Assembly (NCBI GenBank): GCA_028583405.1
Contig: CM053261.1
Coordinates: forward strand, 12,580,459-12,644,458
DNA from: Pogonophryne albipinna
Taxonomy: Eukaryota > Chordata > Actinopteri > Perciformes > Artedidraconidae
Reading direction: 5' to 3'
Length of the DNA stretch: 64,000 bases
Both the position numbers and the translations under genes were made by a program. Position 1 is the stretch's first letter. Every line of letters starts with the position of its first letter. Below the pieces are notes generated by a model. The model did not search any database. It worked only from the letters and a program-made list of their open reading frames with translations, and was not told where the DNA came from. Shown here piece after piece: positions 1 through 64,000 of the stretch.

Positions 1-349
1 ATGCTATTTGGGGTTTTCCCTTTGTCATGTGTTTTTGTGCATGGAAATGGTCTGCAAAGGCAAAAATCCCAGAGTTCCCTCCAGAGGGAGTTTCTCTCCC
101 ACACACTCCCCCCTTGCCTAAAATGCCTCCATTGGACTCCTTTGTTTACTTCAGTAACATAATGACATCACTATGTAACACACGCACTTCTATTGGCTAG
201 CGTTTATTTCAGACAGAGGGTGAAATGTGGTGCTGCAGCACAGGCAGTATGAGAAAAATAAAGCACTTTTTGAACATTAAAGCATGTAAACATGTCGCAG
301 TAGAGGCACAACATACAAATGTCAGCCTGAAAAGGAGCATATGTCCTCT
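1..349 (-). mobile_element. TTAA-type MITE, truncated by window edge
   Basis: This is an inverted copy of the element seen complete at 15503-16212; the shared text includes the poly-T/CTCATACTGCCTGTGCTG stretch and the MITE end GAGCATATGTCCTCT followed by TTAA. The far end lies upstream of the window. Its TTAA target and small size suggest piggyBac-superfamily mobilisation, which is inference because no transposase is present. Confidence 0.7.
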
Positions 350-398
350 TTAAAGTCTTTACTGTCCTCTTTAAAGTCTTTACTGTCCTCTTTAAGGT
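343..398. repeat. short tandem repeat at MITE end
   Basis: About 2.5 copies of a ~22-bp unit (GTCCTCTTTAAAGTCTTTAC) built from the MITE terminus and its TTAA flank, lying 60 bp upstream of the first GGT exon. Confidence 0.7.
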
Positions 399-461
399 AT
401 TTAGTGCAAAAACTAATCCTCCACCCCTTCCCTTCTTGTGTTTTAATTAATTTTACCGCAG

Positions 462-592
462 AGACATACTGATGAAAGGAGGCTCTGCAGTAGATGCCTC
501 TATAGCTGCTTTACTGTGTGTTGGACTTATGAACGCTCACAGTATGGGCATCGGAGGAGGACTCTTCCTAACCATCTACGACGCCACAACTG
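462..592 (+). CDS. ggt1: GGT exon (large subunit, first in window)
   Basis: Encodes [11 protein letters not shown] through the hallmark [16 protein letters not shown] segment. The acceptor is ACCGCAG at 455-461; the exon starts with the last base of a split codon and ends in phase 1 before GTACAA. Confidence 0.9.
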
Positions 593-726
593 GTACAACT
601 TTACTAAAACATACCTCACCACCACTAAAGCTTCTTCTGTTTCCTTAATATACTGAAGCTGCAAACTCATACCATTTGCTCATCATCTTAATCCTAAATG
701 TAATTCCTGATTTGTGACGTACATAG

Positions 727-816
727 GACTGGTTGAGACGATTGACGCCAGGGAGACGGCTCCACGCAATGCAACGCAGGACATGTTTGTGAACAGTACA
801 AATTTATCCCAGGAGG
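727..816 (+). CDS. ggt1: GGT exon carrying substrate-binding Arg
   Basis: Encodes GLVETIDARETAPR and on to SQEG. The Arg of DARE corresponds to the glutamate alpha-carboxylate-binding Arg of GGT1. It lies between a TAG acceptor and a GTAATG donor. Confidence 0.88.
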
Positions 817-1070
817 GTAATGTTTAACCAGTGCTATCAGACGTAGAAAAGAGCTGGCGGAAGTTTCAGTTAATATTATGAAAGACCTAATAGTGACAAA
901 CAAAAGAGAACGTGCACTTGCACATCTGTAGAATTCAGTCTTCTTGACTGCAAATTAATTTATAAAATAGAAAAAATCAGTTGCAAACTAATGTAAAATA
1001 GTTAGGGGAAGAATCACATTTGTATGACCTTAAAGGGTTTAGCCCATTCTATACTAATTTACCAGCACTT

Positions 1071-1192
1071 GCAATGGTTTGACATTTTCCTTGTTCTGAG
1101 CAGTTTGTAACTACAGTATAGTGTTTATTGCACTTATTGTAAGTTGCTTTGGATAAAAGTGTCAGCTAAATGTAATGTGTGTAATATTTGAG
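1071..1192 (+). repeat. L2/V-SINE-type 3' tail relic
   Basis: Contains AAGTTGCTTTGGATAAAAGT followed by GTCAGCTAAATGTAATG, the same tail seen inverted at 6241-6320. No upstream coding portion was seen. Confidence 0.6.
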
Positions 1193-1330
1193 AGCTCTAA
1201 GCCCAGGAAAAACAACAACAGTTTGGGTCTTCCAGGTCAAATCCCACAGTAGTATTTGTACCAGTGCCCTACAAATTGTCCAAATAACTTATGAGGCAAT
1301 AATCTAAATCTTAATTTCCATGGTCGGTAG

Positions 1331-1523
1331 GAGGGTTGTCTGTTGCTGTACCTGGAGAGATTCGAGGTTATGAAATGGCGCACAAACGACACGGCAAACT
1401 GCCTTGGAGGGACTTGTTCCAGCCGAGCATTGCTCTTGCAGTAAATGGTTTTCCTTTGGGCAGAGCACTTGCCTCTGCTCTGTCCAGCAAAAGGGAAACC
1501 ATCAGAAATGACACAGCTCTTTG
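1331..1523 (+). CDS. ggt1: GGT exon
   Basis: Encodes [20 protein letters not shown] and continues to NDTALC, with the strongly conserved LFQPSI block. The split Gly and Cys codons at its ends match both neighbouring exons. Confidence 0.9.
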
Positions 1524-1646
1524 GTGAGAGGCAACCGAAGAAGCCTTGTATCATTTTATGATAACCTCACTGGCTAATGCCTCTGAGTCATACTAATTTA
1601 AAGCATGCCATATTACAATCTGCATCTTTATTGTTCTCCTTTTCAG

Positions 1647-1807
1647 TGAAGTGTTTTGTGGGGGAAATGGTGACATCCTGAAAGAGAATGACACCATCAA
1701 ATTTACCAAGCTTGGAGAAACGTACAAGAAAATAGCAGAGGAGGGTCCTAATGCTTTCTACCATGGACCACTGGCCCAGAGCCTTGTGGATGATATTCAG
1801 GCAGCAG
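1647..1807 (+). CDS. ggt1: GGT exon
   Basis: Encodes EVFCGGNGDILKENDTIKF and continues through NAFYHGPLAQSLVDDIQAAG. The pyrimidine-rich acceptor TTTTCAG and the GTAGTA donor give phases that join exons 1331-1523 and 4811-4960. Confidence 0.9.
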
Positions 1808-2147
1808 GTAGTATTCTTATTTTTTTATTTATTTTGGGATATTGTTGAAAGAACATATAGAATATAATGAATCATATTGGTTTAGACATGCTGATGTCAT
1901 TGTAAGAATAAAATGCATGATAGCTGTAGCAAGTTTCCACTTGTGTCCTACATAGTAAAACAGTTTAAATCGTTTATTTATTTATTTTTACAATCAAAAA
2001 AGTTACTTCTGCAGATTATATAATTCCTCCCTACCCACAGAGCAAAGTAATCTCACACACAAGGACATTCTGGTTATCATCCTTACTGCCAAGTTTCTTA
2101 TCACTGAAATTAATTTGCTTAAAAGGCTTCAGGAGATATAATAAAAT

Positions 2148-2752
2148 CAACCCGGTATCACGGCAAGACGTGAACATGTGACGATTTACCATGCTGGGAG
2201 ACGTGAAGATGTCACGATTTTGTCCCTTCAAACGTGACAGTTACACGGTATTGTTAACATGGCCCAACCAGTGGAGAAATACCCGGAAATGCCAAGCAAA
2301 TGCTCTACCCCGACGGTCAGTTGTTATTGTCAATATTAATATAATTATTATTATTTTTTAATAGTCACACTCGATTTAGCCGATTTTCTTGTTGCCCCAG
2401 CTGGTTGACACCTCTTTAAGCAGAAACAAAGGCTACATTAATGTATCAAATCGATGTTAATCCATGTGTGCGGTTGTGAAATTAACGGACTTGATGTTGT
2501 GCGATTGCGTTGCCAGGCAACAGCTTGGGTTCATGTTAATTTACAAACTCTTCAACTACAACCCTAGTTATATTTAAAAACATTTTAGAAGGCCTCACAA
2601 AATACTTTAATGTAAATTTAAATTTGAAGGAATGTGTGTATAACAAAATACATCCGTCATAAACAATACCGGAAACAGACATAGGCAAGATCCTCAGCTC
2701 GGAGATTGGATGTTTTAGCCGCAATGCACGTTGGGATATGGTGTTTATACGA
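2148..2752. repeat. left inverted arm of fold-back element
   Basis: Pairs with 4089-4695 in inverted orientation, with small substitutions and indels. It includes AT-rich stretches and the text GCCGCAATGCACGTTGGGAT near its inner end. Confidence 0.8.
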
Positions 2753-4088
2753 TTTGAAATCCGAAAACATTTAAAAAAAAAAAAAATAATACTTTATTCC
2801 GAGTGTGCTTGCTTTTCTCTTTGGAAGTCATCACATAACGGCATTGTAATACACGGTTCGGCTGCATTAAATATTACACATCTGCCGTAGTACTTTATTT
2901 ATAGAGCCCTGATTAGAAGACTTCTGGACAAACAGGAAGAACTGCCGCCAAAACTGAATATGTGACGTGGATCATAAATATATCAGCAATTAAACAACAT
3001 CTTCAATTTCTCTTCACAATATACGTCTCCTTATCTCCAGTATCAATACTATTTCGACTGACTTTTATATCTGATCCAATTGGTAGATAGGCTATATTTA
3101 CACCATAACAGTGCACAGCTGATAGAAAGGGACACCTAGTGGTTAAAGCACGTTATTTAATTTTATTATTTTTATTATTAGATATTAATAGAAGACACAG
3201 ACAGACAAACTAATAAGGCTTTATTTAAACATTAAAGAATACTTTAGGTTAAGGTCTACTTTTGAATAAGAAAAAAGCTTTGGGGGTATCTACAGATAAA
3301 TATTAAGCCTGACAAAGTACTAATTCCCAGTAGAGACGTGCCATAGAACATGTTGTAAAACACACAATAGCCATGTGTAGTTCTGGGGAGGGGGGTGGTG
3401 GACCCATTCAAATCCAGTTTTGGATAGTCTGCTGTGGTTCCATCCCATTTCAAAGTACTGTTTGACGCTTGGCGTAACCCTCGGCGCACTGCAACTCAAA
3501 CATCCAATCACAGAGCTTGAGGACTAATCACAGGGTTTGTCAAGCAAAGCGGAGAGAATACTTACTTCCGGGTGTAAAATTCTCTAAAGCAACTACTATG
3601 AGCTGCTCCGACCCTCGGTCCTGACGGACTCCAAAAGTCCGACATTATACAATCAACCAAATAAATAAACACAAGGATAATTGTGTCTTATTGTTGAGTA
3701 AATAACAGTGTGTGATTTAGAAAATAATACAAAATTAGAAGGAAAAAAACGATGAAATACAGATTTCATTTTTCTGAGCCCCTACTCTCCGCCTAACTGA
3801 CGGCAACAAAAGTCCGACATTATTCAATTAAAATAAAGAAGTAAACACAATAAGCGTGGCTTGATATTGAGTTAGAAAAAGGTTGATAAACGCTGTGAGA
3901 ATGGATCTGCGGACAGCATTTCGCCGCTATCCCAACTCGTCTATTACCAACGTTCAGGGAGCGCAAGTCAATGGAACTCCCTGATAGTTGAAACTCGACG
4001 CTAAAGGGCCCCCCCTTGCGTTGGAAAGTGACGACGGGGACCCTGACATAACGTCAACATAGGCCGAGTTGGGAGTGAGAATGTGTTG

Positions 4089-4695
4089 CATAAACACCAT
4101 ATCCCAACGTGCATTGCGGCTAAAACATCCAATCACCGAGCTGAGGATCTTGCCTCAGTCTGTTTCCGGTATTGTTTTTGACGGATGTATTTGGTCATAC
4201 ACACATTCCTTCACATTTTAATTTACATTAAAGTATTTCGTGAGGCCTTCTAAAATGTTTTAAAATATAACTAGGGTTGTAGTTGAAGAGTTTGTAAATT
4301 AACATGAACCCAAGCTGTTGCCTGGCAACGCAATCGCACAACGTCACGTCCGTTAATTCCACAAACGCACACATGGATTAACATCGATTTAATACATTCA
4401 TGTAGCCTTTGTTTCTGCTTAAAGAGGTGTCAACCAGCTGGGGCACAAAGAAAATCGGCGAAATTGAGTGAGACTATTAAAAAATAAATAATTATTATAT
4501 TAATATTGACAATAACAACAGAGCGTCGGGGTAGAGCATTTGTTTGGCATTTCCGAGTATTTTTCCACTGGTTGGGCCATGTTAACAATAACAGTACAGT
4601 AACGGTCACGTTTGAAGGGACGAAATCGTGACATCTTCACGTCTCCCAGCATGGTAAATCGTCACATGTTCACGTCTTGCCGTGATACCGGGTTG
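4089..4695. repeat. right inverted arm of fold-back element
   Basis: Inverse of 2148-2752. It ends 115 bp before the acceptor of the GGT exon at 4811. Confidence 0.8.
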
Positions 4696-4810
4696 AATAA
4701 AATATGCTAACATGCACCTCTCTTGGCACAGCTCATTTCCATTTAAGGATGATTTGTTTTTCCAACCGTGTCTTAGTGTGCATTCACAGTGTGTGTCAAT
4801 CCGTGTTTAG

Positions 4811-4960
4811 GCGGCATCGTCACAATGGAGGATCTGAAGGATTATGCGCCTGTCTTGGACGAGAACCCTTTAAGGGTGGATGTGGGGGAGTACAACATGG
4901 CTGTTCCTAATGCCCCCGCTAGCGGCCCTGTGCTCTCACTGATATTAAACATCTTGAAAG
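4811..4960 (+). CDS. ggt1: GGT exon
   Basis: Encodes [20 protein letters not shown] and continues to [16 protein letters not shown], the conserved core before the cleavage region. The donor GTAAGC at 4961 sits only 18 bp from an inserted hAT-like element. Confidence 0.9.
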
Positions 4961-5683
4961 GTAAGCCTTGAGTGGGAGCATGGCCGTATCCACCATTGAG
5001 GTCACCGAGGTCCGGACCTCTGTAATATTTTTCGAGCTGTGTATATAACAAAACTTGTGAAATAATTGCACTAAACGGGGTTCTTTGTAGTACTTCCATT
5101 TACTGACGATGGGGGTGCTGCATAACTACATAGCCTCGATTAAAGCAAACCGAAGAAGACGATATGTATCAACAAACCACTGCAGCCCGGACTTGAACCG
5201 GAGCAGCGGAGGAGTGATGGGGTATCTAGAGATCTGAGTCCAGCGGGCTGCTTGTGTTTCTGTTCATCAGGACATCATATGACCAGCAGATCCTGTGTGA
5301 ACGCTCTACGTTAGTCAGTGTACGTCCGACAACATGCAGACTAACTTATATTGCAGCTATAGGCTATACTTTGATTTAAATTGCGTGAATAAACTAGCAA
5401 GAGAGCTAAAGTTAATTACATTCATCCAATGTCAGAAGGATTACCTTTTAACAAACGTTGTAATGCTTTTCTTTCATTTCAATTTGAGTAAAATATTGAA
5501 GATATAACATTGTATTGTTTTCTTTTTACATTGACTCCGATATAATGAAAAGACTACGTCAGTCGAGGCTCAGCTTTGGTAAGGAAGAGACAGGACAGGC
5601 AGAGAGAAAGAGAGAGAGAAAGTGATGGAAGTCAGGGAGGAACTGCAGGTACAGTCACACAAAATAATGTAGGCTTAATAACC

Positions 5684-5729
5684 CCATCTATCTCTATCTA
5701 TCTATCCATCTATCTATATATCTCTCTAT
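5684..5729. repeat. TATC-type microsatellite
   Basis: Interrupted ATCT/TATC repeats inside the hAT-like element. Confidence 0.8.
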
Positions 5730-6240
5730 AACTTAGTCTTCATTTACAATATAGACAATAGGCATAATTTTAAAACAACATATATCTATTGCAGTTATGA
5801 TGTCATAATAACATACAATTGTATAAAACACCATTTGCTTACATCTTTGTTCTGTTTTGAGAATCAAACAAAACAGATTTAAATAAAAGAGTAATGCAAA
5901 CAAACAGGTGAAATGAACTAAATTGCTGAATTGATTTGAATTCACTGGCAGGAGCGACAAGTGAGAAGAAGCAAAAAGTGAACAACGAGGGAGAGATTGA
6001 ACAAAGAGAAAGAGTAGAGGACAGAGAGAGTAATGAACAGGAAGAAGACGGAGAGACTAAAGACGATGGAAGAGAGGCTGCAGGTTATGGAAAGGAGAGA
6101 GACATGAAAAATGAATGTTGACAATGTTTTGTGATCATTTTAGCCTCTTCTGCATGTCCAGATCATTAATAGTAACAAACAACTGATTCTTATGCATTAT
6201 ACTTTCAAAAATAATTTATGCTGACATTGTCAACCCACTG

Positions 6241-6668
6241 ACATTACATTACATTACATTGCATTTAGCTGACGCTTTTATCCAAAGCGACTTACAATAA
6301 GTGCATTCGACCAGGAAGACACAACCTTGAAGAAAACAGAATCATATAAGTACATCAGGTTTCATCGAGCCAAACATTTCAAGTGCTACTCAACTGGCTA
6401 TAGATAAGCCAGTCCTTTATTAGTATATAAGTGCTCTGTTAGCAGTTCTTTGTTAGTAATTCTATCGCTCGAGGTGGAGTCGAAAGAGATAAGTTTTCAG
6501 TCTGCGCCGGAAGATGTGCAGGCTTTCTGCTGTCCTGATGTCAATGGGGAGCTCATTCCACCATTTTGGAGCCAGGATAGCAAACCCACGTGTTTTTGCT
6601 GATGGGAACTTGGTTCCCCCTCGAACATGGTTTGAAATCAATATATTATCCAATTTGTGACCCCCCAC
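6241..6668 (-). pseudogene. L2-type LINE 3' fragment (reverse transcriptase C-terminus plus tail)
   Basis: Minus-strand reading from 6668 to 6462 gives a 68-codon fragment containing KTRGFAILAPKWWNELPIDI and RRLKTYLF, the usual C-terminal signature of fish L2/CR1-like ORF2 proteins. The sequence from 6461 down to 6241 is the matching 3' tail, with the common fish tail motif AAGTCGCTTTGGATAAAAGC and a short ATGTA-type repeat. It is 5'-truncated, as usual for LINE insertions, and nested in the hAT-like element. Confidence 0.75.
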
Positions 6669-6793
6669 AGGACTTAAAAAGCACCTAACTAGATCATGAA
6701 AATCCCCAAAAATTCGGGGGGTGTCCCCCGAACCCCCCTAACATGTTTGGACCTCGGTATTTAGGATATCCTAGATACGGCCCTGAGTGGGAG

Positions 6794-8948
6794 TGCTTTA
6801 ATGTGAGATGCCTTCACTTTACCAGTCACTCTCTCAGACTCCACTGAGGGCATGTGGCTCTACTGTATAGTAAATATACTAAATAAAAGCAATGTTGACT
6901 TTAAGTTAGCTAACTGGGTATCTAGCATGCACTACTATAATATGTCATGAATCATGAGATGTAGCACTGAAACACTCTTTATTTATTCAAATTAAATCAG
7001 GCAGAAGATGTGTGAAACTGTTATCATGCTGCAAAAACTCCTGTCAATGTTTGTATGTTTTTACCGCGACCATAATTCTTCCCGTCATACATAAATTCAT
7101 GACTCACACATATTTTCCCAGCCTAAAACGACAGTCAGATACCGATTTGAGCATTGAAGCACATTTTGCCATTTCTTAAAATTCATACTGGTCATTAAAA
7201 TGTATTTTTTAAATGCTTTTTCAATGAGGTGCTTGTAATGAAAGTGCGCTAGAAAGCAGATATACACTGTGGAATAAAGTTTGCATATCTTTTGAAGACC
7301 AGTATAACCTCGTTTAGGAATCTGACCATTCTTTGAGGACAGACTTGGAACATATTGAACCTTTCCTTTAATGGCTTTACTGACCCCAGCCTTTCATCCA
7401 GCAACATCAGCCATATTGAAATATGTGCTTCTGGGCAAAATACTAAAAGTTATTGGATGGCTTGCCATTACATTTAGTAAAGACATTCATGCAGGGCGGT
7501 CATTAGGGCACAATTCATTATGGTGATTTACTCTGCTGCAGGGCAATTTTGAACTTAAAAGTTGTGCTCAATGTCATTAAGACAACCTGTAATGCTGTGG
7601 TTGTGTTGGCTAAAATACAAATTCAAGAAAATCACATCAAAGAAGGAATGGTAAAAAAAATGTAATGCACTTAAGACAAGATTGATACCACTAATGAAAC
7701 TTTATGCTAAGTATGATTGTCTGCTAACGCAGCCTAGCATTACGATTAGAAACAATATGAAACAGCTTGTCTGTCAAAAGGTAATCATATTTTTTTCTTT
7801 AAATTAAAATGTTGGATTTAGTGGATGAACAAATCTATCTAATAACCAACTATGAATCTGCGAATTGCCATATTAACACTTTGATTTTTGTATGAGTTAT
7901 TCACAAGAAAGGGAATAAGCATATTTCCTAAAATCAAAGTCAAGTCAAAGTATTTATTTTACAAAAGATGTGATGGATCAGAACAACTTTATATGATATT
8001 GTTTTGATGGAAGAACGCACTGACAAACAACAAACTTTGTCTTTTAGGTATGAGGACTTAGATTGTTGATGCTTCAACAATAACAGATGGTGTCTCGAAA
8101 ACAGAAAAACCAATAAGCTACAAAAACAATATCTCATTACTTCCTCCAATTTAGAGAATGAAGTTAAAACACCTGAGGGAATTTAACCCTGACAGAAGGG
8201 CTTTTGTTTGATGGAAGTTATTAAGATCCAAAGATAATTGTGGTCTGTGTAATCACACCTGAGAGTGTGATCAGCAAAGTTTATGAGCATATTGCTAATC
8301 TAATCATCACTAACTTGGTCCATCATCATTTCCATCAAATAATCATAAATCATATCTGGCTGGTTTAACTTTCTCTTATGTTGGCGTTCATTGCAGAGAA
8401 CTAGTCCATGTTGAGCACTGTCTCTACTATTTTCAGTACAGTGACAGTGTCTGCCTTCCAGGATAAGACAAGAAACTTCCGTCTAAAGTAATTAATCTCT
8501 GTGAACCTTTCCTTTCCTCTGACCGGCCACCCACACACGGCGGCCCCCTGCCTCACACGCTAACACTAATCTTACCAATTTACCTCTAATTGGACACAGT
8601 CCTGTGGTGGAAGCTCCACGGACACATTTCAGTGCCTTCCCAAAACTTTCATCCCGCTGATTTACTGTGACTCCTGCTTCTGTCTGACAGCTGAAACCCA
8701 TCAAACTAAAACTCTCTCTTCCCTCAGCCTCTCCTCCTGTTCCCCCTGCGGCTGTCAGCTCAGTCAGGGTAATACCCATAGTCTGGTCACAACGGCTTTT
8801 AGACTAAATAAAAGCACAGGAACAGAAACGGCTGGGTCAAATGCATTATAGCTGTCTCCTCTCCTATACCTGAACAGCATCTGAATGGAGACAGATGAGT
8901 GAAGCTGTGAAGTAAACGTGTGACTGATGATTGTTTCATTTTCTACAG
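6794..8948. other. GGT intron sequence without recognised features
   Basis: AT-rich intronic sequence between the hAT-like element and exon 8949-9085. I saw no coding homology, clear inverted ends or RNA gene. Confidence 0.6.
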
Positions 8949-9085
8949 GGTACAACTTCACCGCGGAAAGCGTGTCAAGCACAAAGAAGAAGACCCTAAC
9001 CTACCATCGCATCGTGGAGGCTTTTCGTTTTGCGTATGCAAAGAGGACCTTACTTGGGGATCCAAAGTTTCTCAACATCACAGAT
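8949..9085 (+). CDS. ggt1: GGT exon
   Basis: Encodes GYNFTAESV followed by [20 protein letters not shown] and [10 protein letters not shown], very close to the vertebrate GGT1 block. The TTCTACAG acceptor and GTAAGG donor agree in phase with neighbours. Confidence 0.92.
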
Positions 9086-9184
9086 GTAAGGTCTTGGTGT
9101 CTGCTTAAAACAGTTAAAGGGTTGGTTTTAGGTTCTGTGGTAATTTAGGGTATTTCCCCTCTTGGCTAATCGGGTTGTGGTGAC

Positions 9185-9251
9185 ACCCAGTCTCATATCT
9201 AAATGTGTAATAACTACGTTAGTTATTACACGTTTAGATGTGAGACTGGGT
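9185..9251. repeat. 67-bp near-perfect palindrome
   Basis: ACCCAGTCTCATATCTAAA and its inverse meet at a 4-base ACGT centre. The ends CACCCAGTCTCA/TGAGACTGGGTTG match the terminus of another repeat at about 31490, so it may be a minimal transposon derivative. Confidence 0.7.
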
Positions 9252-9660
9252 TGGATGACACCCTTGCTTCAGAGCTTAGGTGGGCAATTGCACACAAAGG
9301 TTATTGTGATCCTCTACTTAATGAAGACTTAATTTCAGCAGATATTGTCAGCCAGGAACTCTTGTCTTTAAGCCCTGTTGAGACCTCTTTGCTGTCTTTG
9401 ATTTACTGGGATTTCTGAAACCTACAGTATAGTGACATTTAAATGACACCTTTCTCCAAGGAACCATGGCAGATTTTATTTATGTTCATGAGCTTATGCT
9501 TGCCTAATGATCACCTAATGCCACAAGCTTTATTTAGTTTTTGCTTTATTTTTCTTTAAAAACCCCTCTCATGCATATTTCACTTAAATTAAAGAGGTGT
9601 GTGTTTATTATTTAAAAGGCAATTGTTGTTATTATTATGAGGCATTTTATTATAGTTTAA

Positions 9661-10281
9661 AGTGGACCTATCATGCTATATTTGAACAATATATTGTAGG
9701 GCCATACCTATATAAAGTATATAAATATAGTTTTTTTTCAAAATACCAAACAGATCCTGCATTTTAGCCATGCCTCATTTCGAATTTTTGCAGGGGCTGA
9801 TTCTGTGACGTAGCTTTAATGCAAATGAGCTGCAGCTGACCACGCCCCCCTGCAGGAGAGGGGAGCTTGCTTTGAGATCAGCTGCTGGGCTGCAGAAGAG
9901 GGGGAGAAAAAGAGATCTCCGTCCTCCGTGTTAACCCTAATTACAACGAGGGAGGGATTGCATTGAATAATAGCAGCAGGAGCAAACGCTTGCGTCTCTA
10001 GCGCTTTCGAGCGGCAATGGCCGGCCGTGGCCCAACCCCACATTCCCCTGATAGGTGGAGAGTTGGCCATATTGGCGGAGCTCCTCGTTCCTGACGTCAG
10101 AGAACTTTCAAATCTGTATCAGTCTGTATCAGATCCGTTGCAGCCCCGTTTTTAGAGATTTGGGTATGGAGGAAATGAGAGGGTTGTGTTTTCTGACACT
10201 TGGTGAGTTCCCTGACACACCGGGGACACATATTCATGTATAAAAGACGTACAAAAGTGCATTTGTCATGATGGGTCCCCT
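9661..10281. mobile_element. 621-bp TTAA MITE
   Basis: Left end AGTGGACCTATCATGC and right end TCATGATGGGTCCCCT are imperfect inverted repeats flanked by TTAA at 9657-9660 and 10282-10285. No ORF of note. It lies in the GGT intron. Confidence 0.75.
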
Positions 10282-10335
10282 TTAAGAATACTTTGGTAAT
10301 TATTATTTAGGATAGTGTTTGCTCCTGTTATATTA

Positions 10336-11965
10336 CACTGAACAAAAATATAAATGCAACACTTTTGTTTTTGCTCCCATTTTTCATGAGATGAACTCAA
10401 AGATCTAAAACATTTTCTATATACACAAAATAACCATTTCTCTCAAATATTGTTCACAAATCTGAAAAAATCTGTGATAGTGAGCACTTCTCCTTTGCCG
10501 AGATATCCATCCCACCTCACAGGTGTGGCATATCAAGATGCTGATTAGACAGCATGATTATTGCACAGGTGTGCCTTAGGCTGGCCACAATAAAAGGCCA
10601 CTCTGAAACGTGCAGTTTTGCTTTATTGGGGGGGGTCTGGGGGGGTCCGAAATCCAGTCAGTATCTGGTGTGACCACCATTTGCCTCACGCAGTGCAACA
10701 CATCTCCTTCGCATAGAGTTGATCAGGTTGTTGATTGTTGGTCCACTCCTCTTCAATGGCTGTGCCAAGTTGCTGGATATTGGCAGGAACTGGAACACGC
10801 TGTCGTATACGCCGATCCAGAGCATCCCAAACATGCTCAATGGGTGACATGTCCGGTGAGTATGCTGGCCATGCAAGAACTGGGATGTTTTCAGCCTCCA
10901 GGAATTGTGTACAGATCCTTGCAACATGGGGCCGTGCATTATCATGCTGCAACATGAGGTGATGGTCGTGGATGAATGGCACAACAATGGGCCTCAGGAT
11001 CACGTCACGGTATCTCTGTGCATTCACAATGCCATCAATAAAATGCACCTGTGTTCGTCGTCCATACCATACGCCTGCCCATACCGTAACCCCACCACCA
11101 CCATGGGCCACTCGATTCACAACATTGACATCAGAAAACCGCTCACCCACACAACGCCACACACGCTGTCTGCCATCTACCCTGAACAGTGAAAACCGGG
11201 ATTCATCCGTGAAGAGAACACCTCTCCAACGTGCCGGACGCCATCGAATGTGAGCATTTGCCCACTCAAGTCGGTTACGACGACGAACCGGAGTCAGGTC
11301 GAGACCCCGATGAGGACGACGAGCATGCAGATGAGCTTCCCTGAGACGGTTTCTGACAGTTTGTGCAGAAATTCTTTGGTTATGCAAACCGATTGTTGCA
11401 GCAGCTGTCCGAGTGGCTGGTCTCAGACGATCTTGGAGGTGAACATGCTGGATGTGGAGGTCCTGGGCTGGTGTGGTTACACGTGGTCTGCGGTTGTGAG
11501 GCCGGTTGGATGTACTGCCAAATTCTCTGAAACGCCTTTGGAGACGGCTTATGGTAGAGAAATGAACATTCAATTCACGGGCAACAGCTCTGGTGGACAT
11601 TCCTGCTGTCAGCATGCCAATTGCACGCTCCCTCAAAACTTGCGACATCTGTGGCATTGTGCTGTGTGATAAAACTGAACATTTTAGAGTGGCCTTTTAT
11701 TGTGGCCAGCCTAAGGCACTCCTGTGCAATAATCATGCTGTCTAATCAGCATCTTGATATGCCACACCTGTGAGGTGGGATGGATTATCTCGGCAAACGA
11801 GAAGTGCTCACTATCACAGATGTTTTCAGATTTGTGAACAATATTTGAGAGAAATGGTTATTTTGTGTATATAGAAAATGTTTTAGATCTTTTTAATTTA
11901 ATTAGTTAATCTCATGAAAAATGGGAGCAAAAACAAAAGTGTTGCATTTATATTTTTGTTCAGTG
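10336..11965 (-). mobile_element. Tc1/mariner element, near full length
   Basis: Ends CACTGAACAAAAATATAAAT and its complement abut TA dinucleotides (10334-10335, 11966-11967). The inverted repeats extend about 280 bp inward. Length is about 1.63 kb, usual for Tc1 elements, with the transposase on the minus strand. The right TIR has a short extra AT-rich stretch (TTTTTAATTTAATTAG) near 11890. Confidence 0.92.
10686..11657 (-). CDS. Tc1-like DD34E transposase, C-terminal frameshift
   Basis: A 323-aa frame. N-terminal helix-turn-helix region (ERAIGMLTAGMSTRAVAREL...STISRLQRRF) is followed by a second DNA-binding domain with an Arg-rich linker, then the DDE core: FTDESRF, QHDNARPHVA and SPDMSPIEHVWD. 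The second Asp and the Glu are separated by 34 residues. The expected C-terminus (RRRCVALREANGGHTRY) is in another frame, at 10658-10740, so a small deletion near 10735-10742 breaks the frame and swaps the last ~17 residues. The catalytic triad is intact; activity is doubtful. Confidence 0.85.
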   Translation of the reverse strand: MPQMSQVLRERAIGMLTAGMSTRAVARELNVHFSTISRLQRRFREFGSTSNRPHNRRPRVTTPAQDLHIQHVHLQDRLRPATRTAAATIGLHNQRISAQTVRNRLREAHLHARRPHRGLDLTPVRRRNRLEWANAHIRWRPARWRGVLFTDESRFSLFRVDGRQRVWRCVGERFSDVNVVNRVAHGGGGVTVWAGVWYGRRTQVHFIDGIVNAQRYRDVILRPIVVPFIHDHHLMLQHDNARPHVARICTQFLEAENIPVLAWPAYSPDMSPIEHVWDALDRRIRQRVPVPANIQQLGTAIEEEWTNNQQPDQLYAKEMCCTA

Positions 11966-12160
11966 TATATACTAATCAAAGTTAAACCTCTACCGACTAG
12001 TAGAATGAAGAGCAATTCCTCTTCGAAAAGTCAGTTAATCTCTGCTACTTAATCCCATGCACATGAGTGACCAGACTTTTCCTGCCATGGATAAGCAGGA
12101 ACAATGGTCAACTATCCAGCACATAAATCAGTACTTACTGCAAAAAAACACACTAAGTAA

Positions 12161-12665
<505 letters not shown>

Positions 12666-13059
12666 TAAGTGCTCTTAAACCAGTAGAGTTGTAATATACA
12701 TAGACTGGCTGTTGGACAGTTAGAGATCGATCTGTCCTTCGACACTGTGCATTATGTTTTTAAATAATGTTTGTCTTTGGATTAATACAAAGAAAATGTG
12801 GATCAAATGTCTCCACCCCTCTTTGGAAGGTCTTATCTTTTATTATTTTACTATATTCAATTCAAGTATATCTTTAAGGGTTTCAAGCTTATTAATCTGG
12901 AATACAATGTGGAATAGATTTTAAAAAATGATTAATATCCAACATACAACTTGTTTTTAAATAGATCTTTTATGTAGTTACATACACATTATTTTAATAA
13001 TGTTTAACATAAACCAATACAATACTTAAACTTATATATAATGTCATTTCTGTTTAAAG

Positions 13060-13172
13060 GAAAAAGGCCAATGTCTTCCATGTGTCCGGCTATCCTCTTT
13101 GACAAAAACAACAAAGTTAAGATGGTGGTTGGAGGCTCAGGAGGAACGAAAATTACAACTTCTATCGCTCAG
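13060..13172 (+). CDS. ggt1: GGT small-subunit exon
   Basis: Encodes [20 protein letters not shown] then [16 protein letters not shown]. The SS pair and the GG oxyanion-hole pair are conserved. Confidence 0.92.
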
Positions 13173-13269
13173 GTAAAATTGCAAGAAGTTAAATTAATGA
13201 GTTGCATTAATTTAACTATTTAATTACTCTGTTGGGTTATAATCGTCTAAAATCTTTGTTGTTTTGAAG

Positions 13270-13384
13270 GTGATTCTAAATGCACTGTTCTTTGACTATG
13301 ATCTGAAAAAAGCTGTGTCGGGGGCCGAGGCTCCACAACCAGCTGGATCCCAACGCCACTGATGCAGAACCAGACTTTGACAAA
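13270..13384 (+). CDS. ggt1: GGT exon with +1 frameshift
   Basis: Starts VILNALFFDYDLKKAVSG. The G-run 13320-13324 is one base too long: the expected PRLHNQLDPNATDAEP continues in the shifted frame from 13325. As written, translation stops at 13360-13362. The correct frame exactly meets the GTGAGT donor at 13385 if one G is ignored. Confidence 0.85.
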
Positions 13385-14033
13385 GTGAGTGTCACAAAAA
13401 CAACACTGACGTATGTGAGTGTGTGGGTAGACAATCCCTCACACAAAAGCCCAGCTAACATAAAGCCCTTCTAACTTCTTACCCAAGAATTCATTATTTC
13501 TACCTTCAGGGGTGTGAAGAATGGAGAAAAATATTTCAGCAATTTGTGGTGGTAACGGGCTATTTGTGGTCTGTCTAAAAATAGGCAAATCCTCCTATAT
13601 ACCGTGTATGGTTGCTGTAAAACTTGCTCATCTCAATGTAATGTATTTTAAATGTACCATTAAGGGTAATTAATGGAAAGATATTAACTAGAAAACTAAC
13701 CCTTTATTTGATGTTTTTACTGGGATGTAAAATATGTAGCTTCTGTTGCTACCACATACGCATGATTTTGAAATCTTATCAATTGTGTGTCGGGCAGCAC
13801 ATCACACTTCAGTGTTTTCTTTGATTACTGGCTTAATTGAAGATTTATTTTCACAGACGTTACTCAACATGATTTCTTAAAAATGGGCATCATTCCCAAT
13901 TTATCAAAACGTTTTAAAACCAACACTCTGAACAGACTTGGCATTTTTTATCCCTGCTGTGCGCTAAAAAGATCTAACTTGAACATCGTGCCACATTTAT
14001 TCAGTTTTCTTTCATATTTGCTCCTGTTTGCAG

Positions 14034-14179
14034 AACGTCCTGGAAGGTTTGGCATTGAAGAACCACGAGATAAGTACCTGAAATCGACAATAGCTGTGGT
14101 GCAGGCGGTGGTTCGCTATGAAGACGGACTCCACGCGCAGTCAGATTCTCGCAAGTGGGCGTACGCCGCCGGGTACTGA
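14034..14179 (+). CDS. ggt1: GGT last exon with -1 frameshift
   Basis: NVLEGLALKNHEIS reads from the acceptor, then meets TGA at 14079-14081. The rest, KSTIAVVQAVVRYEDGLHAQ and SDSRKWAYAAGY-stop, lies in a frame displaced by a missing base near 14067-14071. The terminal GY-stop matches GGT1. Confidence 0.85.
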
Positions 14180-14266
14180 GGTCATACACTCACCACTGAT
14201 TATGCACGGAGCCTGTAGCGGCATGAACTTTGACACCAGTTCTACGAGCTGAGAGATTAGAGACTT

Positions 14267-14272
14267 AATAAA
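14267..14272 (+). other. ggt1: candidate poly(A) signal of GGT gene
   Basis: AATAAA lies 88 bp after the GGT stop codon, a usual distance for a short 3' UTR. Confidence 0.5.
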
Positions 14273-14279
14273 GAACAAG

Positions 14280-15498
14280 GAAACAACGTAGACACCAATT
14301 GTTCTTTCATTAACATAGAACATGCTTCATCATGACACAACTCAGATAACAGCACGTGACTTTTGCTCTCTATGACCTTGAAACAAAGCGCCTCAGTCTG
14401 AAATGAATTCTGAATATTTAGTCTAATGTCTGACGCATTTATATGCCGCATCATTTCAAGTGATTAAGAATGCACAAGCCATTAGAAGTTTAACCATCAG
14501 CAGTGTTTTTGTTAACAGCCTCAGTCACACATGTTTCCAACCCTACCTGTTTATGAAGCACTTTGTAAATCATTAGCAGTGTTGAGCTGTTCATTTTGTT
14601 TTCCTTTAAGATATGATTTGTGACGTCAATGGTTATTGCTAAAAATTAAACTCAAGCAAACAGAATAAACCAAAACAAAAGGAAAAACCTCAAATAATCA
14701 TCTTTTAATCTTTTAAAACATTAACATATTTCACCAGGATGTTCATAGGTGACAGCAGACAAGGGAGGACAGGCATAACCCATTTTAAAAATAAAGACTA
14801 TAAGACCTCAGGGACAAACAGTCCTCATGACTTACAGTAATGTCCCATAGCCCAGAGTGCAATGGCCTGTAATGACCCCATAACAATATTACAGCTGTCG
14901 CTGCTCACTGTCAGCGCTGGGATTCAGGGCTCTTCTTCTCTCAGCGGCAGTGCAAATGTGTTACATATTATTCAAATGTAAAAAGAATGTAAAATGATAC
15001 TGCCTTTATCAAAGTTTTGCTTGAAATGTCTGATCTACCTGTGATAGAAGCTGTGATAACACAAAGAGGTTTAACATTCACAACACATATTTATTTAACT
15101 TACAATCTCAATGTTAGTAGATCACAATAGATTTTATTGTTTTTCTCAAATTGATTGAAGAGATATTGTCGATTATTTTATTTTCCTTCAAATTAAACAC
15201 TTGAAATGAACATACTGTGATGAATAAAATCAAACTGCTTATACAAGTATTACTGGTGTCAGGCTTTAATATTTAGTCTGGTGATCCTCACATATATATA
15301 GTACCTAAGGTTGTCATTAACAAGACTAAAGGGGCTTTCACACAGTAGCTGGGATATTTTAGTCTAAACCAAAGTGGAGCAGAATCAAGAGAACCATTTT
15401 GTCATCCCTAGAGCCATAACTAACAAACAGTGTAAGGAGATAGGGAGGATAAAGTACAATGAATGTCCCCAGCCAGACTTAAATTGGGTACATCAATA
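14280..15498. other. intergenic sequence without recognised features
   Basis: AT-rich sequence downstream of GGT. No coding homology, tRNA or clear transposon ends were recognised. Confidence 0.55.
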
Positions 15499-15502
15499 TT
15501 AA

Positions 15503-16212
15503 AGAGGCCCTATTATGCTCATTCTCAAGTTCATATTTTTATTTTGTGGCTCTACTGTGACATGTTTACATGCTTTAATGTTCAGAAAGTGCTTTTTTTT
15601 CTCATACTGCCTGTGCTGATGCAGACTGTGATTGGTCAACCGCGTAGTGATGTCACGCCCTTTAGCTTATCTCGTACAATGTGTTGGAGCAGTAGCCAAT
15701 AGAAGTGTTACATAGTGATGTCACTATGTTACGGAGGTAAACAAAGGAGACCAATGGAGAGGTTTCAGGCAGGGGGGGATTGTGTGTGAGAGAAACTCCC
15801 TCTGGAGGGAACACATGGATGTTAGCCTTTGCAGACCATTTACATGCACAACAACCTATATTTCGATCTGAGTTGTTTTGATGTAACGATAGTATTTATT
15901 GCCAAGAATACACAGATGAATGTAATGGTGTTTGGCGATTAGACCCGGTTGTGTGATAGTATCATTCGGGAGGGGAAAAACAAGCCGATAAAAATCCCCT
16001 CGGGTCTAGACACTAGTGGTGGTGGTGGAGGCATGAAGGGATTGATGGAAGTCGGTCTGAAGGGGAGTGGTTACAGCTTGACGTGAACCCTGGAGCTATG
16101 ATTGGCTTTTGGGAATAAACACGAAAGTGATAGGGTTCGCTGGGGAGTGAACGCCCCTGATCGCTGATTGGGAGGAAAGGGAGCCAAACCCAAAAAGTAT
16201 AATAGGGCTTCT
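15503..16212. mobile_element. 710-bp TTAA MITE
   Basis: Left end AGAGGCCCTATTATGCTC and right end AGTATAATAGGGCTTCT form inverted repeats flanked by TTAA (15499-15502 and 16213-16216). Related copies lie at 1-349 (inverted) and 18645-18799 (short). Confidence 0.8.
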
Positions 16213-16216
16213 TTAA

Positions 16217-17226
16217 ATTATATGCGTTTTGGCCCTGAAAACTGCAAGTACTTTTTAAAATTAGTGACTTGCACCACCTGCTGAGGTTTCATTATTATTT
16301 AGGAGATGATAAATGTAGAAATTATCAAGTCACACAACCATTTTCATTGAAGGCCCAATTAAGCATTATCTGACTCCCACATAGTCATAATGAACTTTTG
16401 AGTTATGCACTAAAAAGTTTGTGTTTCAATGTCTACGTCTTAATTTAAACCACTGCCTTGCATGACACTTTCATGGCATCTAAAAGCATAAAATACCTCC
16501 TGAGGAAAATCTGCTACATCAAGGGACTGTGTGACTAAGAGTGTCAAAACAAGCCAGAGAGTCAACACCGGATTATATAACTGCTCAGGCTTTACGTGAA
16601 AGATAATTTTGGCACAGTGTTGTTTAAATGAACGTTTTTCATACAAAGAGGGTCATTTCAAGAAGCGATGAAGTCACAACTTATCCACATTAACTAATTT
16701 GTCATACAACAAAGAAAGTGGGGCTTCACACAGACTCAAATGTGCATGTTCTCATAACTCACATCTAGTGCCTCAAAGGAAAACGAAGCAGAATCCACTT
16801 AAGAAATCATTACTAATTCATCGGTCTCTCTCCTGAAATGTATCTCATTACTGCTTCTTTGTCTCACAGCTAAAGTGCTGCTCTGAAACAGGGAAAACAG
16901 GAAAACATGACGCAGATTATTGCTGATCATACTATACTCAGAATAAAGGATAAATGTATAAAAAGCTGCCGTGTAGGAATGAGCTCAAGCTGTGCGTCTT
17001 TGGTTGAAAAGCACATCTGGTGACAATCACTCGTCTTTGTTCAGATTTTTCTTTATTGTGAAATCACAAATATTCACAGATGATAATTGTAAAAAAGTGT
17101 GTTACTATTATGCATAACATTTTCAGATATTAAAACACAGAAAACAACATGTTGTTGGTATGAAAATAAAGTATTTTTCTTTAGATAATGTTAACTGTGA
17201 ATCAACTTGTTAACTGTGAATCAACT

Positions 17227-17228
<2 letters not shown>
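16217..17228. other. intergenic sequence without recognised features
   Basis: No coding homology or repeat structure was recognised before the TA microsatellite. Confidence 0.5.
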
Positions 17229-17306
<78 letters not shown>

Positions 17307-17320
17307 AGATATAGATATAT

Positions 17321-17371
<51 letters not shown>
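17229..17371. repeat. (TA)n microsatellite with TAGATA core
   Basis: Pure TA repeats interrupted by five GATATA units at about 17289-17322. This tract, together with 18205-18247, is the insertion site of the Tc1 derivative. Confidence 0.95.
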
Positions 17372-17374
<3 letters not shown>

Positions 17375-17708
17375 TGAACAAAAATATAAATGCAACACTT
17401 TTGTTTTTGCTCCCATTTTTCATGAGATGAACTCAAAGATCTAAAACATTTTCTATATACACAAAATAACCATTTCTCTCAAATATTGTTCACAAATCTG
17501 AAAAAATCTGTGATAGTGAGCACTTCTCCTTTGCCGAGATAATCCATCCCACCTCACAGGTGTGGCATATCAAGATGCTGATTAGACAGCATGATTATTG
17601 CACAGGTGTGCCTTAGGCTGGCCACAATAAAAGGCCACTCTGAAACGTGCAGTTTTGCTTTATTGGGGGGGTCTGGGGGGTCCGGAAACCAGTCAGTATC
17701 TGGTGTGA

Positions 17709-17741
17709 GGGGTAGGGGTAGGGTTAGGGGTAGGGTTAGGG
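17709..17741 (+). repeat. telomere-like (TTAGGG) variant tract, left arm
   Basis: GGGGTAGGGGTAGGGTTAGG and onward: mixed TAGGGG and TTAGGG units, mirrored on the opposite arm. Confidence 0.75.
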
Positions 17742-17840
17742 TAATGTTGTGAATCGAGTGGCCCATGGTGGTGGTGGGGTTATGGTATGGGCAGGCGTAT
17801 GTAATGGACGACGAACACAGGCCACTCAATTCACAACATT

Positions 17841-17869
17841 ACCCTAACCCTAACCCTACCCCTACCCCT
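17841..17869 (-). repeat. telomere-like (CCCTAA) tract, right arm
   Basis: ACCCTAACCCTAACCCTACC and onward contains two perfect CCCTAA units, in inverse orientation to 17709-17741. Confidence 0.75.
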
Positions 17870-18203
17870 CACACCAGATACTGACTGGTTTTCGGACCCC
17901 CCCAGACCCCCCCAATAAAGCAAAAATGCACGTTTCAGAGTGGCCTTTTATTGTGGCCATTCTAAGGCACACCTGTGCAATAATCATGCTGTCTAATCAG
18001 CATCTTGATATGCCACACCCGTGAGGTGGGATGGATTATCTTGGCAAAGGAGAAGTGCTCACTATCACAGATTTTTTCAGATTTGTGAACAATATTTGAG
18101 AGAAATGGTTATTTTGTGTATATAGAAAATGTTTTAGATCTTTGAGTTCATCTCATGAAAAATGGGAGCAAAAACAAAAGTGTTGCGTTTATATTTTTGT
18201 TCA

Positions 18204-18204
<1 letters not shown>

Positions 18205-18247
<43 letters not shown>
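18205..18247. repeat. (TA)n microsatellite
   Basis: Continuation of the TA tract on the right side of the Tc1 derivative. Confidence 0.9.
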
Positions 18248-18251
<4 letters not shown>

Positions 18252-18542
18252 TTTAATGAAATTCTACAGCATTTTCTTCGCTTTAAAAAAAGGTCACAAT
18301 ATGCCCAGGAAATAATGTTGTTTCACATACAGTCTCACATTTTTAAGGTCACATGTAAAAAGGATTCCATGGCTCAATAACAAATCCTACAAAGTTCATT
18401 GAGGAAATAAAACATTCTCTGATAATTATGAAATTGGTTCTCTAAACATTTTTATAAATACTTTTCTTTTGAACACAGTTGCCTTTATGGACTGCTGCTG
18501 CAATATACTGTTTAATCCCACAGAGCTTTATAGCAGATCTCA

Positions 18543-18612
18543 GCAGTATATCAGCAGTTCATCAGAATCAGAATCAGGTTTATTACCAGGTAGGTTTACA
18601 CGTACGAGGAAT
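18543..18612 (+). repeat. fish LINE-like 3' tail relic
   Basis: Contains ATCAGAATCAGGTTTATTAC then GGTTTACACGTACGAGGAAT, a tail motif frequent at the ends of fish non-LTR retroelements. Assignment is from memory and weak. Confidence 0.4.
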
Positions 18613-18644
18613 CATGGTGTATTGTGTCAGACCACGTCATTTAA

Positions 18645-18799
18645 AGAGGATATATTATGCTCATTGTCAGTGTGTGAGAGAGAAACTGCTTCTGGAAAGG
18701 GACATTTGGATTTGTAGCCTTTGCAGACCATTTACATGAACACAAATCTATAACACACACCAGGAAGGGAAAAAACAGAGAAGCATAATAGGGCCTCTT
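18645..18799. mobile_element. 155-bp TTAA MITE, deleted copy
   Basis: Ends AGAGGATATATTATGCTC and AGCATAATAGGGCCTCT, next to TTAA on both sides; a short relative of 15503-16212. Confidence 0.75.
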
Positions 18800-18847
18800 T
18801 TAAATAGTATGACAATCATTAATAGTTTCTTGATTGATGATGTAGGT

Positions 18848-21723
18848 CAGGCCTATTCAACTAGCGGCCCACGGGCCGAATCAGGCCCTTCAGAACTTTT
18901 TTCAGGCCCACAAGAGGTTGCCTGCAAATCGAAATGGCATATGTGTAATAGCATAAATACAACTAATGTCTGATCACACTATATCCAACGATGTGGTGAA
19001 AACGCTGGTTTTTCCATTCATTTGAATTATTTTGAATCCGTTATTTTTGCCTGCCGCGCTCTGCTCATTAAAAAAAACAAAAAAAAACACACTGTGTCCG
19101 CACTTGTCATTGACTCAGTCAAACTCACGTTACACACTAGGTTCGCGGGCCACAGAGAAAGTACTTTAGTTAACAACAGCTTCAAGATGTCTCTCTCCAA
19201 GCCCAAGAAACGTAAAGTTGATTCGGAAAATCGCCAATTCCAGAATGAATGGACTGACAAATATGTATTTACTTTGCCAGCCGCAACAAGTAATAAACCG
19301 GTGTGTTTATTGTGCAACGAAAGTATATCCGTGATGAAAGAATACAACGTAAAGCGACACTACAACTCCAATCACGGCTCGTTTTCTGCCAGTTTTCCCG
19401 TGGGCTCAGAGGAACGGAGAAGGAAAGTACAGGGACTGCTAGCATCATTTGAACGGAGTCAAGTGGCTTTTAGTCGCTTTTGCACGGAACAAGAGAGAGC
19501 TACGATAGCATCCCTGCGAGTAGCTTGGACACTAGCCAGACAGAAGAGGCCCTTTACCGACGCGGAGACCGTTAAAGAGTGCATGCTTGCTGTCATCGAT
19601 GAAGTGGTTATTGACCAAAAAGTAAAAGACAGCGTCACTTCAGCCATTAAAAAAGTACCTCTCTCAGACACAACAACACTTCGAAGAGTGGAACTACTTG
19701 CAAAGGATGTGTCGGGGAAGCTTTTGGAAAACCTTCGAAAAGCAGAGTTTATATCAATCGCTGTGGACGAATCAACTGACTGTACTGACATGGCCCAGCT
19801 GTGCATCTATGTGAGGTTTTTCGATGGAGTTCGCTTTAGGGAAGAACTTCTGGGGCTTATTCCGTTGGAGGGACACACTACAGGTGAGGTTATCTTTCAA
19901 AAGATAGTCTCGTTTTTTAACGAACGTCAACTGGATTTAAAAAAAGTGTGCCTGTTGGTCACTGATGGCGCTCCAGCTATGATCGGCAGAGTGCAGGGGC
20001 TGGTGGCGCGTCTATCTGCCATAGCCCCACACATGCAGTATTTACACTGTATTATTCATCAATCTGTGTTGTGTGCAAAGCTCAGTGGTGATTTGAAAAA
20101 CACCATGGACACTGTCATGAACATTGTGAATTTCATTCGCTCAACCTCCAGCCTACAACACCGCCTGTTCCGTCAGCTGCTTGCTGACACGTTTGCTGAA
20201 CACACGGACTTACTCGTCCATAACGATGTCCGATGGCTCAGCAAAGGAAAGGTCCTGGATCGTTTCTGTGAACTCCGCCAGGAGATTGTGTCTTTCCTTC
20301 GCACGTGTAAGCACAAACGAGCTACAAACCTCTTGGAGCGCATGTTAGATGAACAGTTTATGGCAGATGTTTACTTTCTGTGTGACATTTTTGGACACTT
20401 GAACACTTTGAACTGCGAGCTGCAGGGTCGCGAAAAGTCTATCGCTGATTTGGTTGAAAAACTTTGTGCCTTCAAGACAAAGCTAACGATCTTCAAAACA
20501 GACCTAATGACGACAAAACTGCTGCACTTCCCAAAACTCTGTGCATTTATGACCACATCACCTGGAGCAAACATAACGCCAGTCATGACAGACTTCATGA
20601 CAAAATTGACTGATAACTTTACTGACAGATTCCAAGGCTTCAGCATTCCAATTGAGGTATTGCAGTTTGCTCGTGACCCGTTTTCCATCAAGCCTGATGC
20701 AGACTTCTGTGTAAAAGTAAAAGAGGTAATATCTTGCATTGATGAGAGCCTCTTTCAGATGGAGCTGGTTGATGTGCAGTCTTCCTTTGCTTTAAAACAG
20801 CTCCTGCAGTCTGAGGGTGTAGTGGACTTTTGGTCTAACCATGTTAGCCAGTATCAGTACCCCACAATGAGGAAGGTGGCCTTGCTTATACTGACAATGT
20901 TTGGATCTACCTATACTTGTGAGTCTAGCTTTTCTCATATGAATGCCATCAAAACAAGGGCACGTTGCTCCATGACCAATGAGAAGTTGCATGAGTGTCT
21001 CAGGATTGCTCTTACCACTTATGAGCCAAACTATGCTGAAATAGCTAAATCAAGGCAGTGTAATTTCTCTCACTGACTCAAACAGGCTAAACATGACAGA
21101 AGTCTGATTCATGGTATGTATGCAGATCTGTTTTTATGGTCATTCATTTTATGGTCATTCAAACAAGCCTACTTACTGTTTCGAAAAATGTCCAAAAAAA
21201 TCCAAGATATGAATGTTATTGTGAGTCTGATGGCTATTGTTTTACTATGTTCTATTTGCATTTAGTATTACATTTTATGGACTTGTGTTGTCTTCAATGC
21301 ACCTTATGTATGCTTGGAAGTGTTGAGGATATTATAAACAGGGTTACTTACTGTTAATGTGATGAATACTGTTTTATTATATTCATCTTGTTTTGTACAT
21401 TAGTGGACATGGAACTGTTGGGGAAAAAACCTCATGTCTCCTTAGTTTTAAAGATGCAACATTTTGCACTTTTGTGTCAAGCCTTGTAACCGAAGCTTTC
21501 CTACTTTTTTATGGATTGGTCGCTTTCTGTAATGATTTATGTTGATACAATTAAAGTTAAAAAAGGGATGCACTTGACTAGTTAATTTAATGTATTAGTA
21601 TCTATTAACACTACTGTAAGCAAGAGTTATTTGTTGTGATTCCTTGACAAAGTATTGTGTGGCCCACAAACCCCCTGTGATTTTCCTATTTGGCCCACTT
21701 GCTAATGAAGTTGAATAGCCCTG
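18848..21723 (+). mobile_element. complete hAT transposon, perfect 8-bp TSD
   Basis: Left end CAGGCCTATTCAACTAGCGG and right end AAGTTGAATAGCCCTG are TIRs with CAGG(C/G)CTATTCAACT in common. The duplication ATGTAGGT flanks it exactly (18840-18847 and 21724-21731). Length is 2,876 bp with one uninterrupted transposase ORF. Everything visible is consistent with a recent, possibly autonomous copy. Confidence 0.93.
19187..21076 (+). CDS. hAT transposase (GTF2IRD2/ZBED-like clade), intact
   Basis: The frame is open from 19022, but the Met at 19187 (MSLSKPKKRKV) is the likely start, giving 629 aa, with an SV40-like basic NLS PKKRKV at residues 6-11. A zinc finger (C40, C43, H58, H63) follows. The RNase H-like core has Asp194 (AVDESTD) and Asp260 (VTDGAPAM), the LHCIIHQSVLCAKL C-x2-H block and VRWLSKGKVLDRF. 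The C-terminal dimerisation region has FGSTYTCESSFSHMNAIKTR, with Glu579 as candidate third acidic residue. No stop or frameshift breaks it. The closest domesticated relatives I recall are GTF2IRD2/Charlie8-type proteins. Confidence 0.88.
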   Translation: MSLSKPKKRKVDSENRQFQNEWTDKYVFTLPAATSNKPVCLLCNESISVMKEYNVKRHYNSNHGSFSASFPVGSEERRRKVQGLLASFERSQVAFSRFCTEQERATIASLRVAWTLARQKRPFTDAETVKECMLAVIDEVVIDQKVKDSVTSAIKKVPLSDTTTLRRVELLAKDVSGKLLENLRKAEFISIAVDESTDCTDMAQLCIYVRFFDGVRFREELLGLIPLEGHTTGEVIFQKIVSFFNERQLDLKKVCLLVTDGAPAMIGRVQGLVARLSAIAPHMQYLHCIIHQSVLCAKLSGDLKNTMDTVMNIVNFIRSTSSLQHRLFRQLLADTFAEHTDLLVHNDVRWLSKGKVLDRFCELRQEIVSFLRTCKHKRATNLLERMLDEQFMADVYFLCDIFGHLNTLNCELQGREKSIADLVEKLCAFKTKLTIFKTDLMTTKLLHFPKLCAFMTTSPGANITPVMTDFMTKLTDNFTDRFQGFSIPIEVLQFARDPFSIKPDADFCVKVKEVISCIDESLFQMELVDVQSSFALKQLLQSEGVVDFWSNHVSQYQYPTMRKVALLILTMFGSTYTCESSFSHMNAIKTRARCSMTNEKLHECLRIALTTYEPNYAEIAKSRQCNFSH

Positions 21724-21802
21724 ATGTAGGTCATCACTGAAGAGTCTGAGCACCAAGGGTTAAAGGGATCACATTTTGTTGAAGGCACATTTTTGTTTTT
21801 AA

Positions 21803-22186
21803 AGGAATACTTCACCTCTAAAATGCCCATTAACTCACCCTGTGTTACCTTGTACTGGCACAGTAAACAAGGCATTAGAAAAAGGAGTGATTGCAATAGA
21901 TTGAGGTAAATGAGGAGCAAACATATTTCACCACATCTGCTTACAATCTTTCACACGTCTCATTACATTCTCAGAAGCATGCATTTTCACATACTAGGAC
22001 ATTTTAAGCACTGCATATAAATAAGTGTTTAACAATAAGGATTAATCATCCAATTGACTTCAAGTCATCGAAAGTTTTCTCCGTTTTTTGGATTCTGTGA
22101 GAAAAGAAAAGTTTTCTTTAAGAATTCAACATAGTTTGAGTATTTTATACACAGATGGTCAATGTTTTGGGGGTGAAGTATTACTT
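21803..22186. mobile_element. 384-bp TTAA MITE
   Basis: Left AGGAATACTTCACCTC and right GGGGGTGAAGTATTACTT are inverted, flanked by TTAA at 21799-21802 and 22187-22190. Different family from the AGAGGCCC and GGACC MITEs. Confidence 0.75.
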
Positions 22187-22190
22187 TTAA

Positions 22191-22376
22191 AGGTCCCCTA
22201 TTATACTGTTTTTCATCAATATATTATAGGTCTCAGATATATACAAAACATGTCTCTGAAGTGTTTGGCTCGAAATATCAAACAGATTGTGCATTGTAGC
22301 ATCCCATAAACCCCTCTGTTTCAGCCCTGTTTCAAAAGTGCTGATTCTCTGTCTGTTACTTTAGATCAGGGGTGGG
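22191..22376 (+). mobile_element. 5' part of a TTAA MITE (GGTCCCC family)
   Basis: Starts AGGTCCCCTATTATACTG right after TTAA and resembles the left half of 9661-10281 (CAAACAGAT...GCATT.TAGC, GTGCTGATTCT). The right half is not adjacent, being displaced by later insertions. Confidence 0.6.
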
Positions 22377-22582
22377 GAACCTTTTTCCTCTCAAGGGCCA
22401 TTTCAATTTTTTCAACATCCTCCGAGGGCCGTACAAATTATTGACCTCTGCTTAAAAATACTAAAATCACAAAAATGTCAGAATGCATGCACGTGCACGA
22501 TTGTGGCATGACCACCAAAACAGAAAGATATTGGACACAAGATGTGTGCAAATTTATTTAGTTTCCTATCCATGTGAACATG
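22377..22582 (+). mobile_element. hAT left end, truncated
   Basis: Begins CAGGGGTGGGGAACCTTTTT followed by GGGCCATTTC..., a typical hAT terminus preceded by CTTTAGAT. I could not find its right end; the 7-kb inverted-repeat element follows at about 22583. Confidence 0.6.
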
Positions 22583-22875
22583 AGTAGTATTACACATGCC
22601 GCTTTCGTCTCATTAGTATGCATAAAAAGTGACAGATGGACACGCCTCCCATTGTTCGCGATCCTTTGATGTGATTGTACCCAATCATGTTAATGAGCTA
22701 AGTCCCGCCTCCCTTTGTTCGAGATACTTTGATGGGTGTTATAACAGGTAGGTGTGAAAAGCCCCCCTGTGTAGTGCCTTTGTTGTCTAATTCTTTGATA
22801 TATTGATTAAGGCAGTCTCTTTGAAGTTATGCTGTCTGGCCCCCTGCCCCCTCACACCCCTTGGTTGTCTAATTC
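22583..22875. repeat. left terminal inverted repeat of 7-kb element
   Basis: Inverse of 29266-29570; it carries a deletion relative to the right arm in the GGCGGGACTTCGCTC region. Confidence 0.8.
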
Positions 22876-23110
22876 TTTGATGTGTTGATTAAGGCAGTCT
22901 CTTTGAAGTTATGTTGTCTGGCGCCTGTCCCCTCACACCCCTTTGTAGTCTAAGCCTTTGATGTGAGTTGTTATAACAGGTAGGTGTGAAAAGCCCCCCT
23001 GTGTAGTGCCTTTGTTGTCTAATTATTTGATGTGTCGATTAAGGCAGTCTCTTTGAAGTTATGCTGTCTGGCCCCTGTCCCCTCAGAGTTGACTAATCTA
23101 ATTAGCCTTT
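22780..23110. repeat. direct repeats internal to left arm
   Basis: Three partial copies of a unit containing TTAAGGCAGTCTCTTTGAAG and TTATGCTGTCTGGCCCC, plus a second copy of TATAACAGGTAGGTGTGAAA. Confidence 0.7.
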
Positions 23111-23663
23111 GATGTTTTGCCCTTTGATGTGAGGTGTTATAACAGGCAGGTGTGATTTCACACTGGTGTGTTATAAGCCTTTGATGTTAATCTAGGTGTC
23201 TCTTTGAAGTTATGCGTGAGACTGTCTACCCCCCGCCCCCTCCCAGCCCAGGCCTCTCCCCCTTTCTCCACCCCTTCCTTTGGCTATGGGGCCAGCAGAT
23301 AGTGGGGGATGGAATTAGATGAAAATAGAAATATGCTCAAACTAAATAAAAAAGACAGTAATTTCCACCTTTCAAAAAAGAAAAATGGCCAAGAGACGCC
23401 TGTGACAATTTACCGCCATCCATCCGGAGCGCCAGTCAAGAAACGAATGCAGCATTTATGCGGGGTTCAGACGCCTACAGCCAGAGATCTGTGCACAAAC
23501 TTATCTCGTGCCCTCTTTTGGTCATGTGAGCGCGTTCATGTGTGCTGGAGGAGGGGCTCTGTGAGGAAGTGGCAGATTTCCCCCCCAGTTGTGTATTTTC
23601 TAATTCTAGCTCACTCGAACTGGTTTTCTCCAAAATGACCTACCTCTACCTTTAAGACCAATT

Positions 23664-23664
<1 letters not shown>

Positions 23665-23724
<60 letters not shown>

Positions 23725-23751
23725 ACACACCACACACACACCACACACACA

Positions 23752-23801
<50 letters not shown>
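23665..23801. repeat. (CA)n microsatellite
   Basis: About 137 bp of CA with CCACACAC interruptions. Confidence 0.95.
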
Positions 23802-23804
<3 letters not shown>

Positions 23805-24344
23805 GGAGTTGGCCTTTGATGTGAGGGTTTGAGATAAGCCTGGGATGTTAATCTATATGTTGATTAAGACACTCTCTGTGAGGTGAGAAGCGAGGGGATG
23901 GAGTTAGTTTTTAAAAAAGAAATGCGCTCAAACTAAATAAAACAGCCATTAATGTTCACTCACTAAGACACCTAAAAACGTTATTGTCCTCTCTAAATTA
24001 GATGTACGTTTTTTTTTTTTAAATGATTAGTGTTAATTAAGGGCTATTGTTATTTTGGTTTATAAGGGGATAGGAGTTCAACTTTTAAAAATTGCACAGG
24101 ATCATTCTAAGAAGAGTGAGAGGGCTAATGAGCCAGCACCATACCTCCTCTATGCATTTTCTTGACCTGTATCTGATCTTGAAAAACTCTGGTAAGTACT
24201 TTTTATTTTATTTTATAATATCATGTAATTATTAAATGTTTTTGTTTTTTTTGGAAGGGTTAAACTAGTATATTATGTGGATAGTATATTATTAGATACT
24301 TAAAAACGTTATGTTTTTTCTGTTTACAGTAGAGACCCTGTGTG

Positions 24345-25503
24345 CTGAAATCTACTCAAACAGAGTACTTCATGGTAGTGGTCAGCTTTTAAACACAAAA
24401 GTGTATCTTTCAGTCACTTTGTGAGAGAATTAAGCATAAATCTGTCAAATGTTCAAAACAGCCTTCACTGAAATAGCCTCAAAATGACAAAACTGCCATT
24501 AAGAGTCAGAATCCTAACGAAATCTACTCAAACAAAGTACTTCATCATCTACTTTTCAGCTTTTATACACAAAGTGTATCTTTCAGTAACTTTCTCAGAG
24601 AATTTAAGCATAAATCTGTCAAATGTTCAAAACAGCCTTCACTGAAATAGCCTCAAAATCACAAACTGCCATTAAGAGTCAGAATCCTAATTAAATCTAC
24701 TAAAACAAAGTACTTCATTATCTACTTTTTCAGCTTTTATACACAAAAGTGTATCTTTCAGTAACTTTCTGAGAGAATTAAGCATAAATCTGTCAAATGT
24801 TCAAAACAGCCTTGTTTCACTGAAATAGCCTCAAAATGACAAACTGCCATTAAGAGTCAGATGCTTGACGAAATCTACTAAAACAAAGTACTTCATTATC
24901 TACCTTTCAGCTTTTATACACAAAAGGGTATCTTTCAGTAACTTTCTCAGAGAATTTAAGCATAAATCTGTCAAATGTTCAAAACAGCCTTGTTTCACAG
25001 AAATAGCCTCAAAATGACAAACTGCCATTAAGAGTCAGATGCTTGACGAAATCTACTAAAACAGAGTGCTTTTCATGGTAGTGGTCAGCTTTTAAACACT
25101 AAAGTGTATCTTTCAGTAACTTTCTGAGAGAATTAAGCATAAATCAGTCAAATGTTCAAATCAGCCTTGTTTCACTGAAATAGCCTCAAAATCACAAACT
25201 GCCATTAAGAGTCAGATTCTTAACGAAATCTACTGACACAAAGTACTTCATTATCTACTTTTCAGCTTTTAAACACAAAAGTGTATCTTTCAGTAACTTT
25301 CTGAGAGAATTTAAGCATAAATCTGTCAAATGTTCAAAACAGCATTGTTTCACTGAAATAGTGTCAAAATCACAAACTGGCTGAAACTATACAGTGAATT
25401 GGAGAAATTACAGCACAGAGTTTTCTACTAAGACACAGATAGTATAATCTATGTGACAAGACGGGGGCAGTCTCCAGTACTTTCATGGTAGTGGTCAGCT
25501 TTT
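24345..25503. repeat. ~172-bp satellite, left block
   Basis: About 6.5 tandem monomers spaced 171-179 bp, each with AAATCTACTNAAACANAGTA, GTGTATCTTTCAGTAACTTT, AATCTGTCAAATGTTCAAAA and AACTGCCATTAAGAGTCAGA. The last monomer carries a variant segment (GGCTGAAACTATACAGTGAA) also seen at 28866. Confidence 0.85.
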
Positions 25504-25507
25504 TTAA

Positions 25508-27523
25508 CCTCTTAAGCCCTGAGCCTGTTTTTCAGGTTTCAGGCTCGAAAATGCCACTAACACAACAAAGACTATATCTTCACTTCTAAAAGGGGTAAAT
25601 TAATAATCTTTTCTCTCAAAGTAATGATAAACCTGTGAGTTGGATGTAGAAGTGTCAGAATCAATATAGATGTTTTTATTTTAAAGTAAATTCAGATGGA
25701 ACATAGTAAAAACATGTAAATTCTAATGTCCGCCTAAAAAAAACCCATTACTTATAGTAAAAACCACCCTTGAATGATGGGTTAGTAGACTAAAAGCTTT
25801 AGGAATCCAAACTATAACATATAATAAGTACCCTGTATCAAGATTGATGCAAAACAAGTGAAATTTGACCTTTTTAGAGAGGTTTAGAAAAATAAAGTCT
25901 GGGTAATTTGGGAACCATCAGTTCCATTTGAACTTTTTCACTGTAAAAATCATTTTATTACTTTGAATTTTCACTATAGGTATTCATTCCATCCAAATAC
26001 AACTGTTGTGAAAAAAAAAAATATATATATAAGAACATACTCTGTTATCCTCTTAGGCAAGGCAAGTTTATTTATATAGCACTTATAGGCCCCACGGACC
26101 GAAATCGCGTCATTTGCAGGAAACAACGTCTAAGGAACCTTACTATTTAATAAACTATGAATATTTTATATCCATATAACGGGGAAAAACTCATTTAACT
26201 GATCTTTTTCATTTATTTTTTCAAAAAAAACACAATGCTAACAGTGAGCATTTGAATTAGCCCCGAGCGAAAAATGCTAACCTATTACTGCACCGAAAAT
26301 CACTCCTAGCTCCCTTATTACTTATCCTAGCTCCCTTATTACTTATCCTAGCTGCACATCCAACACATCGTTTTTGATCGTAAAGACACAGAATCTAACG
26401 GTGCCCACCTCAACACTGAAAGATACAAACTTGCGACGTTATCAACAAAAACGTACATCAAAACAAGTGGCGCTAGGTACTAGCATGCGCTAGGCTAATG
26501 GCTTACCTTCCTCTTTGCCTGGTCTAAACTGGTCTTCAATGGCATTAAAACGATAAAAACGATGATGTAGTTAATCCATAGGTTAATATCCAATGGGGCT
26601 GTGTCCCCTTTGAAATGTTCTGATAATCTATAAGCAATAAAACTGCAATTCCGTTATCTGCTGTCCGCTCTGTGCTCCGTGTGCTCTGGGTTCTGCTGTA
26701 ATGCCTGCTGTTACGTAGTAAACAATAAATGAAGCCGCCTGCGTAAAGTACTTAAACTGGCTGGCATTCTTTATACTTTACGCAGGACCATATCTCTGGA
26801 ACCCATTGGTCGATTCGTGTGATTTACACCTTTTTCTTAACCATCAGAACCAATAGAATCGATGGGCAGTTCCCAAATCAACGTAAAAATTACCATAGCG
26901 GACGTAATAGAGAAGCGAACAAAGCATATCTGAAAGTGCACGCCTGGACGGCAACATTTTATACCCAGTATATTGCCATAAATATGATGAAGGATTATCA
27001 GTCAAAATTTCTACGTGACACAAAGACATTGGATTAACCTTGAGCGGCGTTTTTATTCTGGTGAACACAACTTTTGATCACAAATCAAAAAAGGTAAGAC
27101 GAAATTATTGTAATATTGTTTAAACCGGATGTTGTTTACTTTCTCTTTTCTGGCTGATAGCTCCGCAATTCGGGGTCCTACAGTGATGATATTATATGTC
27201 TGGAATCTGTGGAGTCTCAGCTTTAAATCGTATATCTTGTTTGTGCAGTTACGATAAGTAATAAGGGCATTTCTACCGTGAGTGCTGTGCAAAATCCGTT
27301 AGCATTAGTTAGCATTTTTTCGCTCCATGCTAATTCAAAGGCTTGGTATTACTCTTGTGTTTCTTTTAGCTAAAAATGGTTCACATTGTCAGTTAGCGGA
27401 GTTTCTTAGCGTTAAAAGGGTATGGAACATTAATAGTTTCATAAATGTTAAGAAGCCCTGAGACATAGTCTCGTAAAAAAACTGTGGGGGGGGTCCACTG
27501 GGGGGACCCTCGGGCTTAAGAGG
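25508..27523. mobile_element. 2.0-kb piggyBac-like non-autonomous element
   Basis: Ends CCTCTTAAGCCC and GGGCTTAAGAGG, flanked by TTAA (25504-25507 and 27524-27527). The flanks rejoin into one intact satellite monomer, proving insertion into the array. TTAA TSD and terminal C-runs fit piggyBac; no transposase ORF was found. Inside lies a fish repeat motif GGCAAGGCAAGTTTATTTAT at about 26056. Confidence 0.85.
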
Positions 27524-27527
27524 TTAA

Positions 27528-29265
27528 ATACAAAAGTGTATCTTTCAATAACTTTCTGAGAGAATTTAAGCATAAATCTGTCAAATGTTCAAAACAGCCT
27601 TGTTTCACTGAAATAGCCTTAAAATCACAAACTGCCATTAAGAGTCAGATGCTTTACGAAATCTAATAAAACAGAGTACTTTCATGGTAGTGGTCTGCTT
27701 TTAAAAAGAAAAGTGTATCTTTCGGTAACATTTTTGAGAGAATTAAGCATAAATCTGTAAAATGTTCAAAACTGCCTTGTTTCACTGAAATAGCCTCAAA
27801 ATGACAAACTGCCATTAAGAGTCAGATCATGACGAAATCTCCTGACACAGAGCACTTTCATGGTAGTGGTCAGCTTTTAAACACAAAAGTATATCTTTCG
27901 GTAACTTTCTGAGAGAATTAAGCATAAATCTGTCAAATGTTCAAAACAGCCTTCACTGAAATAGCCTCAAAATCACAAACTGCCATTAAGAGTCAGATTC
28001 TTAACAAAATCTACTGACACAAAGTACTTCATTATCTACTTTTCAGCTTTTATACACAAAAGTGTATCTTTCAGTAACTTTCTCAGAGAATTTAAGCATA
28101 AATCTGTCAAATGTTCAAATCAGCCTTGTTTCACTGAAATAGCCTCAAAATCACAAACTGCCATTAAGAGTCAGAATCCTAATTAAATATACTAAAACAA
28201 AGTACTTCATTATCTACTTTTTCAGCTTTTATACACAAAGTGTATCTTTCAGTAACTTTCTCCGAGAATTAAAACATAAATCTGTCAAATGTTCAAAACA
28301 GCCTTGTTTCACTGAAATAGCCTCAAAATCACAAACTGCCATTAAGAGTCAGAATCCTAACGAAATCTACTCAAACAGAGTACTTCATGGTAGTGGTCAG
28401 CTTTTAAACACAAACGTGTATATTTCAGTAACTTTCTGAGAGAATTAAGCATAAATCTGTCAAATGTTCAAAACAGCCTTGTTTCACTGAAATAGCCTCA
28501 AAATCACAAACTGCCATTAAGAGTCAGAATCCTAATTAAATCTACTAAAACAAAGTACTTCATTATCAACTTTTTCAGCATTTATACACAAAGTGTATCT
28601 TTCAGTAACTTTCTCAGAGAATTTAAGCAAAAATCTGTCAAATGTTCAAAACAGCCTTGTTTCACTGAAATAGCCTCAAAATGACAAACTGCCATTAAGA
28701 GTCAGAATCCTAACGAAATCTACTCAAACCGAGTACTTCATGGTAGTGGTCAGCTTTTAAACACAAAAGTGTATCTTCCAGTAACTTTCTGAGAGAATTT
28801 AAGCATAAATCTGTCAAATGTTCAAAACAGCCTTTGTTTCACTGAAATAGTGTCAAAATCACAAACTGGCTGAAACTATACAGTGAATTGGAGAAATTAC
28901 AGCACAGAGTTTTCTACTAAGACACAGATAGTATAATCTATGTGACAAGACAGGGGCAGTCTCCAGTACTTTCATGGTAGTGGTCTGCTTTTAAAAAGAA
29001 AAGTGTATCTTTTGGTAACATTTTGAGAGAATTAAGCATAAATCTGTCAAATGTTCAAAACTGCCTTGTTTCACTGAAATAGCCTCAAAATGACAAACTG
29101 ACATTAAGAGTCAGATACTTGACGAAATCTCCTGACACAGAGTACTTTCATGGTAGTGGTCAGCTTTTAAACACAAAAGTGTATCTTTCGGTAACTTTCT
29201 GAGAGAATTAAGCATAAATCTGTCAAATGTTCAAAACAGCATTCACTGAAATAGCCTCAAAATCA
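27528..29265. repeat. ~172-bp satellite, right block
   Basis: About ten further monomers of the same family as 24345-25503. It includes a second copy of the variant segment at 28866-28970 and so shows its own higher-order pattern. Confidence 0.85.
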
Positions 29266-29570
29266 TGAATTAGACAACCAAGGGGTGTGAGGGGGCAGGG
29301 GGCCAGACAGCATAACTTCAAAGAGACTGCCTTAATCAATACATCAAATAATTAGACAACAAAGGCACTACACAGGGGGGCTTCTCACACCTACCTGTTA
29401 TAACACCCATCAAAGGATCTCGAACAAAGGGAGGCGGGACTTAGCTCATTAACATGATTGTACCCAATCACATCAAAGGATCGCGAACAATGGGAGGCGG
29501 GACTTCGCTCATTTGCATAATTGGGGGCGTGCATACTAATGAAACGAAAGCGGCATGTGTAATACTACTA
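29266..29570. repeat. right terminal inverted repeat of 7-kb element
   Basis: Inverse of 22583-22875. Confidence 0.8.
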
Positions 29571-31480
29571 ACATGATTTAAGTGGGGCGGGGGGGAACCC
29601 ACATTTTCTTTTAAATATTGAAGTTAAAAGCATCAATCTGGTGCACTTTGAGAGCAACATGAGGATATCTATGGATACATCTCTCAACACCCATATGAAA
29701 CAGAACTGTAAGCAGATTTCTTTTTATTTATGGATATTTTACAAATCACTCTTCTTTCAAACGGTATTCTTGTTTATTAATAACGACTTTTTTTTACTGT
29801 CATATAGTATTTTATACCCGTTTACTTTATTCTCTTATTTTTGTATAATTATAATGATCATATAAAGATGTGCCTTTCCCTCACTGGTTGGAGAAAAAGC
29901 TTCTTATATTCGTTAGCATAGCTAGCTAACCAGATGCTAATAACAACAAAGTTATTGACTGTATGATCAGTATGACAGATGAACAGATCGCCACTGGGCT
30001 TTCAACTAAAGACACAGCCACGCAAAAACTGCGGCATGTGTACGGCTCCTTATGGGTACTGCAATTTGTGGAAGTGCCGGAGTGGCGTTCTGGTGCTCTC
30101 CGGCCAACCTGATCTCACCAGAATGCGTGACTCCACCATGACTCTTTAACACCGCATTGCGTGGTGGAGTCACGCATTCTGCTACATTTACGTTTCGGCA
30201 CCACGCAAAAAAACCCAATGTAAAGTGAATGAGGCTCTTTTGTCGTGATGCACACACGCATTTCTACAACGTCCCGCAGTGAGCTTTTATTCTATAAAAC
30301 GTTTTTAAAATCTACTATATAGCTTGTAATAACTCACGGGAGGCTTCTTTTATTTTATTTGTATTCATAATAATTTTTATTTTTCGTCAGAATGTAAAAA
30401 TTACATTAGTTACGAATTTTTGTTTTAAAAAAACAGTGCATTGTGTGTAATACAACTGTGATTTTTATTAAATTAGTTTAAGGAAGGCCAGAGCTTCAGC
30501 TGTATCAAATAGATTGTTCCCTTTAGTTAACGTTATTTAAAAGATAATGATCATGTCCCCTTTATTGTATTACGAGCGTCCATTCCCATTGGATAACGGA
30601 GAATTTTACACCCGGAAGTAAGTATTCTCCTTACTGTCGATTGATTTTACAGTGATATCTGAACTACTCATCAACTCAAAAACACCAAATTATCCTTGTT
30701 AATTACACAACATTGATTGGTTTAAATTGTGTACAATGCTTTTTTATTTTTCCCCTTCGATTCGGAGAAACGAATATTTTTTCTGAGTTTTTGGATGGCA
30801 GAAGACACTACACTACCAAGAATCCTCAGCTATCGTTTGGGACTACACCAGTCCATTTAGCTTAGGAACCTTCCTAACGAAGTAAAATGACCCGGAAGTA
30901 CGTCAGTGGCAGCCATGTTAAGTGCTGTTCCAATTCTCTAAATGAAAGGAAAGGAGGTTTCAAATTTCCTTTATAACCTCCTTTAGTTTAGGAACCACTG
31001 GACCTCCCTTACCGAAAGGAGAGGAGAAAATGCTGCCCCACAATGCCTTGCAGCCGCAGCATTTGGCGTCACACAACAGTCGGCCGTTCATGGAAACAAA
31101 CGATTATGACGGAGAAGTTATAGGCTATCATGAAAGTTACGGTGCTTATTAAGCATTTTAAAGCGTAAGTGGTAACTTGCCAAAGTGCTTTGTTTTGAAC
31201 GTTCATCAGTATTATAATCAAAAAGAGAAATATGAACATTAGTTTTTGCTGAAATTGTCAAATAAAGTCACCATTTCACTGAGCTGTGTGGGGTTTGTTC
31301 AACTTTTAAAAGTTGTTTGAATGGTGATATACACAGTGATAGATGTTAAGCACTAACGTTTATAATAAATACATTTGTATTTATTTTAAGATATTTTCGT
31401 ATTGGGATCATTTGTATTAATGTGGACCGGAGGGAGAGGGTGACGAGCATAATTTTCACTTTTCCTTTTTTATATTCAAC
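29571..31480. other. intergenic sequence, one strong hairpin, no gene seen
   Basis: No coding homology. The stretch 30780-31100 is less AT-rich, with GACCCGGAAGTACGTCA and CCCCACAATGCCTTGCAGC (ETS- and ZNF143-like motifs), but no exon could be placed nearby. Confidence 0.5.
30120..30180. repeat. 19-bp perfect hairpin
   Basis: AGAATGCGTGACTCCACCA (30120-30138) and its exact inverse (30162-30180) are separated by 23 bases. Confidence 0.85.
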
Positions 31481-31485
31481 CCAGT

Positions 31486-31620
31486 CTCATGGCATTTCGT
31501 GTTCACCAACACGATTTTTAATCTATTGATTCGTGTTCACCAACACGATTTTCCCCTTTTTTTCGTGTTGCACAGCACGATTTTAAAAGCAATGTATTTC
31601 TACTGGTAATGTGTTTCGTG
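31486..31620. repeat. repeat with CGTGTT...AACACG palindromes
   Basis: Begins CAACCCAGTCTCATGGCATT, then two copies of TCGTGTTCACCAACACGATT and a third TCGTGTTGCACAGCACGATT. The outer end is shared with the palindrome at 9185-9251. Confidence 0.65.
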
Positions 31621-31659
31621 CTGAGTAGTCGGCGGGGCCTCCAACGGCACAGGACAAGG

Positions 31660-31935
31660 AGTAGGGACTTGAGAGGGGACTCGAGAGGTGACTTGAAAGG
31701 GAACTCGAGAGGTGACTCGAGAGGGGACTCGAGGAGGGACTCGAGGAGGGACTAGAGAAGGGACTAGAGAAGGGACTTGAGAAGGGACTAGAGAAGGGAC
31801 TAGAGGAGGGACCATGGCTGCTGGGGCCGGAACCAGGGCCGGAACCAGGGCCGGAACCATGGCTTCTGGGGCTGGGACCATGGCTGCTGGGGCTAGGACC
31901 GGAGCCGGAACCATGGCTGCCGGGGCTGAAATCCT
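31660..31935. repeat. GC-rich minisatellite
   Basis: First part: about 13 units of an 11-12-bp motif (GGGACTNGAGA). Second part: units of GGGCCGGAACCATGGCTGCT type. It keeps a Ser/Pro-rich frame open on the minus strand, which I regard as a by-product of the unit. Confidence 0.85.
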
Positions 31936-32626
31936 GGCCTTGCGTTTCCTTCCATGCTGCCTTGAAGCCTTGTGGAGGCTCAGAGGTCCTCCAAAGGCAC
32001 CAGGTGAACACAATCAAGAAAACAGGTAGGAGGGAACAGGTAGGAGGGAACACACACACACAGACAGGAAAACAAAGACAGATCCAAACAAGACAAAACA
32101 CAACGCAGACAGAGAACCAAAGACAGCTCTAGACAAGACAAAACACAACACAGACAGATCGTGACACATTGTAGCATTATTGTAAATCATTATTGTTTTA
32201 TGATGATGAAGCGCTGTAACTGTGTAGTGCAGCTGCAGCATGAGAAATGAGCGGGTTTCGTCTTCAAAAGACACAGAGATCTGATCCTGTGAATTCATTT
32301 GACTGATTCCTAATCTTAAAGGCAGGAAATGTTTTTTATGTGGAAGCCTGTGTGTCCTCAGATCAATGTCCTCAGGACAGCTGCGTATCTAATCTGACGT
32401 CTGCCTCGTCACAAAAATTCAAAATATAACGTCAAGCTCCTAACCGCAAAACAACATCCCACACATGCAGTTCATCAGAATCTAATTAAATATATTGCAG
32501 TGTGCCAAATCCATTCCCAGCGTTTTCTGCTTTACTGTAAGAACATGTAGCAGCTGTCAGGTGTCCAGTTTTGTTTACTTACTTATGTACTAGCATCCCT
32601 GATCCTAACGTGCTCTCACTCTCTGC

Positions 32627-33393
32627 TAGTGAACGAGCCGATTCTTTTGAACGGCTCTTTGGTACGAACGAGGGGAACCGAGTCGTACGTGGTGAGAGCC
32701 GTTCTTGTTATCGTTCAATCGTTGGTCCGCACTCACTGCCTGCCAAAATTCACTCGCCTTTTGAAAAGCTTGATTTTGTTCCCCAAACGTATTCTGTGAA
32801 GACCCGCCCCTACTCTGATTGGTAAGTTTCAGCACCAGGAGTGAGATGGGGTTGGTCTTAACGGAATACGCGCGAGAGAGAGAAATCATAGCAAGTGGTA
32901 CAGGACAGGTAGACGACGTGTTTTTAGGATGATAAATGAGCCAAACGCGAAAACGCAGCAGCATTTGGATGCACTTCAACGAAAACCCAGGCAGTGATAA
33001 AGCGCACCATTTGTAAAGGCAAAATACCCTTTAAAGCAGGGTCAACAAATAATCTCCATCGCCACTTAAAAGCACAGTATCTAATATTAAGAGTTGCGTG
33101 AATTTCATTCAAGGCAAGGCAACTTTATTTACTTAACACATACAGAGGTTCAATTCAAAGTAGTACATTCACTGACATGAATGACATGGATATGGCGCCA
33201 CCTTGTGTCATGTTTACAATGCAGATTATTGACATTTGGTCTGGCAATACAGTCAATCATTATCCTGGTGATTATTTCGCAGATAAACCTAGTAACCCCG
33301 CCCCCCTTTAAAAAAAAACTTTTGAATGGCTCTTTGAAAGGAACGGAGCCATAAGATTCGGCTCCCTTCAAAGAGCCATAATTCCCATCACTA
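32627..33393. mobile_element. 767-bp non-autonomous hAT element, 8-bp TSD
   Basis: Ends TAGTGAACGAGCCG and CCCATCACTA share TAGTGA, with GGCTCTTTG-type subterminal repeats on both sides. The duplication CTCTCTGC flanks it exactly (32619-32626 and 33394-33401). A fish repeat motif GGCAAGGCAACTTTATTTAC is nested near 33113. Confidence 0.8.
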
Positions 33394-33499
33394 CTCTCTG
33401 CTAGAAAGTGCCGGTGGTGCTGCACCGCGTTTGGAGGCAGGACCAAACCATTACATGTAAATAGAAGGGGGTGTACAGAGGCTTTGGATAACTAACTCA

Positions 33500-33841
33500 T
33501 TTCAGGTAGTTCAACTCCTACCTTGTCAGTATGTTCACTGACCTGATTACTTGCCCCACCCTTATTGTTTGCACCTGTAGAGTCCCTTGTATGTGTATAT
33601 ATTCTGTGTGTTCCCTGTGCCAAGTGCCAGATCGTTTTTGAACCTTGTGATACTGGTCAGCAAGTTTGTTATATTGTGAATTTCTGTTAGTTTTTTGTAG
33701 AGTCATTTTTTGGAGTCCTAACTCTGCTTATGTGATTGTATTGCCTTGCTTATCACCGCAAGTAAAAACCTTTTTTAAATCATCTTTTGTCTGGAGTCGT
33801 GCATTTGGGTCCTATCATTTTTGTGTGCTCCAGTCGTAACA
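33500..33841 (+). repeat. probable retroelement 3'-end relic
   Basis: Text such as TAGAGTCCCTTGTATGTGTA, GTCGTGCATTTGGGTCCTAT and CCAGTCGTAACA resembles the 3' ends of fish retroelements. No coding part was found; the assignment is weak. Confidence 0.35.
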
Positions 33842-34102
33842 CGTGATGAGGGTGTTTGGGGTGGCCAATAGGGTGGCCAGGATTCAGCTGGGGGTGCTAC
33901 AGCCACCCCCCAGCTCCGTCACTGGTCTCCTCTTGGACACTTTTGTTTCAAAATTGAGACTTCTCTGTCTGGTCAACTTGGAGCCCATCACTCCTGAGAG
34001 GACGGTGTCGGAGGTGGAGTTATTGAGAGGGATTTTACAACATGCAGCCAAAACATCACACTTAACTTGCTCCACTTGGTGAAATTAAAGCAGAATCTTT
34101 AT

Positions 34103-34135
34103 AATATCAACAATATCAACAACAACAACAACAAC
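34103..34135. repeat. (AAC)n microsatellite
   Basis: CAACAATATCAACAACAACA and onward. Confidence 0.85.
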
Positions 34136-34650
34136 GTGTCTCGCCGTCCTCCCCCTGCTTGCATCCGTCCATGCACTGCCTGAGCACTCTGACATCCTTT
34201 GCTTTACTCAGAGCTCCTGCACTCCTCACATCGAGGGGTTTTCTGCACAGAGAGTGAGAGTCGGAAACTGATCCCAGTTTAGTTTTCTTACTGGACCACA
34301 GGTCACAACGCACAGGTTGTTTGCTTGACTCAGAGTAAATCAGAGAGAGTGTTTAATCCTGTGGTATTATGGCCCATTTTAGAGTTTTATGTAACAATAC
34401 ATTAATCCATTCATGTCAAAATGCCATAGATAGATAGCTGCTGAAGCTACAGGAATAACACTCAAAGTCCCCTGTTTTAAAGCAAAATGGTCTCCAGCTA
34501 AAGTATTTGCATCATTGTTGCAGAGTGCATGAGTTAAACATGTGGGTGTCGATTAAATAAGGAACATTATTGATCTAGCCAGGATAGATGTACCAATTTA
34601 TTCAAATGCTGTTAAACATGACCTGTACATTTGAGGAGCAGAAAGGCATA

Positions 34651-35650
34651 NNNNNNNNNNNNNNNNNNNNNNNNNNNNNNNNNNNNNNNNNNNNNNNNNN
34701 NNNNNNNNNNNNNNNNNNNNNNNNNNNNNNNNNNNNNNNNNNNNNNNNNNNNNNNNNNNNNNNNNNNNNNNNNNNNNNNNNNNNNNNNNNNNNNNNNNNN
34801 NNNNNNNNNNNNNNNNNNNNNNNNNNNNNNNNNNNNNNNNNNNNNNNNNNNNNNNNNNNNNNNNNNNNNNNNNNNNNNNNNNNNNNNNNNNNNNNNNNNN
34901 NNNNNNNNNNNNNNNNNNNNNNNNNNNNNNNNNNNNNNNNNNNNNNNNNNNNNNNNNNNNNNNNNNNNNNNNNNNNNNNNNNNNNNNNNNNNNNNNNNNN
35001 NNNNNNNNNNNNNNNNNNNNNNNNNNNNNNNNNNNNNNNNNNNNNNNNNNNNNNNNNNNNNNNNNNNNNNNNNNNNNNNNNNNNNNNNNNNNNNNNNNNN
35101 NNNNNNNNNNNNNNNNNNNNNNNNNNNNNNNNNNNNNNNNNNNNNNNNNNNNNNNNNNNNNNNNNNNNNNNNNNNNNNNNNNNNNNNNNNNNNNNNNNNN
35201 NNNNNNNNNNNNNNNNNNNNNNNNNNNNNNNNNNNNNNNNNNNNNNNNNNNNNNNNNNNNNNNNNNNNNNNNNNNNNNNNNNNNNNNNNNNNNNNNNNNN
35301 NNNNNNNNNNNNNNNNNNNNNNNNNNNNNNNNNNNNNNNNNNNNNNNNNNNNNNNNNNNNNNNNNNNNNNNNNNNNNNNNNNNNNNNNNNNNNNNNNNNN
35401 NNNNNNNNNNNNNNNNNNNNNNNNNNNNNNNNNNNNNNNNNNNNNNNNNNNNNNNNNNNNNNNNNNNNNNNNNNNNNNNNNNNNNNNNNNNNNNNNNNNN
35501 NNNNNNNNNNNNNNNNNNNNNNNNNNNNNNNNNNNNNNNNNNNNNNNNNNNNNNNNNNNNNNNNNNNNNNNNNNNNNNNNNNNNNNNNNNNNNNNNNNNN
35601 NNNNNNNNNNNNNNNNNNNNNNNNNNNNNNNNNNNNNNNNNNNNNNNNNN
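34651..35650. other. assembly gap, exactly 1,000 N
   Basis: A round-number N run directly abutting the left edge of the tRNA array; its true size is unknown. Confidence 0.98.
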
Positions 35651-35667
35651 AACTAATAATTATCCTA

Positions 35668-35735
35668 TTCCATACCGAGTTGAACTGGGCCACCTGGGTG
35701 AGAACCAGGAATCCTAAACGCTAGACCATATGGGA
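35668..35735 (-). pseudogene. tRNA-Glu, degenerate
   Basis: 68 nt, several one-base deletions in acceptor and T arm; next to the gap, so low-quality consensus is possible. Confidence 0.6.
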
Positions 35736-35831
35736 CATGTTAATTGTTGTTTTTTTGCATATTTTGCGAGAGAACTATACTATGTGGTATTTGCATAATT
35801 TAGACAAACTAAACTATACTAATATTACCTA

Positions 35832-35900
35832 TTCCCATACCGGGAGTTGAACCGGGACACCTGGTGAGAACCAGGAATCCTAACGCTAGACCATATGGGA
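35832..35900 (-). pseudogene. tRNA-Glu(CTC), degenerate
   Basis: 69 nt; deletions in T stem, variable region and D arm. Confidence 0.6.
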
Positions 35901-36000
35901 CTTGTAATTGTTTTTTTATTTTCCATATTTTCAAGATACTATACTATGTGGTATTTTAGCATAATTTTAGACCAACTAAACTATACCAATAAATATCCTA

Positions 36001-36072
36001 TTCCAATTCCAGGGAGTTGACCACGGGCCACATGGGTGAGAACCAGGAATCCTAACCGTAGGACCATAGGGA
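36001..36072 (-). pseudogene. tRNA-Glu(CTC), degenerate
   Basis: Acceptor stem altered on both strands (TTCCAATTCC on plus; CATAGGGA). Confidence 0.6.
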
Positions 36073-36166
36073 CATGTTAACATTGCTGTTTTTTGCATAT
36101 TTTCAGAGAACTATACTATGTGGTATTTTTGCATATTTTAGACAAACTAAACTAATAATTATCCTA

Positions 36167-36239
36167 TTCCCATACCGGGAGTTGAACCCGAGGCCACCTG
36201 GGTGAGAACCAGGAATCCTAACCGCTAGACCATATGGGA
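36167..36239 (-). tRNA. tRNA-Glu(CTC)
   Basis: 73 nt; one extra base in the T stem. Confidence 0.7.
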
Positions 36240-36336
36240 CATGTTAATTGTTGTTTTTTTGCATATTTTCGAGATACTATACTATGTGGTATTTTGCATA
36301 TTTTAGACAAACTAAACTATACTAATATATATGCTA

Positions 36337-36407
36337 TTCCCATACCGGGAGTTGAACCGGGCCACCTGGGTGAGAACCAGGAATCCTAACCGCTAGACCA
36401 TATGGGA
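36337..36407 (-). tRNA. tRNA-Glu(CTC)
   Basis: 71 nt; one base missing from the T stem. Confidence 0.7.
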
Positions 36408-36499
36408 CATGTTAATTGTTGTTTTTTTGCATATTTTCAAGATACTATACTATGTGGTATTTTGCATATTTTAGACAAACTAAACTAATAATTATCCTA

Positions 36500-36571
36500 T
36501 TCCCATACCGGGAGTTGAACCCGGGCCACCTGGGTGAGAACCAGGAATCCTAACCGCTAGACCATATGGGA
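36500..36571 (-). tRNA. tRNA-Glu(CTC), consensus
   Basis: Reference unit. Acceptor TCCCATA/TATGGGA, anticodon arm CCTGG-TTCTCAC-CCAGG, T arm CCGGG-TTCAACT-CCCGG, discriminator A. A box (TGGTCTAGCGG) and B box (GGTTCAACTCC) fit Pol III consensus. No encoded CCA, as expected in eukaryotes. Compared with the vertebrate tRNA-Glu(TTC) as I recall it, it differs only at residue 34 (C) and 57 (A). Confidence 0.95.
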
Positions 36572-36668
36572 CATGTTAATTGTTGTTTTTTTGCATATTT
36601 TCGAGAAACTATACTATGTGGTATTTTGCATAATTTAGACAAACTAAACTATACTAATTATTATCCTA

Positions 36669-36739
36669 TTCCCATACAGGGAGTTGAACCCGGGCCAACT
36701 GGTGAGAACCAGGAGTCCTAACCGCTAGACCATATGGGA
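36669..36739 (-). tRNA. tRNA-Glu(CTC)
   Basis: 71 nt; G65U, base lost near the anticodon stem, U25C. Confidence 0.65.
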
Positions 36740-36830
36740 CATGTTAATTGTTGTTTTTTTGCATATTTTCAAGATACTATACTATGTGGTATTTTGCATA
36801 TTTTAGACAAACTAAACTATAATTATCCTA

Positions 36831-36902
36831 TTCCCATACCGGGAGTTGAACCCAGGCCACCTGGGTGAGAACCAGGAATCCTAACCGCTAGACCATATGG
36901 GA
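36831..36902 (-). tRNA. tRNA-Glu(CTC)
   Basis: 72 nt; C50U (wobble with G64). Confidence 0.85.
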
Positions 36903-36998
36903 CATGTTAATTGTTGTTTTTTGCATATTTTCGAGAAACTATACTATGTGGTATTTTGCATAATTTAGACCAACTAAACTATACTAATTATTATCCTA

Positions 36999-37073
36999 TT
37001 CCCATACAGGGAGTTGAACCCAGGGCCACCTGGGTGAGAACCAGGAATCCTAACCGCTAGAACCATTATGGGA
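36999..37073 (-). tRNA. tRNA-Glu(CTC)
   Basis: 75 nt; G65U and three one-base insertions. Confidence 0.6.
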
Positions 37074-37164
37074 CATGTTAATTGTTGTTTTTTGCAGATT
37101 TTCAAGATAATATACTATGTGGTATTTTGCATATTTTAGACAAACTAAACTAATAATTATCTTA

Positions 37165-37236
37165 TTCCAATACCGGGAGTTGAACCCGGGCCACCTGGGT
37201 GAGAACCAGGAATCCTAACCGCTAGACCATATGGGA
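37165..37236 (-). tRNA. tRNA-Glu(CTC)
   Basis: 72 nt; one acceptor-stem mismatch. Confidence 0.8.
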
Positions 37237-37333
37237 CATGTTAATTGTTGTTTTTTTGCATATTTTCGAGAAACTATACTATGTGGTATTTTGCATATTT
37301 TCGACAAACTAAACTAAACCAATAAATATCCTA

Positions 37334-37407
37334 TTCCCATACCTGGAGTTGAATCCCGGGCCACCTGGGTGAGAACCAGGAATCCTGAACGGCTAGACCA
37401 TATGGGA
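37334..37407 (-). tRNA. tRNA-Glu(CTC)
   Basis: 74 nt; T-stem and D-arm changes. Confidence 0.6.
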
Positions 37408-37499
37408 CATGTTAATTGTTGTTTTTTCGCATATTTGCGAGAAACTATACTATGTGGTATTTTGCATATTTTAGACAAACTAAACTAATAATTATCCTA

Positions 37500-37571
37500 T
37501 TCCCATACCGGGAGTTGAAACTGGGCCACCTGGGTGAGAACCAGGAATCCTAACCGCTAGACCATATGGGA
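37500..37571 (-). tRNA. tRNA-Glu(CTC)
   Basis: 72 nt; two T-stem changes. Confidence 0.75.
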
Positions 37572-37662
37572 CATGTTAATTGTTGTTTTTTCGCATCTTT
37601 GCGAGAAACTATACTATGTGGTATTATGCATATTTAGACAAACTAAACTAATAATTATCCTA

Positions 37663-37734
37663 TTCCCATACCGGTAGCTGAACTCGGGCCACCTGGGTGA
37701 GAACCAGGAATCCTAACCGCTAGACCATATGGGA
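37663..37734 (-). tRNA. tRNA-Glu(CTC)
   Basis: 72 nt; T-arm TAGCT variant on plus strand plus one further T-stem change. Confidence 0.7.
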
Positions 37735-37832
37735 CATGTTAATTGTTGTTTTTTGCATATTTTCGAAGATAACTATACTATGTGGTATTTTGCATAATTT
37801 AGACAAACTAAACTATACTAATTATTATCCTA

Positions 37833-37904
37833 TTCCCATACAGGGAGTTGAACCCGGGCCACCTGGGTGAGAACCAGGAATCCTAACCGCTAGACCATAT
37901 GGGA
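37833..37904 (-). tRNA. tRNA-Glu(CTC)
   Basis: 72 nt; only G65U (one T-stem mismatch). Confidence 0.85.
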
Positions 37905-37989
37905 CTTGTTAATTGTTGTTTTTTTTGCATATTTTCAAGATAATGTGGTATTTTGCATATTTTCGACAAACTAAACTATAATTATCCTA

Positions 37990-38061
37990 TTCCCATACCG
38001 GGAGTTGAACCCGGGCCACCTGGGTGAGAACCAGGAATCCTAACCGCTAGACCATATGGGA
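37990..38061 (-). tRNA. tRNA-Glu(CTC), consensus
   Basis: Matches the reference unit throughout. Confidence 0.93.
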
Positions 38062-38152
38062 CATGTTAATTGTTGTTTTTTGCATATTTTCAAGATAATA
38101 TACTATGTGGTATTTTGCATATTTTAGACAAACTAAACTAATAATTATCCTA

Positions 38153-38224
38153 TTCCCATACCGGGAGTTGAACCCGGGCCACCTGGGTGAGAACCAGGAA
38201 TCCTAACCGCTAGACCATATGGGA
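38153..38224 (-). tRNA. tRNA-Glu(CTC), consensus
   Basis: Matches the reference unit throughout. Confidence 0.93.
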
Positions 38225-38316
38225 CATGTTAATTGTTGTTTTTTTCGCATCTTTGTGAGAAACTATACTATGTGGTATTTTGCATATTTAGACATACTAA
38301 ACTAATAATTACCCTA

Positions 38317-38388
38317 TTCCCATACCGGGAGTTGAACCAGGGCCACCTGGGTGAGAACCAGGAATCCTAACCGCTAGACCATATGGGA
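38317..38388 (-). tRNA. tRNA-Glu(CTC)
   Basis: 72 nt; one T-stem change. Confidence 0.82.
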
Positions 38389-38485
38389 CATGTTAATTGT
38401 TGTTTTTTTGCATATTTTCGAGAAACTATACTATGTGGTATTTTGCATAATTTAGACAAACTAAACTATACTAATTATAATCCTA

Positions 38486-38557
38486 TTCCCATACAGAGAG
38501 TTGAACCCGGGCCACCTGGGTGAGAACCAGGAGTCCTAACCGCTAGACCATATGGGA
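38486..38557 (-). tRNA. tRNA-Glu(CTC)
   Basis: 72 nt; two T-stem changes (plus ACAGAGAG) and U25C. Confidence 0.75.
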
Positions 38558-38648
38558 CTTGTTAATTGTTGTTTTTTTGCATATTTTCAAGATACTATAC
38601 TATGTGGTATTTTGCATATTTTAGACAAACTAAACTATAATTATCCTA

Positions 38649-38721
38649 TTCCCATACCGGGAGTTGAACCCAGGCCACCTGGGTGAAAACCAGGAATCCC
38701 TAACCGCTAGACCATATGGGA
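38649..38721 (-). tRNA. tRNA-Glu(TTC), anticodon variant
   Basis: C34U gives anticodon TTC with an intact anticodon stem; C50U and one inserted base elsewhere (73 nt). Confidence 0.75.
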
Positions 38722-38818
38722 CATGTTAATTATTGTTTTTTGCATATTTTCGAAGAAACTATACTATGTGGTATTTTGCATAATTTAGACCAACTAAACT
38801 ATACTAATTATTATCCTA

Positions 38819-38890
38819 TTCCCATACAGGGAGTTGAACCCGGGCCACCTGGGTGAGAACCAGGAATCCTAACCGCTAGACCATATGGGA
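38819..38890 (-). tRNA. tRNA-Glu(CTC)
   Basis: 72 nt; only G65U. Confidence 0.85.
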
Positions 38891-38984
38891 CATGTTAATT
38901 GTTTTTTTTGTTGCATATTTTCGAAGATAATATACTATGTGGTATTTTGCATATTTTAGACAAACTAAACTAATAATTATCTTA

Positions 38985-39057
38985 TTCCCATACCGGGAGT
39001 TGAACCCGGGCCACCTGGGTGAGAACCAGGAATCCTAACCGCTAGGACCATATGGGA
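38985..39057 (-). tRNA. tRNA-Glu(CTC)
   Basis: 73 nt; one inserted base in the D stem. Confidence 0.75.
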
Positions 39058-39154
39058 CATGTTAATTGTTGTTTTTTTGCATATTTGCGAGAAACTATAC
39101 TATGTGGTATTTTGCATATTTTCGACAAACTAAACTAAACCAATAAATATCCTA

Positions 39155-39226
39155 TTCCCATACCGGGAGTTGAACCCGGAACACCTGGGTGAGAACCAGG
39201 AATCCTAACCGATAGACAATATGGGA
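39155..39226 (-). tRNA. tRNA-Glu(CTC), A box altered
   Basis: G9U and G15U weaken the A box; variable-region changes. Confidence 0.65.
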
Positions 39227-39318
39227 CATGTAAATTGTTGTTTTTTTCGCATATTTCGAGAACTATTCTATGTGGTATTTTGCATATTTTAGACAAACTA
39301 AAACTAATAATTATCCTA

Positions 39319-39390
39319 TTCCATTACCGGTAGCTGAACCCGGGCCACCTGGGTGAGAAACAGGAATCCTAACCGCTAGACCATATGGGA
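39319..39390 (-). tRNA. tRNA-Glu(CTC)
   Basis: Acceptor changes, TAGCT T-arm variant and G31U. One of few units with a T4 just downstream. Confidence 0.65.
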
Positions 39391-39481
39391 CATGTTAATT
39401 GTTGTTTTTTTGCATATTTTATAGATACTATACTATGTGGTATTTTGCATATTTTAGACAAACTAAACTAATAATTATCTA

Positions 39482-39553
39482 TTCCCATACCGGGAGTTGA
39501 ACCTGGGCCACCTGGGTGAGAACCAGGAATCCTAACCGCTAGACCATATGGGA
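39482..39553 (-). tRNA. tRNA-Glu(CTC)
   Basis: 72 nt; G51A (T-stem mismatch). Confidence 0.82.
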
Positions 39554-39650
39554 CATGTTAATTGTTGTTTTTTTGCATATTTTCGAGAAACTATACTATG
39601 TGGTATTTTGCATAATTTAGACAAACTAAAATATACTAATTATTATCCTA

Positions 39651-39722
39651 TTCCCATACAGGGAGTTGAACCCAGGCCACCTGGTTGAAAAACAGGAATC
39701 CTAACCGCTAGACCATATGGAA
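39651..39722 (-). tRNA. tRNA-Glu(TTC)-like
   Basis: C34U and G31U: anticodon TTC but stem pair 31-39 lost; G65U, C50U. Confidence 0.65.
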
Positions 39723-39816
39723 CATGTTAATTGTTGTTTTTTTTGCATATTTGTCGAGATACTATACTATGTGGTATTTTGCATATTTTAGACAAACTAA
39801 ACTAATAATTATCTTA

Positions 39817-39888
39817 TTCCCATACCGGGAGTTGAACCCGGGCCACCTGGGTGAGAACCAGGAATCCTAACCGCTAGGCCATATGGGA
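39817..39888 (-). tRNA. tRNA-Glu(CTC)
   Basis: 72 nt; only U11C in the D stem. Confidence 0.85.
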
Positions 39889-39981
39889 CATGTTAATTCG
39901 TTGTTTTTTTGCATATTTTCAAGATAATATACTATGTGGTATTTTGCATATTTTAGACAAACTAAACTAATAATTATCTTA

Positions 39982-40053
39982 TTCCCATACCGGGAGTTGA
40001 ACCCGGGCCACCTGGGTGAGAACCAGGAATCCTAACCGATAGACCATATGGGA
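39982..40053 (-). tRNA. tRNA-Glu(CTC)
   Basis: 72 nt; only G15U (A box). Confidence 0.8.
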
Positions 40054-40149
40054 CATGTAAATTGTTGTTTTTTCGCATATTTCGAGATACTATACTATGT
40101 GGTATTAAGCATATTTTAGACCAACTAAACTATACCAATAAATATCCTA

Positions 40150-40217
40150 TTCCAATTCCAGGAGTTGAACACAGGCCACATGGGTGAGAACCAGGAATCC
40201 TAACCGCTAGACCATGT
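40150..40217 (-). pseudogene. tRNA-Glu, 5' acceptor strand lost
   Basis: The text ends CTAGACCATGTTAA: the 5' acceptor strand is deleted; acceptor 3' strand also altered. Confidence 0.7.
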
Positions 40218-40305
40218 TAATTGTTTTGTTTTTTGCATATTTTCAAGATAATATACTATGTGGTATTTTGCATATTTTAGACAAACTAAACTAATAATTA
40301 TCCTA

Positions 40306-40377
40306 TTCCCATACCGGGAGTTGAACCCGGGCCACCTGGGTGAGAACCAGGAATCCTAACCGCTAGACCATATGGGA
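40306..40377 (-). tRNA. tRNA-Glu(CTC), consensus
   Basis: Matches the reference unit throughout. Confidence 0.93.
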
Positions 40378-40474
40378 CATGTTAATTGTTGTTTTTTTGC
40401 ATATTTTCGAGAAACTATACTATGTGGTATTTTGCATAATTTAGACAAACTAAACTATACTAATTATTATCCTT

Positions 40475-40546
40475 TTCCCATACAGGGAGTTGAACCCGGG
40501 CCACCTGGGTGAAAAACAGGAATCCTAACCGCTAGACCATTTGGAA
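40475..40546 (-). tRNA. tRNA-Glu(TTC)-like
   Basis: C34U with G31U; G65U; acceptor changes (plus CCATTTGGAA). Confidence 0.65.
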
Positions 40547-40638
40547 CATGTTAATTGTTGTTTTTTTGCATATTTTCAAGATACTATACTATGTGATATT
40601 TTGCATATTTTAGACAAACTAAACTAATAATTATCCTA

Positions 40639-40698
40639 TTCCCATACCGGGATCTGAACCCGGGCCACCAGGAATCCTAACCGCTAGACCATATGGGA
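40639..40698 (-). pseudogene. tRNA-Glu lacking anticodon
   Basis: 60 nt; a 12-nt deletion removes most of the anticodon loop. Confidence 0.85.
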
Positions 40699-40795
40699 CA
40701 TGTTAATTGTTGTTTTTTTGCATATTTTCGAGAAACTATACTATATGGTATTTTGCATATTTTAGACAAACTAAACTAAACCAATAAATATCCTA

Positions 40796-40867
40796 TTCCC
40801 ATACCGGGAGTAGAACCCGGGCCATATGGGTGAGAACCAGGAATCCTAACCGCTAGACCATATGGGA
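40796..40867 (-). tRNA. tRNA-Glu(CTC)
   Basis: 72 nt; T-loop change (plus GTAGAA) and changes near the anticodon stem (plus CATATGGG). Confidence 0.7.
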
Positions 40868-40959
40868 CATGATAACAAATTTTTTTTAAAATATTTTCGA
40901 GATACTATACTAAATGGTATTTTGCATATTTTCGACAAACTAAACCAAAAAATATCCTA

Positions 40960-41022
40960 TTCCCTTACCGGGAGTTGAACCCGGGCCACCTGGGTGAGAA
41001 CCAGGAATCCTAACCGCTAGAC
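40960..41022 (-). pseudogene. tRNA-Glu interrupted by hAT copy 1
   Basis: The 3' part up to the TSD; the 5' part (CATATGGGA on plus) resumes at 42647-42655. A T6 run lies just downstream of this broken copy. Confidence 0.9.
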
Positions 41023-41444
41023 CAGGGGTCTCCAACCTTGCTCCACCTGAGAGCTACTTTGAAACAATGAAAGTGGCCAAGAGCTACTTGCATCACATCA
41101 CTTACATTTATTCACATAGCCCTCATCAGTTGAATTAAGCTACTTTTGTACACGTGTGAAATTTCAATACCTAAAGCTTATCAAAGATCTTGACTTCACA
41201 TCAAGGTCCAAGAAAACGAAAATGTCTCACTTCTTATTATGGCCCACATAGTAAATACATCACCTTAATCACCACCTTACAAGCATCTTATGGCACGTGT
41301 AAAATAAGTGCATTCACTCTTTTTTACAGTTAGTGAGATGAATGACGCTGCATGGAGTCACCATAGAGGTGTATGCTGGAGTGTACCCACTTAGGTTCAC
41401 TCTAATAGTCATTTAAATGTTCATCAGTCGGTCTTGTTCTGTAT

Positions 41445-41650
41445 TTAGATTTCATTCATGCCAGAAAAAGCTGCTTCACAAAGGTATGTAGAGCCAAATA
41501 AAGCAGACATGTTCAGTGCTGCTTGGTGAATGTTCTTATAGTTTTCTGGGTCTACAAGGCTCCAGAAATGTTGTGAGTTTTGCTGAGACTTCAGCTGAAC
41601 ATGATTTTGGAGATTTATAACCTCCATCTCCATCTGGATTGACACTGAAC
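41445..41650 (-). pseudogene. hAT transposase dimerisation-domain relic, copy 1
   Basis: Minus strand encodes LKSQQNSQHFWSLVDPENY and ALNMSALFGSTYLCEAAFSG, a hAT C-terminal dimerisation signature, ending at a stop after MNEI. The expected continuation (SKYRTRPTDEHLNDY) is in another frame just below. The upstream frame runs into poly-Arg from the CTT repeat. Confidence 0.75.
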
Positions 41651-41658
41651 AGTTCAGT

Positions 41659-41719
41659 CTTCTTCTTCTTCTTCTTCTTCTTCTTCTTCTTCTTCTTCTT
41701 CTTCTTCTTCTTCTTCTTC
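41659..41719. repeat. (CTT)n microsatellite, copy 1
   Basis: About 20 units; reads as poly-Arg on the minus strand. Confidence 0.95.
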
Positions 41720-42752
41720 GTGTTGACATTAAATTATAAACCATAATAAATCAATTGTATAGGTCTAGCCTCCCTATATCTGTGTGTGACATTTTTCCAT
41801 TCTCAAAAACAAAAAACTAATACTGCTGCAGTCTAGCTGCAGCTTCTAGCAACGGTCTTCTGTTAAAGAAAGGACACTGAAGGTCCTGAATGTGGCATCA
41901 CTAACATGACTTATGTCTGAACACAGCAGACAACAGGAGTATTTACAACAGCATATCAAAGCAAAAATAGTGCATGTGGGTGCACACTTATTCTCTGTCT
42001 TACTGTTCCATTAATCCCATGAATGTATAAGACTAAGTTAGCTTCATCATCTCAATCAGTGATTAAGTGAATAATAACGTTTCTATCGGGTCACTATCAG
42101 CCTGTCACTCATTATTTTCAGGAGGGGGCGGGGTTTGGAGGAACGGAGGAGACGGTGATCGCGGAAGCTTTCTTCCTGCCTTCACAAACTTTACACAATT
42201 ATTTATCAACTGAAAATAGCAAGAGGACATTCATACTCTGCAATCCAAGACTTGATTAAATCCACCAAAAACCTGACATGACGATAACGAGTGTTTTTCA
42301 AAAACACAAATCCCTCCCTGTGTGTCTCTGAGCCGCAGCGACACGGCCTGATTCAGAGCGGGTCATTCTGCTGTTGGTTCTGGACTGGTGTTGCTGGAGA
42401 AAGCAGACTGCTCCGTGTGTGGTGTCGCTGTGCCGCTGTCACGTCTGTTCCTTGATCTCTGCGTCACCGACCGATTTGATATTCGTGTGACAGAAAAAAA
42501 TCTAAAATCAAAAAACTTTATTGTCCAAAATCAAGAAGCAACCTTACTACGCGCTATGATCGATAATCGAGCGGCGAGCTGCTGAAAAGCTGCCCGCGAG
42601 CTACCGGTAGCTCACGATCGACGTGTTGGAGACCCCTGCGCTAGACCATATGGGACATGTTAATTGTTGTTTTTTTGCATATTTTCTAGAAACTATACTA
42701 TGTGGTATTTTGCATAATTTAGACAAACTAAACTATACTAATTATTATCCTA

Positions 42753-42825
42753 TTCCCAATACCGGGAGTTGAACCCAGGCCACCTGGGTGAGAACCAGGA
42801 ATCCTAACCGCTAGACCATATGGGA
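42753..42825 (-). tRNA. tRNA-Glu(CTC)
   Basis: 73 nt; extra base in acceptor stem, C50U. Confidence 0.7.
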
Positions 42826-42922
42826 CATGTTACTTGTTGTTTTTTTGCCTATTTTCAAGATACTATACTATGTGGTATTTTGCATAATTTAGACAAACTA
42901 AATTATACTAATTATTATCTTA

Positions 42923-42994
42923 TTCCCATAAAGGGAGTTGAACCAGGGCCACCTTGGTGAGAACCAGGAGTCCTAACCGCTAGACCATATGGGA
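42923..42994 (-). tRNA. tRNA-Glu(CTC)
   Basis: T-stem and anticodon-stem mismatches, U25C. Confidence 0.65.
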
Positions 42995-43091
42995 CTTGTT
43001 AATTGTTGTTTTATTGCATATTTTCAAGATACTATACAATGTGGTATTTTGCATAATTTAGACCAACTAAACTATACCAACAAATATCCTA

Positions 43092-43162
43092 TTCCAATTC
43101 CGGGAGTTGAACACGGGCCACATGGGTGAGAACCAGGAATCCTAACCGTAGACCATATGGGA
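43092..43162 (-). tRNA. tRNA-Glu(CTC), degenerate
   Basis: 71 nt; altered acceptor 3' strand, D-arm deletion. Confidence 0.6.
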
Positions 43163-43259
43163 CATGTAAATTGCTGTTTTTTTGCATATTTTCGAGAAAC
43201 TATACTATGTGGTATTTTGCATAATTTAGACAAACTAAACTATACTAATTATTATCCTA

Positions 43260-43331
43260 TTCCCATACAGGGAGTTGAACCCAGGCCACCTGGGTGAGAA
43301 CCAGGAATCCTAAACGCAAGACCATATGGGA
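43260..43331 (-). tRNA. tRNA-Glu(CTC)
   Basis: G65U, C50U and D-arm changes (plus AAACGCAAG). Confidence 0.65.
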
Positions 43332-43428
43332 CTTGTTAATTGTTGTTTTTTTGCATATTTTCAAGATAATATACTATGTGGTATTTTGCATATTTTAGAC
43401 AAACTAAACTATACTAATAATTATCCTA

Positions 43429-43500
43429 TTCCCATACCGGGAGTTGAAACCGGAACACCTGGGTGAGAACCAGGAATCCTAACCGATAGACCATATGGGA
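43429..43500 (-). tRNA. tRNA-Glu(CTC)
   Basis: T-stem and variable-region changes, G15U. Confidence 0.65.
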
Positions 43501-43596
43501 CATGTAAATTGTTGTTTTTTCGCATATTTCGAGATACTATACTATGTGGTATTAAGCATATTTTAGACCAACTAAACTATACCAATAAATATCCTA

Positions 43597-43668
43597 TTCC
43601 AATTCCAGGAGTTGAACACGGGCCACATGGGTGAGAACCAGGAATCCTAACCGCTAGACCATATGGGA
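43597..43668 (-). tRNA. tRNA-Glu(CTC)
   Basis: Altered acceptor 3' strand, G52U. Confidence 0.65.
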
Positions 43669-43759
43669 CATGTTAAACATTTTTTTTTTCATATTTTCAA
43701 GATAATATACTATGTGGTATTTTGCGTATTTTAGACAAACTAAACTAATAATTATCCTA

Positions 43760-43831
43760 TTCCCATACCGGGAGTTGAACCTGGGCCACATGGGTGAGAA
43801 CCAGGAATCCTAACCGCTAGACCATATGGGA
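43760..43831 (-). tRNA. tRNA-Glu(CTC)
   Basis: 72 nt; G51A and one change next to the anticodon stem. Confidence 0.78.
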
Positions 43832-43928
43832 CATGTTAATTGTTGTTTTTTTTCATATTTTCGAGAAACTATACTATGTGGTATTTTGCATAATTTAGAC
43901 AAACTAAACTATACTAATTATTATCCTA

Positions 43929-44000
43929 TTCCCATACAGGGAGTTGAACCCGGGCCACCTGGTTGAAAAACAGGAATCCTAACCGCTAGACCATTTGGAA
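43929..44000 (-). tRNA. tRNA-Glu(TTC)-like
   Basis: C34U with G31U; G65U; acceptor changes. Confidence 0.65.
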
Positions 44001-44092
44001 CATGTTAATTGTTGTTTTTTTGCATATTTTCAAGATACTATACTATGTGATATTTTGCATATTTTAGACAAACTAAACTAATAATTATCCTA

Positions 44093-44164
44093 TTCCCATA
44101 CTGGGATTTGAACCCGGGCCACCTGGGTGAGAAACAGGAGTCCTAACCGCTAGACCATATGGGA
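44093..44164 (-). tRNA. tRNA-Glu(CTC)
   Basis: G31U, U25C, two T-arm changes. Confidence 0.68.
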
Positions 44165-44256
44165 CATGTTAATTGTTGTTTTTTTGCATATTTGTGAGAT
44201 AATATACTATGTGGTATTTTGCATATTTTAGACAAACTAAACTAATAATTATCTTA

Positions 44257-44328
44257 TTCCCATACCGGGAGTTGAACCAGGGCCACTTGGGTGAGAACCA
44301 GGAATCCTAACCGCTAGGCCATATGGGA
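44257..44328 (-). tRNA. tRNA-Glu(CTC)
   Basis: T-stem and anticodon-stem single changes, U11C. Confidence 0.72.
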
Positions 44329-44420
44329 CATGTTAATTGTTGTTTTTTTGCATATTTTCGAGATAATATACTATGTGGTATTTTGCATATTTTAGACAAA
44401 CTAAACTAATAATTATCTTA

Positions 44421-44492
44421 TTCCCATACCGGGAGTTGAACACGGGCCACCTGGGTGAGAACCAGGAATCCTAACCGCTAGACCATATGGGA
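44421..44492 (-). tRNA. tRNA-Glu(CTC)
   Basis: 72 nt; only G52U. Confidence 0.82.
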
Positions 44493-44589
44493 CATCTTAA
44501 TTGTTGTTTTTTTGCATATTTGCGAGAAACTATACTATGTGGTATTTTGCATATTTTCGACAAACTAAACTAAAACAATAAATATCCTA

Positions 44590-44661
44590 TTCCCATACCG
44601 GGAGTTGAACCCGGAACACCTGGGTGAGAACCAGGAATCCTAACCGATAGACAATATGGGA
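44590..44661 (-). tRNA. tRNA-Glu(CTC), A box altered
   Basis: G9U and G15U, variable-region changes; T4 present downstream. Confidence 0.65.
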
Positions 44662-44752
44662 CATGTAAATTGTTGTTTTTTCGCATATTTCGAGAAACTA
44701 TTCTATGTCGTATTTTGCATATTTTAGACAAACTAAACTAATAATTATCCTA

Positions 44753-44824
44753 TTCCATTACCGGTAGCTGAACCCGGGCCACCTGGGTGAGAACCAGGAA
44801 TCCTAACCGCTAGACCATATTGGA
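44753..44824 (-). tRNA. tRNA-Glu(CTC)
   Basis: Acceptor changes on both strands, TAGCT T-arm variant. Confidence 0.65.
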
Positions 44825-44921
44825 CATGTTAATTGTTGTTTTTTTGCATATTTTTGAGAAACTATACTATGTGGTATTTTGCATATTTTCGACAAAATAA
44901 ACTAAACCAATAAATATCCTA

Positions 44922-44993
44922 TTCCCATACCTGGAGTTGATCCCGGGCCACATGGGTGAGAACCAGGAATCCTGACGGCTAGACCATATGGGA
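44922..44993 (-). tRNA. tRNA-Glu(CTC)
   Basis: T-arm and D-arm changes (plus GACGGCT). Confidence 0.65.
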
Positions 44994-45085
44994 CATGTTA
45001 ATTGTTGTTTTTTCGCATCTTTGCGAGAAACTATACTATGTGGTATTTTGCATATTTTAGACAAACTAAACTAATAATTATCCTA

Positions 45086-45157
45086 TTCCAATACCGGTAG
45101 CTGAAACTGGGCCACCTGGGTGAGAACCAGGAATCCTAACCGCTAGACCATATGGGA
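45086..45157 (-). tRNA. tRNA-Glu(CTC)
   Basis: One acceptor mismatch, TAGCT T-arm variant. Confidence 0.68.
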
Positions 45158-45249
45158 CATGTTAATTGTTGTTTTTTCGCATCTTTGCGAGAAACTATAC
45201 TATGTGGTATTATGCATATTTTAGACAAACTAAACTAATAATTATCCTA

Positions 45250-45321
45250 TTCCAATACCGGTAGCTGAACTCGGGCCACCTGGGTGAGAACCAGGAATCC
45301 TAACCGCTAGACCATATGGGA
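45250..45321 (-). tRNA. tRNA-Glu(CTC)
   Basis: One acceptor mismatch, TAGCT T-arm variant; start of the 15-unit sub-repeat. Confidence 0.68.
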
Positions 45322-45418
45322 CATGTTAATTGTTGTTTTTTTGCATATTTTGAAGATACTATACTATGTGGTATTTTGCATATTTTAGACAAACTAAACT
45401 ATACTAATTATTATCCTA

Positions 45419-45490
45419 TTCCCATACAGGGAGTTGAACCCTTGCCAACTGGGTGAGAACCAGGAGTCCTAACCGCTAGACCATATGGGA
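45419..45490 (-). tRNA. tRNA-Glu(CTC)
   Basis: G65U, T-stem changes (plus CCCTTGCC), U25C. Confidence 0.68.
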
Positions 45491-45581
45491 CTTGTTAATT
45501 GTTTTTTTTTTGCATATTTTCAAGAAACTATACTATGTGGTATTTTGCATATTTTAGACAAACTAAACTATAATTATCCTA

Positions 45582-45653
45582 TTCCCATACCGGGAGTTGA
45601 ACCGAGGCCACCTGGGTGAGAACCAGGAATCCCAACCGCTTGACCATATGGGA
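45582..45653 (-). tRNA. tRNA-Glu(CTC)
   Basis: T-stem changes and two D-arm changes. Confidence 0.68.
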
Positions 45654-45744
45654 CATGTTAATTGTTGTTTTTTGCATATTTTCAAGATAATATACTATGT
45701 GGTATTTTGCATATTTTAGACAAACTAAACTAATAATTATCTTA

Positions 45745-45816
45745 TTCCCATACCGGGAGTTGAATCCGGGCCACCTGGGTGAGAACCAGGAATCCTAACC
45801 GCTAGACCATATGGGA
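45745..45816 (-). tRNA. tRNA-Glu(CTC)
   Basis: 72 nt; only G53A (last T-stem pair). Confidence 0.82.
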
Positions 45817-45908
45817 CATGTTAATTGTTGTTTTTTCGCATCTTTGTGAGAAACTATACTATGTGGTATTTTGCATATTTTAGACATACTAAACTAATAA
45901 TTACCCTA

Positions 45909-45980
45909 TTCCCATACCGGGAGTTGAACCCAGGCCACCTGGGTGAGAACCAGGAATCCTAACCGCTAGACCATATGGGA
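45909..45980 (-). tRNA. tRNA-Glu(CTC)
   Basis: 72 nt; only C50U (wobble). Confidence 0.87.
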
Positions 45981-46077
45981 CATGTTAATTGTTGTTTTTT
46001 TGCATATTTTGGAGAAACTATACTATATGGTATTTTGCATAATTTAGACAAACTAAACTATACTAATTATTATCCTA

Positions 46078-46149
46078 TTCCCATACAGAGAGTTGAACCC
46101 GTGCCAACTGGGTGAGAACCAGGAGTCCTAACCGCTAGACCACATGGGA
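46078..46149 (-). tRNA. tRNA-Glu(CTC)
   Basis: Several T-stem changes, U25C, one acceptor change. Confidence 0.65.
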
Positions 46150-46240
46150 CTTGTTAATTGTTGTTTTTTTGCATATTTTCAAGATACTATACTATGTGGT
46201 ATTTTGCATATTTTAGACAAACTAAACTATAATTATCCTA

Positions 46241-46311
46241 TTCCCATACCGGGAGTTGAACCCAGGCCACCTGGGTGAAACCAGGAATCCCAACCGCTAG
46301 ACCATATGGGA
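46241..46311 (-). tRNA. tRNA-Glu, anticodon loop shortened
   Basis: 71 nt; one base missing in the anticodon loop (plus GTGAAACC). Confidence 0.6.
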
Positions 46312-46407
46312 CATGTTAATTATTGTTTTTTGCATATTTTCAAGAAACTATACTATGTGGTATTTTGCATAATTTAGACCAACTAAACTATACTAATTAT
46401 TATCCTA

Positions 46408-46479
46408 TTCCCATACAGGGAGTTGAACCCGGGCCACCTGGGTGAGAACCAGGAATCCTAACCGCTAGACCATATGGGA
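46408..46479 (-). tRNA. tRNA-Glu(CTC)
   Basis: 72 nt; only G65U. Confidence 0.85.
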
Positions 46480-46571
46480 CATGTTATTTTTTTTTTTGTT
46501 GCAGATTTTCAAGATAATATACTATGTGGTATTTTGCATATTTTAGACAAACTAAACTAATAATTATCTTA

Positions 46572-46643
46572 TTCCCATACCGGGAGTTGAACCCGGGCCA
46601 CCTGGGTGAGAACCAGGAATCCTAACCGCTAGACCATATGGGA
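46572..46643 (-). tRNA. tRNA-Glu(CTC), consensus
   Basis: Matches the reference unit throughout. Confidence 0.93.
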
Positions 46644-46738
46644 CATGTTAATTGTTGTTTTTTTGCATATTTGCGAGAAACTATACTATGTGGTATTTTG
46701 CATATTTTCGACAAACTAAACTAACAATAAATATCCTA

Positions 46739-46810
46739 TTCCCATACCGGGAGTTGAACCCGGGCCACCTGGGTGAGAACCAGGAATCCTAACCGCTAGA
46801 CCATATGGGA
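46739..46810 (-). tRNA. tRNA-Glu(CTC), consensus
   Basis: Matches the reference unit throughout. Confidence 0.93.
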
Positions 46811-46900
46811 CATGTTAATTGTTGTTTTTTGCATATTTCGAGAAACTATACTATGTGGTATTTTGCATATTTTAGACAAACTAAACTAATAATTATCCTA

Positions 46901-46972
46901 TTCCCATACCGGGAGTTGAACCCGGGCCACCTGGGTGAGAACCAGGAATCCTAACCGCTAGACCATATGGGA
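46901..46972 (-). tRNA. tRNA-Glu(CTC), consensus
   Basis: Matches the reference unit throughout. Confidence 0.93.
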
Positions 46973-47064
46973 CATGTTAATTGTTGTTTTTTTGCATATT
47001 TTATAGATACTATACTATGTGGTATTTTGCATATTTTAGACAAACTAAACTAATAATTATCTTA

Positions 47065-47136
47065 TTCCCATACCGGGAGTTGAACCCGGGCCACCTGGGT
47101 GAGAACCAGGAATCCTAACCGCTAGACCATATGGGA
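47065..47136 (-). tRNA. tRNA-Glu(CTC), consensus
   Basis: Matches the reference unit throughout. Confidence 0.93.
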
Positions 47137-47232
47137 CATGTTAATTGTTGTTTTTTTGCATATTTTCGAGAAACTATACTATGTGGTATTTTGCATAATT
47201 TAGACAAACTAAACTATACTAATTATATCCTA

Positions 47233-47303
47233 TTCCCATACCGGGAGTTGAACCCAGGCCACCTGGGTGAAAAACAGGAATCCTAACCGCTAGACCATAT
47301 GGA
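47233..47303 (-). tRNA. tRNA-Glu(TTC)-like
   Basis: C34U with G31U, C50U; one acceptor base missing (71 nt). Confidence 0.65.
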
Positions 47304-47395
47304 CATGTTAATTGTTGTTTTTTTGCATATTTTCAAGATACTATACTATGTGATATTTTGCATATTTTAGACATACTAAACTAATAATTATCCTA

Positions 47396-47466
47396 TTCCC
47401 ATACAGGAGTTGAACCCGGGCCACCTGGGTGAGAACCAGGAATCCTAACCGCTAGACCATATGGGA
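47396..47466 (-). tRNA. tRNA-Glu(CTC)
   Basis: 71 nt; T stem shortened by a base. Confidence 0.7.
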
Positions 47467-47558
47467 CATGTTAATTGTTGTTTTTTGCATATTTTCAAGA
47501 TAACTATACTATGTGGTATTTTGCATATTTTAGACAAACTAAACTAATAATTATCCTA

Positions 47559-47630
47559 TTCCCATACCGGGAGTTGAACCCGGGCCACCTGGGTGAGAAC
47601 CAGGAATCCTAACCGATAGACCATATGGGA
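47559..47630 (-). tRNA. tRNA-Glu(CTC)
   Basis: 72 nt; only G15U. Confidence 0.8.
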
Positions 47631-47726
47631 CATGTTAATTGTTGTTTTTTCGCATATTTTCGAGATACTATACTATGTGGTATTAAGCATATTTTAGACC
47701 AACTAAACTATACAATAATTATCCTA

Positions 47727-47797
47727 TTCCAATACCGGGAGTTGAACCAGGCCACCTGGGTGAGAACCAGGAATCCTAACCGCTAGACCATATGGGA
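47727..47797 (-). tRNA. tRNA-Glu(CTC)
   Basis: 71 nt; acceptor mismatch and T-stem deletion. Confidence 0.65.
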
Positions 47798-47894
47798 CAT
47801 GTTAATTGTTGTTTTTTTGCATATTTTGAAGATACTATACTATGTGGTATTTTGCATATTTTAGACAAACTAAACTATACTAATTATTATCCTA

Positions 47895-47966
47895 TTCCCA
47901 TACAGGGAGTTGAACCCTTGCCAACTGGGTGAGAACCAGGAGTCCTAACCGCTAGACCATATGGGA
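47895..47966 (-). tRNA. tRNA-Glu(CTC)
   Basis: Same variant set as 45419-45490. Confidence 0.68.
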
Positions 47967-48057
47967 CTTGTTAATTGTTTTTTTTTTGCATATTTTCAAG
48001 AAACTATACTATGTGGTATTTTGCATATTTTAGACAAACTAAACTATAATTATCCTA

Positions 48058-48129
48058 TTCCCATACCGGGAGTTGAACCGAGGCCACCTGGGTGAGAACC
48101 AGGAATCCCAACCGCTTGACCATATGGGA
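48058..48129 (-). tRNA. tRNA-Glu(CTC)
   Basis: Same variant set as 45582-45653. Confidence 0.68.
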
Positions 48130-48220
48130 CATGTTAATTGTTGTTTTTTGCATATTTTCAAGATAATATACTATGTGGTATTTTGCATATTTTAGACAAA
48201 CTAAACTAATAATTATCTTA

Positions 48221-48292
48221 TTCCCATACCGGGAGTTGAATCCGGGCCACCTGGGTGAGAACCAGGAATCCTAACCGCTAGACCATATGGGA
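48221..48292 (-). tRNA. tRNA-Glu(CTC)
   Basis: Only G53A, as in 45745-45816. Confidence 0.82.
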
Positions 48293-48384
48293 CATGTTAA
48301 TTGTTGTTTTTTCGCATCTTTGTGAGAAACTATACTATGTGGTATTTTGCATATTTTAGACATACTAAACTAATAATTACCCTA

Positions 48385-48456
48385 TTCCCATACCGGGAGT
48401 TGAACCCAGGCCACCTGGGTGAGAACCAGGAATCCTAACCGCTAGACCATATGGGA
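48385..48456 (-). tRNA. tRNA-Glu(CTC)
   Basis: Only C50U, as in 45909-45980. Confidence 0.87.
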
Positions 48457-48553
48457 CATGTTAATTGTTGTTTTTTTGCATATTTTGGAGAAACTATACT
48501 ATATGGTATTTTGCATAATTTAGACAAACTAAACTATACTAATTATTATCCTA

Positions 48554-48625
48554 TTCCCATACAGAGAGTTGAACCCGTGCCAACTGGGTGAGAACCAGGA
48601 GTCCTAACCGCTAGACCACATGGGA
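48554..48625 (-). tRNA. tRNA-Glu(CTC)
   Basis: Same variant set as 46078-46149. Confidence 0.65.
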
Positions 48626-48716
48626 CTTGTTAATTGTTGTTTTTTTGCATATTTTCAAGATACTATACTATGTGGTATTTTGCATATTTTAGACAAACTA
48701 AACTATAATTATCCTA

Positions 48717-48788
48717 TTCCCATACCGGGAGTTGAACCCAGGCCACCTGGGTGAAAACCAGGAATCCCAACCGCTAGACCATATGGGA
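48717..48788 (-). tRNA. tRNA-Glu(TTC), anticodon variant
   Basis: C34U gives TTC with intact anticodon stem; C50U and one D-arm change. Counterpart of 38649 and of the shortened 46241 copy. Confidence 0.8.
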
Positions 48789-48884
48789 CATGTTAATTAT
48801 TGTTTTTTGCATATTTTCAAGAAACTATACTATGTGGTATTTTGCATAATTTAGACCAACTAAACTATACTAATTATTATCCTA

Positions 48885-48956
48885 TTCCCATACAGGGAGT
48901 TGAACCCGGGCCACCTGGGTGAGAACCAGGAATCCTAACCGCTAGACCATATGGGA
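48885..48956 (-). tRNA. tRNA-Glu(CTC)
   Basis: 72 nt; only G65U. Confidence 0.85.
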
Positions 48957-49048
48957 CATGTTATTTTTTTTTTTGTTGCAGATTTTCAAGATAATATACT
49001 ATGTGGTATTTTGCATATTTTAGACAAACTAAACTAATAATTATCTTA

Positions 49049-49120
49049 TTCCCATACCGGGAGTTGAACCCGGGCCACCTGGGTGAGAACCAGGAATCCT
49101 AACCGCTAGACCATATGGGA
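49049..49120 (-). tRNA. tRNA-Glu(CTC), consensus
   Basis: Matches the reference unit throughout. Confidence 0.93.
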
Positions 49121-49217
49121 CATGTTAAGTGTTGTTTTTTTGCATATTTGCGAGAAACTATACTATGTGGTATTTTGCATATTTTCGACAAACTAAACTA
49201 AAACAATAAATATCCTA

Positions 49218-49289
49218 TTCCCATACCGGGAGTTGAACCCGGAACACCTGGGTGAGAACCAGGAATCCTAACCGATAGACAATATGGGA
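49218..49289 (-). tRNA. tRNA-Glu(CTC), A box altered
   Basis: G9U, G15U and variable-region changes; T4 downstream. Confidence 0.65.
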
Positions 49290-49380
49290 CATGTAAATTG
49301 TTGTTTTTTCGCATATTTCGAGAAACTATTCTATGTGGTATTTTGCATATTTTAGACAAACTAAACTAATAATTATCCTA

Positions 49381-49452
49381 TTCCATTACCGGTAGCTGAA
49401 CCCGGGCCACCTGGGTGAGAACCAGGAATCCTAACCGCTAGACCATATGGGA
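49381..49452 (-). tRNA. tRNA-Glu(CTC)
   Basis: Acceptor changes, TAGCT T-arm variant. Confidence 0.68.
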
Positions 49453-49544
49453 CATGTTAATTGTTGTTTTTTTGCATATTTTATAGATACTATACTATGT
49501 GGTATTTTGCATATTTTAGACAAACTAAACTAATAATTATCTTA

Positions 49545-49616
49545 TTCCCATACCGGGAGTTGAACCTGGGCCACCTGGGTGAGAACCAGGAATCCTAACC
49601 GCTAGACCATATGGGA
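49545..49616 (-). tRNA. tRNA-Glu(CTC)
   Basis: 72 nt; only G51A. Confidence 0.82.
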
Positions 49617-49713
49617 CATGTTAATTGTTGTTTTTTTGCATATTTTCGAGAAACTATACTATGTGGTATTTTGCATAATTTAGACAAACTAAAATATACT
49701 AATTATTATCCTA

Positions 49714-49785
49714 TTCCCATACAGGGAGTTGAACCCAGGCCACCTGGTTGAAAAACAGGAATCCTAACCGCTAGACCATTTGGAA
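49714..49785 (-). tRNA. tRNA-Glu(TTC)-like
   Basis: C34U with G31U; G65U, C50U, acceptor changes; T4 downstream. Confidence 0.65.
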
Positions 49786-49877
49786 CATGTTAATTGTTGT
49801 TTTTTTGCATATTTTCAAGATACTATACTATGTGATATTTTGCATATTTTAGACAAACTAAACTAATAATTATCCTA

Positions 49878-49949
49878 TTCCCATACCCGGATTTGAACCC
49901 GGGCCACCTGGGTGAGAACCAGGAATCCTAAACGCTAGGCCATATGGGA
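49878..49949 (-). tRNA. tRNA-Glu(CTC)
   Basis: T-arm changes (plus CCCGGATTTG), U11C, one D-loop change. Confidence 0.68.
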
Positions 49950-50041
49950 CATGTTAATCGTTGTTTTTTTGCATATTTTCAAGATAATATACTATGTGGT
50001 ATTTTGCATATTTTAGACAAACTAAACTAATAATTATCTTA

Positions 50042-50113
50042 TTCCCATACCGGGAGTTGAACCCGGGCCACCTGGGTGAGAACCAGGAATCCTAACCGAT
50101 AGACCATATGGGA
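50042..50113 (-). tRNA. tRNA-Glu(CTC)
   Basis: 72 nt; only G15U. Confidence 0.8.
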
Positions 50114-50209
50114 CATGTAAATTGTTGTTTTTTCGCATATTTCGAGATACTATACTATGTGGTATTAAGCATATTTTAGACCAACTAAACTATACCAATA
50201 AATATCCTA

Positions 50210-50281
50210 TTCCAATTCCAGGAGTTGAACACAGGCCACATGGGTGAGATACAGGAATCCTAACCGCTAGACCATATGGGA
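50210..50281 (-). tRNA. tRNA-Glu(CTC)
   Basis: Altered acceptor 3' strand, T-stem and anticodon-stem changes. Its copy at 40150 has lost the acceptor. Confidence 0.62.
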
Positions 50282-50373
50282 CATGTTAATTGTTTTGTTT
50301 TTTCATATTTTCAAGATAATATACTATGTGGTATTTTGCATATTTTAGACAAACTAAACTAATAATTATCCTA

Positions 50374-50445
50374 TTCCCATACCGGGAGTTGAACCCGGGC
50401 CACCTGGGTGAGAACCAGGAATCCTAACCGCTAGACCATATGGGA
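50374..50445 (-). tRNA. tRNA-Glu(CTC), consensus
   Basis: Matches the reference unit throughout. Confidence 0.93.
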
Positions 50446-50542
50446 CATGTTAATTGTTGTTTTTTTGCATATTTTCGAGAAACTATACTATGTGGTATTT
50501 TGCATAATTTAGACAAACTAAACTATACTAATTATTATCCTT

Positions 50543-50614
50543 TTCCCATACAGGGAGTTGAACCCGGGCCACCTGGGTGAAAAACAGGAATCCTAACCGC
50601 TAGACCATTTGGAA
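50543..50614 (-). tRNA. tRNA-Glu(TTC)-like
   Basis: C34U with G31U; G65U; acceptor changes. Confidence 0.65.
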
Positions 50615-50706
50615 CATGTTAATTGTTGTTTTTTTGCATATTTTCAAGATACTATACTATGTGATATTTTGCATATTTTAGACAAACTAAACTAATAATT
50701 ATCCTA

Positions 50707-50766
50707 TTCCCATACCGGGATCTGAACCCGGGCCACCAGGAATCCTAACCGCTAGACCATATGGGA
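50707..50766 (-). pseudogene. tRNA-Glu lacking anticodon
   Basis: Same 12-nt anticodon-loop deletion as 40639-40698. Confidence 0.85.
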
Positions 50767-50863
50767 CATGTTAATTGTTGTTTTTTTGCATATTTTCGAG
50801 AAACTATACTATATGGTATTTTGCATATTTTAGACAAACTAAACTAAACCAATAAATATCCTA

Positions 50864-50935
50864 TTCCCATACCGGGAGTAGAACCCGGGCCATATGGGTG
50901 AGAACCAGGAATCCTAACCGCTAGACCATATGGGA
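50864..50935 (-). tRNA. tRNA-Glu(CTC)
   Basis: Same variant set as 40796-40867. Confidence 0.7.
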
Positions 50936-51026
50936 CATGATAACAATTTTTTTTTAAATATTTTCGAGATACTATACTAAATGGTATTTTGCATATTTTC
51001 GACAAACTAAACCAAAAAATATCCTA

Positions 51027-51089
51027 TTCCCATACCGGGAGTTGAACCCGGGCCACCTGGGTGAGAACCAGGAATCCTAACCGCTAGAC
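51027..51089 (-). pseudogene. tRNA-Glu interrupted by hAT copy 2
   Basis: 3' part up to the TSD; 5' part resumes at 52714-52722. T6 run downstream, as at 40960. Confidence 0.9.
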
Positions 51090-51511
51090 CAGGGGTCTCC
51101 AACCTTGCTCCACCTGAGAGCTACTTTGAAACAATGAAAGTGGCCAAGAGCTACTTGCATCACATCACTTACATTTATTCACATAGCCCTCATCAGTTGA
51201 ATTAAGCTACTTTTGTACACGTGTGAAATTTCAATACCTAAAGCTTATCAAAGATCTTGACTTCACATCAAGGTCCAAGAAAACGAAAATGTCTCACTTC
51301 TTATTATGGCCCACATAGTAAATACATCACCTTAATCACCACCTTACAAGCATCTTATGGCACGTGTAAAATAAGTGCATTCACTCTTTTTTACAGTTAG
51401 TGAGATGAATGACGCTGCATGGAGTCACCATAGAGGTGTATGCTGGAGTGTACCCACTTAGGTTCACTCTAATAGTCATTTAAATGTTCATCAGTCGGTC
51501 TTGTTCTGTAT

Positions 51512-51717
51512 TTAGATTTCATTCATGCCAGAAAAAGCTGCTTCACAAAGGTATGTAGAGCCAAATAAAGCAGACATGTTCAGTGCTGCTTGGTGAATGT
51601 TCTTATAGTTTTCTGGGTCTACAAGGCTCCAGAAATGTTGTGAGTTTTGCTGAGACTTCAGCTGAACATGATTTTGGAGATTTATAACCTCCATCTCCAT
51701 CTGGATTGACACTGAAC
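51512..51717 (-). pseudogene. hAT dimerisation-domain relic, copy 2
   Basis: Identical translation to copy 1, including the same break after MNEI. Confidence 0.75.
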
Positions 51718-51725
51718 AGTTCAGT

Positions 51726-51786
51726 CTTCTTCTTCTTCTTCTTCTTCTTCTTCTTCTTCTTCTTCTTCTTCTTCTTCTTCTTCTTC
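51726..51786. repeat. (CTT)n microsatellite, copy 2
   Basis: Same length as copy 1. Confidence 0.95.
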
Positions 51787-52819
51787 GTGTTGACATTAAA
51801 TTATAAACCATAATAAATCAATTGTATAGGTCTAGCCTCCCTATATCTGTGTGTGACATTTTTCCATTCTCAAAAACAAAAAACTAATACTGCTGCAGTC
51901 TAGCTGCAGCTTCTAGCAACGGTCTTCTGTTAAAGAAAGGACACTGAAGGTCCTGAATGTGGCATCACTAACATGACTTATGTCTGAACACAGCAGACAA
52001 CAGGAGTATTTACAACAGCATATCAAAGCAAAAATAGTGCATGTGGGTGCACACTTATTCTCTGTCTTACTGTTCCATTAATCCCATGAATGTATAAGAC
52101 TAAGTTAGCTTCATCATCTCAATCAGTGATTAAGTGAATAATAACGTTTCTATCGGGTCACTATCAGCCTGTCACTCATTATTTTCAGGAGGGGGCGGGG
52201 TTTGGAGGAACGGAGGAGACGGTGATCGCGGAAGCTTTCTTCCTGCCTTCACAAACTTTACACAATTATTTATCAACTGAAAATAGCAAGAGGACATTCA
52301 TACTCTGCAATCCAAGACTTGATTAAATCCACCAAAAACCTGACATGACGATAACGAGTGTTTTTCAAAAACACAAATCCCTCCCTGTGTGTCTCTGAGC
52401 CGCAGCGACACGGCCTGATTCAGAGCGGGTCATTCTGCTGTTGGTTCTGGACTGGTGTTGCTGGAGAAAGCAGACTGCTCCGTGTGTGGTGTCGCTGTGC
52501 CGCTGTCACGTCTGTTCCTTGATCTCTGCGTCACCGACCGATTTGATATTCGTGTGACAGAAAAAAATCTAAAATCAAAAAACTTTATTGTCCAAAATCA
52601 AGAAGCAACCTTACTACGCGCTATGATCGATAATCGAGCGGCGAGCTGCTGAAAAGCTGCCCGCGAGCTACCGGTAGCTCACGATCGACGTGTTGGAGAC
52701 CCCTGCGCTAGACCATATGGGACATGTTAATTGTTGTTTTTTTGCATATTTTCTAGAAACTATACTATGTGGTATTTTGCATAATTTAGACAAACTAAAC
52801 TATACTAATTATTATCCTA

Positions 52820-52892
52820 TTCCCAATACCGGGAGTTGAACCCAGGCCACCTGGGTGAGAACCAGGAATCCTAACCGCTAGACCATATGGGA
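52820..52892 (-). tRNA. tRNA-Glu(CTC)
   Basis: 73 nt; same as 42753-42825. Confidence 0.7.
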
Positions 52893-52989
52893 CATGTTAC
52901 TTGTTGTTTTTTTGCCTATTTTCAAGATACTATACTATGTGGTATTTTGCATAATTTAGACAAACTAAATTATACTAATTATTATCTTA

Positions 52990-53061
52990 TTCCCATAAAG
53001 GGAGTTGAACCAGGGCCACCTTGGTGAGAACCAGGAGTCCTAACCGCTAGACCATATGGGA
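52990..53061 (-). tRNA. tRNA-Glu(CTC)
   Basis: Same variant set as 42923-42994. Confidence 0.65.
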
Positions 53062-53158
53062 CTTGTTAATTGTTGTTTTATTGCATATTTTCAAGATACT
53101 ATACAATGTGGTATTTTGCATAATTTAGACCAACTAAACTATACCAACAAATATCCTA

Positions 53159-53229
53159 TTCCAATTCCGGGAGTTGAACACGGGCCACATGGGTGAGAAC
53201 CAGGAATCCTAACCGTAGACCATATGGGA
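53159..53229 (-). tRNA. tRNA-Glu(CTC), degenerate
   Basis: 71 nt; same as 43092-43162. Confidence 0.6.
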
Positions 53230-53326
53230 CATGTAAATTGCTGTTTTTTTGCATATTTTCGAGAAACTATACTATGTGGTATTTTGCATAATTTAGACAA
53301 ACTAAACTATACTAATTATTATCCTA

Positions 53327-53398
53327 TTCCCATACAGGGAGTTGAACCCAGGCCACCTGGGTGAGAACCAGGAATCCTAAACGCAAGACCATATGGGA
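53327..53398 (-). tRNA. tRNA-Glu(CTC)
   Basis: Same variant set as 43260-43331. Confidence 0.65.
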
Positions 53399-53495
53399 CT
53401 TGTTAATTGTTGTTTTTTTGCATATTTTCAAGATAATATACTATGTGGTATTTTGCATATTTTAGACAAACTAAACTATACTAATAATTATCCTA

Positions 53496-53567
53496 TTCCC
53501 ATACCGGGAGTTGAAACCGGAACACCTGGGTGAGAACCAGGAATCCTAACCGATAGACCATATGGGA
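53496..53567 (-). tRNA. tRNA-Glu(CTC)
   Basis: Same variant set as 43429-43500. Confidence 0.65.
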
Positions 53568-53663
53568 CATGTAAATTGTTGTTTTTTCGCATATTTCGAG
53601 ATACTATACTATGTGGTATTAAGCATATTTTAGACCAACTAAACTATACCAATAAATATCCTA

Positions 53664-53735
53664 TTCCAATTCCAGGAGTTGAACACGGGCCACATGGGTG
53701 AGAACCAGGAATCCTAACCGCTAGACCATATGGGA
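53664..53735 (-). tRNA. tRNA-Glu(CTC)
   Basis: Same variant set as 43597-43668. Confidence 0.65.
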
Positions 53736-53826
53736 CATGTTAAACATTTTTTTTTTCATATTTTCAAGATAATATACTATGTGGTATTTTGCGTATTTTA
53801 GACAAACTAAACTAATAATTATCCTA

Positions 53827-53898
53827 TTCCCATACCGGGAGTTGAACCTGGGCCACATGGGTGAGAACCAGGAATCCTAACCGCTAGACCATATGGGA
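53827..53898 (-). tRNA. tRNA-Glu(CTC)
   Basis: Same variant set as 43760-43831. Confidence 0.78.
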
Positions 53899-53995
53899 CA
53901 TGTTAATTGTTGTTTTTTTTCATATTTTCGAGAAACTATACTATGTGGTATTTTGCATAATTTAGACAAACTAAACTATACTAATTATTATCCTA

Positions 53996-54067
53996 TTCCC
54001 ATACAGGGAGTTGAACCCGGGCCACCTGGTTGAAAAACAGGAATCCTAACCGCTAGACCATTTGGAA
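53996..54067 (-). tRNA. tRNA-Glu(TTC)-like
   Basis: Same variant set as 43929-44000. Confidence 0.65.
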
Positions 54068-54159
54068 CATGTTAATTGTTGTTTTTTTGCATATTTTCAA
54101 GATACTATACTATGTGATATTTTGCATATTTTAGACAAACTAAACTAATAATTATCCTA

Positions 54160-54231
54160 TTCCCATACTGGGATTTGAACCCGGGCCACCTGGGTGAGAA
54201 ACAGGAGTCCTAACCGCTAGACCATATGGGA
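54160..54231 (-). tRNA. tRNA-Glu(CTC)
   Basis: Same variant set as 44093-44164. Confidence 0.68.
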
Positions 54232-54323
54232 CATGTTAATTGTTGTTTTTTTGCATATTTGTGAGATTATATACTATGTGGTATTTTGCATATTTTAGAC
54301 AAACTAAACTAATAATTATCTTA

Positions 54324-54395
54324 TTCCCATACCGGGAGTTGAACCAGGGCCACTTGGGTGAGAACCAGGAATCCTAACCGCTAGGCCATATGGGA
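54324..54395 (-). tRNA. tRNA-Glu(CTC)
   Basis: Same variant set as 44257-44328. Confidence 0.72.
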
Positions 54396-54487
54396 CATGT
54401 TAATTGTTGTTTTTTTGCATATTTTCGAGATAATATACTATGTGGTATTTTGCATATTTTAGACAAACTAAACTAATAATTATCTTA

Positions 54488-54559
54488 TTCCCATACCGGG
54501 AGTTGAACACGGGCCACCTGGGTGAGAACCAGGAATCCTAACCGCTAGACCATATGGGA
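54488..54559 (-). tRNA. tRNA-Glu(CTC)
   Basis: Only G52U, as in 44421-44492. Confidence 0.82.
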
Positions 54560-54654
54560 CATCTTAATTGTTGTTTTTTTGCATATTTGCGAGAAACTAT
54601 ACTATGTGGTATTTGCATATTTTCGACAAACTAAACTAAACAATAAATATCCTA

Positions 54655-54726
54655 TTCCCATACCGGGAGTTGAACCCGGAACACCTGGGTGAGAACCAGG
54701 AATCCTAACCGATAGACAATATGGGA
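54655..54726 (-). tRNA. tRNA-Glu(CTC), A box altered
   Basis: G9U and G15U, as in 44590; here the downstream T4 is reduced to T3. Confidence 0.65.
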
Positions 54727-54819
54727 CATGTAAATTGTTGTTTTTTTCGCATATTTCGAGAAACTATTACTATGTCGTATTTTGCATATTTTAGACAAAC
54801 TAAACTAATAATTATCCTA

Positions 54820-54892
54820 TTCCATTACCGGTAGCTTGAACCCGGGCCACCTGGGTGAGAACCAGGAATCCTAACCGCTAGACCATATGGGA
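54820..54892 (-). tRNA. tRNA-Glu(CTC)
   Basis: 73 nt; as 44753 but with an extra T-arm base. Confidence 0.62.
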
Positions 54893-54988
54893 CATGTTAA
54901 TTGTTGTTTTTTTTGCATATTTTTGAGAAACTATACTATGTGGTATTTTGCATATTTTCGACAAACTAAACTATACTAATATATCCTA

Positions 54989-55059
54989 TTCCCATACCGG
55001 GAGTTGAACCCGGGCCACATGGGTGAGAACCAGGAATCCTAACGCTAGACCATATGGGA
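54989..55059 (-). tRNA. tRNA-Glu(CTC)
   Basis: 71 nt; D-arm base missing. Confidence 0.68.
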
Positions 55060-55151
55060 CATGTTAATTGTTGTTTTTTCGCATCTTTGCGAGAAACTAT
55101 ACTATGTGGTATTTTGCATATTTTAGACAAACTAAACTAATAATTATCCTA

Positions 55152-55224
55152 TTCCCATACCGGTAGCTTGAAACCGGGCCACCTGGGTGAGAACCAGGAA
55201 TCCTAACCGCTAGACCATATGGGA
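55152..55224 (-). tRNA. tRNA-Glu(CTC)
   Basis: 73 nt; TAGCT T-arm variant with an inserted base. Confidence 0.62.
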
Positions 55225-55315
55225 CATGTTAATTGTTGTTTTTCGCATTTTTGCGAGAAACTATACTATGTGGTATTTTGCATATTTTAGACAAACTAAA
55301 CTAATAATTATCCTA

Positions 55316-55387
55316 TTCCCATACCGGGAGTTGAACCCGGGCCACCTGGGTGAGAACCAGGAATCCTAACCGCTAGACCATATGGGA
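55316..55387 (-). tRNA. tRNA-Glu(CTC), consensus
   Basis: Matches the reference unit throughout. Confidence 0.93.
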
Positions 55388-55486
55388 CATGTTAATTGTT
55401 GTTTTTTTTGCATATTTTCAAGATACTATACTATGTGGTATTTTGCATATTTTAGACAAACTAAACTATACTAATTAATTATCCTA

Positions 55487-55558
55487 TTCCCATACAGGGA
55501 GTTGAACCCGGGCCACCTGGGTGAGAACCAGGAATCCTAACCGCTAGACCATATGGGA
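55487..55558 (-). tRNA. tRNA-Glu(CTC)
   Basis: 72 nt; only G65U. Confidence 0.85.
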
Positions 55559-55649
55559 CATGTTAATTGTTGTTTTTTTGCATATTTTCAAGAAACTATA
55601 CTATGTGGTATTTTGCATATTTTAGACAAACTAAACTATAATTATCCTA

Positions 55650-55721
55650 TTCCCATACCGGGAGTTGAACCCGGGCCACCTGGGTGAGAACCAGGAATCC
55701 TAACCGCTAGACCATATGGGA
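55650..55721 (-). tRNA. tRNA-Glu(CTC), consensus
   Basis: Matches the reference unit throughout. Confidence 0.93.
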
Positions 55722-55814
55722 CATGTTAATTGTTGTTTTTTTGCATATTTTCAAGATAATATACTATGTGGTATTTTGCATATTTTAGACAAACTAAACT
55801 AATAATTATCCTTA

Positions 55815-55885
55815 TTCCCATACCGGGAGTTGAACCGGGCCACCTGGGTGAGAACCAGGAATCCTAACCGCTAGACCATATGGAA
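55815..55885 (-). tRNA. tRNA-Glu(CTC)
   Basis: 71 nt; T-stem base missing, one acceptor change. Confidence 0.68.
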
Positions 55886-55982
55886 CATGTTAATTGTTTG
55901 TTTTTTTGCATATTTTCAAGAAACTATACTATGTGGTATTTTGCATAATTTTAGACAAACTAAATCTAATAATTATATCCTA

Positions 55983-56054
55983 TTCCCATACCGGGAGTTG
56001 AACCCGGGCCACCTGGGTGAGAACCAGGAATCCTAACCGCTAGACCATATGGGA
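55983..56054 (-). tRNA. tRNA-Glu(CTC), consensus
   Basis: Matches the reference unit throughout. Confidence 0.93.
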
Positions 56055-56152
56055 CATGTTAATTGTTGTTTTTTTGCATATTTTCAAGATACTATACTAA
56101 TGTGGTATTTTGCATAATTTAGACAAACTAAACTATACCTAATAATATCCTA

Positions 56153-56223
56153 TTCCCATACCGGAGTTGAACCCGGGCCACATGGGTGAGAACCAGGAAT
56201 CCTAACCGCTAGACCATATGGGA
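56153..56223 (-). tRNA. tRNA-Glu(CTC)
   Basis: 71 nt; T-stem base missing, one change by the anticodon stem. Confidence 0.68.
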
Positions 56224-56315
56224 CATTGTTAATTGTTGTTTTTCGCATATTTTCGAGAAACTATACTATGTGGTATTTTGCATATTTTAGACAAACTAAA
56301 CTAATAATTATCCTA

Positions 56316-56387
56316 TTCCCATACCGGGAGTTGAACCCAGGCCACCTGGGTGAGAACCAGGAATCCTAACCGCTAGACCATATGGGA
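56316..56387 (-). tRNA. tRNA-Glu(CTC)
   Basis: 72 nt; only C50U. Confidence 0.87.
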
Positions 56388-56484
56388 CATGTTAATTGGT
56401 TGTTTTTTGCATATTTTCAAGAAACTATACTATGTGGTATTTTGCATAATTTAGACAAACTAAACTATACTAATTATTATCCTA

Positions 56485-56556
56485 TTCCCATACAGGGAGT
56501 TGAACCCGGGCCACCTGGGTGAGAACCAGGAATCCTAACCGCTAGACCATATGGGA
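56485..56556 (-). tRNA. tRNA-Glu(CTC)
   Basis: 72 nt; only G65U. Confidence 0.85.
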
Positions 56557-56649
56557 CATGTTAATTGTTGTTTTTTTTGCATATTTTCAAGATAATATAC
56601 TATGTGGTATTTTGCATATTTTAGACAAACTAAACTAATAATTATCCTA

Positions 56650-56721
56650 TTCCCATACCGGGAGTTGAACCCGGGCCACCTGGGTGAGAACCAGGAATCC
56701 TAACCGCTAGACCATATGGGA
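56650..56721 (-). tRNA. tRNA-Glu(CTC), consensus
   Basis: Matches the reference unit throughout. Confidence 0.93.
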
Positions 56722-56819
56722 CATGTTAATTGTTGTTTTTTTGCATATTTTCGAGAAACTATACTATGTGGTATTTTGCATATTTTCGACAAACTAAACT
56801 AAACCTAATAATTATCCTA

Positions 56820-56891
56820 TTCCCATACCGGGAGTTGAACCCGGGCCACCTGGGTGAGAACCAGGAATCCTAACCGCTAGACCATATGGGA
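56820..56891 (-). tRNA. tRNA-Glu(CTC), consensus
   Basis: Matches the reference unit throughout. Confidence 0.93.
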
Positions 56892-56984
56892 CATGTTAAT
56901 TGTTGTTTTTTTCGCATATTTTCGAGATACTATACTATGTGGTATTTTGCATATTTTAGACAAACTAAACTAATAATTATCCTA

Positions 56985-57055
56985 TTCCCATACCGGGAGT
57001 TGAACCGGGCCACCTGGGTGAGAACCAGGAATCCTAACCGCTAGACCATATGGGA
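56985..57055 (-). tRNA. tRNA-Glu(CTC)
   Basis: 71 nt; T-stem base missing. Confidence 0.72.
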
Positions 57056-57152
57056 CATGTTAATTGTTGTTTTTTTGCATATTTTCGAGAAACTATACTA
57101 TGTGGTATTTTGCATATTTTAGACAAACTAAACTATACTAATAATTATCCTA

Positions 57153-57224
57153 TTCCCATACCGGGAGTTGAACCCGGGCCACCTGGGTGAGAACCAGGAA
57201 TCCTAACCGCTAGACCATATGGGA
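57153..57224 (-). tRNA. tRNA-Glu(CTC), consensus
   Basis: Matches the reference unit throughout. Confidence 0.93.
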
Positions 57225-57320
57225 CATGTTAATTGTTGTTTTTTTGCATATTTTCGAGAAACTATACTATGTGGTATTTTGCATATTTTAGACAAACTAA
57301 ACTATACTAATTATATCCTA

Positions 57321-57392
57321 TTCCCATACCGGGAGTTGAACCCGGGCCACCTGGGTGAGAACCAGGAATCCTAACCGCTAGACCATATGGGA
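57321..57392 (-). tRNA. tRNA-Glu(CTC), consensus
   Basis: Matches the reference unit throughout. Confidence 0.93.
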
Positions 57393-57490
57393 CATGTTAA
57401 TTGTTGTTTTTTTGCAATATTTTCGAGATACTATACTATGTGGTATTTTGCATATTTTCGACAAACTAAACTATACTAATAACTATCCTA

Positions 57491-57560
57491 TTCCCATACC
57501 GGGAGTTGAACCGGGCCACATGGGTGAGAACCAGGAATCCTAACGCTAGACCATATGGGA
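57491..57560 (-). tRNA. tRNA-Glu(CTC)
   Basis: 70 nt; bases missing in T stem and D arm. Confidence 0.62.
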
Positions 57561-57656
57561 CATGTTAATTGTTGTTTTTTCGCATATTTGCGAGAAACTA
57601 TACTATGTGGTATTTTGCATATTTTCGACAAACTAAACTAAACTAATAATATCCTA

Positions 57657-57728
57657 TTCCCATACCGGGAGTTGAACCCGGAACACCTGGGTGAGAACCA
57701 GGAATCCTAACCGATAGACCATATGGGA
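57657..57728 (-). tRNA. tRNA-Glu(CTC)
   Basis: Variable-region changes and G15U. Confidence 0.68.
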
Positions 57729-57819
57729 CATGTAAATTGTTGTTTTTTCGCATATTTCGAGATACTATACTATGTGGTATTAAGCATATTTTAGACCAAC
57801 TATACCAATAAATATCCTA

Positions 57820-57890
57820 TTCCAATTCCGGGAGTTGAACACGGGCCACATGGGTGAGAACCAGGAATCCTACCGCTAGACCATATGGGA
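57820..57890 (-). tRNA. tRNA-Glu(CTC), degenerate
   Basis: 71 nt; altered acceptor 3' strand, G52U, D-arm deletion. Confidence 0.6.
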
Positions 57891-57988
57891 CATGTTAATT
57901 GTTGTTTTTTTGCATATTTTCGAAGATACTATACTATGTGGTATTTTGCATATTTTAGACAAACTAAACTATACTAATTATTATCCTA

Positions 57989-58059
57989 TTCCCATACAGG
58001 GAGTTGAACCTTGCCAACTGGGTGAGAACCAGGAGTCCTAACCGCTAGACCATATGGGA
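57989..58059 (-). tRNA. tRNA-Glu(CTC)
   Basis: 71 nt; G65U, T-stem changes, U25C. Confidence 0.62.
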
Positions 58060-58152
58060 CATTGTTAATTGTTGTTTTTTTGCATATTTTCGAAGAAACT
58101 ATACTATGTGGTATTTTGCATATTTTAGACAAACTAAACTATAATTATCCTA

Positions 58153-58224
58153 TTCCCATACCGGGAGTTGAACCGAGGCCACCTGGTGAGAACCAGGAAT
58201 CCTAACCGCTTAGACCATATGGGA
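58153..58224 (-). tRNA. tRNA-Glu(CTC)
   Basis: T-stem change; compensating one-base loss (anticodon stem side) and gain (D arm). Confidence 0.62.
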
Positions 58225-58316
58225 CATGTTAATTGTTGTTTTTTGCATATTTTCAAGATAACTATACTATTGGTATTTTGCATATTTTAGACAAACTAAA
58301 CTAATAAATTATCCTA

Positions 58317-58387
58317 TTCCCATACCGGGAGTTGAATCCGGGCCACCTGGGTGAGAACCAGGATCCTAACCGCTAGACCATATGGGA
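58317..58387 (-). tRNA. tRNA-Glu(CTC)
   Basis: 71 nt; G53A and one base missing near residue 26. Confidence 0.65.
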
Positions 58388-58474
58388 CATGTTAATTGTT
58401 GTTTTTTTGCATATTTGTGAGAAACTATACTATGTGGTATTTTGCATATTTTAGACAAACTAAACATAATCCTA

Positions 58475-58546
58475 TTCCCATACCGGGAGTTGAACCCAGG
58501 CCACCTGGGTGAGAACCAGGAATCCTAACCGCTAGACCATATGGGA
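58475..58546 (-). tRNA. tRNA-Glu(CTC)
   Basis: 72 nt; only C50U. Confidence 0.87.
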
Positions 58547-58642
58547 CATGTTAATTGTTGTTTTTTTGCATATTTCAAGATAATATACTATGTGGTATTT
58601 TGCATAATTTAGACAAACTAAACTATACTAATAATTATCCTA

Positions 58643-58714
58643 TTCCCATACCGGGAGTTGAACCCGGGCCACATGGGTGAGAACCAGGAATCCTAACCGC
58701 TAGACCATATGGGA
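58643..58714 (-). tRNA. tRNA-Glu(CTC)
   Basis: 72 nt; one change next to the anticodon stem (plus CACATGGG). Confidence 0.82.
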
Positions 58715-58806
58715 CTTGTTAATTGTTGTTTTTTTGCATATTTTCAAGATACTATACTATGTGGTATTTTGCATATTTTAGACAAACTAAACTAATAATT
58801 ATCCTA

Positions 58807-58878
58807 TTCCCATACCGGGAGTTGAACCCAGGCCACCTGGGTGAGAACCAGGAATCCTAACCGCTAGACCATATGGGA
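58807..58878 (-). tRNA. tRNA-Glu(CTC)
   Basis: 72 nt; only C50U. Confidence 0.87.
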
Positions 58879-58975
58879 CATGTTAATTGTTGTTTTTTTG
58901 CATATTTTCAAGAAACTATACTATGTGGTATTTTGCATAATTTAGACAAACTAAACTATACTAATTATTATCCTA

Positions 58976-59047
58976 TTCCCATACCGGGAGTTGAACCCGG
59001 GCCACCTGGGTGAGAACCAGGAATCCTAACCGCTAGACCATATGGGA
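58976..59047 (-). tRNA. tRNA-Glu(CTC), consensus
   Basis: Matches the reference unit throughout. Confidence 0.93.
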
Positions 59048-59142
59048 CATGTTAATTGTTGTTTTTTTTGCATATTTTCAAGATAACTATACTATGTGGT
59101 ATTTTGCATAATTTTAGACAAACTAAACTAATAATTATCCTA

Positions 59143-59214
59143 TTCCCATACCGGGAGTTGAACCCGGGCCACCTGGGTGAGAACCAGGAATCCTAACCGC
59201 TAGACCATATGGGA
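59143..59214 (-). tRNA. tRNA-Glu(CTC), consensus
   Basis: Matches the reference unit throughout. Confidence 0.93.
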
Positions 59215-59310
59215 CATGTTAATTGTTGTTTTTTTTGCATATTTTCGAGAAACTATACTATGTGGTATTTTGCATATTTTCGACAAACTAAACTAACAAT
59301 AAATATCCTA

Positions 59311-59382
59311 TTCCCATACCGGGAGTTGAACCCGGAACACCTGGGTGAGAACCAGGAATCCTAACCGATAGACAATATGGGA
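59311..59382 (-). tRNA. tRNA-Glu(CTC), A box altered
   Basis: G9U, G15U and variable-region changes. Confidence 0.65.
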
Positions 59383-59479
59383 CATGTAAATTGTTGTTTT
59401 TTTCGCATATTTTCGAGATAACTATACTATGTGGTATTTTGCATATTTTAGACCAACTAAACTATACCAATATATCCTA

Positions 59480-59551
59480 TTCCCATACCGGGAGTTGAAC
59501 CCGGGCCACCTGGGTGAGAACCAGGAATCCTAACCGCTAGACCATATGGGA
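59480..59551 (-). tRNA. tRNA-Glu(CTC), consensus
   Basis: Matches the reference unit throughout. Confidence 0.93.
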
Positions 59552-59643
59552 CATGTTAATTGTTGTTTTTTTGCATATTTTCAAGATACTATACTATGTG
59601 GTATTTTGCATATTTTAGACAAACTAAACTAATAATTATCCTA

Positions 59644-59715
59644 TTCCCATACCGGGAGTTGAACCCGGGCCACCTGGGTGAGAACCAGGAATCCTAACCG
59701 CTAGACCATATGGGA
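59644..59715 (-). tRNA. tRNA-Glu(CTC), consensus
   Basis: Matches the reference unit throughout. Confidence 0.93.
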
Positions 59716-59812
59716 CATGTTAATTGTTGTTTTTTTGCATATTTTCGAGAAACTATACTATGTGGTATTTTGCATAATTTAGACAAACTAAACTATACTA
59801 ATTATTATCCTA

Positions 59813-59884
59813 TTCCCATACAGGGAGTTGAACCCAGGCCACCTGGGTGAGAACCAGGAATCCTAACCGCTAGACCATATGGGA
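59813..59884 (-). tRNA. tRNA-Glu(CTC)
   Basis: 72 nt; G65U and C50U. Confidence 0.82.
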
Positions 59885-59976
59885 CATGTTAATTGTTGTT
59901 TTTTTGCATATTTTCGAGATACTATACTATGTGGTATTTTGCATATTTTAGACAAACTAAACTAATAATTATCCTA

Positions 59977-60048
59977 TTCCCATACCGGGAGTTGAACCCG
60001 GGCCACCTGGGTGAGAACCAGGAATCCTAACCGCTAGGCCATATGGGA
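59977..60048 (-). tRNA. tRNA-Glu(CTC)
   Basis: 72 nt; only U11C. Confidence 0.85.
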
Positions 60049-60140
60049 CATGTTAATTGTTGTTTTTTTGCATATTTTCAAGATAATATACTATGTGGTA
60101 TTTTGCATATTTTAGACAAACTAAACTAATAATTATCCTA

Positions 60141-60212
60141 TTCCCATACCGGGAGTTGAACCCGGGCCACCTGGGTGAGAACCAGGAATCCTAACCGATA
60201 GACCATATGGGA
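60141..60212 (-). tRNA. tRNA-Glu(CTC)
   Basis: 72 nt; only G15U. Confidence 0.8.
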
Positions 60213-60309
60213 CATGTAATTGTTGTTTTTTTGCATATTTTCGAGATACTATACTATGTGGTATTTAGCATATTTTAGACCAACTAAACTATACCAATAA
60301 ATGATCCTA

Positions 60310-60381
60310 TTCCCATACCGGGAGTTGAACACAGGCCACATGGGTGAGATACAGGAATCCTAACCGCTAGACCATATGGGA
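60310..60381 (-). tRNA. tRNA-Glu(CTC)
   Basis: T-stem and anticodon-stem changes as in 50210, but with consensus acceptor. Confidence 0.68.
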
Positions 60382-60474
60382 CATGTTAATTGTTTGTTTT
60401 TTGCATATTTTCGAGATAACTATACTATGTGGTATTTTGCATATTTTAGACAAACTAAACTAATAATTATCCTA

Positions 60475-60546
60475 TTCCCATACCGGGAGTTGAACCCGGG
60501 CCACCTGGGTGAGAACCAGGAATCCTAACCGCTAGACCATATGGGA
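60475..60546 (-). tRNA. tRNA-Glu(CTC), consensus
   Basis: Matches the reference unit throughout. Confidence 0.93.
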
Positions 60547-60643
60547 CATGTTAATTGTTGTTTTTTTGCATATTTTCGAGAAACTATACTATGTGGTATT
60601 TTGCATAATTTAGACAAACTAAACTATACTAATTATTATCCTA

Positions 60644-60716
60644 TTCCCATACAGGGAGTTGAACCCGGGCCACCTGGGTGAAAAACGAGGAATCCTAACC
60701 GCTAGACCATATGGGA
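60644..60716 (-). tRNA. tRNA-Glu(TTC)-like
   Basis: 73 nt; C34U with an inserted base in the anticodon stem, G65U. Confidence 0.65.
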
Positions 60717-60809
60717 CATGTTAATTGTTGTTTTTTTGCATATTTTCAAGATACTATACTATGTGGATATTTTGCATATTTTCGACAAACTAAACTAATA
60801 ATTATCCTA

Positions 60810-60881
60810 TTCCCATACCGGGAGTCTGAACCCGGGCCACCTGGGTGAGAACAGGAATCCTAACCGCTAGACCATATGGGA
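60810..60881 (-). tRNA. tRNA-Glu(CTC)
   Basis: 72 nt by compensating indels. Counterpart units 40639 and 50707 lack the anticodon, yet here it is present. Confidence 0.62.
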
Positions 60882-60976
60882 CATGTTAATTGTTGTTTTT
60901 TGCATATTTTCGAGAAACTATACTATGTGGTATTTTGCATATTTAGACAAACTAAACTAAACCAATAAATATCCTA

Positions 60977-61048
60977 TTCCCATACCGGGAGTGGAACCCG
61001 GGCCACATGGGTGAGAACCAGGAATCCTAACCGCTAGACCATATGGGA
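60977..61048 (-). tRNA. tRNA-Glu(CTC)
   Basis: T-loop change (plus GTGGAA) and one change next to the anticodon stem. Confidence 0.72.
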
Positions 61049-61141
61049 CATGATAAATGTTTTTTTTTAAAATATTTTCGAGATAATATACTAAGTGGTA
61101 TTTTGCATATTTTCGGACAAACTAAACCAAAAAATATCCTA

Positions 61142-61204
61142 TTCCCATACCGGGAGTTGAACCCGGGCCACCTGGGTGAGAACCAGGAATCCTAACCGCT
61201 AGAC
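61142..61204 (-). pseudogene. tRNA-Glu interrupted by hAT copy 3
   Basis: 3' part up to the TSD; 5' part resumes at 62832-62841. Confidence 0.9.
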
Positions 61205-61624
61205 CAGGGGTCTCCAACCTTGCTCCACCTGAGAGCTACTTTGAAACAATGAAAGTGGCCAAGAGCTACTTGCATCACATCACTTACATTTATTCACATA
61301 GCCCTCATCAGTTGAATTAAGCTACTTTTGTACACGTGTGAAATTTCAATACCTAAAGCTTATCAAAGATCTTGACTTCACATCAAGGTCCAAGAAAACG
61401 AAAATGTCTCACTTCTTATTATGGCCCACATAGTAAATACATCACCTTAATCACCACCTTACAAGCATCTTATGGCACGTGTAAAATAAGTGCATTCACT
61501 CTTTTTTACAGTAGTGAGATGAATGACGCTGCATGGAGTCACCATAGAGGTGTATGCTGGAGTGTACCACTTAGGTTCACTCTAATAGTCATTTAAATGT
61601 TCATCAGTCGGTCTTGTTCTGTAT

Positions 61625-61830
61625 TTAGATTTCATTCATGCCAGAAAAAGCTGCTTCACAAAGGTATGTAGAGCCAAATAAAGCAGACATGTTCAGTGCT
61701 GCTTGGTGAATGTTCTTATAGTTTTCTGGGTCTACAAGGCTCCAGAAATGTTGTGAGTTTTGCTGAGACTTCAGCTGAACATGATTTTGGAGATTTATAA
61801 CCTCCATCTCCATCTGGATTGACACTGAAC
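61625..61830 (-). pseudogene. hAT dimerisation-domain relic, copy 3
   Basis: Same relic and same break as copies 1 and 2. Confidence 0.75.
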
Positions 61831-61838
61831 AGTTCAGT

Positions 61839-61902
61839 CTTCTTCTTCTTCTTCTTCTTCTTCTTCTTCTTCTTCTTCTTCTTCTTCTTCTTCTTCTTCT
61901 TC
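61839..61902. repeat. (CTT)n microsatellite, copy 3
   Basis: One triplet longer than the other copies. Confidence 0.95.
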
Positions 61903-62941
61903 GTGTTGACATTAAATTATAAACCATAATAAATCAATTGTATAGGTCTAGCCTCCCTATATCTGTGTGTGACATTTTTTCCATTCTCAAAAACAAAAAA
62001 CTAATACTGCTGCAGTCTAGCTGCAGCTTCTAGCAACGGTCTTCTGTTAAAGAAAGGACACTGAAGGTCCTGAATGTGGCATCACTAACATGACTTATGT
62101 CTGAACACAGCAGACAACAGGAGTATTTACAACAGCATATCAAAGCAAAAATAGTGCATGTGGGTGCACACTTATTCTCTGTCTTACTGTTCCATTAATC
62201 CCATGAATGTATAAGACTAAGTTAGCTTCATCATCTCAATCAGTGATTAAGTGAATAATAACGTTTCTATCGGGTCACTATCAGCCTGTCACTCATTATT
62301 TTCAGGAGGGGGCGGGGTTTGGAGGAACGGAGGAGACGGTGATCGCGGAAGCTTTCTTCCTGCCTTCACAAACTTTACACAATTATTTATCAACTGAAAA
62401 TAGCAAGAGGACATTCATACTCTGCAATCCAAGACTTGATTAAATCCACCAAAAACCTGACATGACGATAACGAGTGTTTTTCAAAAACACAAATCCCTC
62501 CCTGTGTGTCTCTGAGCCGCAGCGACACGGCCTGATTCAGAGCGGGTCATTCTGCTGTTGGTTCTGGACTGGTGTTGCTGGAGAAAGCAGACTGCTCCGT
62601 GTGTGGTGTCGCTGTGCCGCTGTCACGTCTGTTCCTTGATCTCTGCGTCCACCGACCGATTTGATATTCGTGTGACAGAAAAAAATCTAAAATCAAAAAA
62701 CTTTATTGTCCAAAATCAAGAAGCAACCTTACTACGCGCTATGATCGATAATCGAGCGGCGAGCTGCTGAAAAGCTGCCCGCGAGCTACCGGTAGCTCAC
62801 GATCGACGTGTTGGAGACCCCTGCGCTAGACCCATATGGGACATTGTTAATTGTTGTTTTTTTTGCATATTTTCTAGAAACTATACTAATGTGGTATTTT
62901 GCATAATTTAGACAAACTAAACTATACTAATTATTATCCTA

Positions 62942-63014
62942 TTCCCAATACCGGGAGTTGAACCCAGGCCACCTGGGTGAGAACCAGGAATCCTAACCGC
63001 TAGACCATATGGGA
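62942..63014 (-). tRNA. tRNA-Glu(CTC)
   Basis: 73 nt; same as 42753 and 52820. Confidence 0.7.
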
Positions 63015-63111
63015 CATGTTACTTGTTGTTTTTTTGCCTATTTTCAAGATACTATACTATGTGGTATTTTGCATAATTTAGACAAACTAAATTATACTAA
63101 TTATTATCTTA

Positions 63112-63181
63112 TTCCCATAAAGGGTTGAACCAGGGCCACCTTGGTGAGAACCAGGAGTCCTAACCGCTAGACCATATGGGA
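63112..63181 (-). tRNA. tRNA-Glu(CTC)
   Basis: 70 nt; as 42923 with a 2-base loss in the T stem. Confidence 0.6.
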
Positions 63182-63278
63182 CTTGTTAATTGTTGTTTTA
63201 TTGCATATTTTCAAGATACTATACAATGTGGTATTTTGCATAATTTAGACCAACTAAACTATACCAACAAATATCCTA

Positions 63279-63349
63279 TTCCAATTCCGGGAGTTGAACA
63301 CGGGCCACATGGGTGAGAACCAGGAATCCTAACCGTAGACCATATGGGA
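63279..63349 (-). tRNA. tRNA-Glu(CTC), degenerate
   Basis: 71 nt; same as 43092. Confidence 0.6.
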
Positions 63350-63446
63350 CATGTAAATTGCTGTTTTTTTGCATATTTTCGAGAAACTATACTATGTGGT
63401 ATTTTGCATAATTTAGACAAACTAAACTATACTAATTATTATCCTA

Positions 63447-63518
63447 TTCCCATACAGGGAGTTGAACCCAGGCCACCTGGGTGAGAACCAGGAATCCTAA
63501 ACGCAAGACCATATGGGA
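63447..63518 (-). tRNA. tRNA-Glu(CTC)
   Basis: Same variant set as 43260. Confidence 0.65.
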
Positions 63519-63615
63519 CTTGTTAATTGTTGTTTTTTTGCATATTTTCAAGATAATATACTATGTGGTATTTTGCATATTTTAGACAAACTAAACTATA
63601 CTAATAATTATCCTA

Positions 63616-63687
63616 TTCCCATACCGGGAGTTGAAACCGGAACACCTGGGTGAGAACCAGGAATCCTAACCGATAGACCATATGGGA
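63616..63687 (-). tRNA. tRNA-Glu(CTC)
   Basis: Same variant set as 43429. Confidence 0.65.
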
Positions 63688-63783
63688 CATGTAAATTGTT
63701 GTTTTTTCGCATATTTCGAGATACTATACTATGTGGTATTAAGCATATTTTAGACCAACTAAACTATACCAATAAATATCCTA

Positions 63784-63855
63784 TTCCAATTCCAGGAGTT
63801 GAACACGGGCCACATGGGTGAGAACCAGGAATCCTAACCGCTAGACCATATGGGA
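63784..63855 (-). tRNA. tRNA-Glu(CTC)
   Basis: Same variant set as 43597. Confidence 0.65.
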
Positions 63856-63946
63856 CATGTTCAAAAATTTTTTTTTCATATTTTCAAGATAATATACTAT
63901 GTGGTATTTTGCGTATTTTAGACAAACTAAACTAATAATTATCCTA

Positions 63947-64000
63947 TTCCCATACCGGAGTTGAACCTGGGCCACATGGGTGAGAACCAGGAATCCTAAC
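63947..64000 (-). tRNA. tRNA-Glu(CTC), cut by window edge
   Basis: Starts like 43760 with a missing T-stem base; the 5' end of the tRNA lies beyond the window. Confidence 0.65.

Follow-up and report, generated by a model that had tools for sequence, protein, structure and literature searches.

A terminator-poor tandem array of tRNA-Glu units with satellite organization in Pogonophryne albipinna

A stretch of 64,000 nucleotides from Pogonophryne albipinna (contig CM053261.1, positions 12,580,459 to 12,644,458; hereafter the window) carries a long run of tRNA-Glu genes, raising the question of whether these are working genes or the units of a satellite derived from a tRNA gene. An initial annotation had described them as minus-strand genes in head-to-tail order, with about 22 exact copies of the consensus and many more differing at a single position, and both descriptions held. 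Using an edit-distance scan of the minus strand with a 71-nt consensus, covering window positions 35669 to 64000, we identified 142 non-overlapping units spaced 156-171 bp apart, barring three jumps of 1793-1800 bp. Twenty-two units had 0 edits, 31 had 1, 14 had 2, 13 had 3, 28 had 4, 19 had 5, and 15 had 6 or more; one unit of this last group is truncated where the window ends. On the two strands of the window, ARAGORN called 133 tRNAs between 35832 and 63855, all on the minus strand, with the amino acid unassigned in 7. The covariance-model check suggested in the same annotation also came out in favor of the copies, with the Rfam tRNA model (RF00005) reaching its gathering score at 130 places, every one within the array (22 at 62.5 bits, the lowest at 29.3 bits), and approximately 12 of the 142 window units scoring below it. 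The tRNA-Glu array is far beyond chance expectation.

34651..35650, no strand: 1000-N assembly gap, concealing the left edge of the array (from the sequence)
35669..64000, minus strand: tandem array of 142 tRNA-Glu units with three interruptions (scan, ARAGORN, Rfam)
36501..36571, minus strand: sample unit identical to the consensus, anticodon CTC, Rfam score 62.5 bits (scan, ARAGORN, Rfam)

The array had been expected to continue at both ends. On the right it does, for approximately 10.9 kb beyond the window edge to about C20:12,655,323, giving 182 units in total; its start directly adjoins the gap, but on the far side, over the 34,650 bases to its left, BLAST with a consensus dimer returned no match. 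Most units are 163-164 or 168-169 bp long, each comprising the 71-nt tRNA-Glu and an AT-rich spacer in a single orientation. Among the 175 full units, the anticodon was CTC in 159, TTC in 13, and gapped in 3. Average-linkage clustering placed 170 of these 175 in one class, with 5 outliers and no functional/dead split, and separate monomer classes were rejected on this basis. A related tRNA-Glu-TTC array lies 224 kb off on the same chromosome and strand, upstream, with anticodon TTC in all 44 readable genes; the similarity between the two arrays covers the tRNA and the spacer half lying ahead of the gene.

Three copies of a hAT-type element, e1, were identified in the window, each flanked by the same 8-bp target-site duplication (TSD).

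41023..42638, no strand: e1 copy 1, hAT-type, 1616 bp, inverted termini CAGGGGTCTCCAAC (element scan, TSD)
41015..41022, no strand: left TSD of e1 copy 1, CGCTAGAC, in the A box of the interrupted tRNA gene; right copy at 42639-42646
40961..42655, minus strand: tRNA-Glu gene split by e1 into 40961-41022 and 42647-42655 (final limits set by eye)
51090..52705, no strand: e1 copy 2, exactly as copy 1; TSD CGCTAGAC at 51082-51089 and 52706-52713
61205..62823, no strand: e1 copy 3, 0 substitutions and 5 gap openings; TSD CGCTAGAC at 61197-61204 and 62824-62831

Together with e2, e3, and e4, this element makes up four hAT-type families that are mutually without sequence similarity and occupy one common A-box position in the two arrays. 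The 8-bp TSDs are exact in e1, e3, and e4 and have one mismatch in e2, and the CAGGG-type inverted termini match at 14 of 14 nt in e1, 15 of 16 in e2, 13 of 16 in e3, and 9 of 12 in e4, so that all four combine the TSD length and terminal inverted repeats of hAT elements. The 622-aa frame of e2 additionally encodes a hAT transposase domain (Dimer_Tnp_hAT, PF05699; 23.9 bits against a cut-off of 21.4). Frames starting and ending inside e1 reach at most 101 aa, and e1 is therefore probably non-autonomous; e3 and e4 may be as well. Five transposon junctions lie in A boxes across the CTC and TTC arrays and share one 8-mer. These junctions have been tolerated in both arrays, which we counted for the satellite reading.

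TcBuster-type hAT elements likewise have 8-bp TSDs, of the form nnnTAnnn as reported in PMC3499496, and the central TA is found in every hAT-type site here except CACCTGAA; the difference is that one 8-mer within a tRNA gene is common to the five junctions. Dada elements are also fish DNA transposons that target tRNA genes, with five lineages described at nt 8-13 of the A box, but their reported TSDs are 6-7 bp and the U6/U1 families are described without terminal inverted repeats (PMC8869645, PMC3706591). The term 'tRNA-Glu' appears 0 times in the main text of either paper. An assignment of e1-e4 to Dada was rejected on their 8-bp TSDs, and they differ further in their inverted CAGG termini and the hAT transposase of e2. 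We tentatively raise the idea, which we hold to be somewhat improbable, that tandem tRNA-Glu arrays are a safe-harbor niche used independently by several hAT families, with the A-box sequence GTCTAGCG as the landing site, in convergence with the unrelated Dada, and that one insertion then spread via the 10-kb higher-order repeat.

This higher-order repeat of approximately 10.1 kb (61 units) is tagged by the three 1.6-kb e1 copies, and an internal duplication has a register of 15 units (2476 bp).

35651..41026, minus strand: block B1, truncated by the gap (block alignment)
42641..51093, minus strand: block B2, ~8.45 kb of units, 10.07 kb including e1 (block alignment)
52708..61208, minus strand: block B3, its initial 2 kb like B2 (1 substitution), its middle reshuffled (block alignment)
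62826..64000, minus strand: start of block B4, which reaches a second 1000-N gap outside the window (block alignment)
45420..46643, minus strand: run of 8 units (gene positions), repeated 15 units away at 47896-49120 (unit comparison)

In the 8-unit duplication, 7 unit pairs are identical and 1 pair has 1 difference. Over its first 500 bp, B1 shows 63-71 substitutions and 32-41 indel columns relative to B2 and B3. For 189 of the 198 same-rank substitutions between B2 and B3 both alleles were found elsewhere in the array, which we counted for homogenization. The earlier description of a tRNA-derived satellite with gene-like units is supported by the 182 short head-to-tail units, the 61-unit and 15-unit registers, and the three e1 copies without substitution, with assembly error as a possible contributor to the registers.

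Some of the 10-kb repetition may stem from assembly error, and the best surviving alternative, still fairly unlikely in our judgment, is that the unit array is real and the 10.1-kb repeat is partly an artifact, one transposon-bearing segment having been assembled two to three times beside unresolved repeat. Two 1000-N gaps cut or border the array, and tRNA indels are most frequent beside them, at 1.3 bases per unit to the right of the first and 1.0 to the left of the second, with 0.0-0.8 elsewhere, although they fall to 0.0 per unit immediately right of the second gap. Near-identity between B2 and B3 is confined to e1 and ~2 kb, beyond which they differ by 1.4-5.6% substitutions per 500 bp; the center of B3 cannot be aligned to B2 in any fixed register and has fewer substitutions and more indels than most stretches, and the 61-unit register left of e1 is only weakly common to these two blocks. 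Raw long-read errors are mainly indels. Against an artifact, however, the overall differences between B2 and B3 amount to 202 substitutions as against 112 indel columns, and are thus not chiefly indels, e1 copy 3 has a length of its own (1619 vs 1616 bp), and three units to the left of e1 are identical between B1 and B2 in the 61-unit register.

We then compared the tRNA with its spacer across the 175 full units. Purifying selection on the tRNA was not detected by diversity and pairing tests, either in this set or in the subset of 132 units without tRNA indels: diversity is equal in tRNA and spacer, and substitutions in stems disrupt pairing at about the rate expected by chance. Pi was 0.070 in the tRNA and 0.078 in the spacer, non-CpG diversity was 0.059 and 0.070 (permutation p = 0.21), and of the 292 one-sided stem substitutions 64 (0.22) preserved the pair, where the spacer spectrum predicts a fraction of 0.27. 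In the 132-unit subset, the corresponding diversities were 0.068 and 0.073, with 45 pairs kept and 160 broken, and after dereplication to 111 units the nominal non-CpG values were 0.060 for tRNA and 0.077 for spacer, a difference that we set on the side of constraint. CpG transitions reached 0.257 in the spacer and 0.049 in the tRNA, compared with 0.005-0.021 at other C/G sites; this decay was rejected as proof of methylation, the spacer having a single CpG and one column dominating. The whole tRNA matches the consensus in 25 of 175 units, compared with 1-2 for spacer windows of equal length; therefore, preservation in a subset of units may exceed what the average implies, and weak constraint may act on that subset. 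The 79 units with exact copies of both the A and the B box were weighed on the same side. The cloverleaf, described earlier as intact, retains all 20 stem pairs in a minority, 54 of the 175 full units, and not in the rest. As to selection, homogenization, or recent expansion, which the initial annotation had offered side by side, the last two are favored by the higher-order repeat, the duplication, and the e1 copies, with the assembly caveat above, and selection is not.

Terminators separate the two arrays. A run of four or more T (T4+) was identified within 60 nt 3' of the gene in 11 of 163 ARAGORN genes of the CTC array, whereas in the TTC array 42 of the 44 readable genes have one, 41 of them at one shared offset. 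A second count on the CTC array found T4+ within 60 nt after 13 of 182 units, with a median of 845.5 nt to the next T4+; 14 of 175 spacers contain T4+ at any place (T4-T6), and two units near the right end have T5. The CTC array thus largely lacks the T4+ shortly 3' of the gene that defines a Pol III terminator. When the 3' flank was aligned with a consensus built from 43 of the 44 TTC genes, a 9-bp gap spans the TTTT, within a weak alignment that has further gaps. Absence of T4 was rejected as a sign of selection, since 74% of dinucleotide shuffles of the consensus spacer also lack T4+ and absence alone is not improbable. Nor is a missing T4 proof of silence, because ARAGORN called tRNA-Glu-TTC in 4 of the 5 dispersed loci fetched and only 1 of these 4 (L026) has T4 within 60 nt. 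Non-canonical terminators are also reported for human Pol III (Orioli 2011, cited in PMC5356446 and PMC4937561).

These results bear on a maternal (oocyte) factory that would supply tRNA-Glu-CTC to the egg and early embryo, by analogy with zebrafish maternal isodecoders. The 22 perfect units among 142 and the 130 passing the Rfam cut-off would suit such a role, but the tRNA has no excess conservation, all stem pairs are kept in just 54 of 175 units, and ~93% of units have no T4+ within 60 nt while the TTC array retains it, which makes the factory unlikely. We consider it very unlikely that the array is a TFIIIC-binding boundary or fork barrier in which the A and B boxes are preserved rather than the tRNA. 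The consensus A box is exact in 124, the B box in 116, and both in 79 of 175 units, and the human tRNA tandem repeat at 1q23.3 is a proposed boundary element (PMC4041453); however, non-CpG substitution density in the A and B boxes (0.030 and 0.037) is not clearly under that of loops (0.027) or spacer (0.041), and A boxes of the two arrays carry the five transposon insertions. A tandem tRNA-derived SINE, suggested by the AT-rich sequence after a tRNA-like head, is disfavored to the point of dismissal by the full acceptor stem of the complete consensus tRNA, the strict head-to-tail order, and a genome search with a 401-base probe that gave at least 134 matches, of which, among those listed, 125 lie in the two arrays and 9 outside (5 on other contigs, 4 in a relic at 13.12 Mb).

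We consider it likely that the array is a satellite that arose from a tRNA-Glu gene, its founder being an anticodon-shifted, terminator-less TTC copy that spread by unequal exchange and has since been shaped by drift and homogenization, not selection. A TTC gene copy would have changed its anticodon to CTC and its T-loop to A at what we take to be position 57 in standard numbering (the anticodon C34 and T-loop changes being unit nt 34 and 56). The founder would then have lost a short gene-adjoining stretch bearing the T4 terminator and been amplified through unequal sister exchange and gene conversion. Units would thereafter drift as ordinary repeat DNA, with homogenization rather than selection preserving many gene-like ones. 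For Pol III starting from an intact unit, the median distance to the next T4 would be ~850 nt, and any transcript would therefore cross several units; because the consensus unit lacks T4, an active array would yield long multi-tRNA Pol III precursors. The majority of copies are probably silent or give unstable read-through RNA, and a minority of units may still yield tRNA-Glu-CTC.

The density of the array, first described as far above that of dispersed vertebrate tRNA genes, is not unprecedented in fish, where a survey reports 65% of tDNAs clustered in zebrafish and 87% in stickleback (PMC2888827). Zebrafish is reported to have 8676 high-confidence tRNA genes, with clusters on the long arm of chromosome 4 and elsewhere (PMC11417395, PMC2888827, PMC11075544). 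Those clusters resemble the present array in packing large numbers of tRNA genes into repeats of a fish genome, whereas here a single tRNA occurs in units that for the most part are 163-169 bp long and lack T4, with no detectable constraint. The human 1q23.3 macrosatellite likewise repeats tRNA genes in tandem and varies widely in copy number, but its reported unit is 7.3 kb, GC-rich, and carries a CTCF site along with several tRNA genes (PMC4041453). Entamoeba arrays share the tandem tRNA units, their uniformity within isolates being ascribed to concerted evolution, but are described as having up to 5 tRNA genes per unit, including nearly all tRNA genes, with pseudogene copies not clearly evidenced in that account (PMC2652664). 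The SYY (tRNA Ser/Tyr) cluster of Arabidopsis, likewise of tandem tDNAs, is reported as heterochromatic and silenced in most tissues (PMC12308677); it differs in being from a plant and of other tRNAs, and the reported silencing concerns that cluster. Giant tRNA clusters in fish were thus already known, and the terminator-poor tRNA-Glu satellite form is new, as are its ~10.1-kb higher-order repeat, the lack of detected selection, the mostly missing terminators, and the four hAT families at one A-box position.

Such arrays could inflate the gene counts that tRNA finders give for fish, and the unrelated hAT-type insertions at one A-box position suggest that multicopy tRNA genes may harbor more than Dada. 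The hAT tag places the steps of amplification in order. The Pol III terminator is present in one and largely missing from the other of two sister arrays separated by 224 kb, which offers a direct contrast on the role of the terminator in keeping an amplified tRNA gene a gene, and the locus represents a natural case of the passage from a gene family to a satellite.

The window occupies C20:12,580,459-12,644,458 of a genome of 1.07 Gb in 861 contigs. We identified 142 minus-strand units matching the 71-nt tRNA-Glu consensus from 35669 to the window end, 22 of them exactly, in agreement with the 142 minus-strand copies (about 22 exact) counted in the initial annotation; ARAGORN called 133 tRNAs in the window, and Rfam placed 130 above cut-off. 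With 30 kb of right flank included, the array as assembled comprises 182 units (25 exact), 175 of them with a complete following spacer. The array had also been described as continuing past both the gap and the window edge. Continuation was found on the right, to an end placed by eye at about L010:865 (ext 74,865, ext being window coordinates extended rightward), with no consensus-dimer BLAST match in the right flank from ext 74901 on, but not on the left, where the array edge lies inside the 1000-N gap 34651-35650 and the same search gave no match in the 34.65 kb beyond it. A second 1000-N gap spans ext 65065-66064.

Other repeats were observed elsewhere in the window, including a Tc1-like element (10329-11971) with an open 336-aa frame carrying DDE_3 and HTH domains and inverted repeats of about 300 bp (93%). 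An inverted repeat of about 920 bp (17331-18247, 93%) has AT microsatellites at its ends, and parts of it match 10329-10673. Two 178-bp tandem-repeat arrays (24347-25503 and 27524-28992; dimer period 353-355 bp) are about 88-92% alike.

Located 224 kb upstream of the window array, on its chromosome and strand, is a sister tRNA-Glu array (C20 12.329-12.392 Mb, L012-L019); counts for it are limited to readable units because some stretches read N. The anticodon was TTC in 44/44 readable genes, and gene spacing is often about 300 bp. Against the consensus of the window array, whose anticodon is CTC, 14 of the 20 matches listed reached 79-83% over about 150 bp of tRNA and the half-spacer preceding the gene, and the other 6 reached 70-75% over 151-295 columns. 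Unit nt 34 (the anticodon position) and nt 56 (in the T loop) are among the positions at which the three commonest TTC-array gene bodies, which account for 9 of 44 genes, depart from the CTC consensus.

For human Pol III, four T in the non-template strand are enough for termination (PMC5356446). In the CTC array, T4 or longer was present within 60 nt after only 11 of 163 ARAGORN genes and 13 of 182 units (median 845.5 nt to the next such run), and T4-T6 occurred anywhere in the spacer in 14 of 175 spacers. In the TTC array, 42 of 44 readable genes had T4 or longer within 60 nt, 41 of these at an identical 3-nt offset. When the 3' flanks of the 2 arrays were aligned (TTC consensus built from 43 of the 44 genes), a 9-bp gap fell over the TTTT, in an alignment that is weak and has other gaps too. 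As T5 was found in two units near the right end of the CTC array (ext 73835 and ext 74505) and in a single unit of a relic array near 13.12 Mb, and T6 in three units adjoining e1, a transposon within the array, terminator-bearing variants exist or survive. The relic CTC-type pieces (C20, L021 and L022) lie in opposite orientation and are interrupted by other elements and by a gap. Among five dispersed loci fetched, a thin control, four had a TTC gene, and only L026 of those four had T4 within 60 nt.

The origin best supported by these comparisons is that a TTC gene would have acquired the CTC anticodon and A at nt 56, lost its terminator, and then been amplified. A TTC anticodon was also identified in 13 of 175 CTC-array units; as all 13 have A at nt 56, they look as if they arose inside the CTC array and were not imported from the TTC one. 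Read from the sequence, a TTC anticodon creates a T4 inside the gene.

The CTC array is interrupted by three copies of e1, each of 1.6 kb:
41023-42638, first e1 copy
51090-52705, second e1 copy
61205-62823, third e1 copy

The e1 termini are 14-bp perfect inverted CAGGGGTCTCCAAC, the flanks carry the 8-bp duplication CGCTAGAC, and the longest open frame inside the element is 101 aa. Since the copies recur at 10,067 and 10,115 bp with 0 substitutions among them, their differences being 5 gap openings in the third copy, a single insertion was probably amplified together with the surrounding units. Alignment identity of the adjoining 10-kb blocks was 97.3% over 10.1 kb and uneven along the length, with 0 substitutions in the first 1.5 kb right of e1, 1 in the next 0.5 kb, and 1.4-5.6% per 500 bp farther away. 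Nearest-neighbour units close to e1 lie 61 units apart; block 2 (B2, 42641-51093) contains a 15-unit internal duplication, and units in the middle of block 3 (B3, 52708-61208) fit no fixed register. Comparison of units of equal rank in the two blocks gave 198 substitutions, 189 of which have both alleles present elsewhere in the array; the blocks therefore differ mainly by between-unit exchange (or assembly chimerism), not by new mutation. Block centres may be chimeric. Bases in tRNA indels amounted to 1.3 per unit right of the first gap, 1.0 left of the second, 0.0 directly right of the second, and 0.0-0.8 elsewhere.

Nucleotide diversity across the 175 units, among which duplication-related units are not independent, was 0.070 for tRNA and 0.078 for spacer; at non-CpG sites (0.059 vs 0.070), the difference was not significant (permutation p = 0.21). 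Stem sites vary as the spacer does (0.047 vs 0.047; non-CpG, 0.035 vs 0.041), and loop sites somewhat less (0.027). One-sided stem changes kept the pair in 64 cases and broke it in 228, a pair-keeping fraction of 0.22 vs 0.27 expected from the spacer substitution spectrum; 7 of 19 double stem changes restored the pair, and 54 of 175 units kept all 20 stem pairs. Between B2 and B3, differences occupy 2.1% of tRNA sites and 2.7% of spacer sites, and the 132 of 175 units free of tRNA indels gave the same result as the full set. Counting against absent constraint, the whole-tRNA consensus was matched by 25 units and equal-length spacer windows by 1-2, and raw non-CpG values in 111 dereplicated units were 0.060 for tRNA vs 0.077 for spacer. 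Some units may be under weak constraint.

Besides e1, we identified the following elements, one of them (the last) outside the 2 arrays:
e2, ext 70297-73480 (3184 bp; within L009:6289-9488, ext 70289-73488), second hAT of the CTC array, at the A-box site common with e1
e3, L015, TTC array, 1398 bp, CGCTAGAC on both sides
e4, L013, TTC array, 1652 bp, CGCTAGAC on both sides
e5, L013, TTC array, right-hand end resembling e4 and abutting CGCTAGAC; left end not found
hAT element, window 18848-21723, exact target-site duplication (TSD) ATGTAGGT, open 700-aa frame with Dimer_Tnp_hAT

The e2 element has terminal inverted repeats CAGGGCTATTCAATT, TSD CGCTAGAC/CACTAGAC, and an open reading frame of 622 aa that includes a hAT dimerisation domain; e1, e3, and e4 are putatively hAT-type, judged from termini and TSD. 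The A-box 8-mer CGCTAGAC of tRNA-Glu genes forms five junctions with four hAT-type families, e1 included, that lack sequence similarity: pairwise comparison of e1-e4 at E 0.01 gave no common sequence apart from a TCT microsatellite found in both e1 and e3. Of the 18 TA dinucleotides in the consensus unit, a single one lies in a CTAG, namely at the A-box site; CTA occurs just once more, at the site of an e4 relative that interrupts a relic-array spacer at GTCTAAAT. Under free choice among the TA sites, 5 of 6 events at one site would occur about once in 2 x 10^4 trials, a rough arithmetic that assumes independence and applies the CTC unit to both arrays. A target preference of about nnCTAGnn is enough for such a hot spot and fits the nnnTAnnn form given for TcBuster (PMC3499496). 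True tRNA targeting, as described for Dada elements (PMC8869645, PMC3706591), is possible. The e2 and e3 types, at least, are not confined to tRNA genes, as sites elsewhere in the fetched DNA indicate: the 18848-21723 frame is 57% identical to that of e2, a second e3 copy outside tRNA genes occupies C(A/C)ATAGAC, and a further hAT-type site is CACCTGAA.

The open-access literature searched, mostly by passages, yielded no description of a tRNA satellite lacking terminators, nor of hAT insertions in the A box of tRNA genes. Large fish tRNA clusters are described in several reports: zebrafish has about 20,000 tDNAs, 65% of them clustered, and stickleback 87% (PMC2888827); zebrafish egg isodecoders are traced to repetitive regions (PMC11417395); and a role in maternal translation has been proposed for the tRNA genes of zebrafish chromosome 4 (PMC11075544). 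Big tRNA clusters are normal in some fish, and the array in P. albipinna therefore belongs to a known kind.
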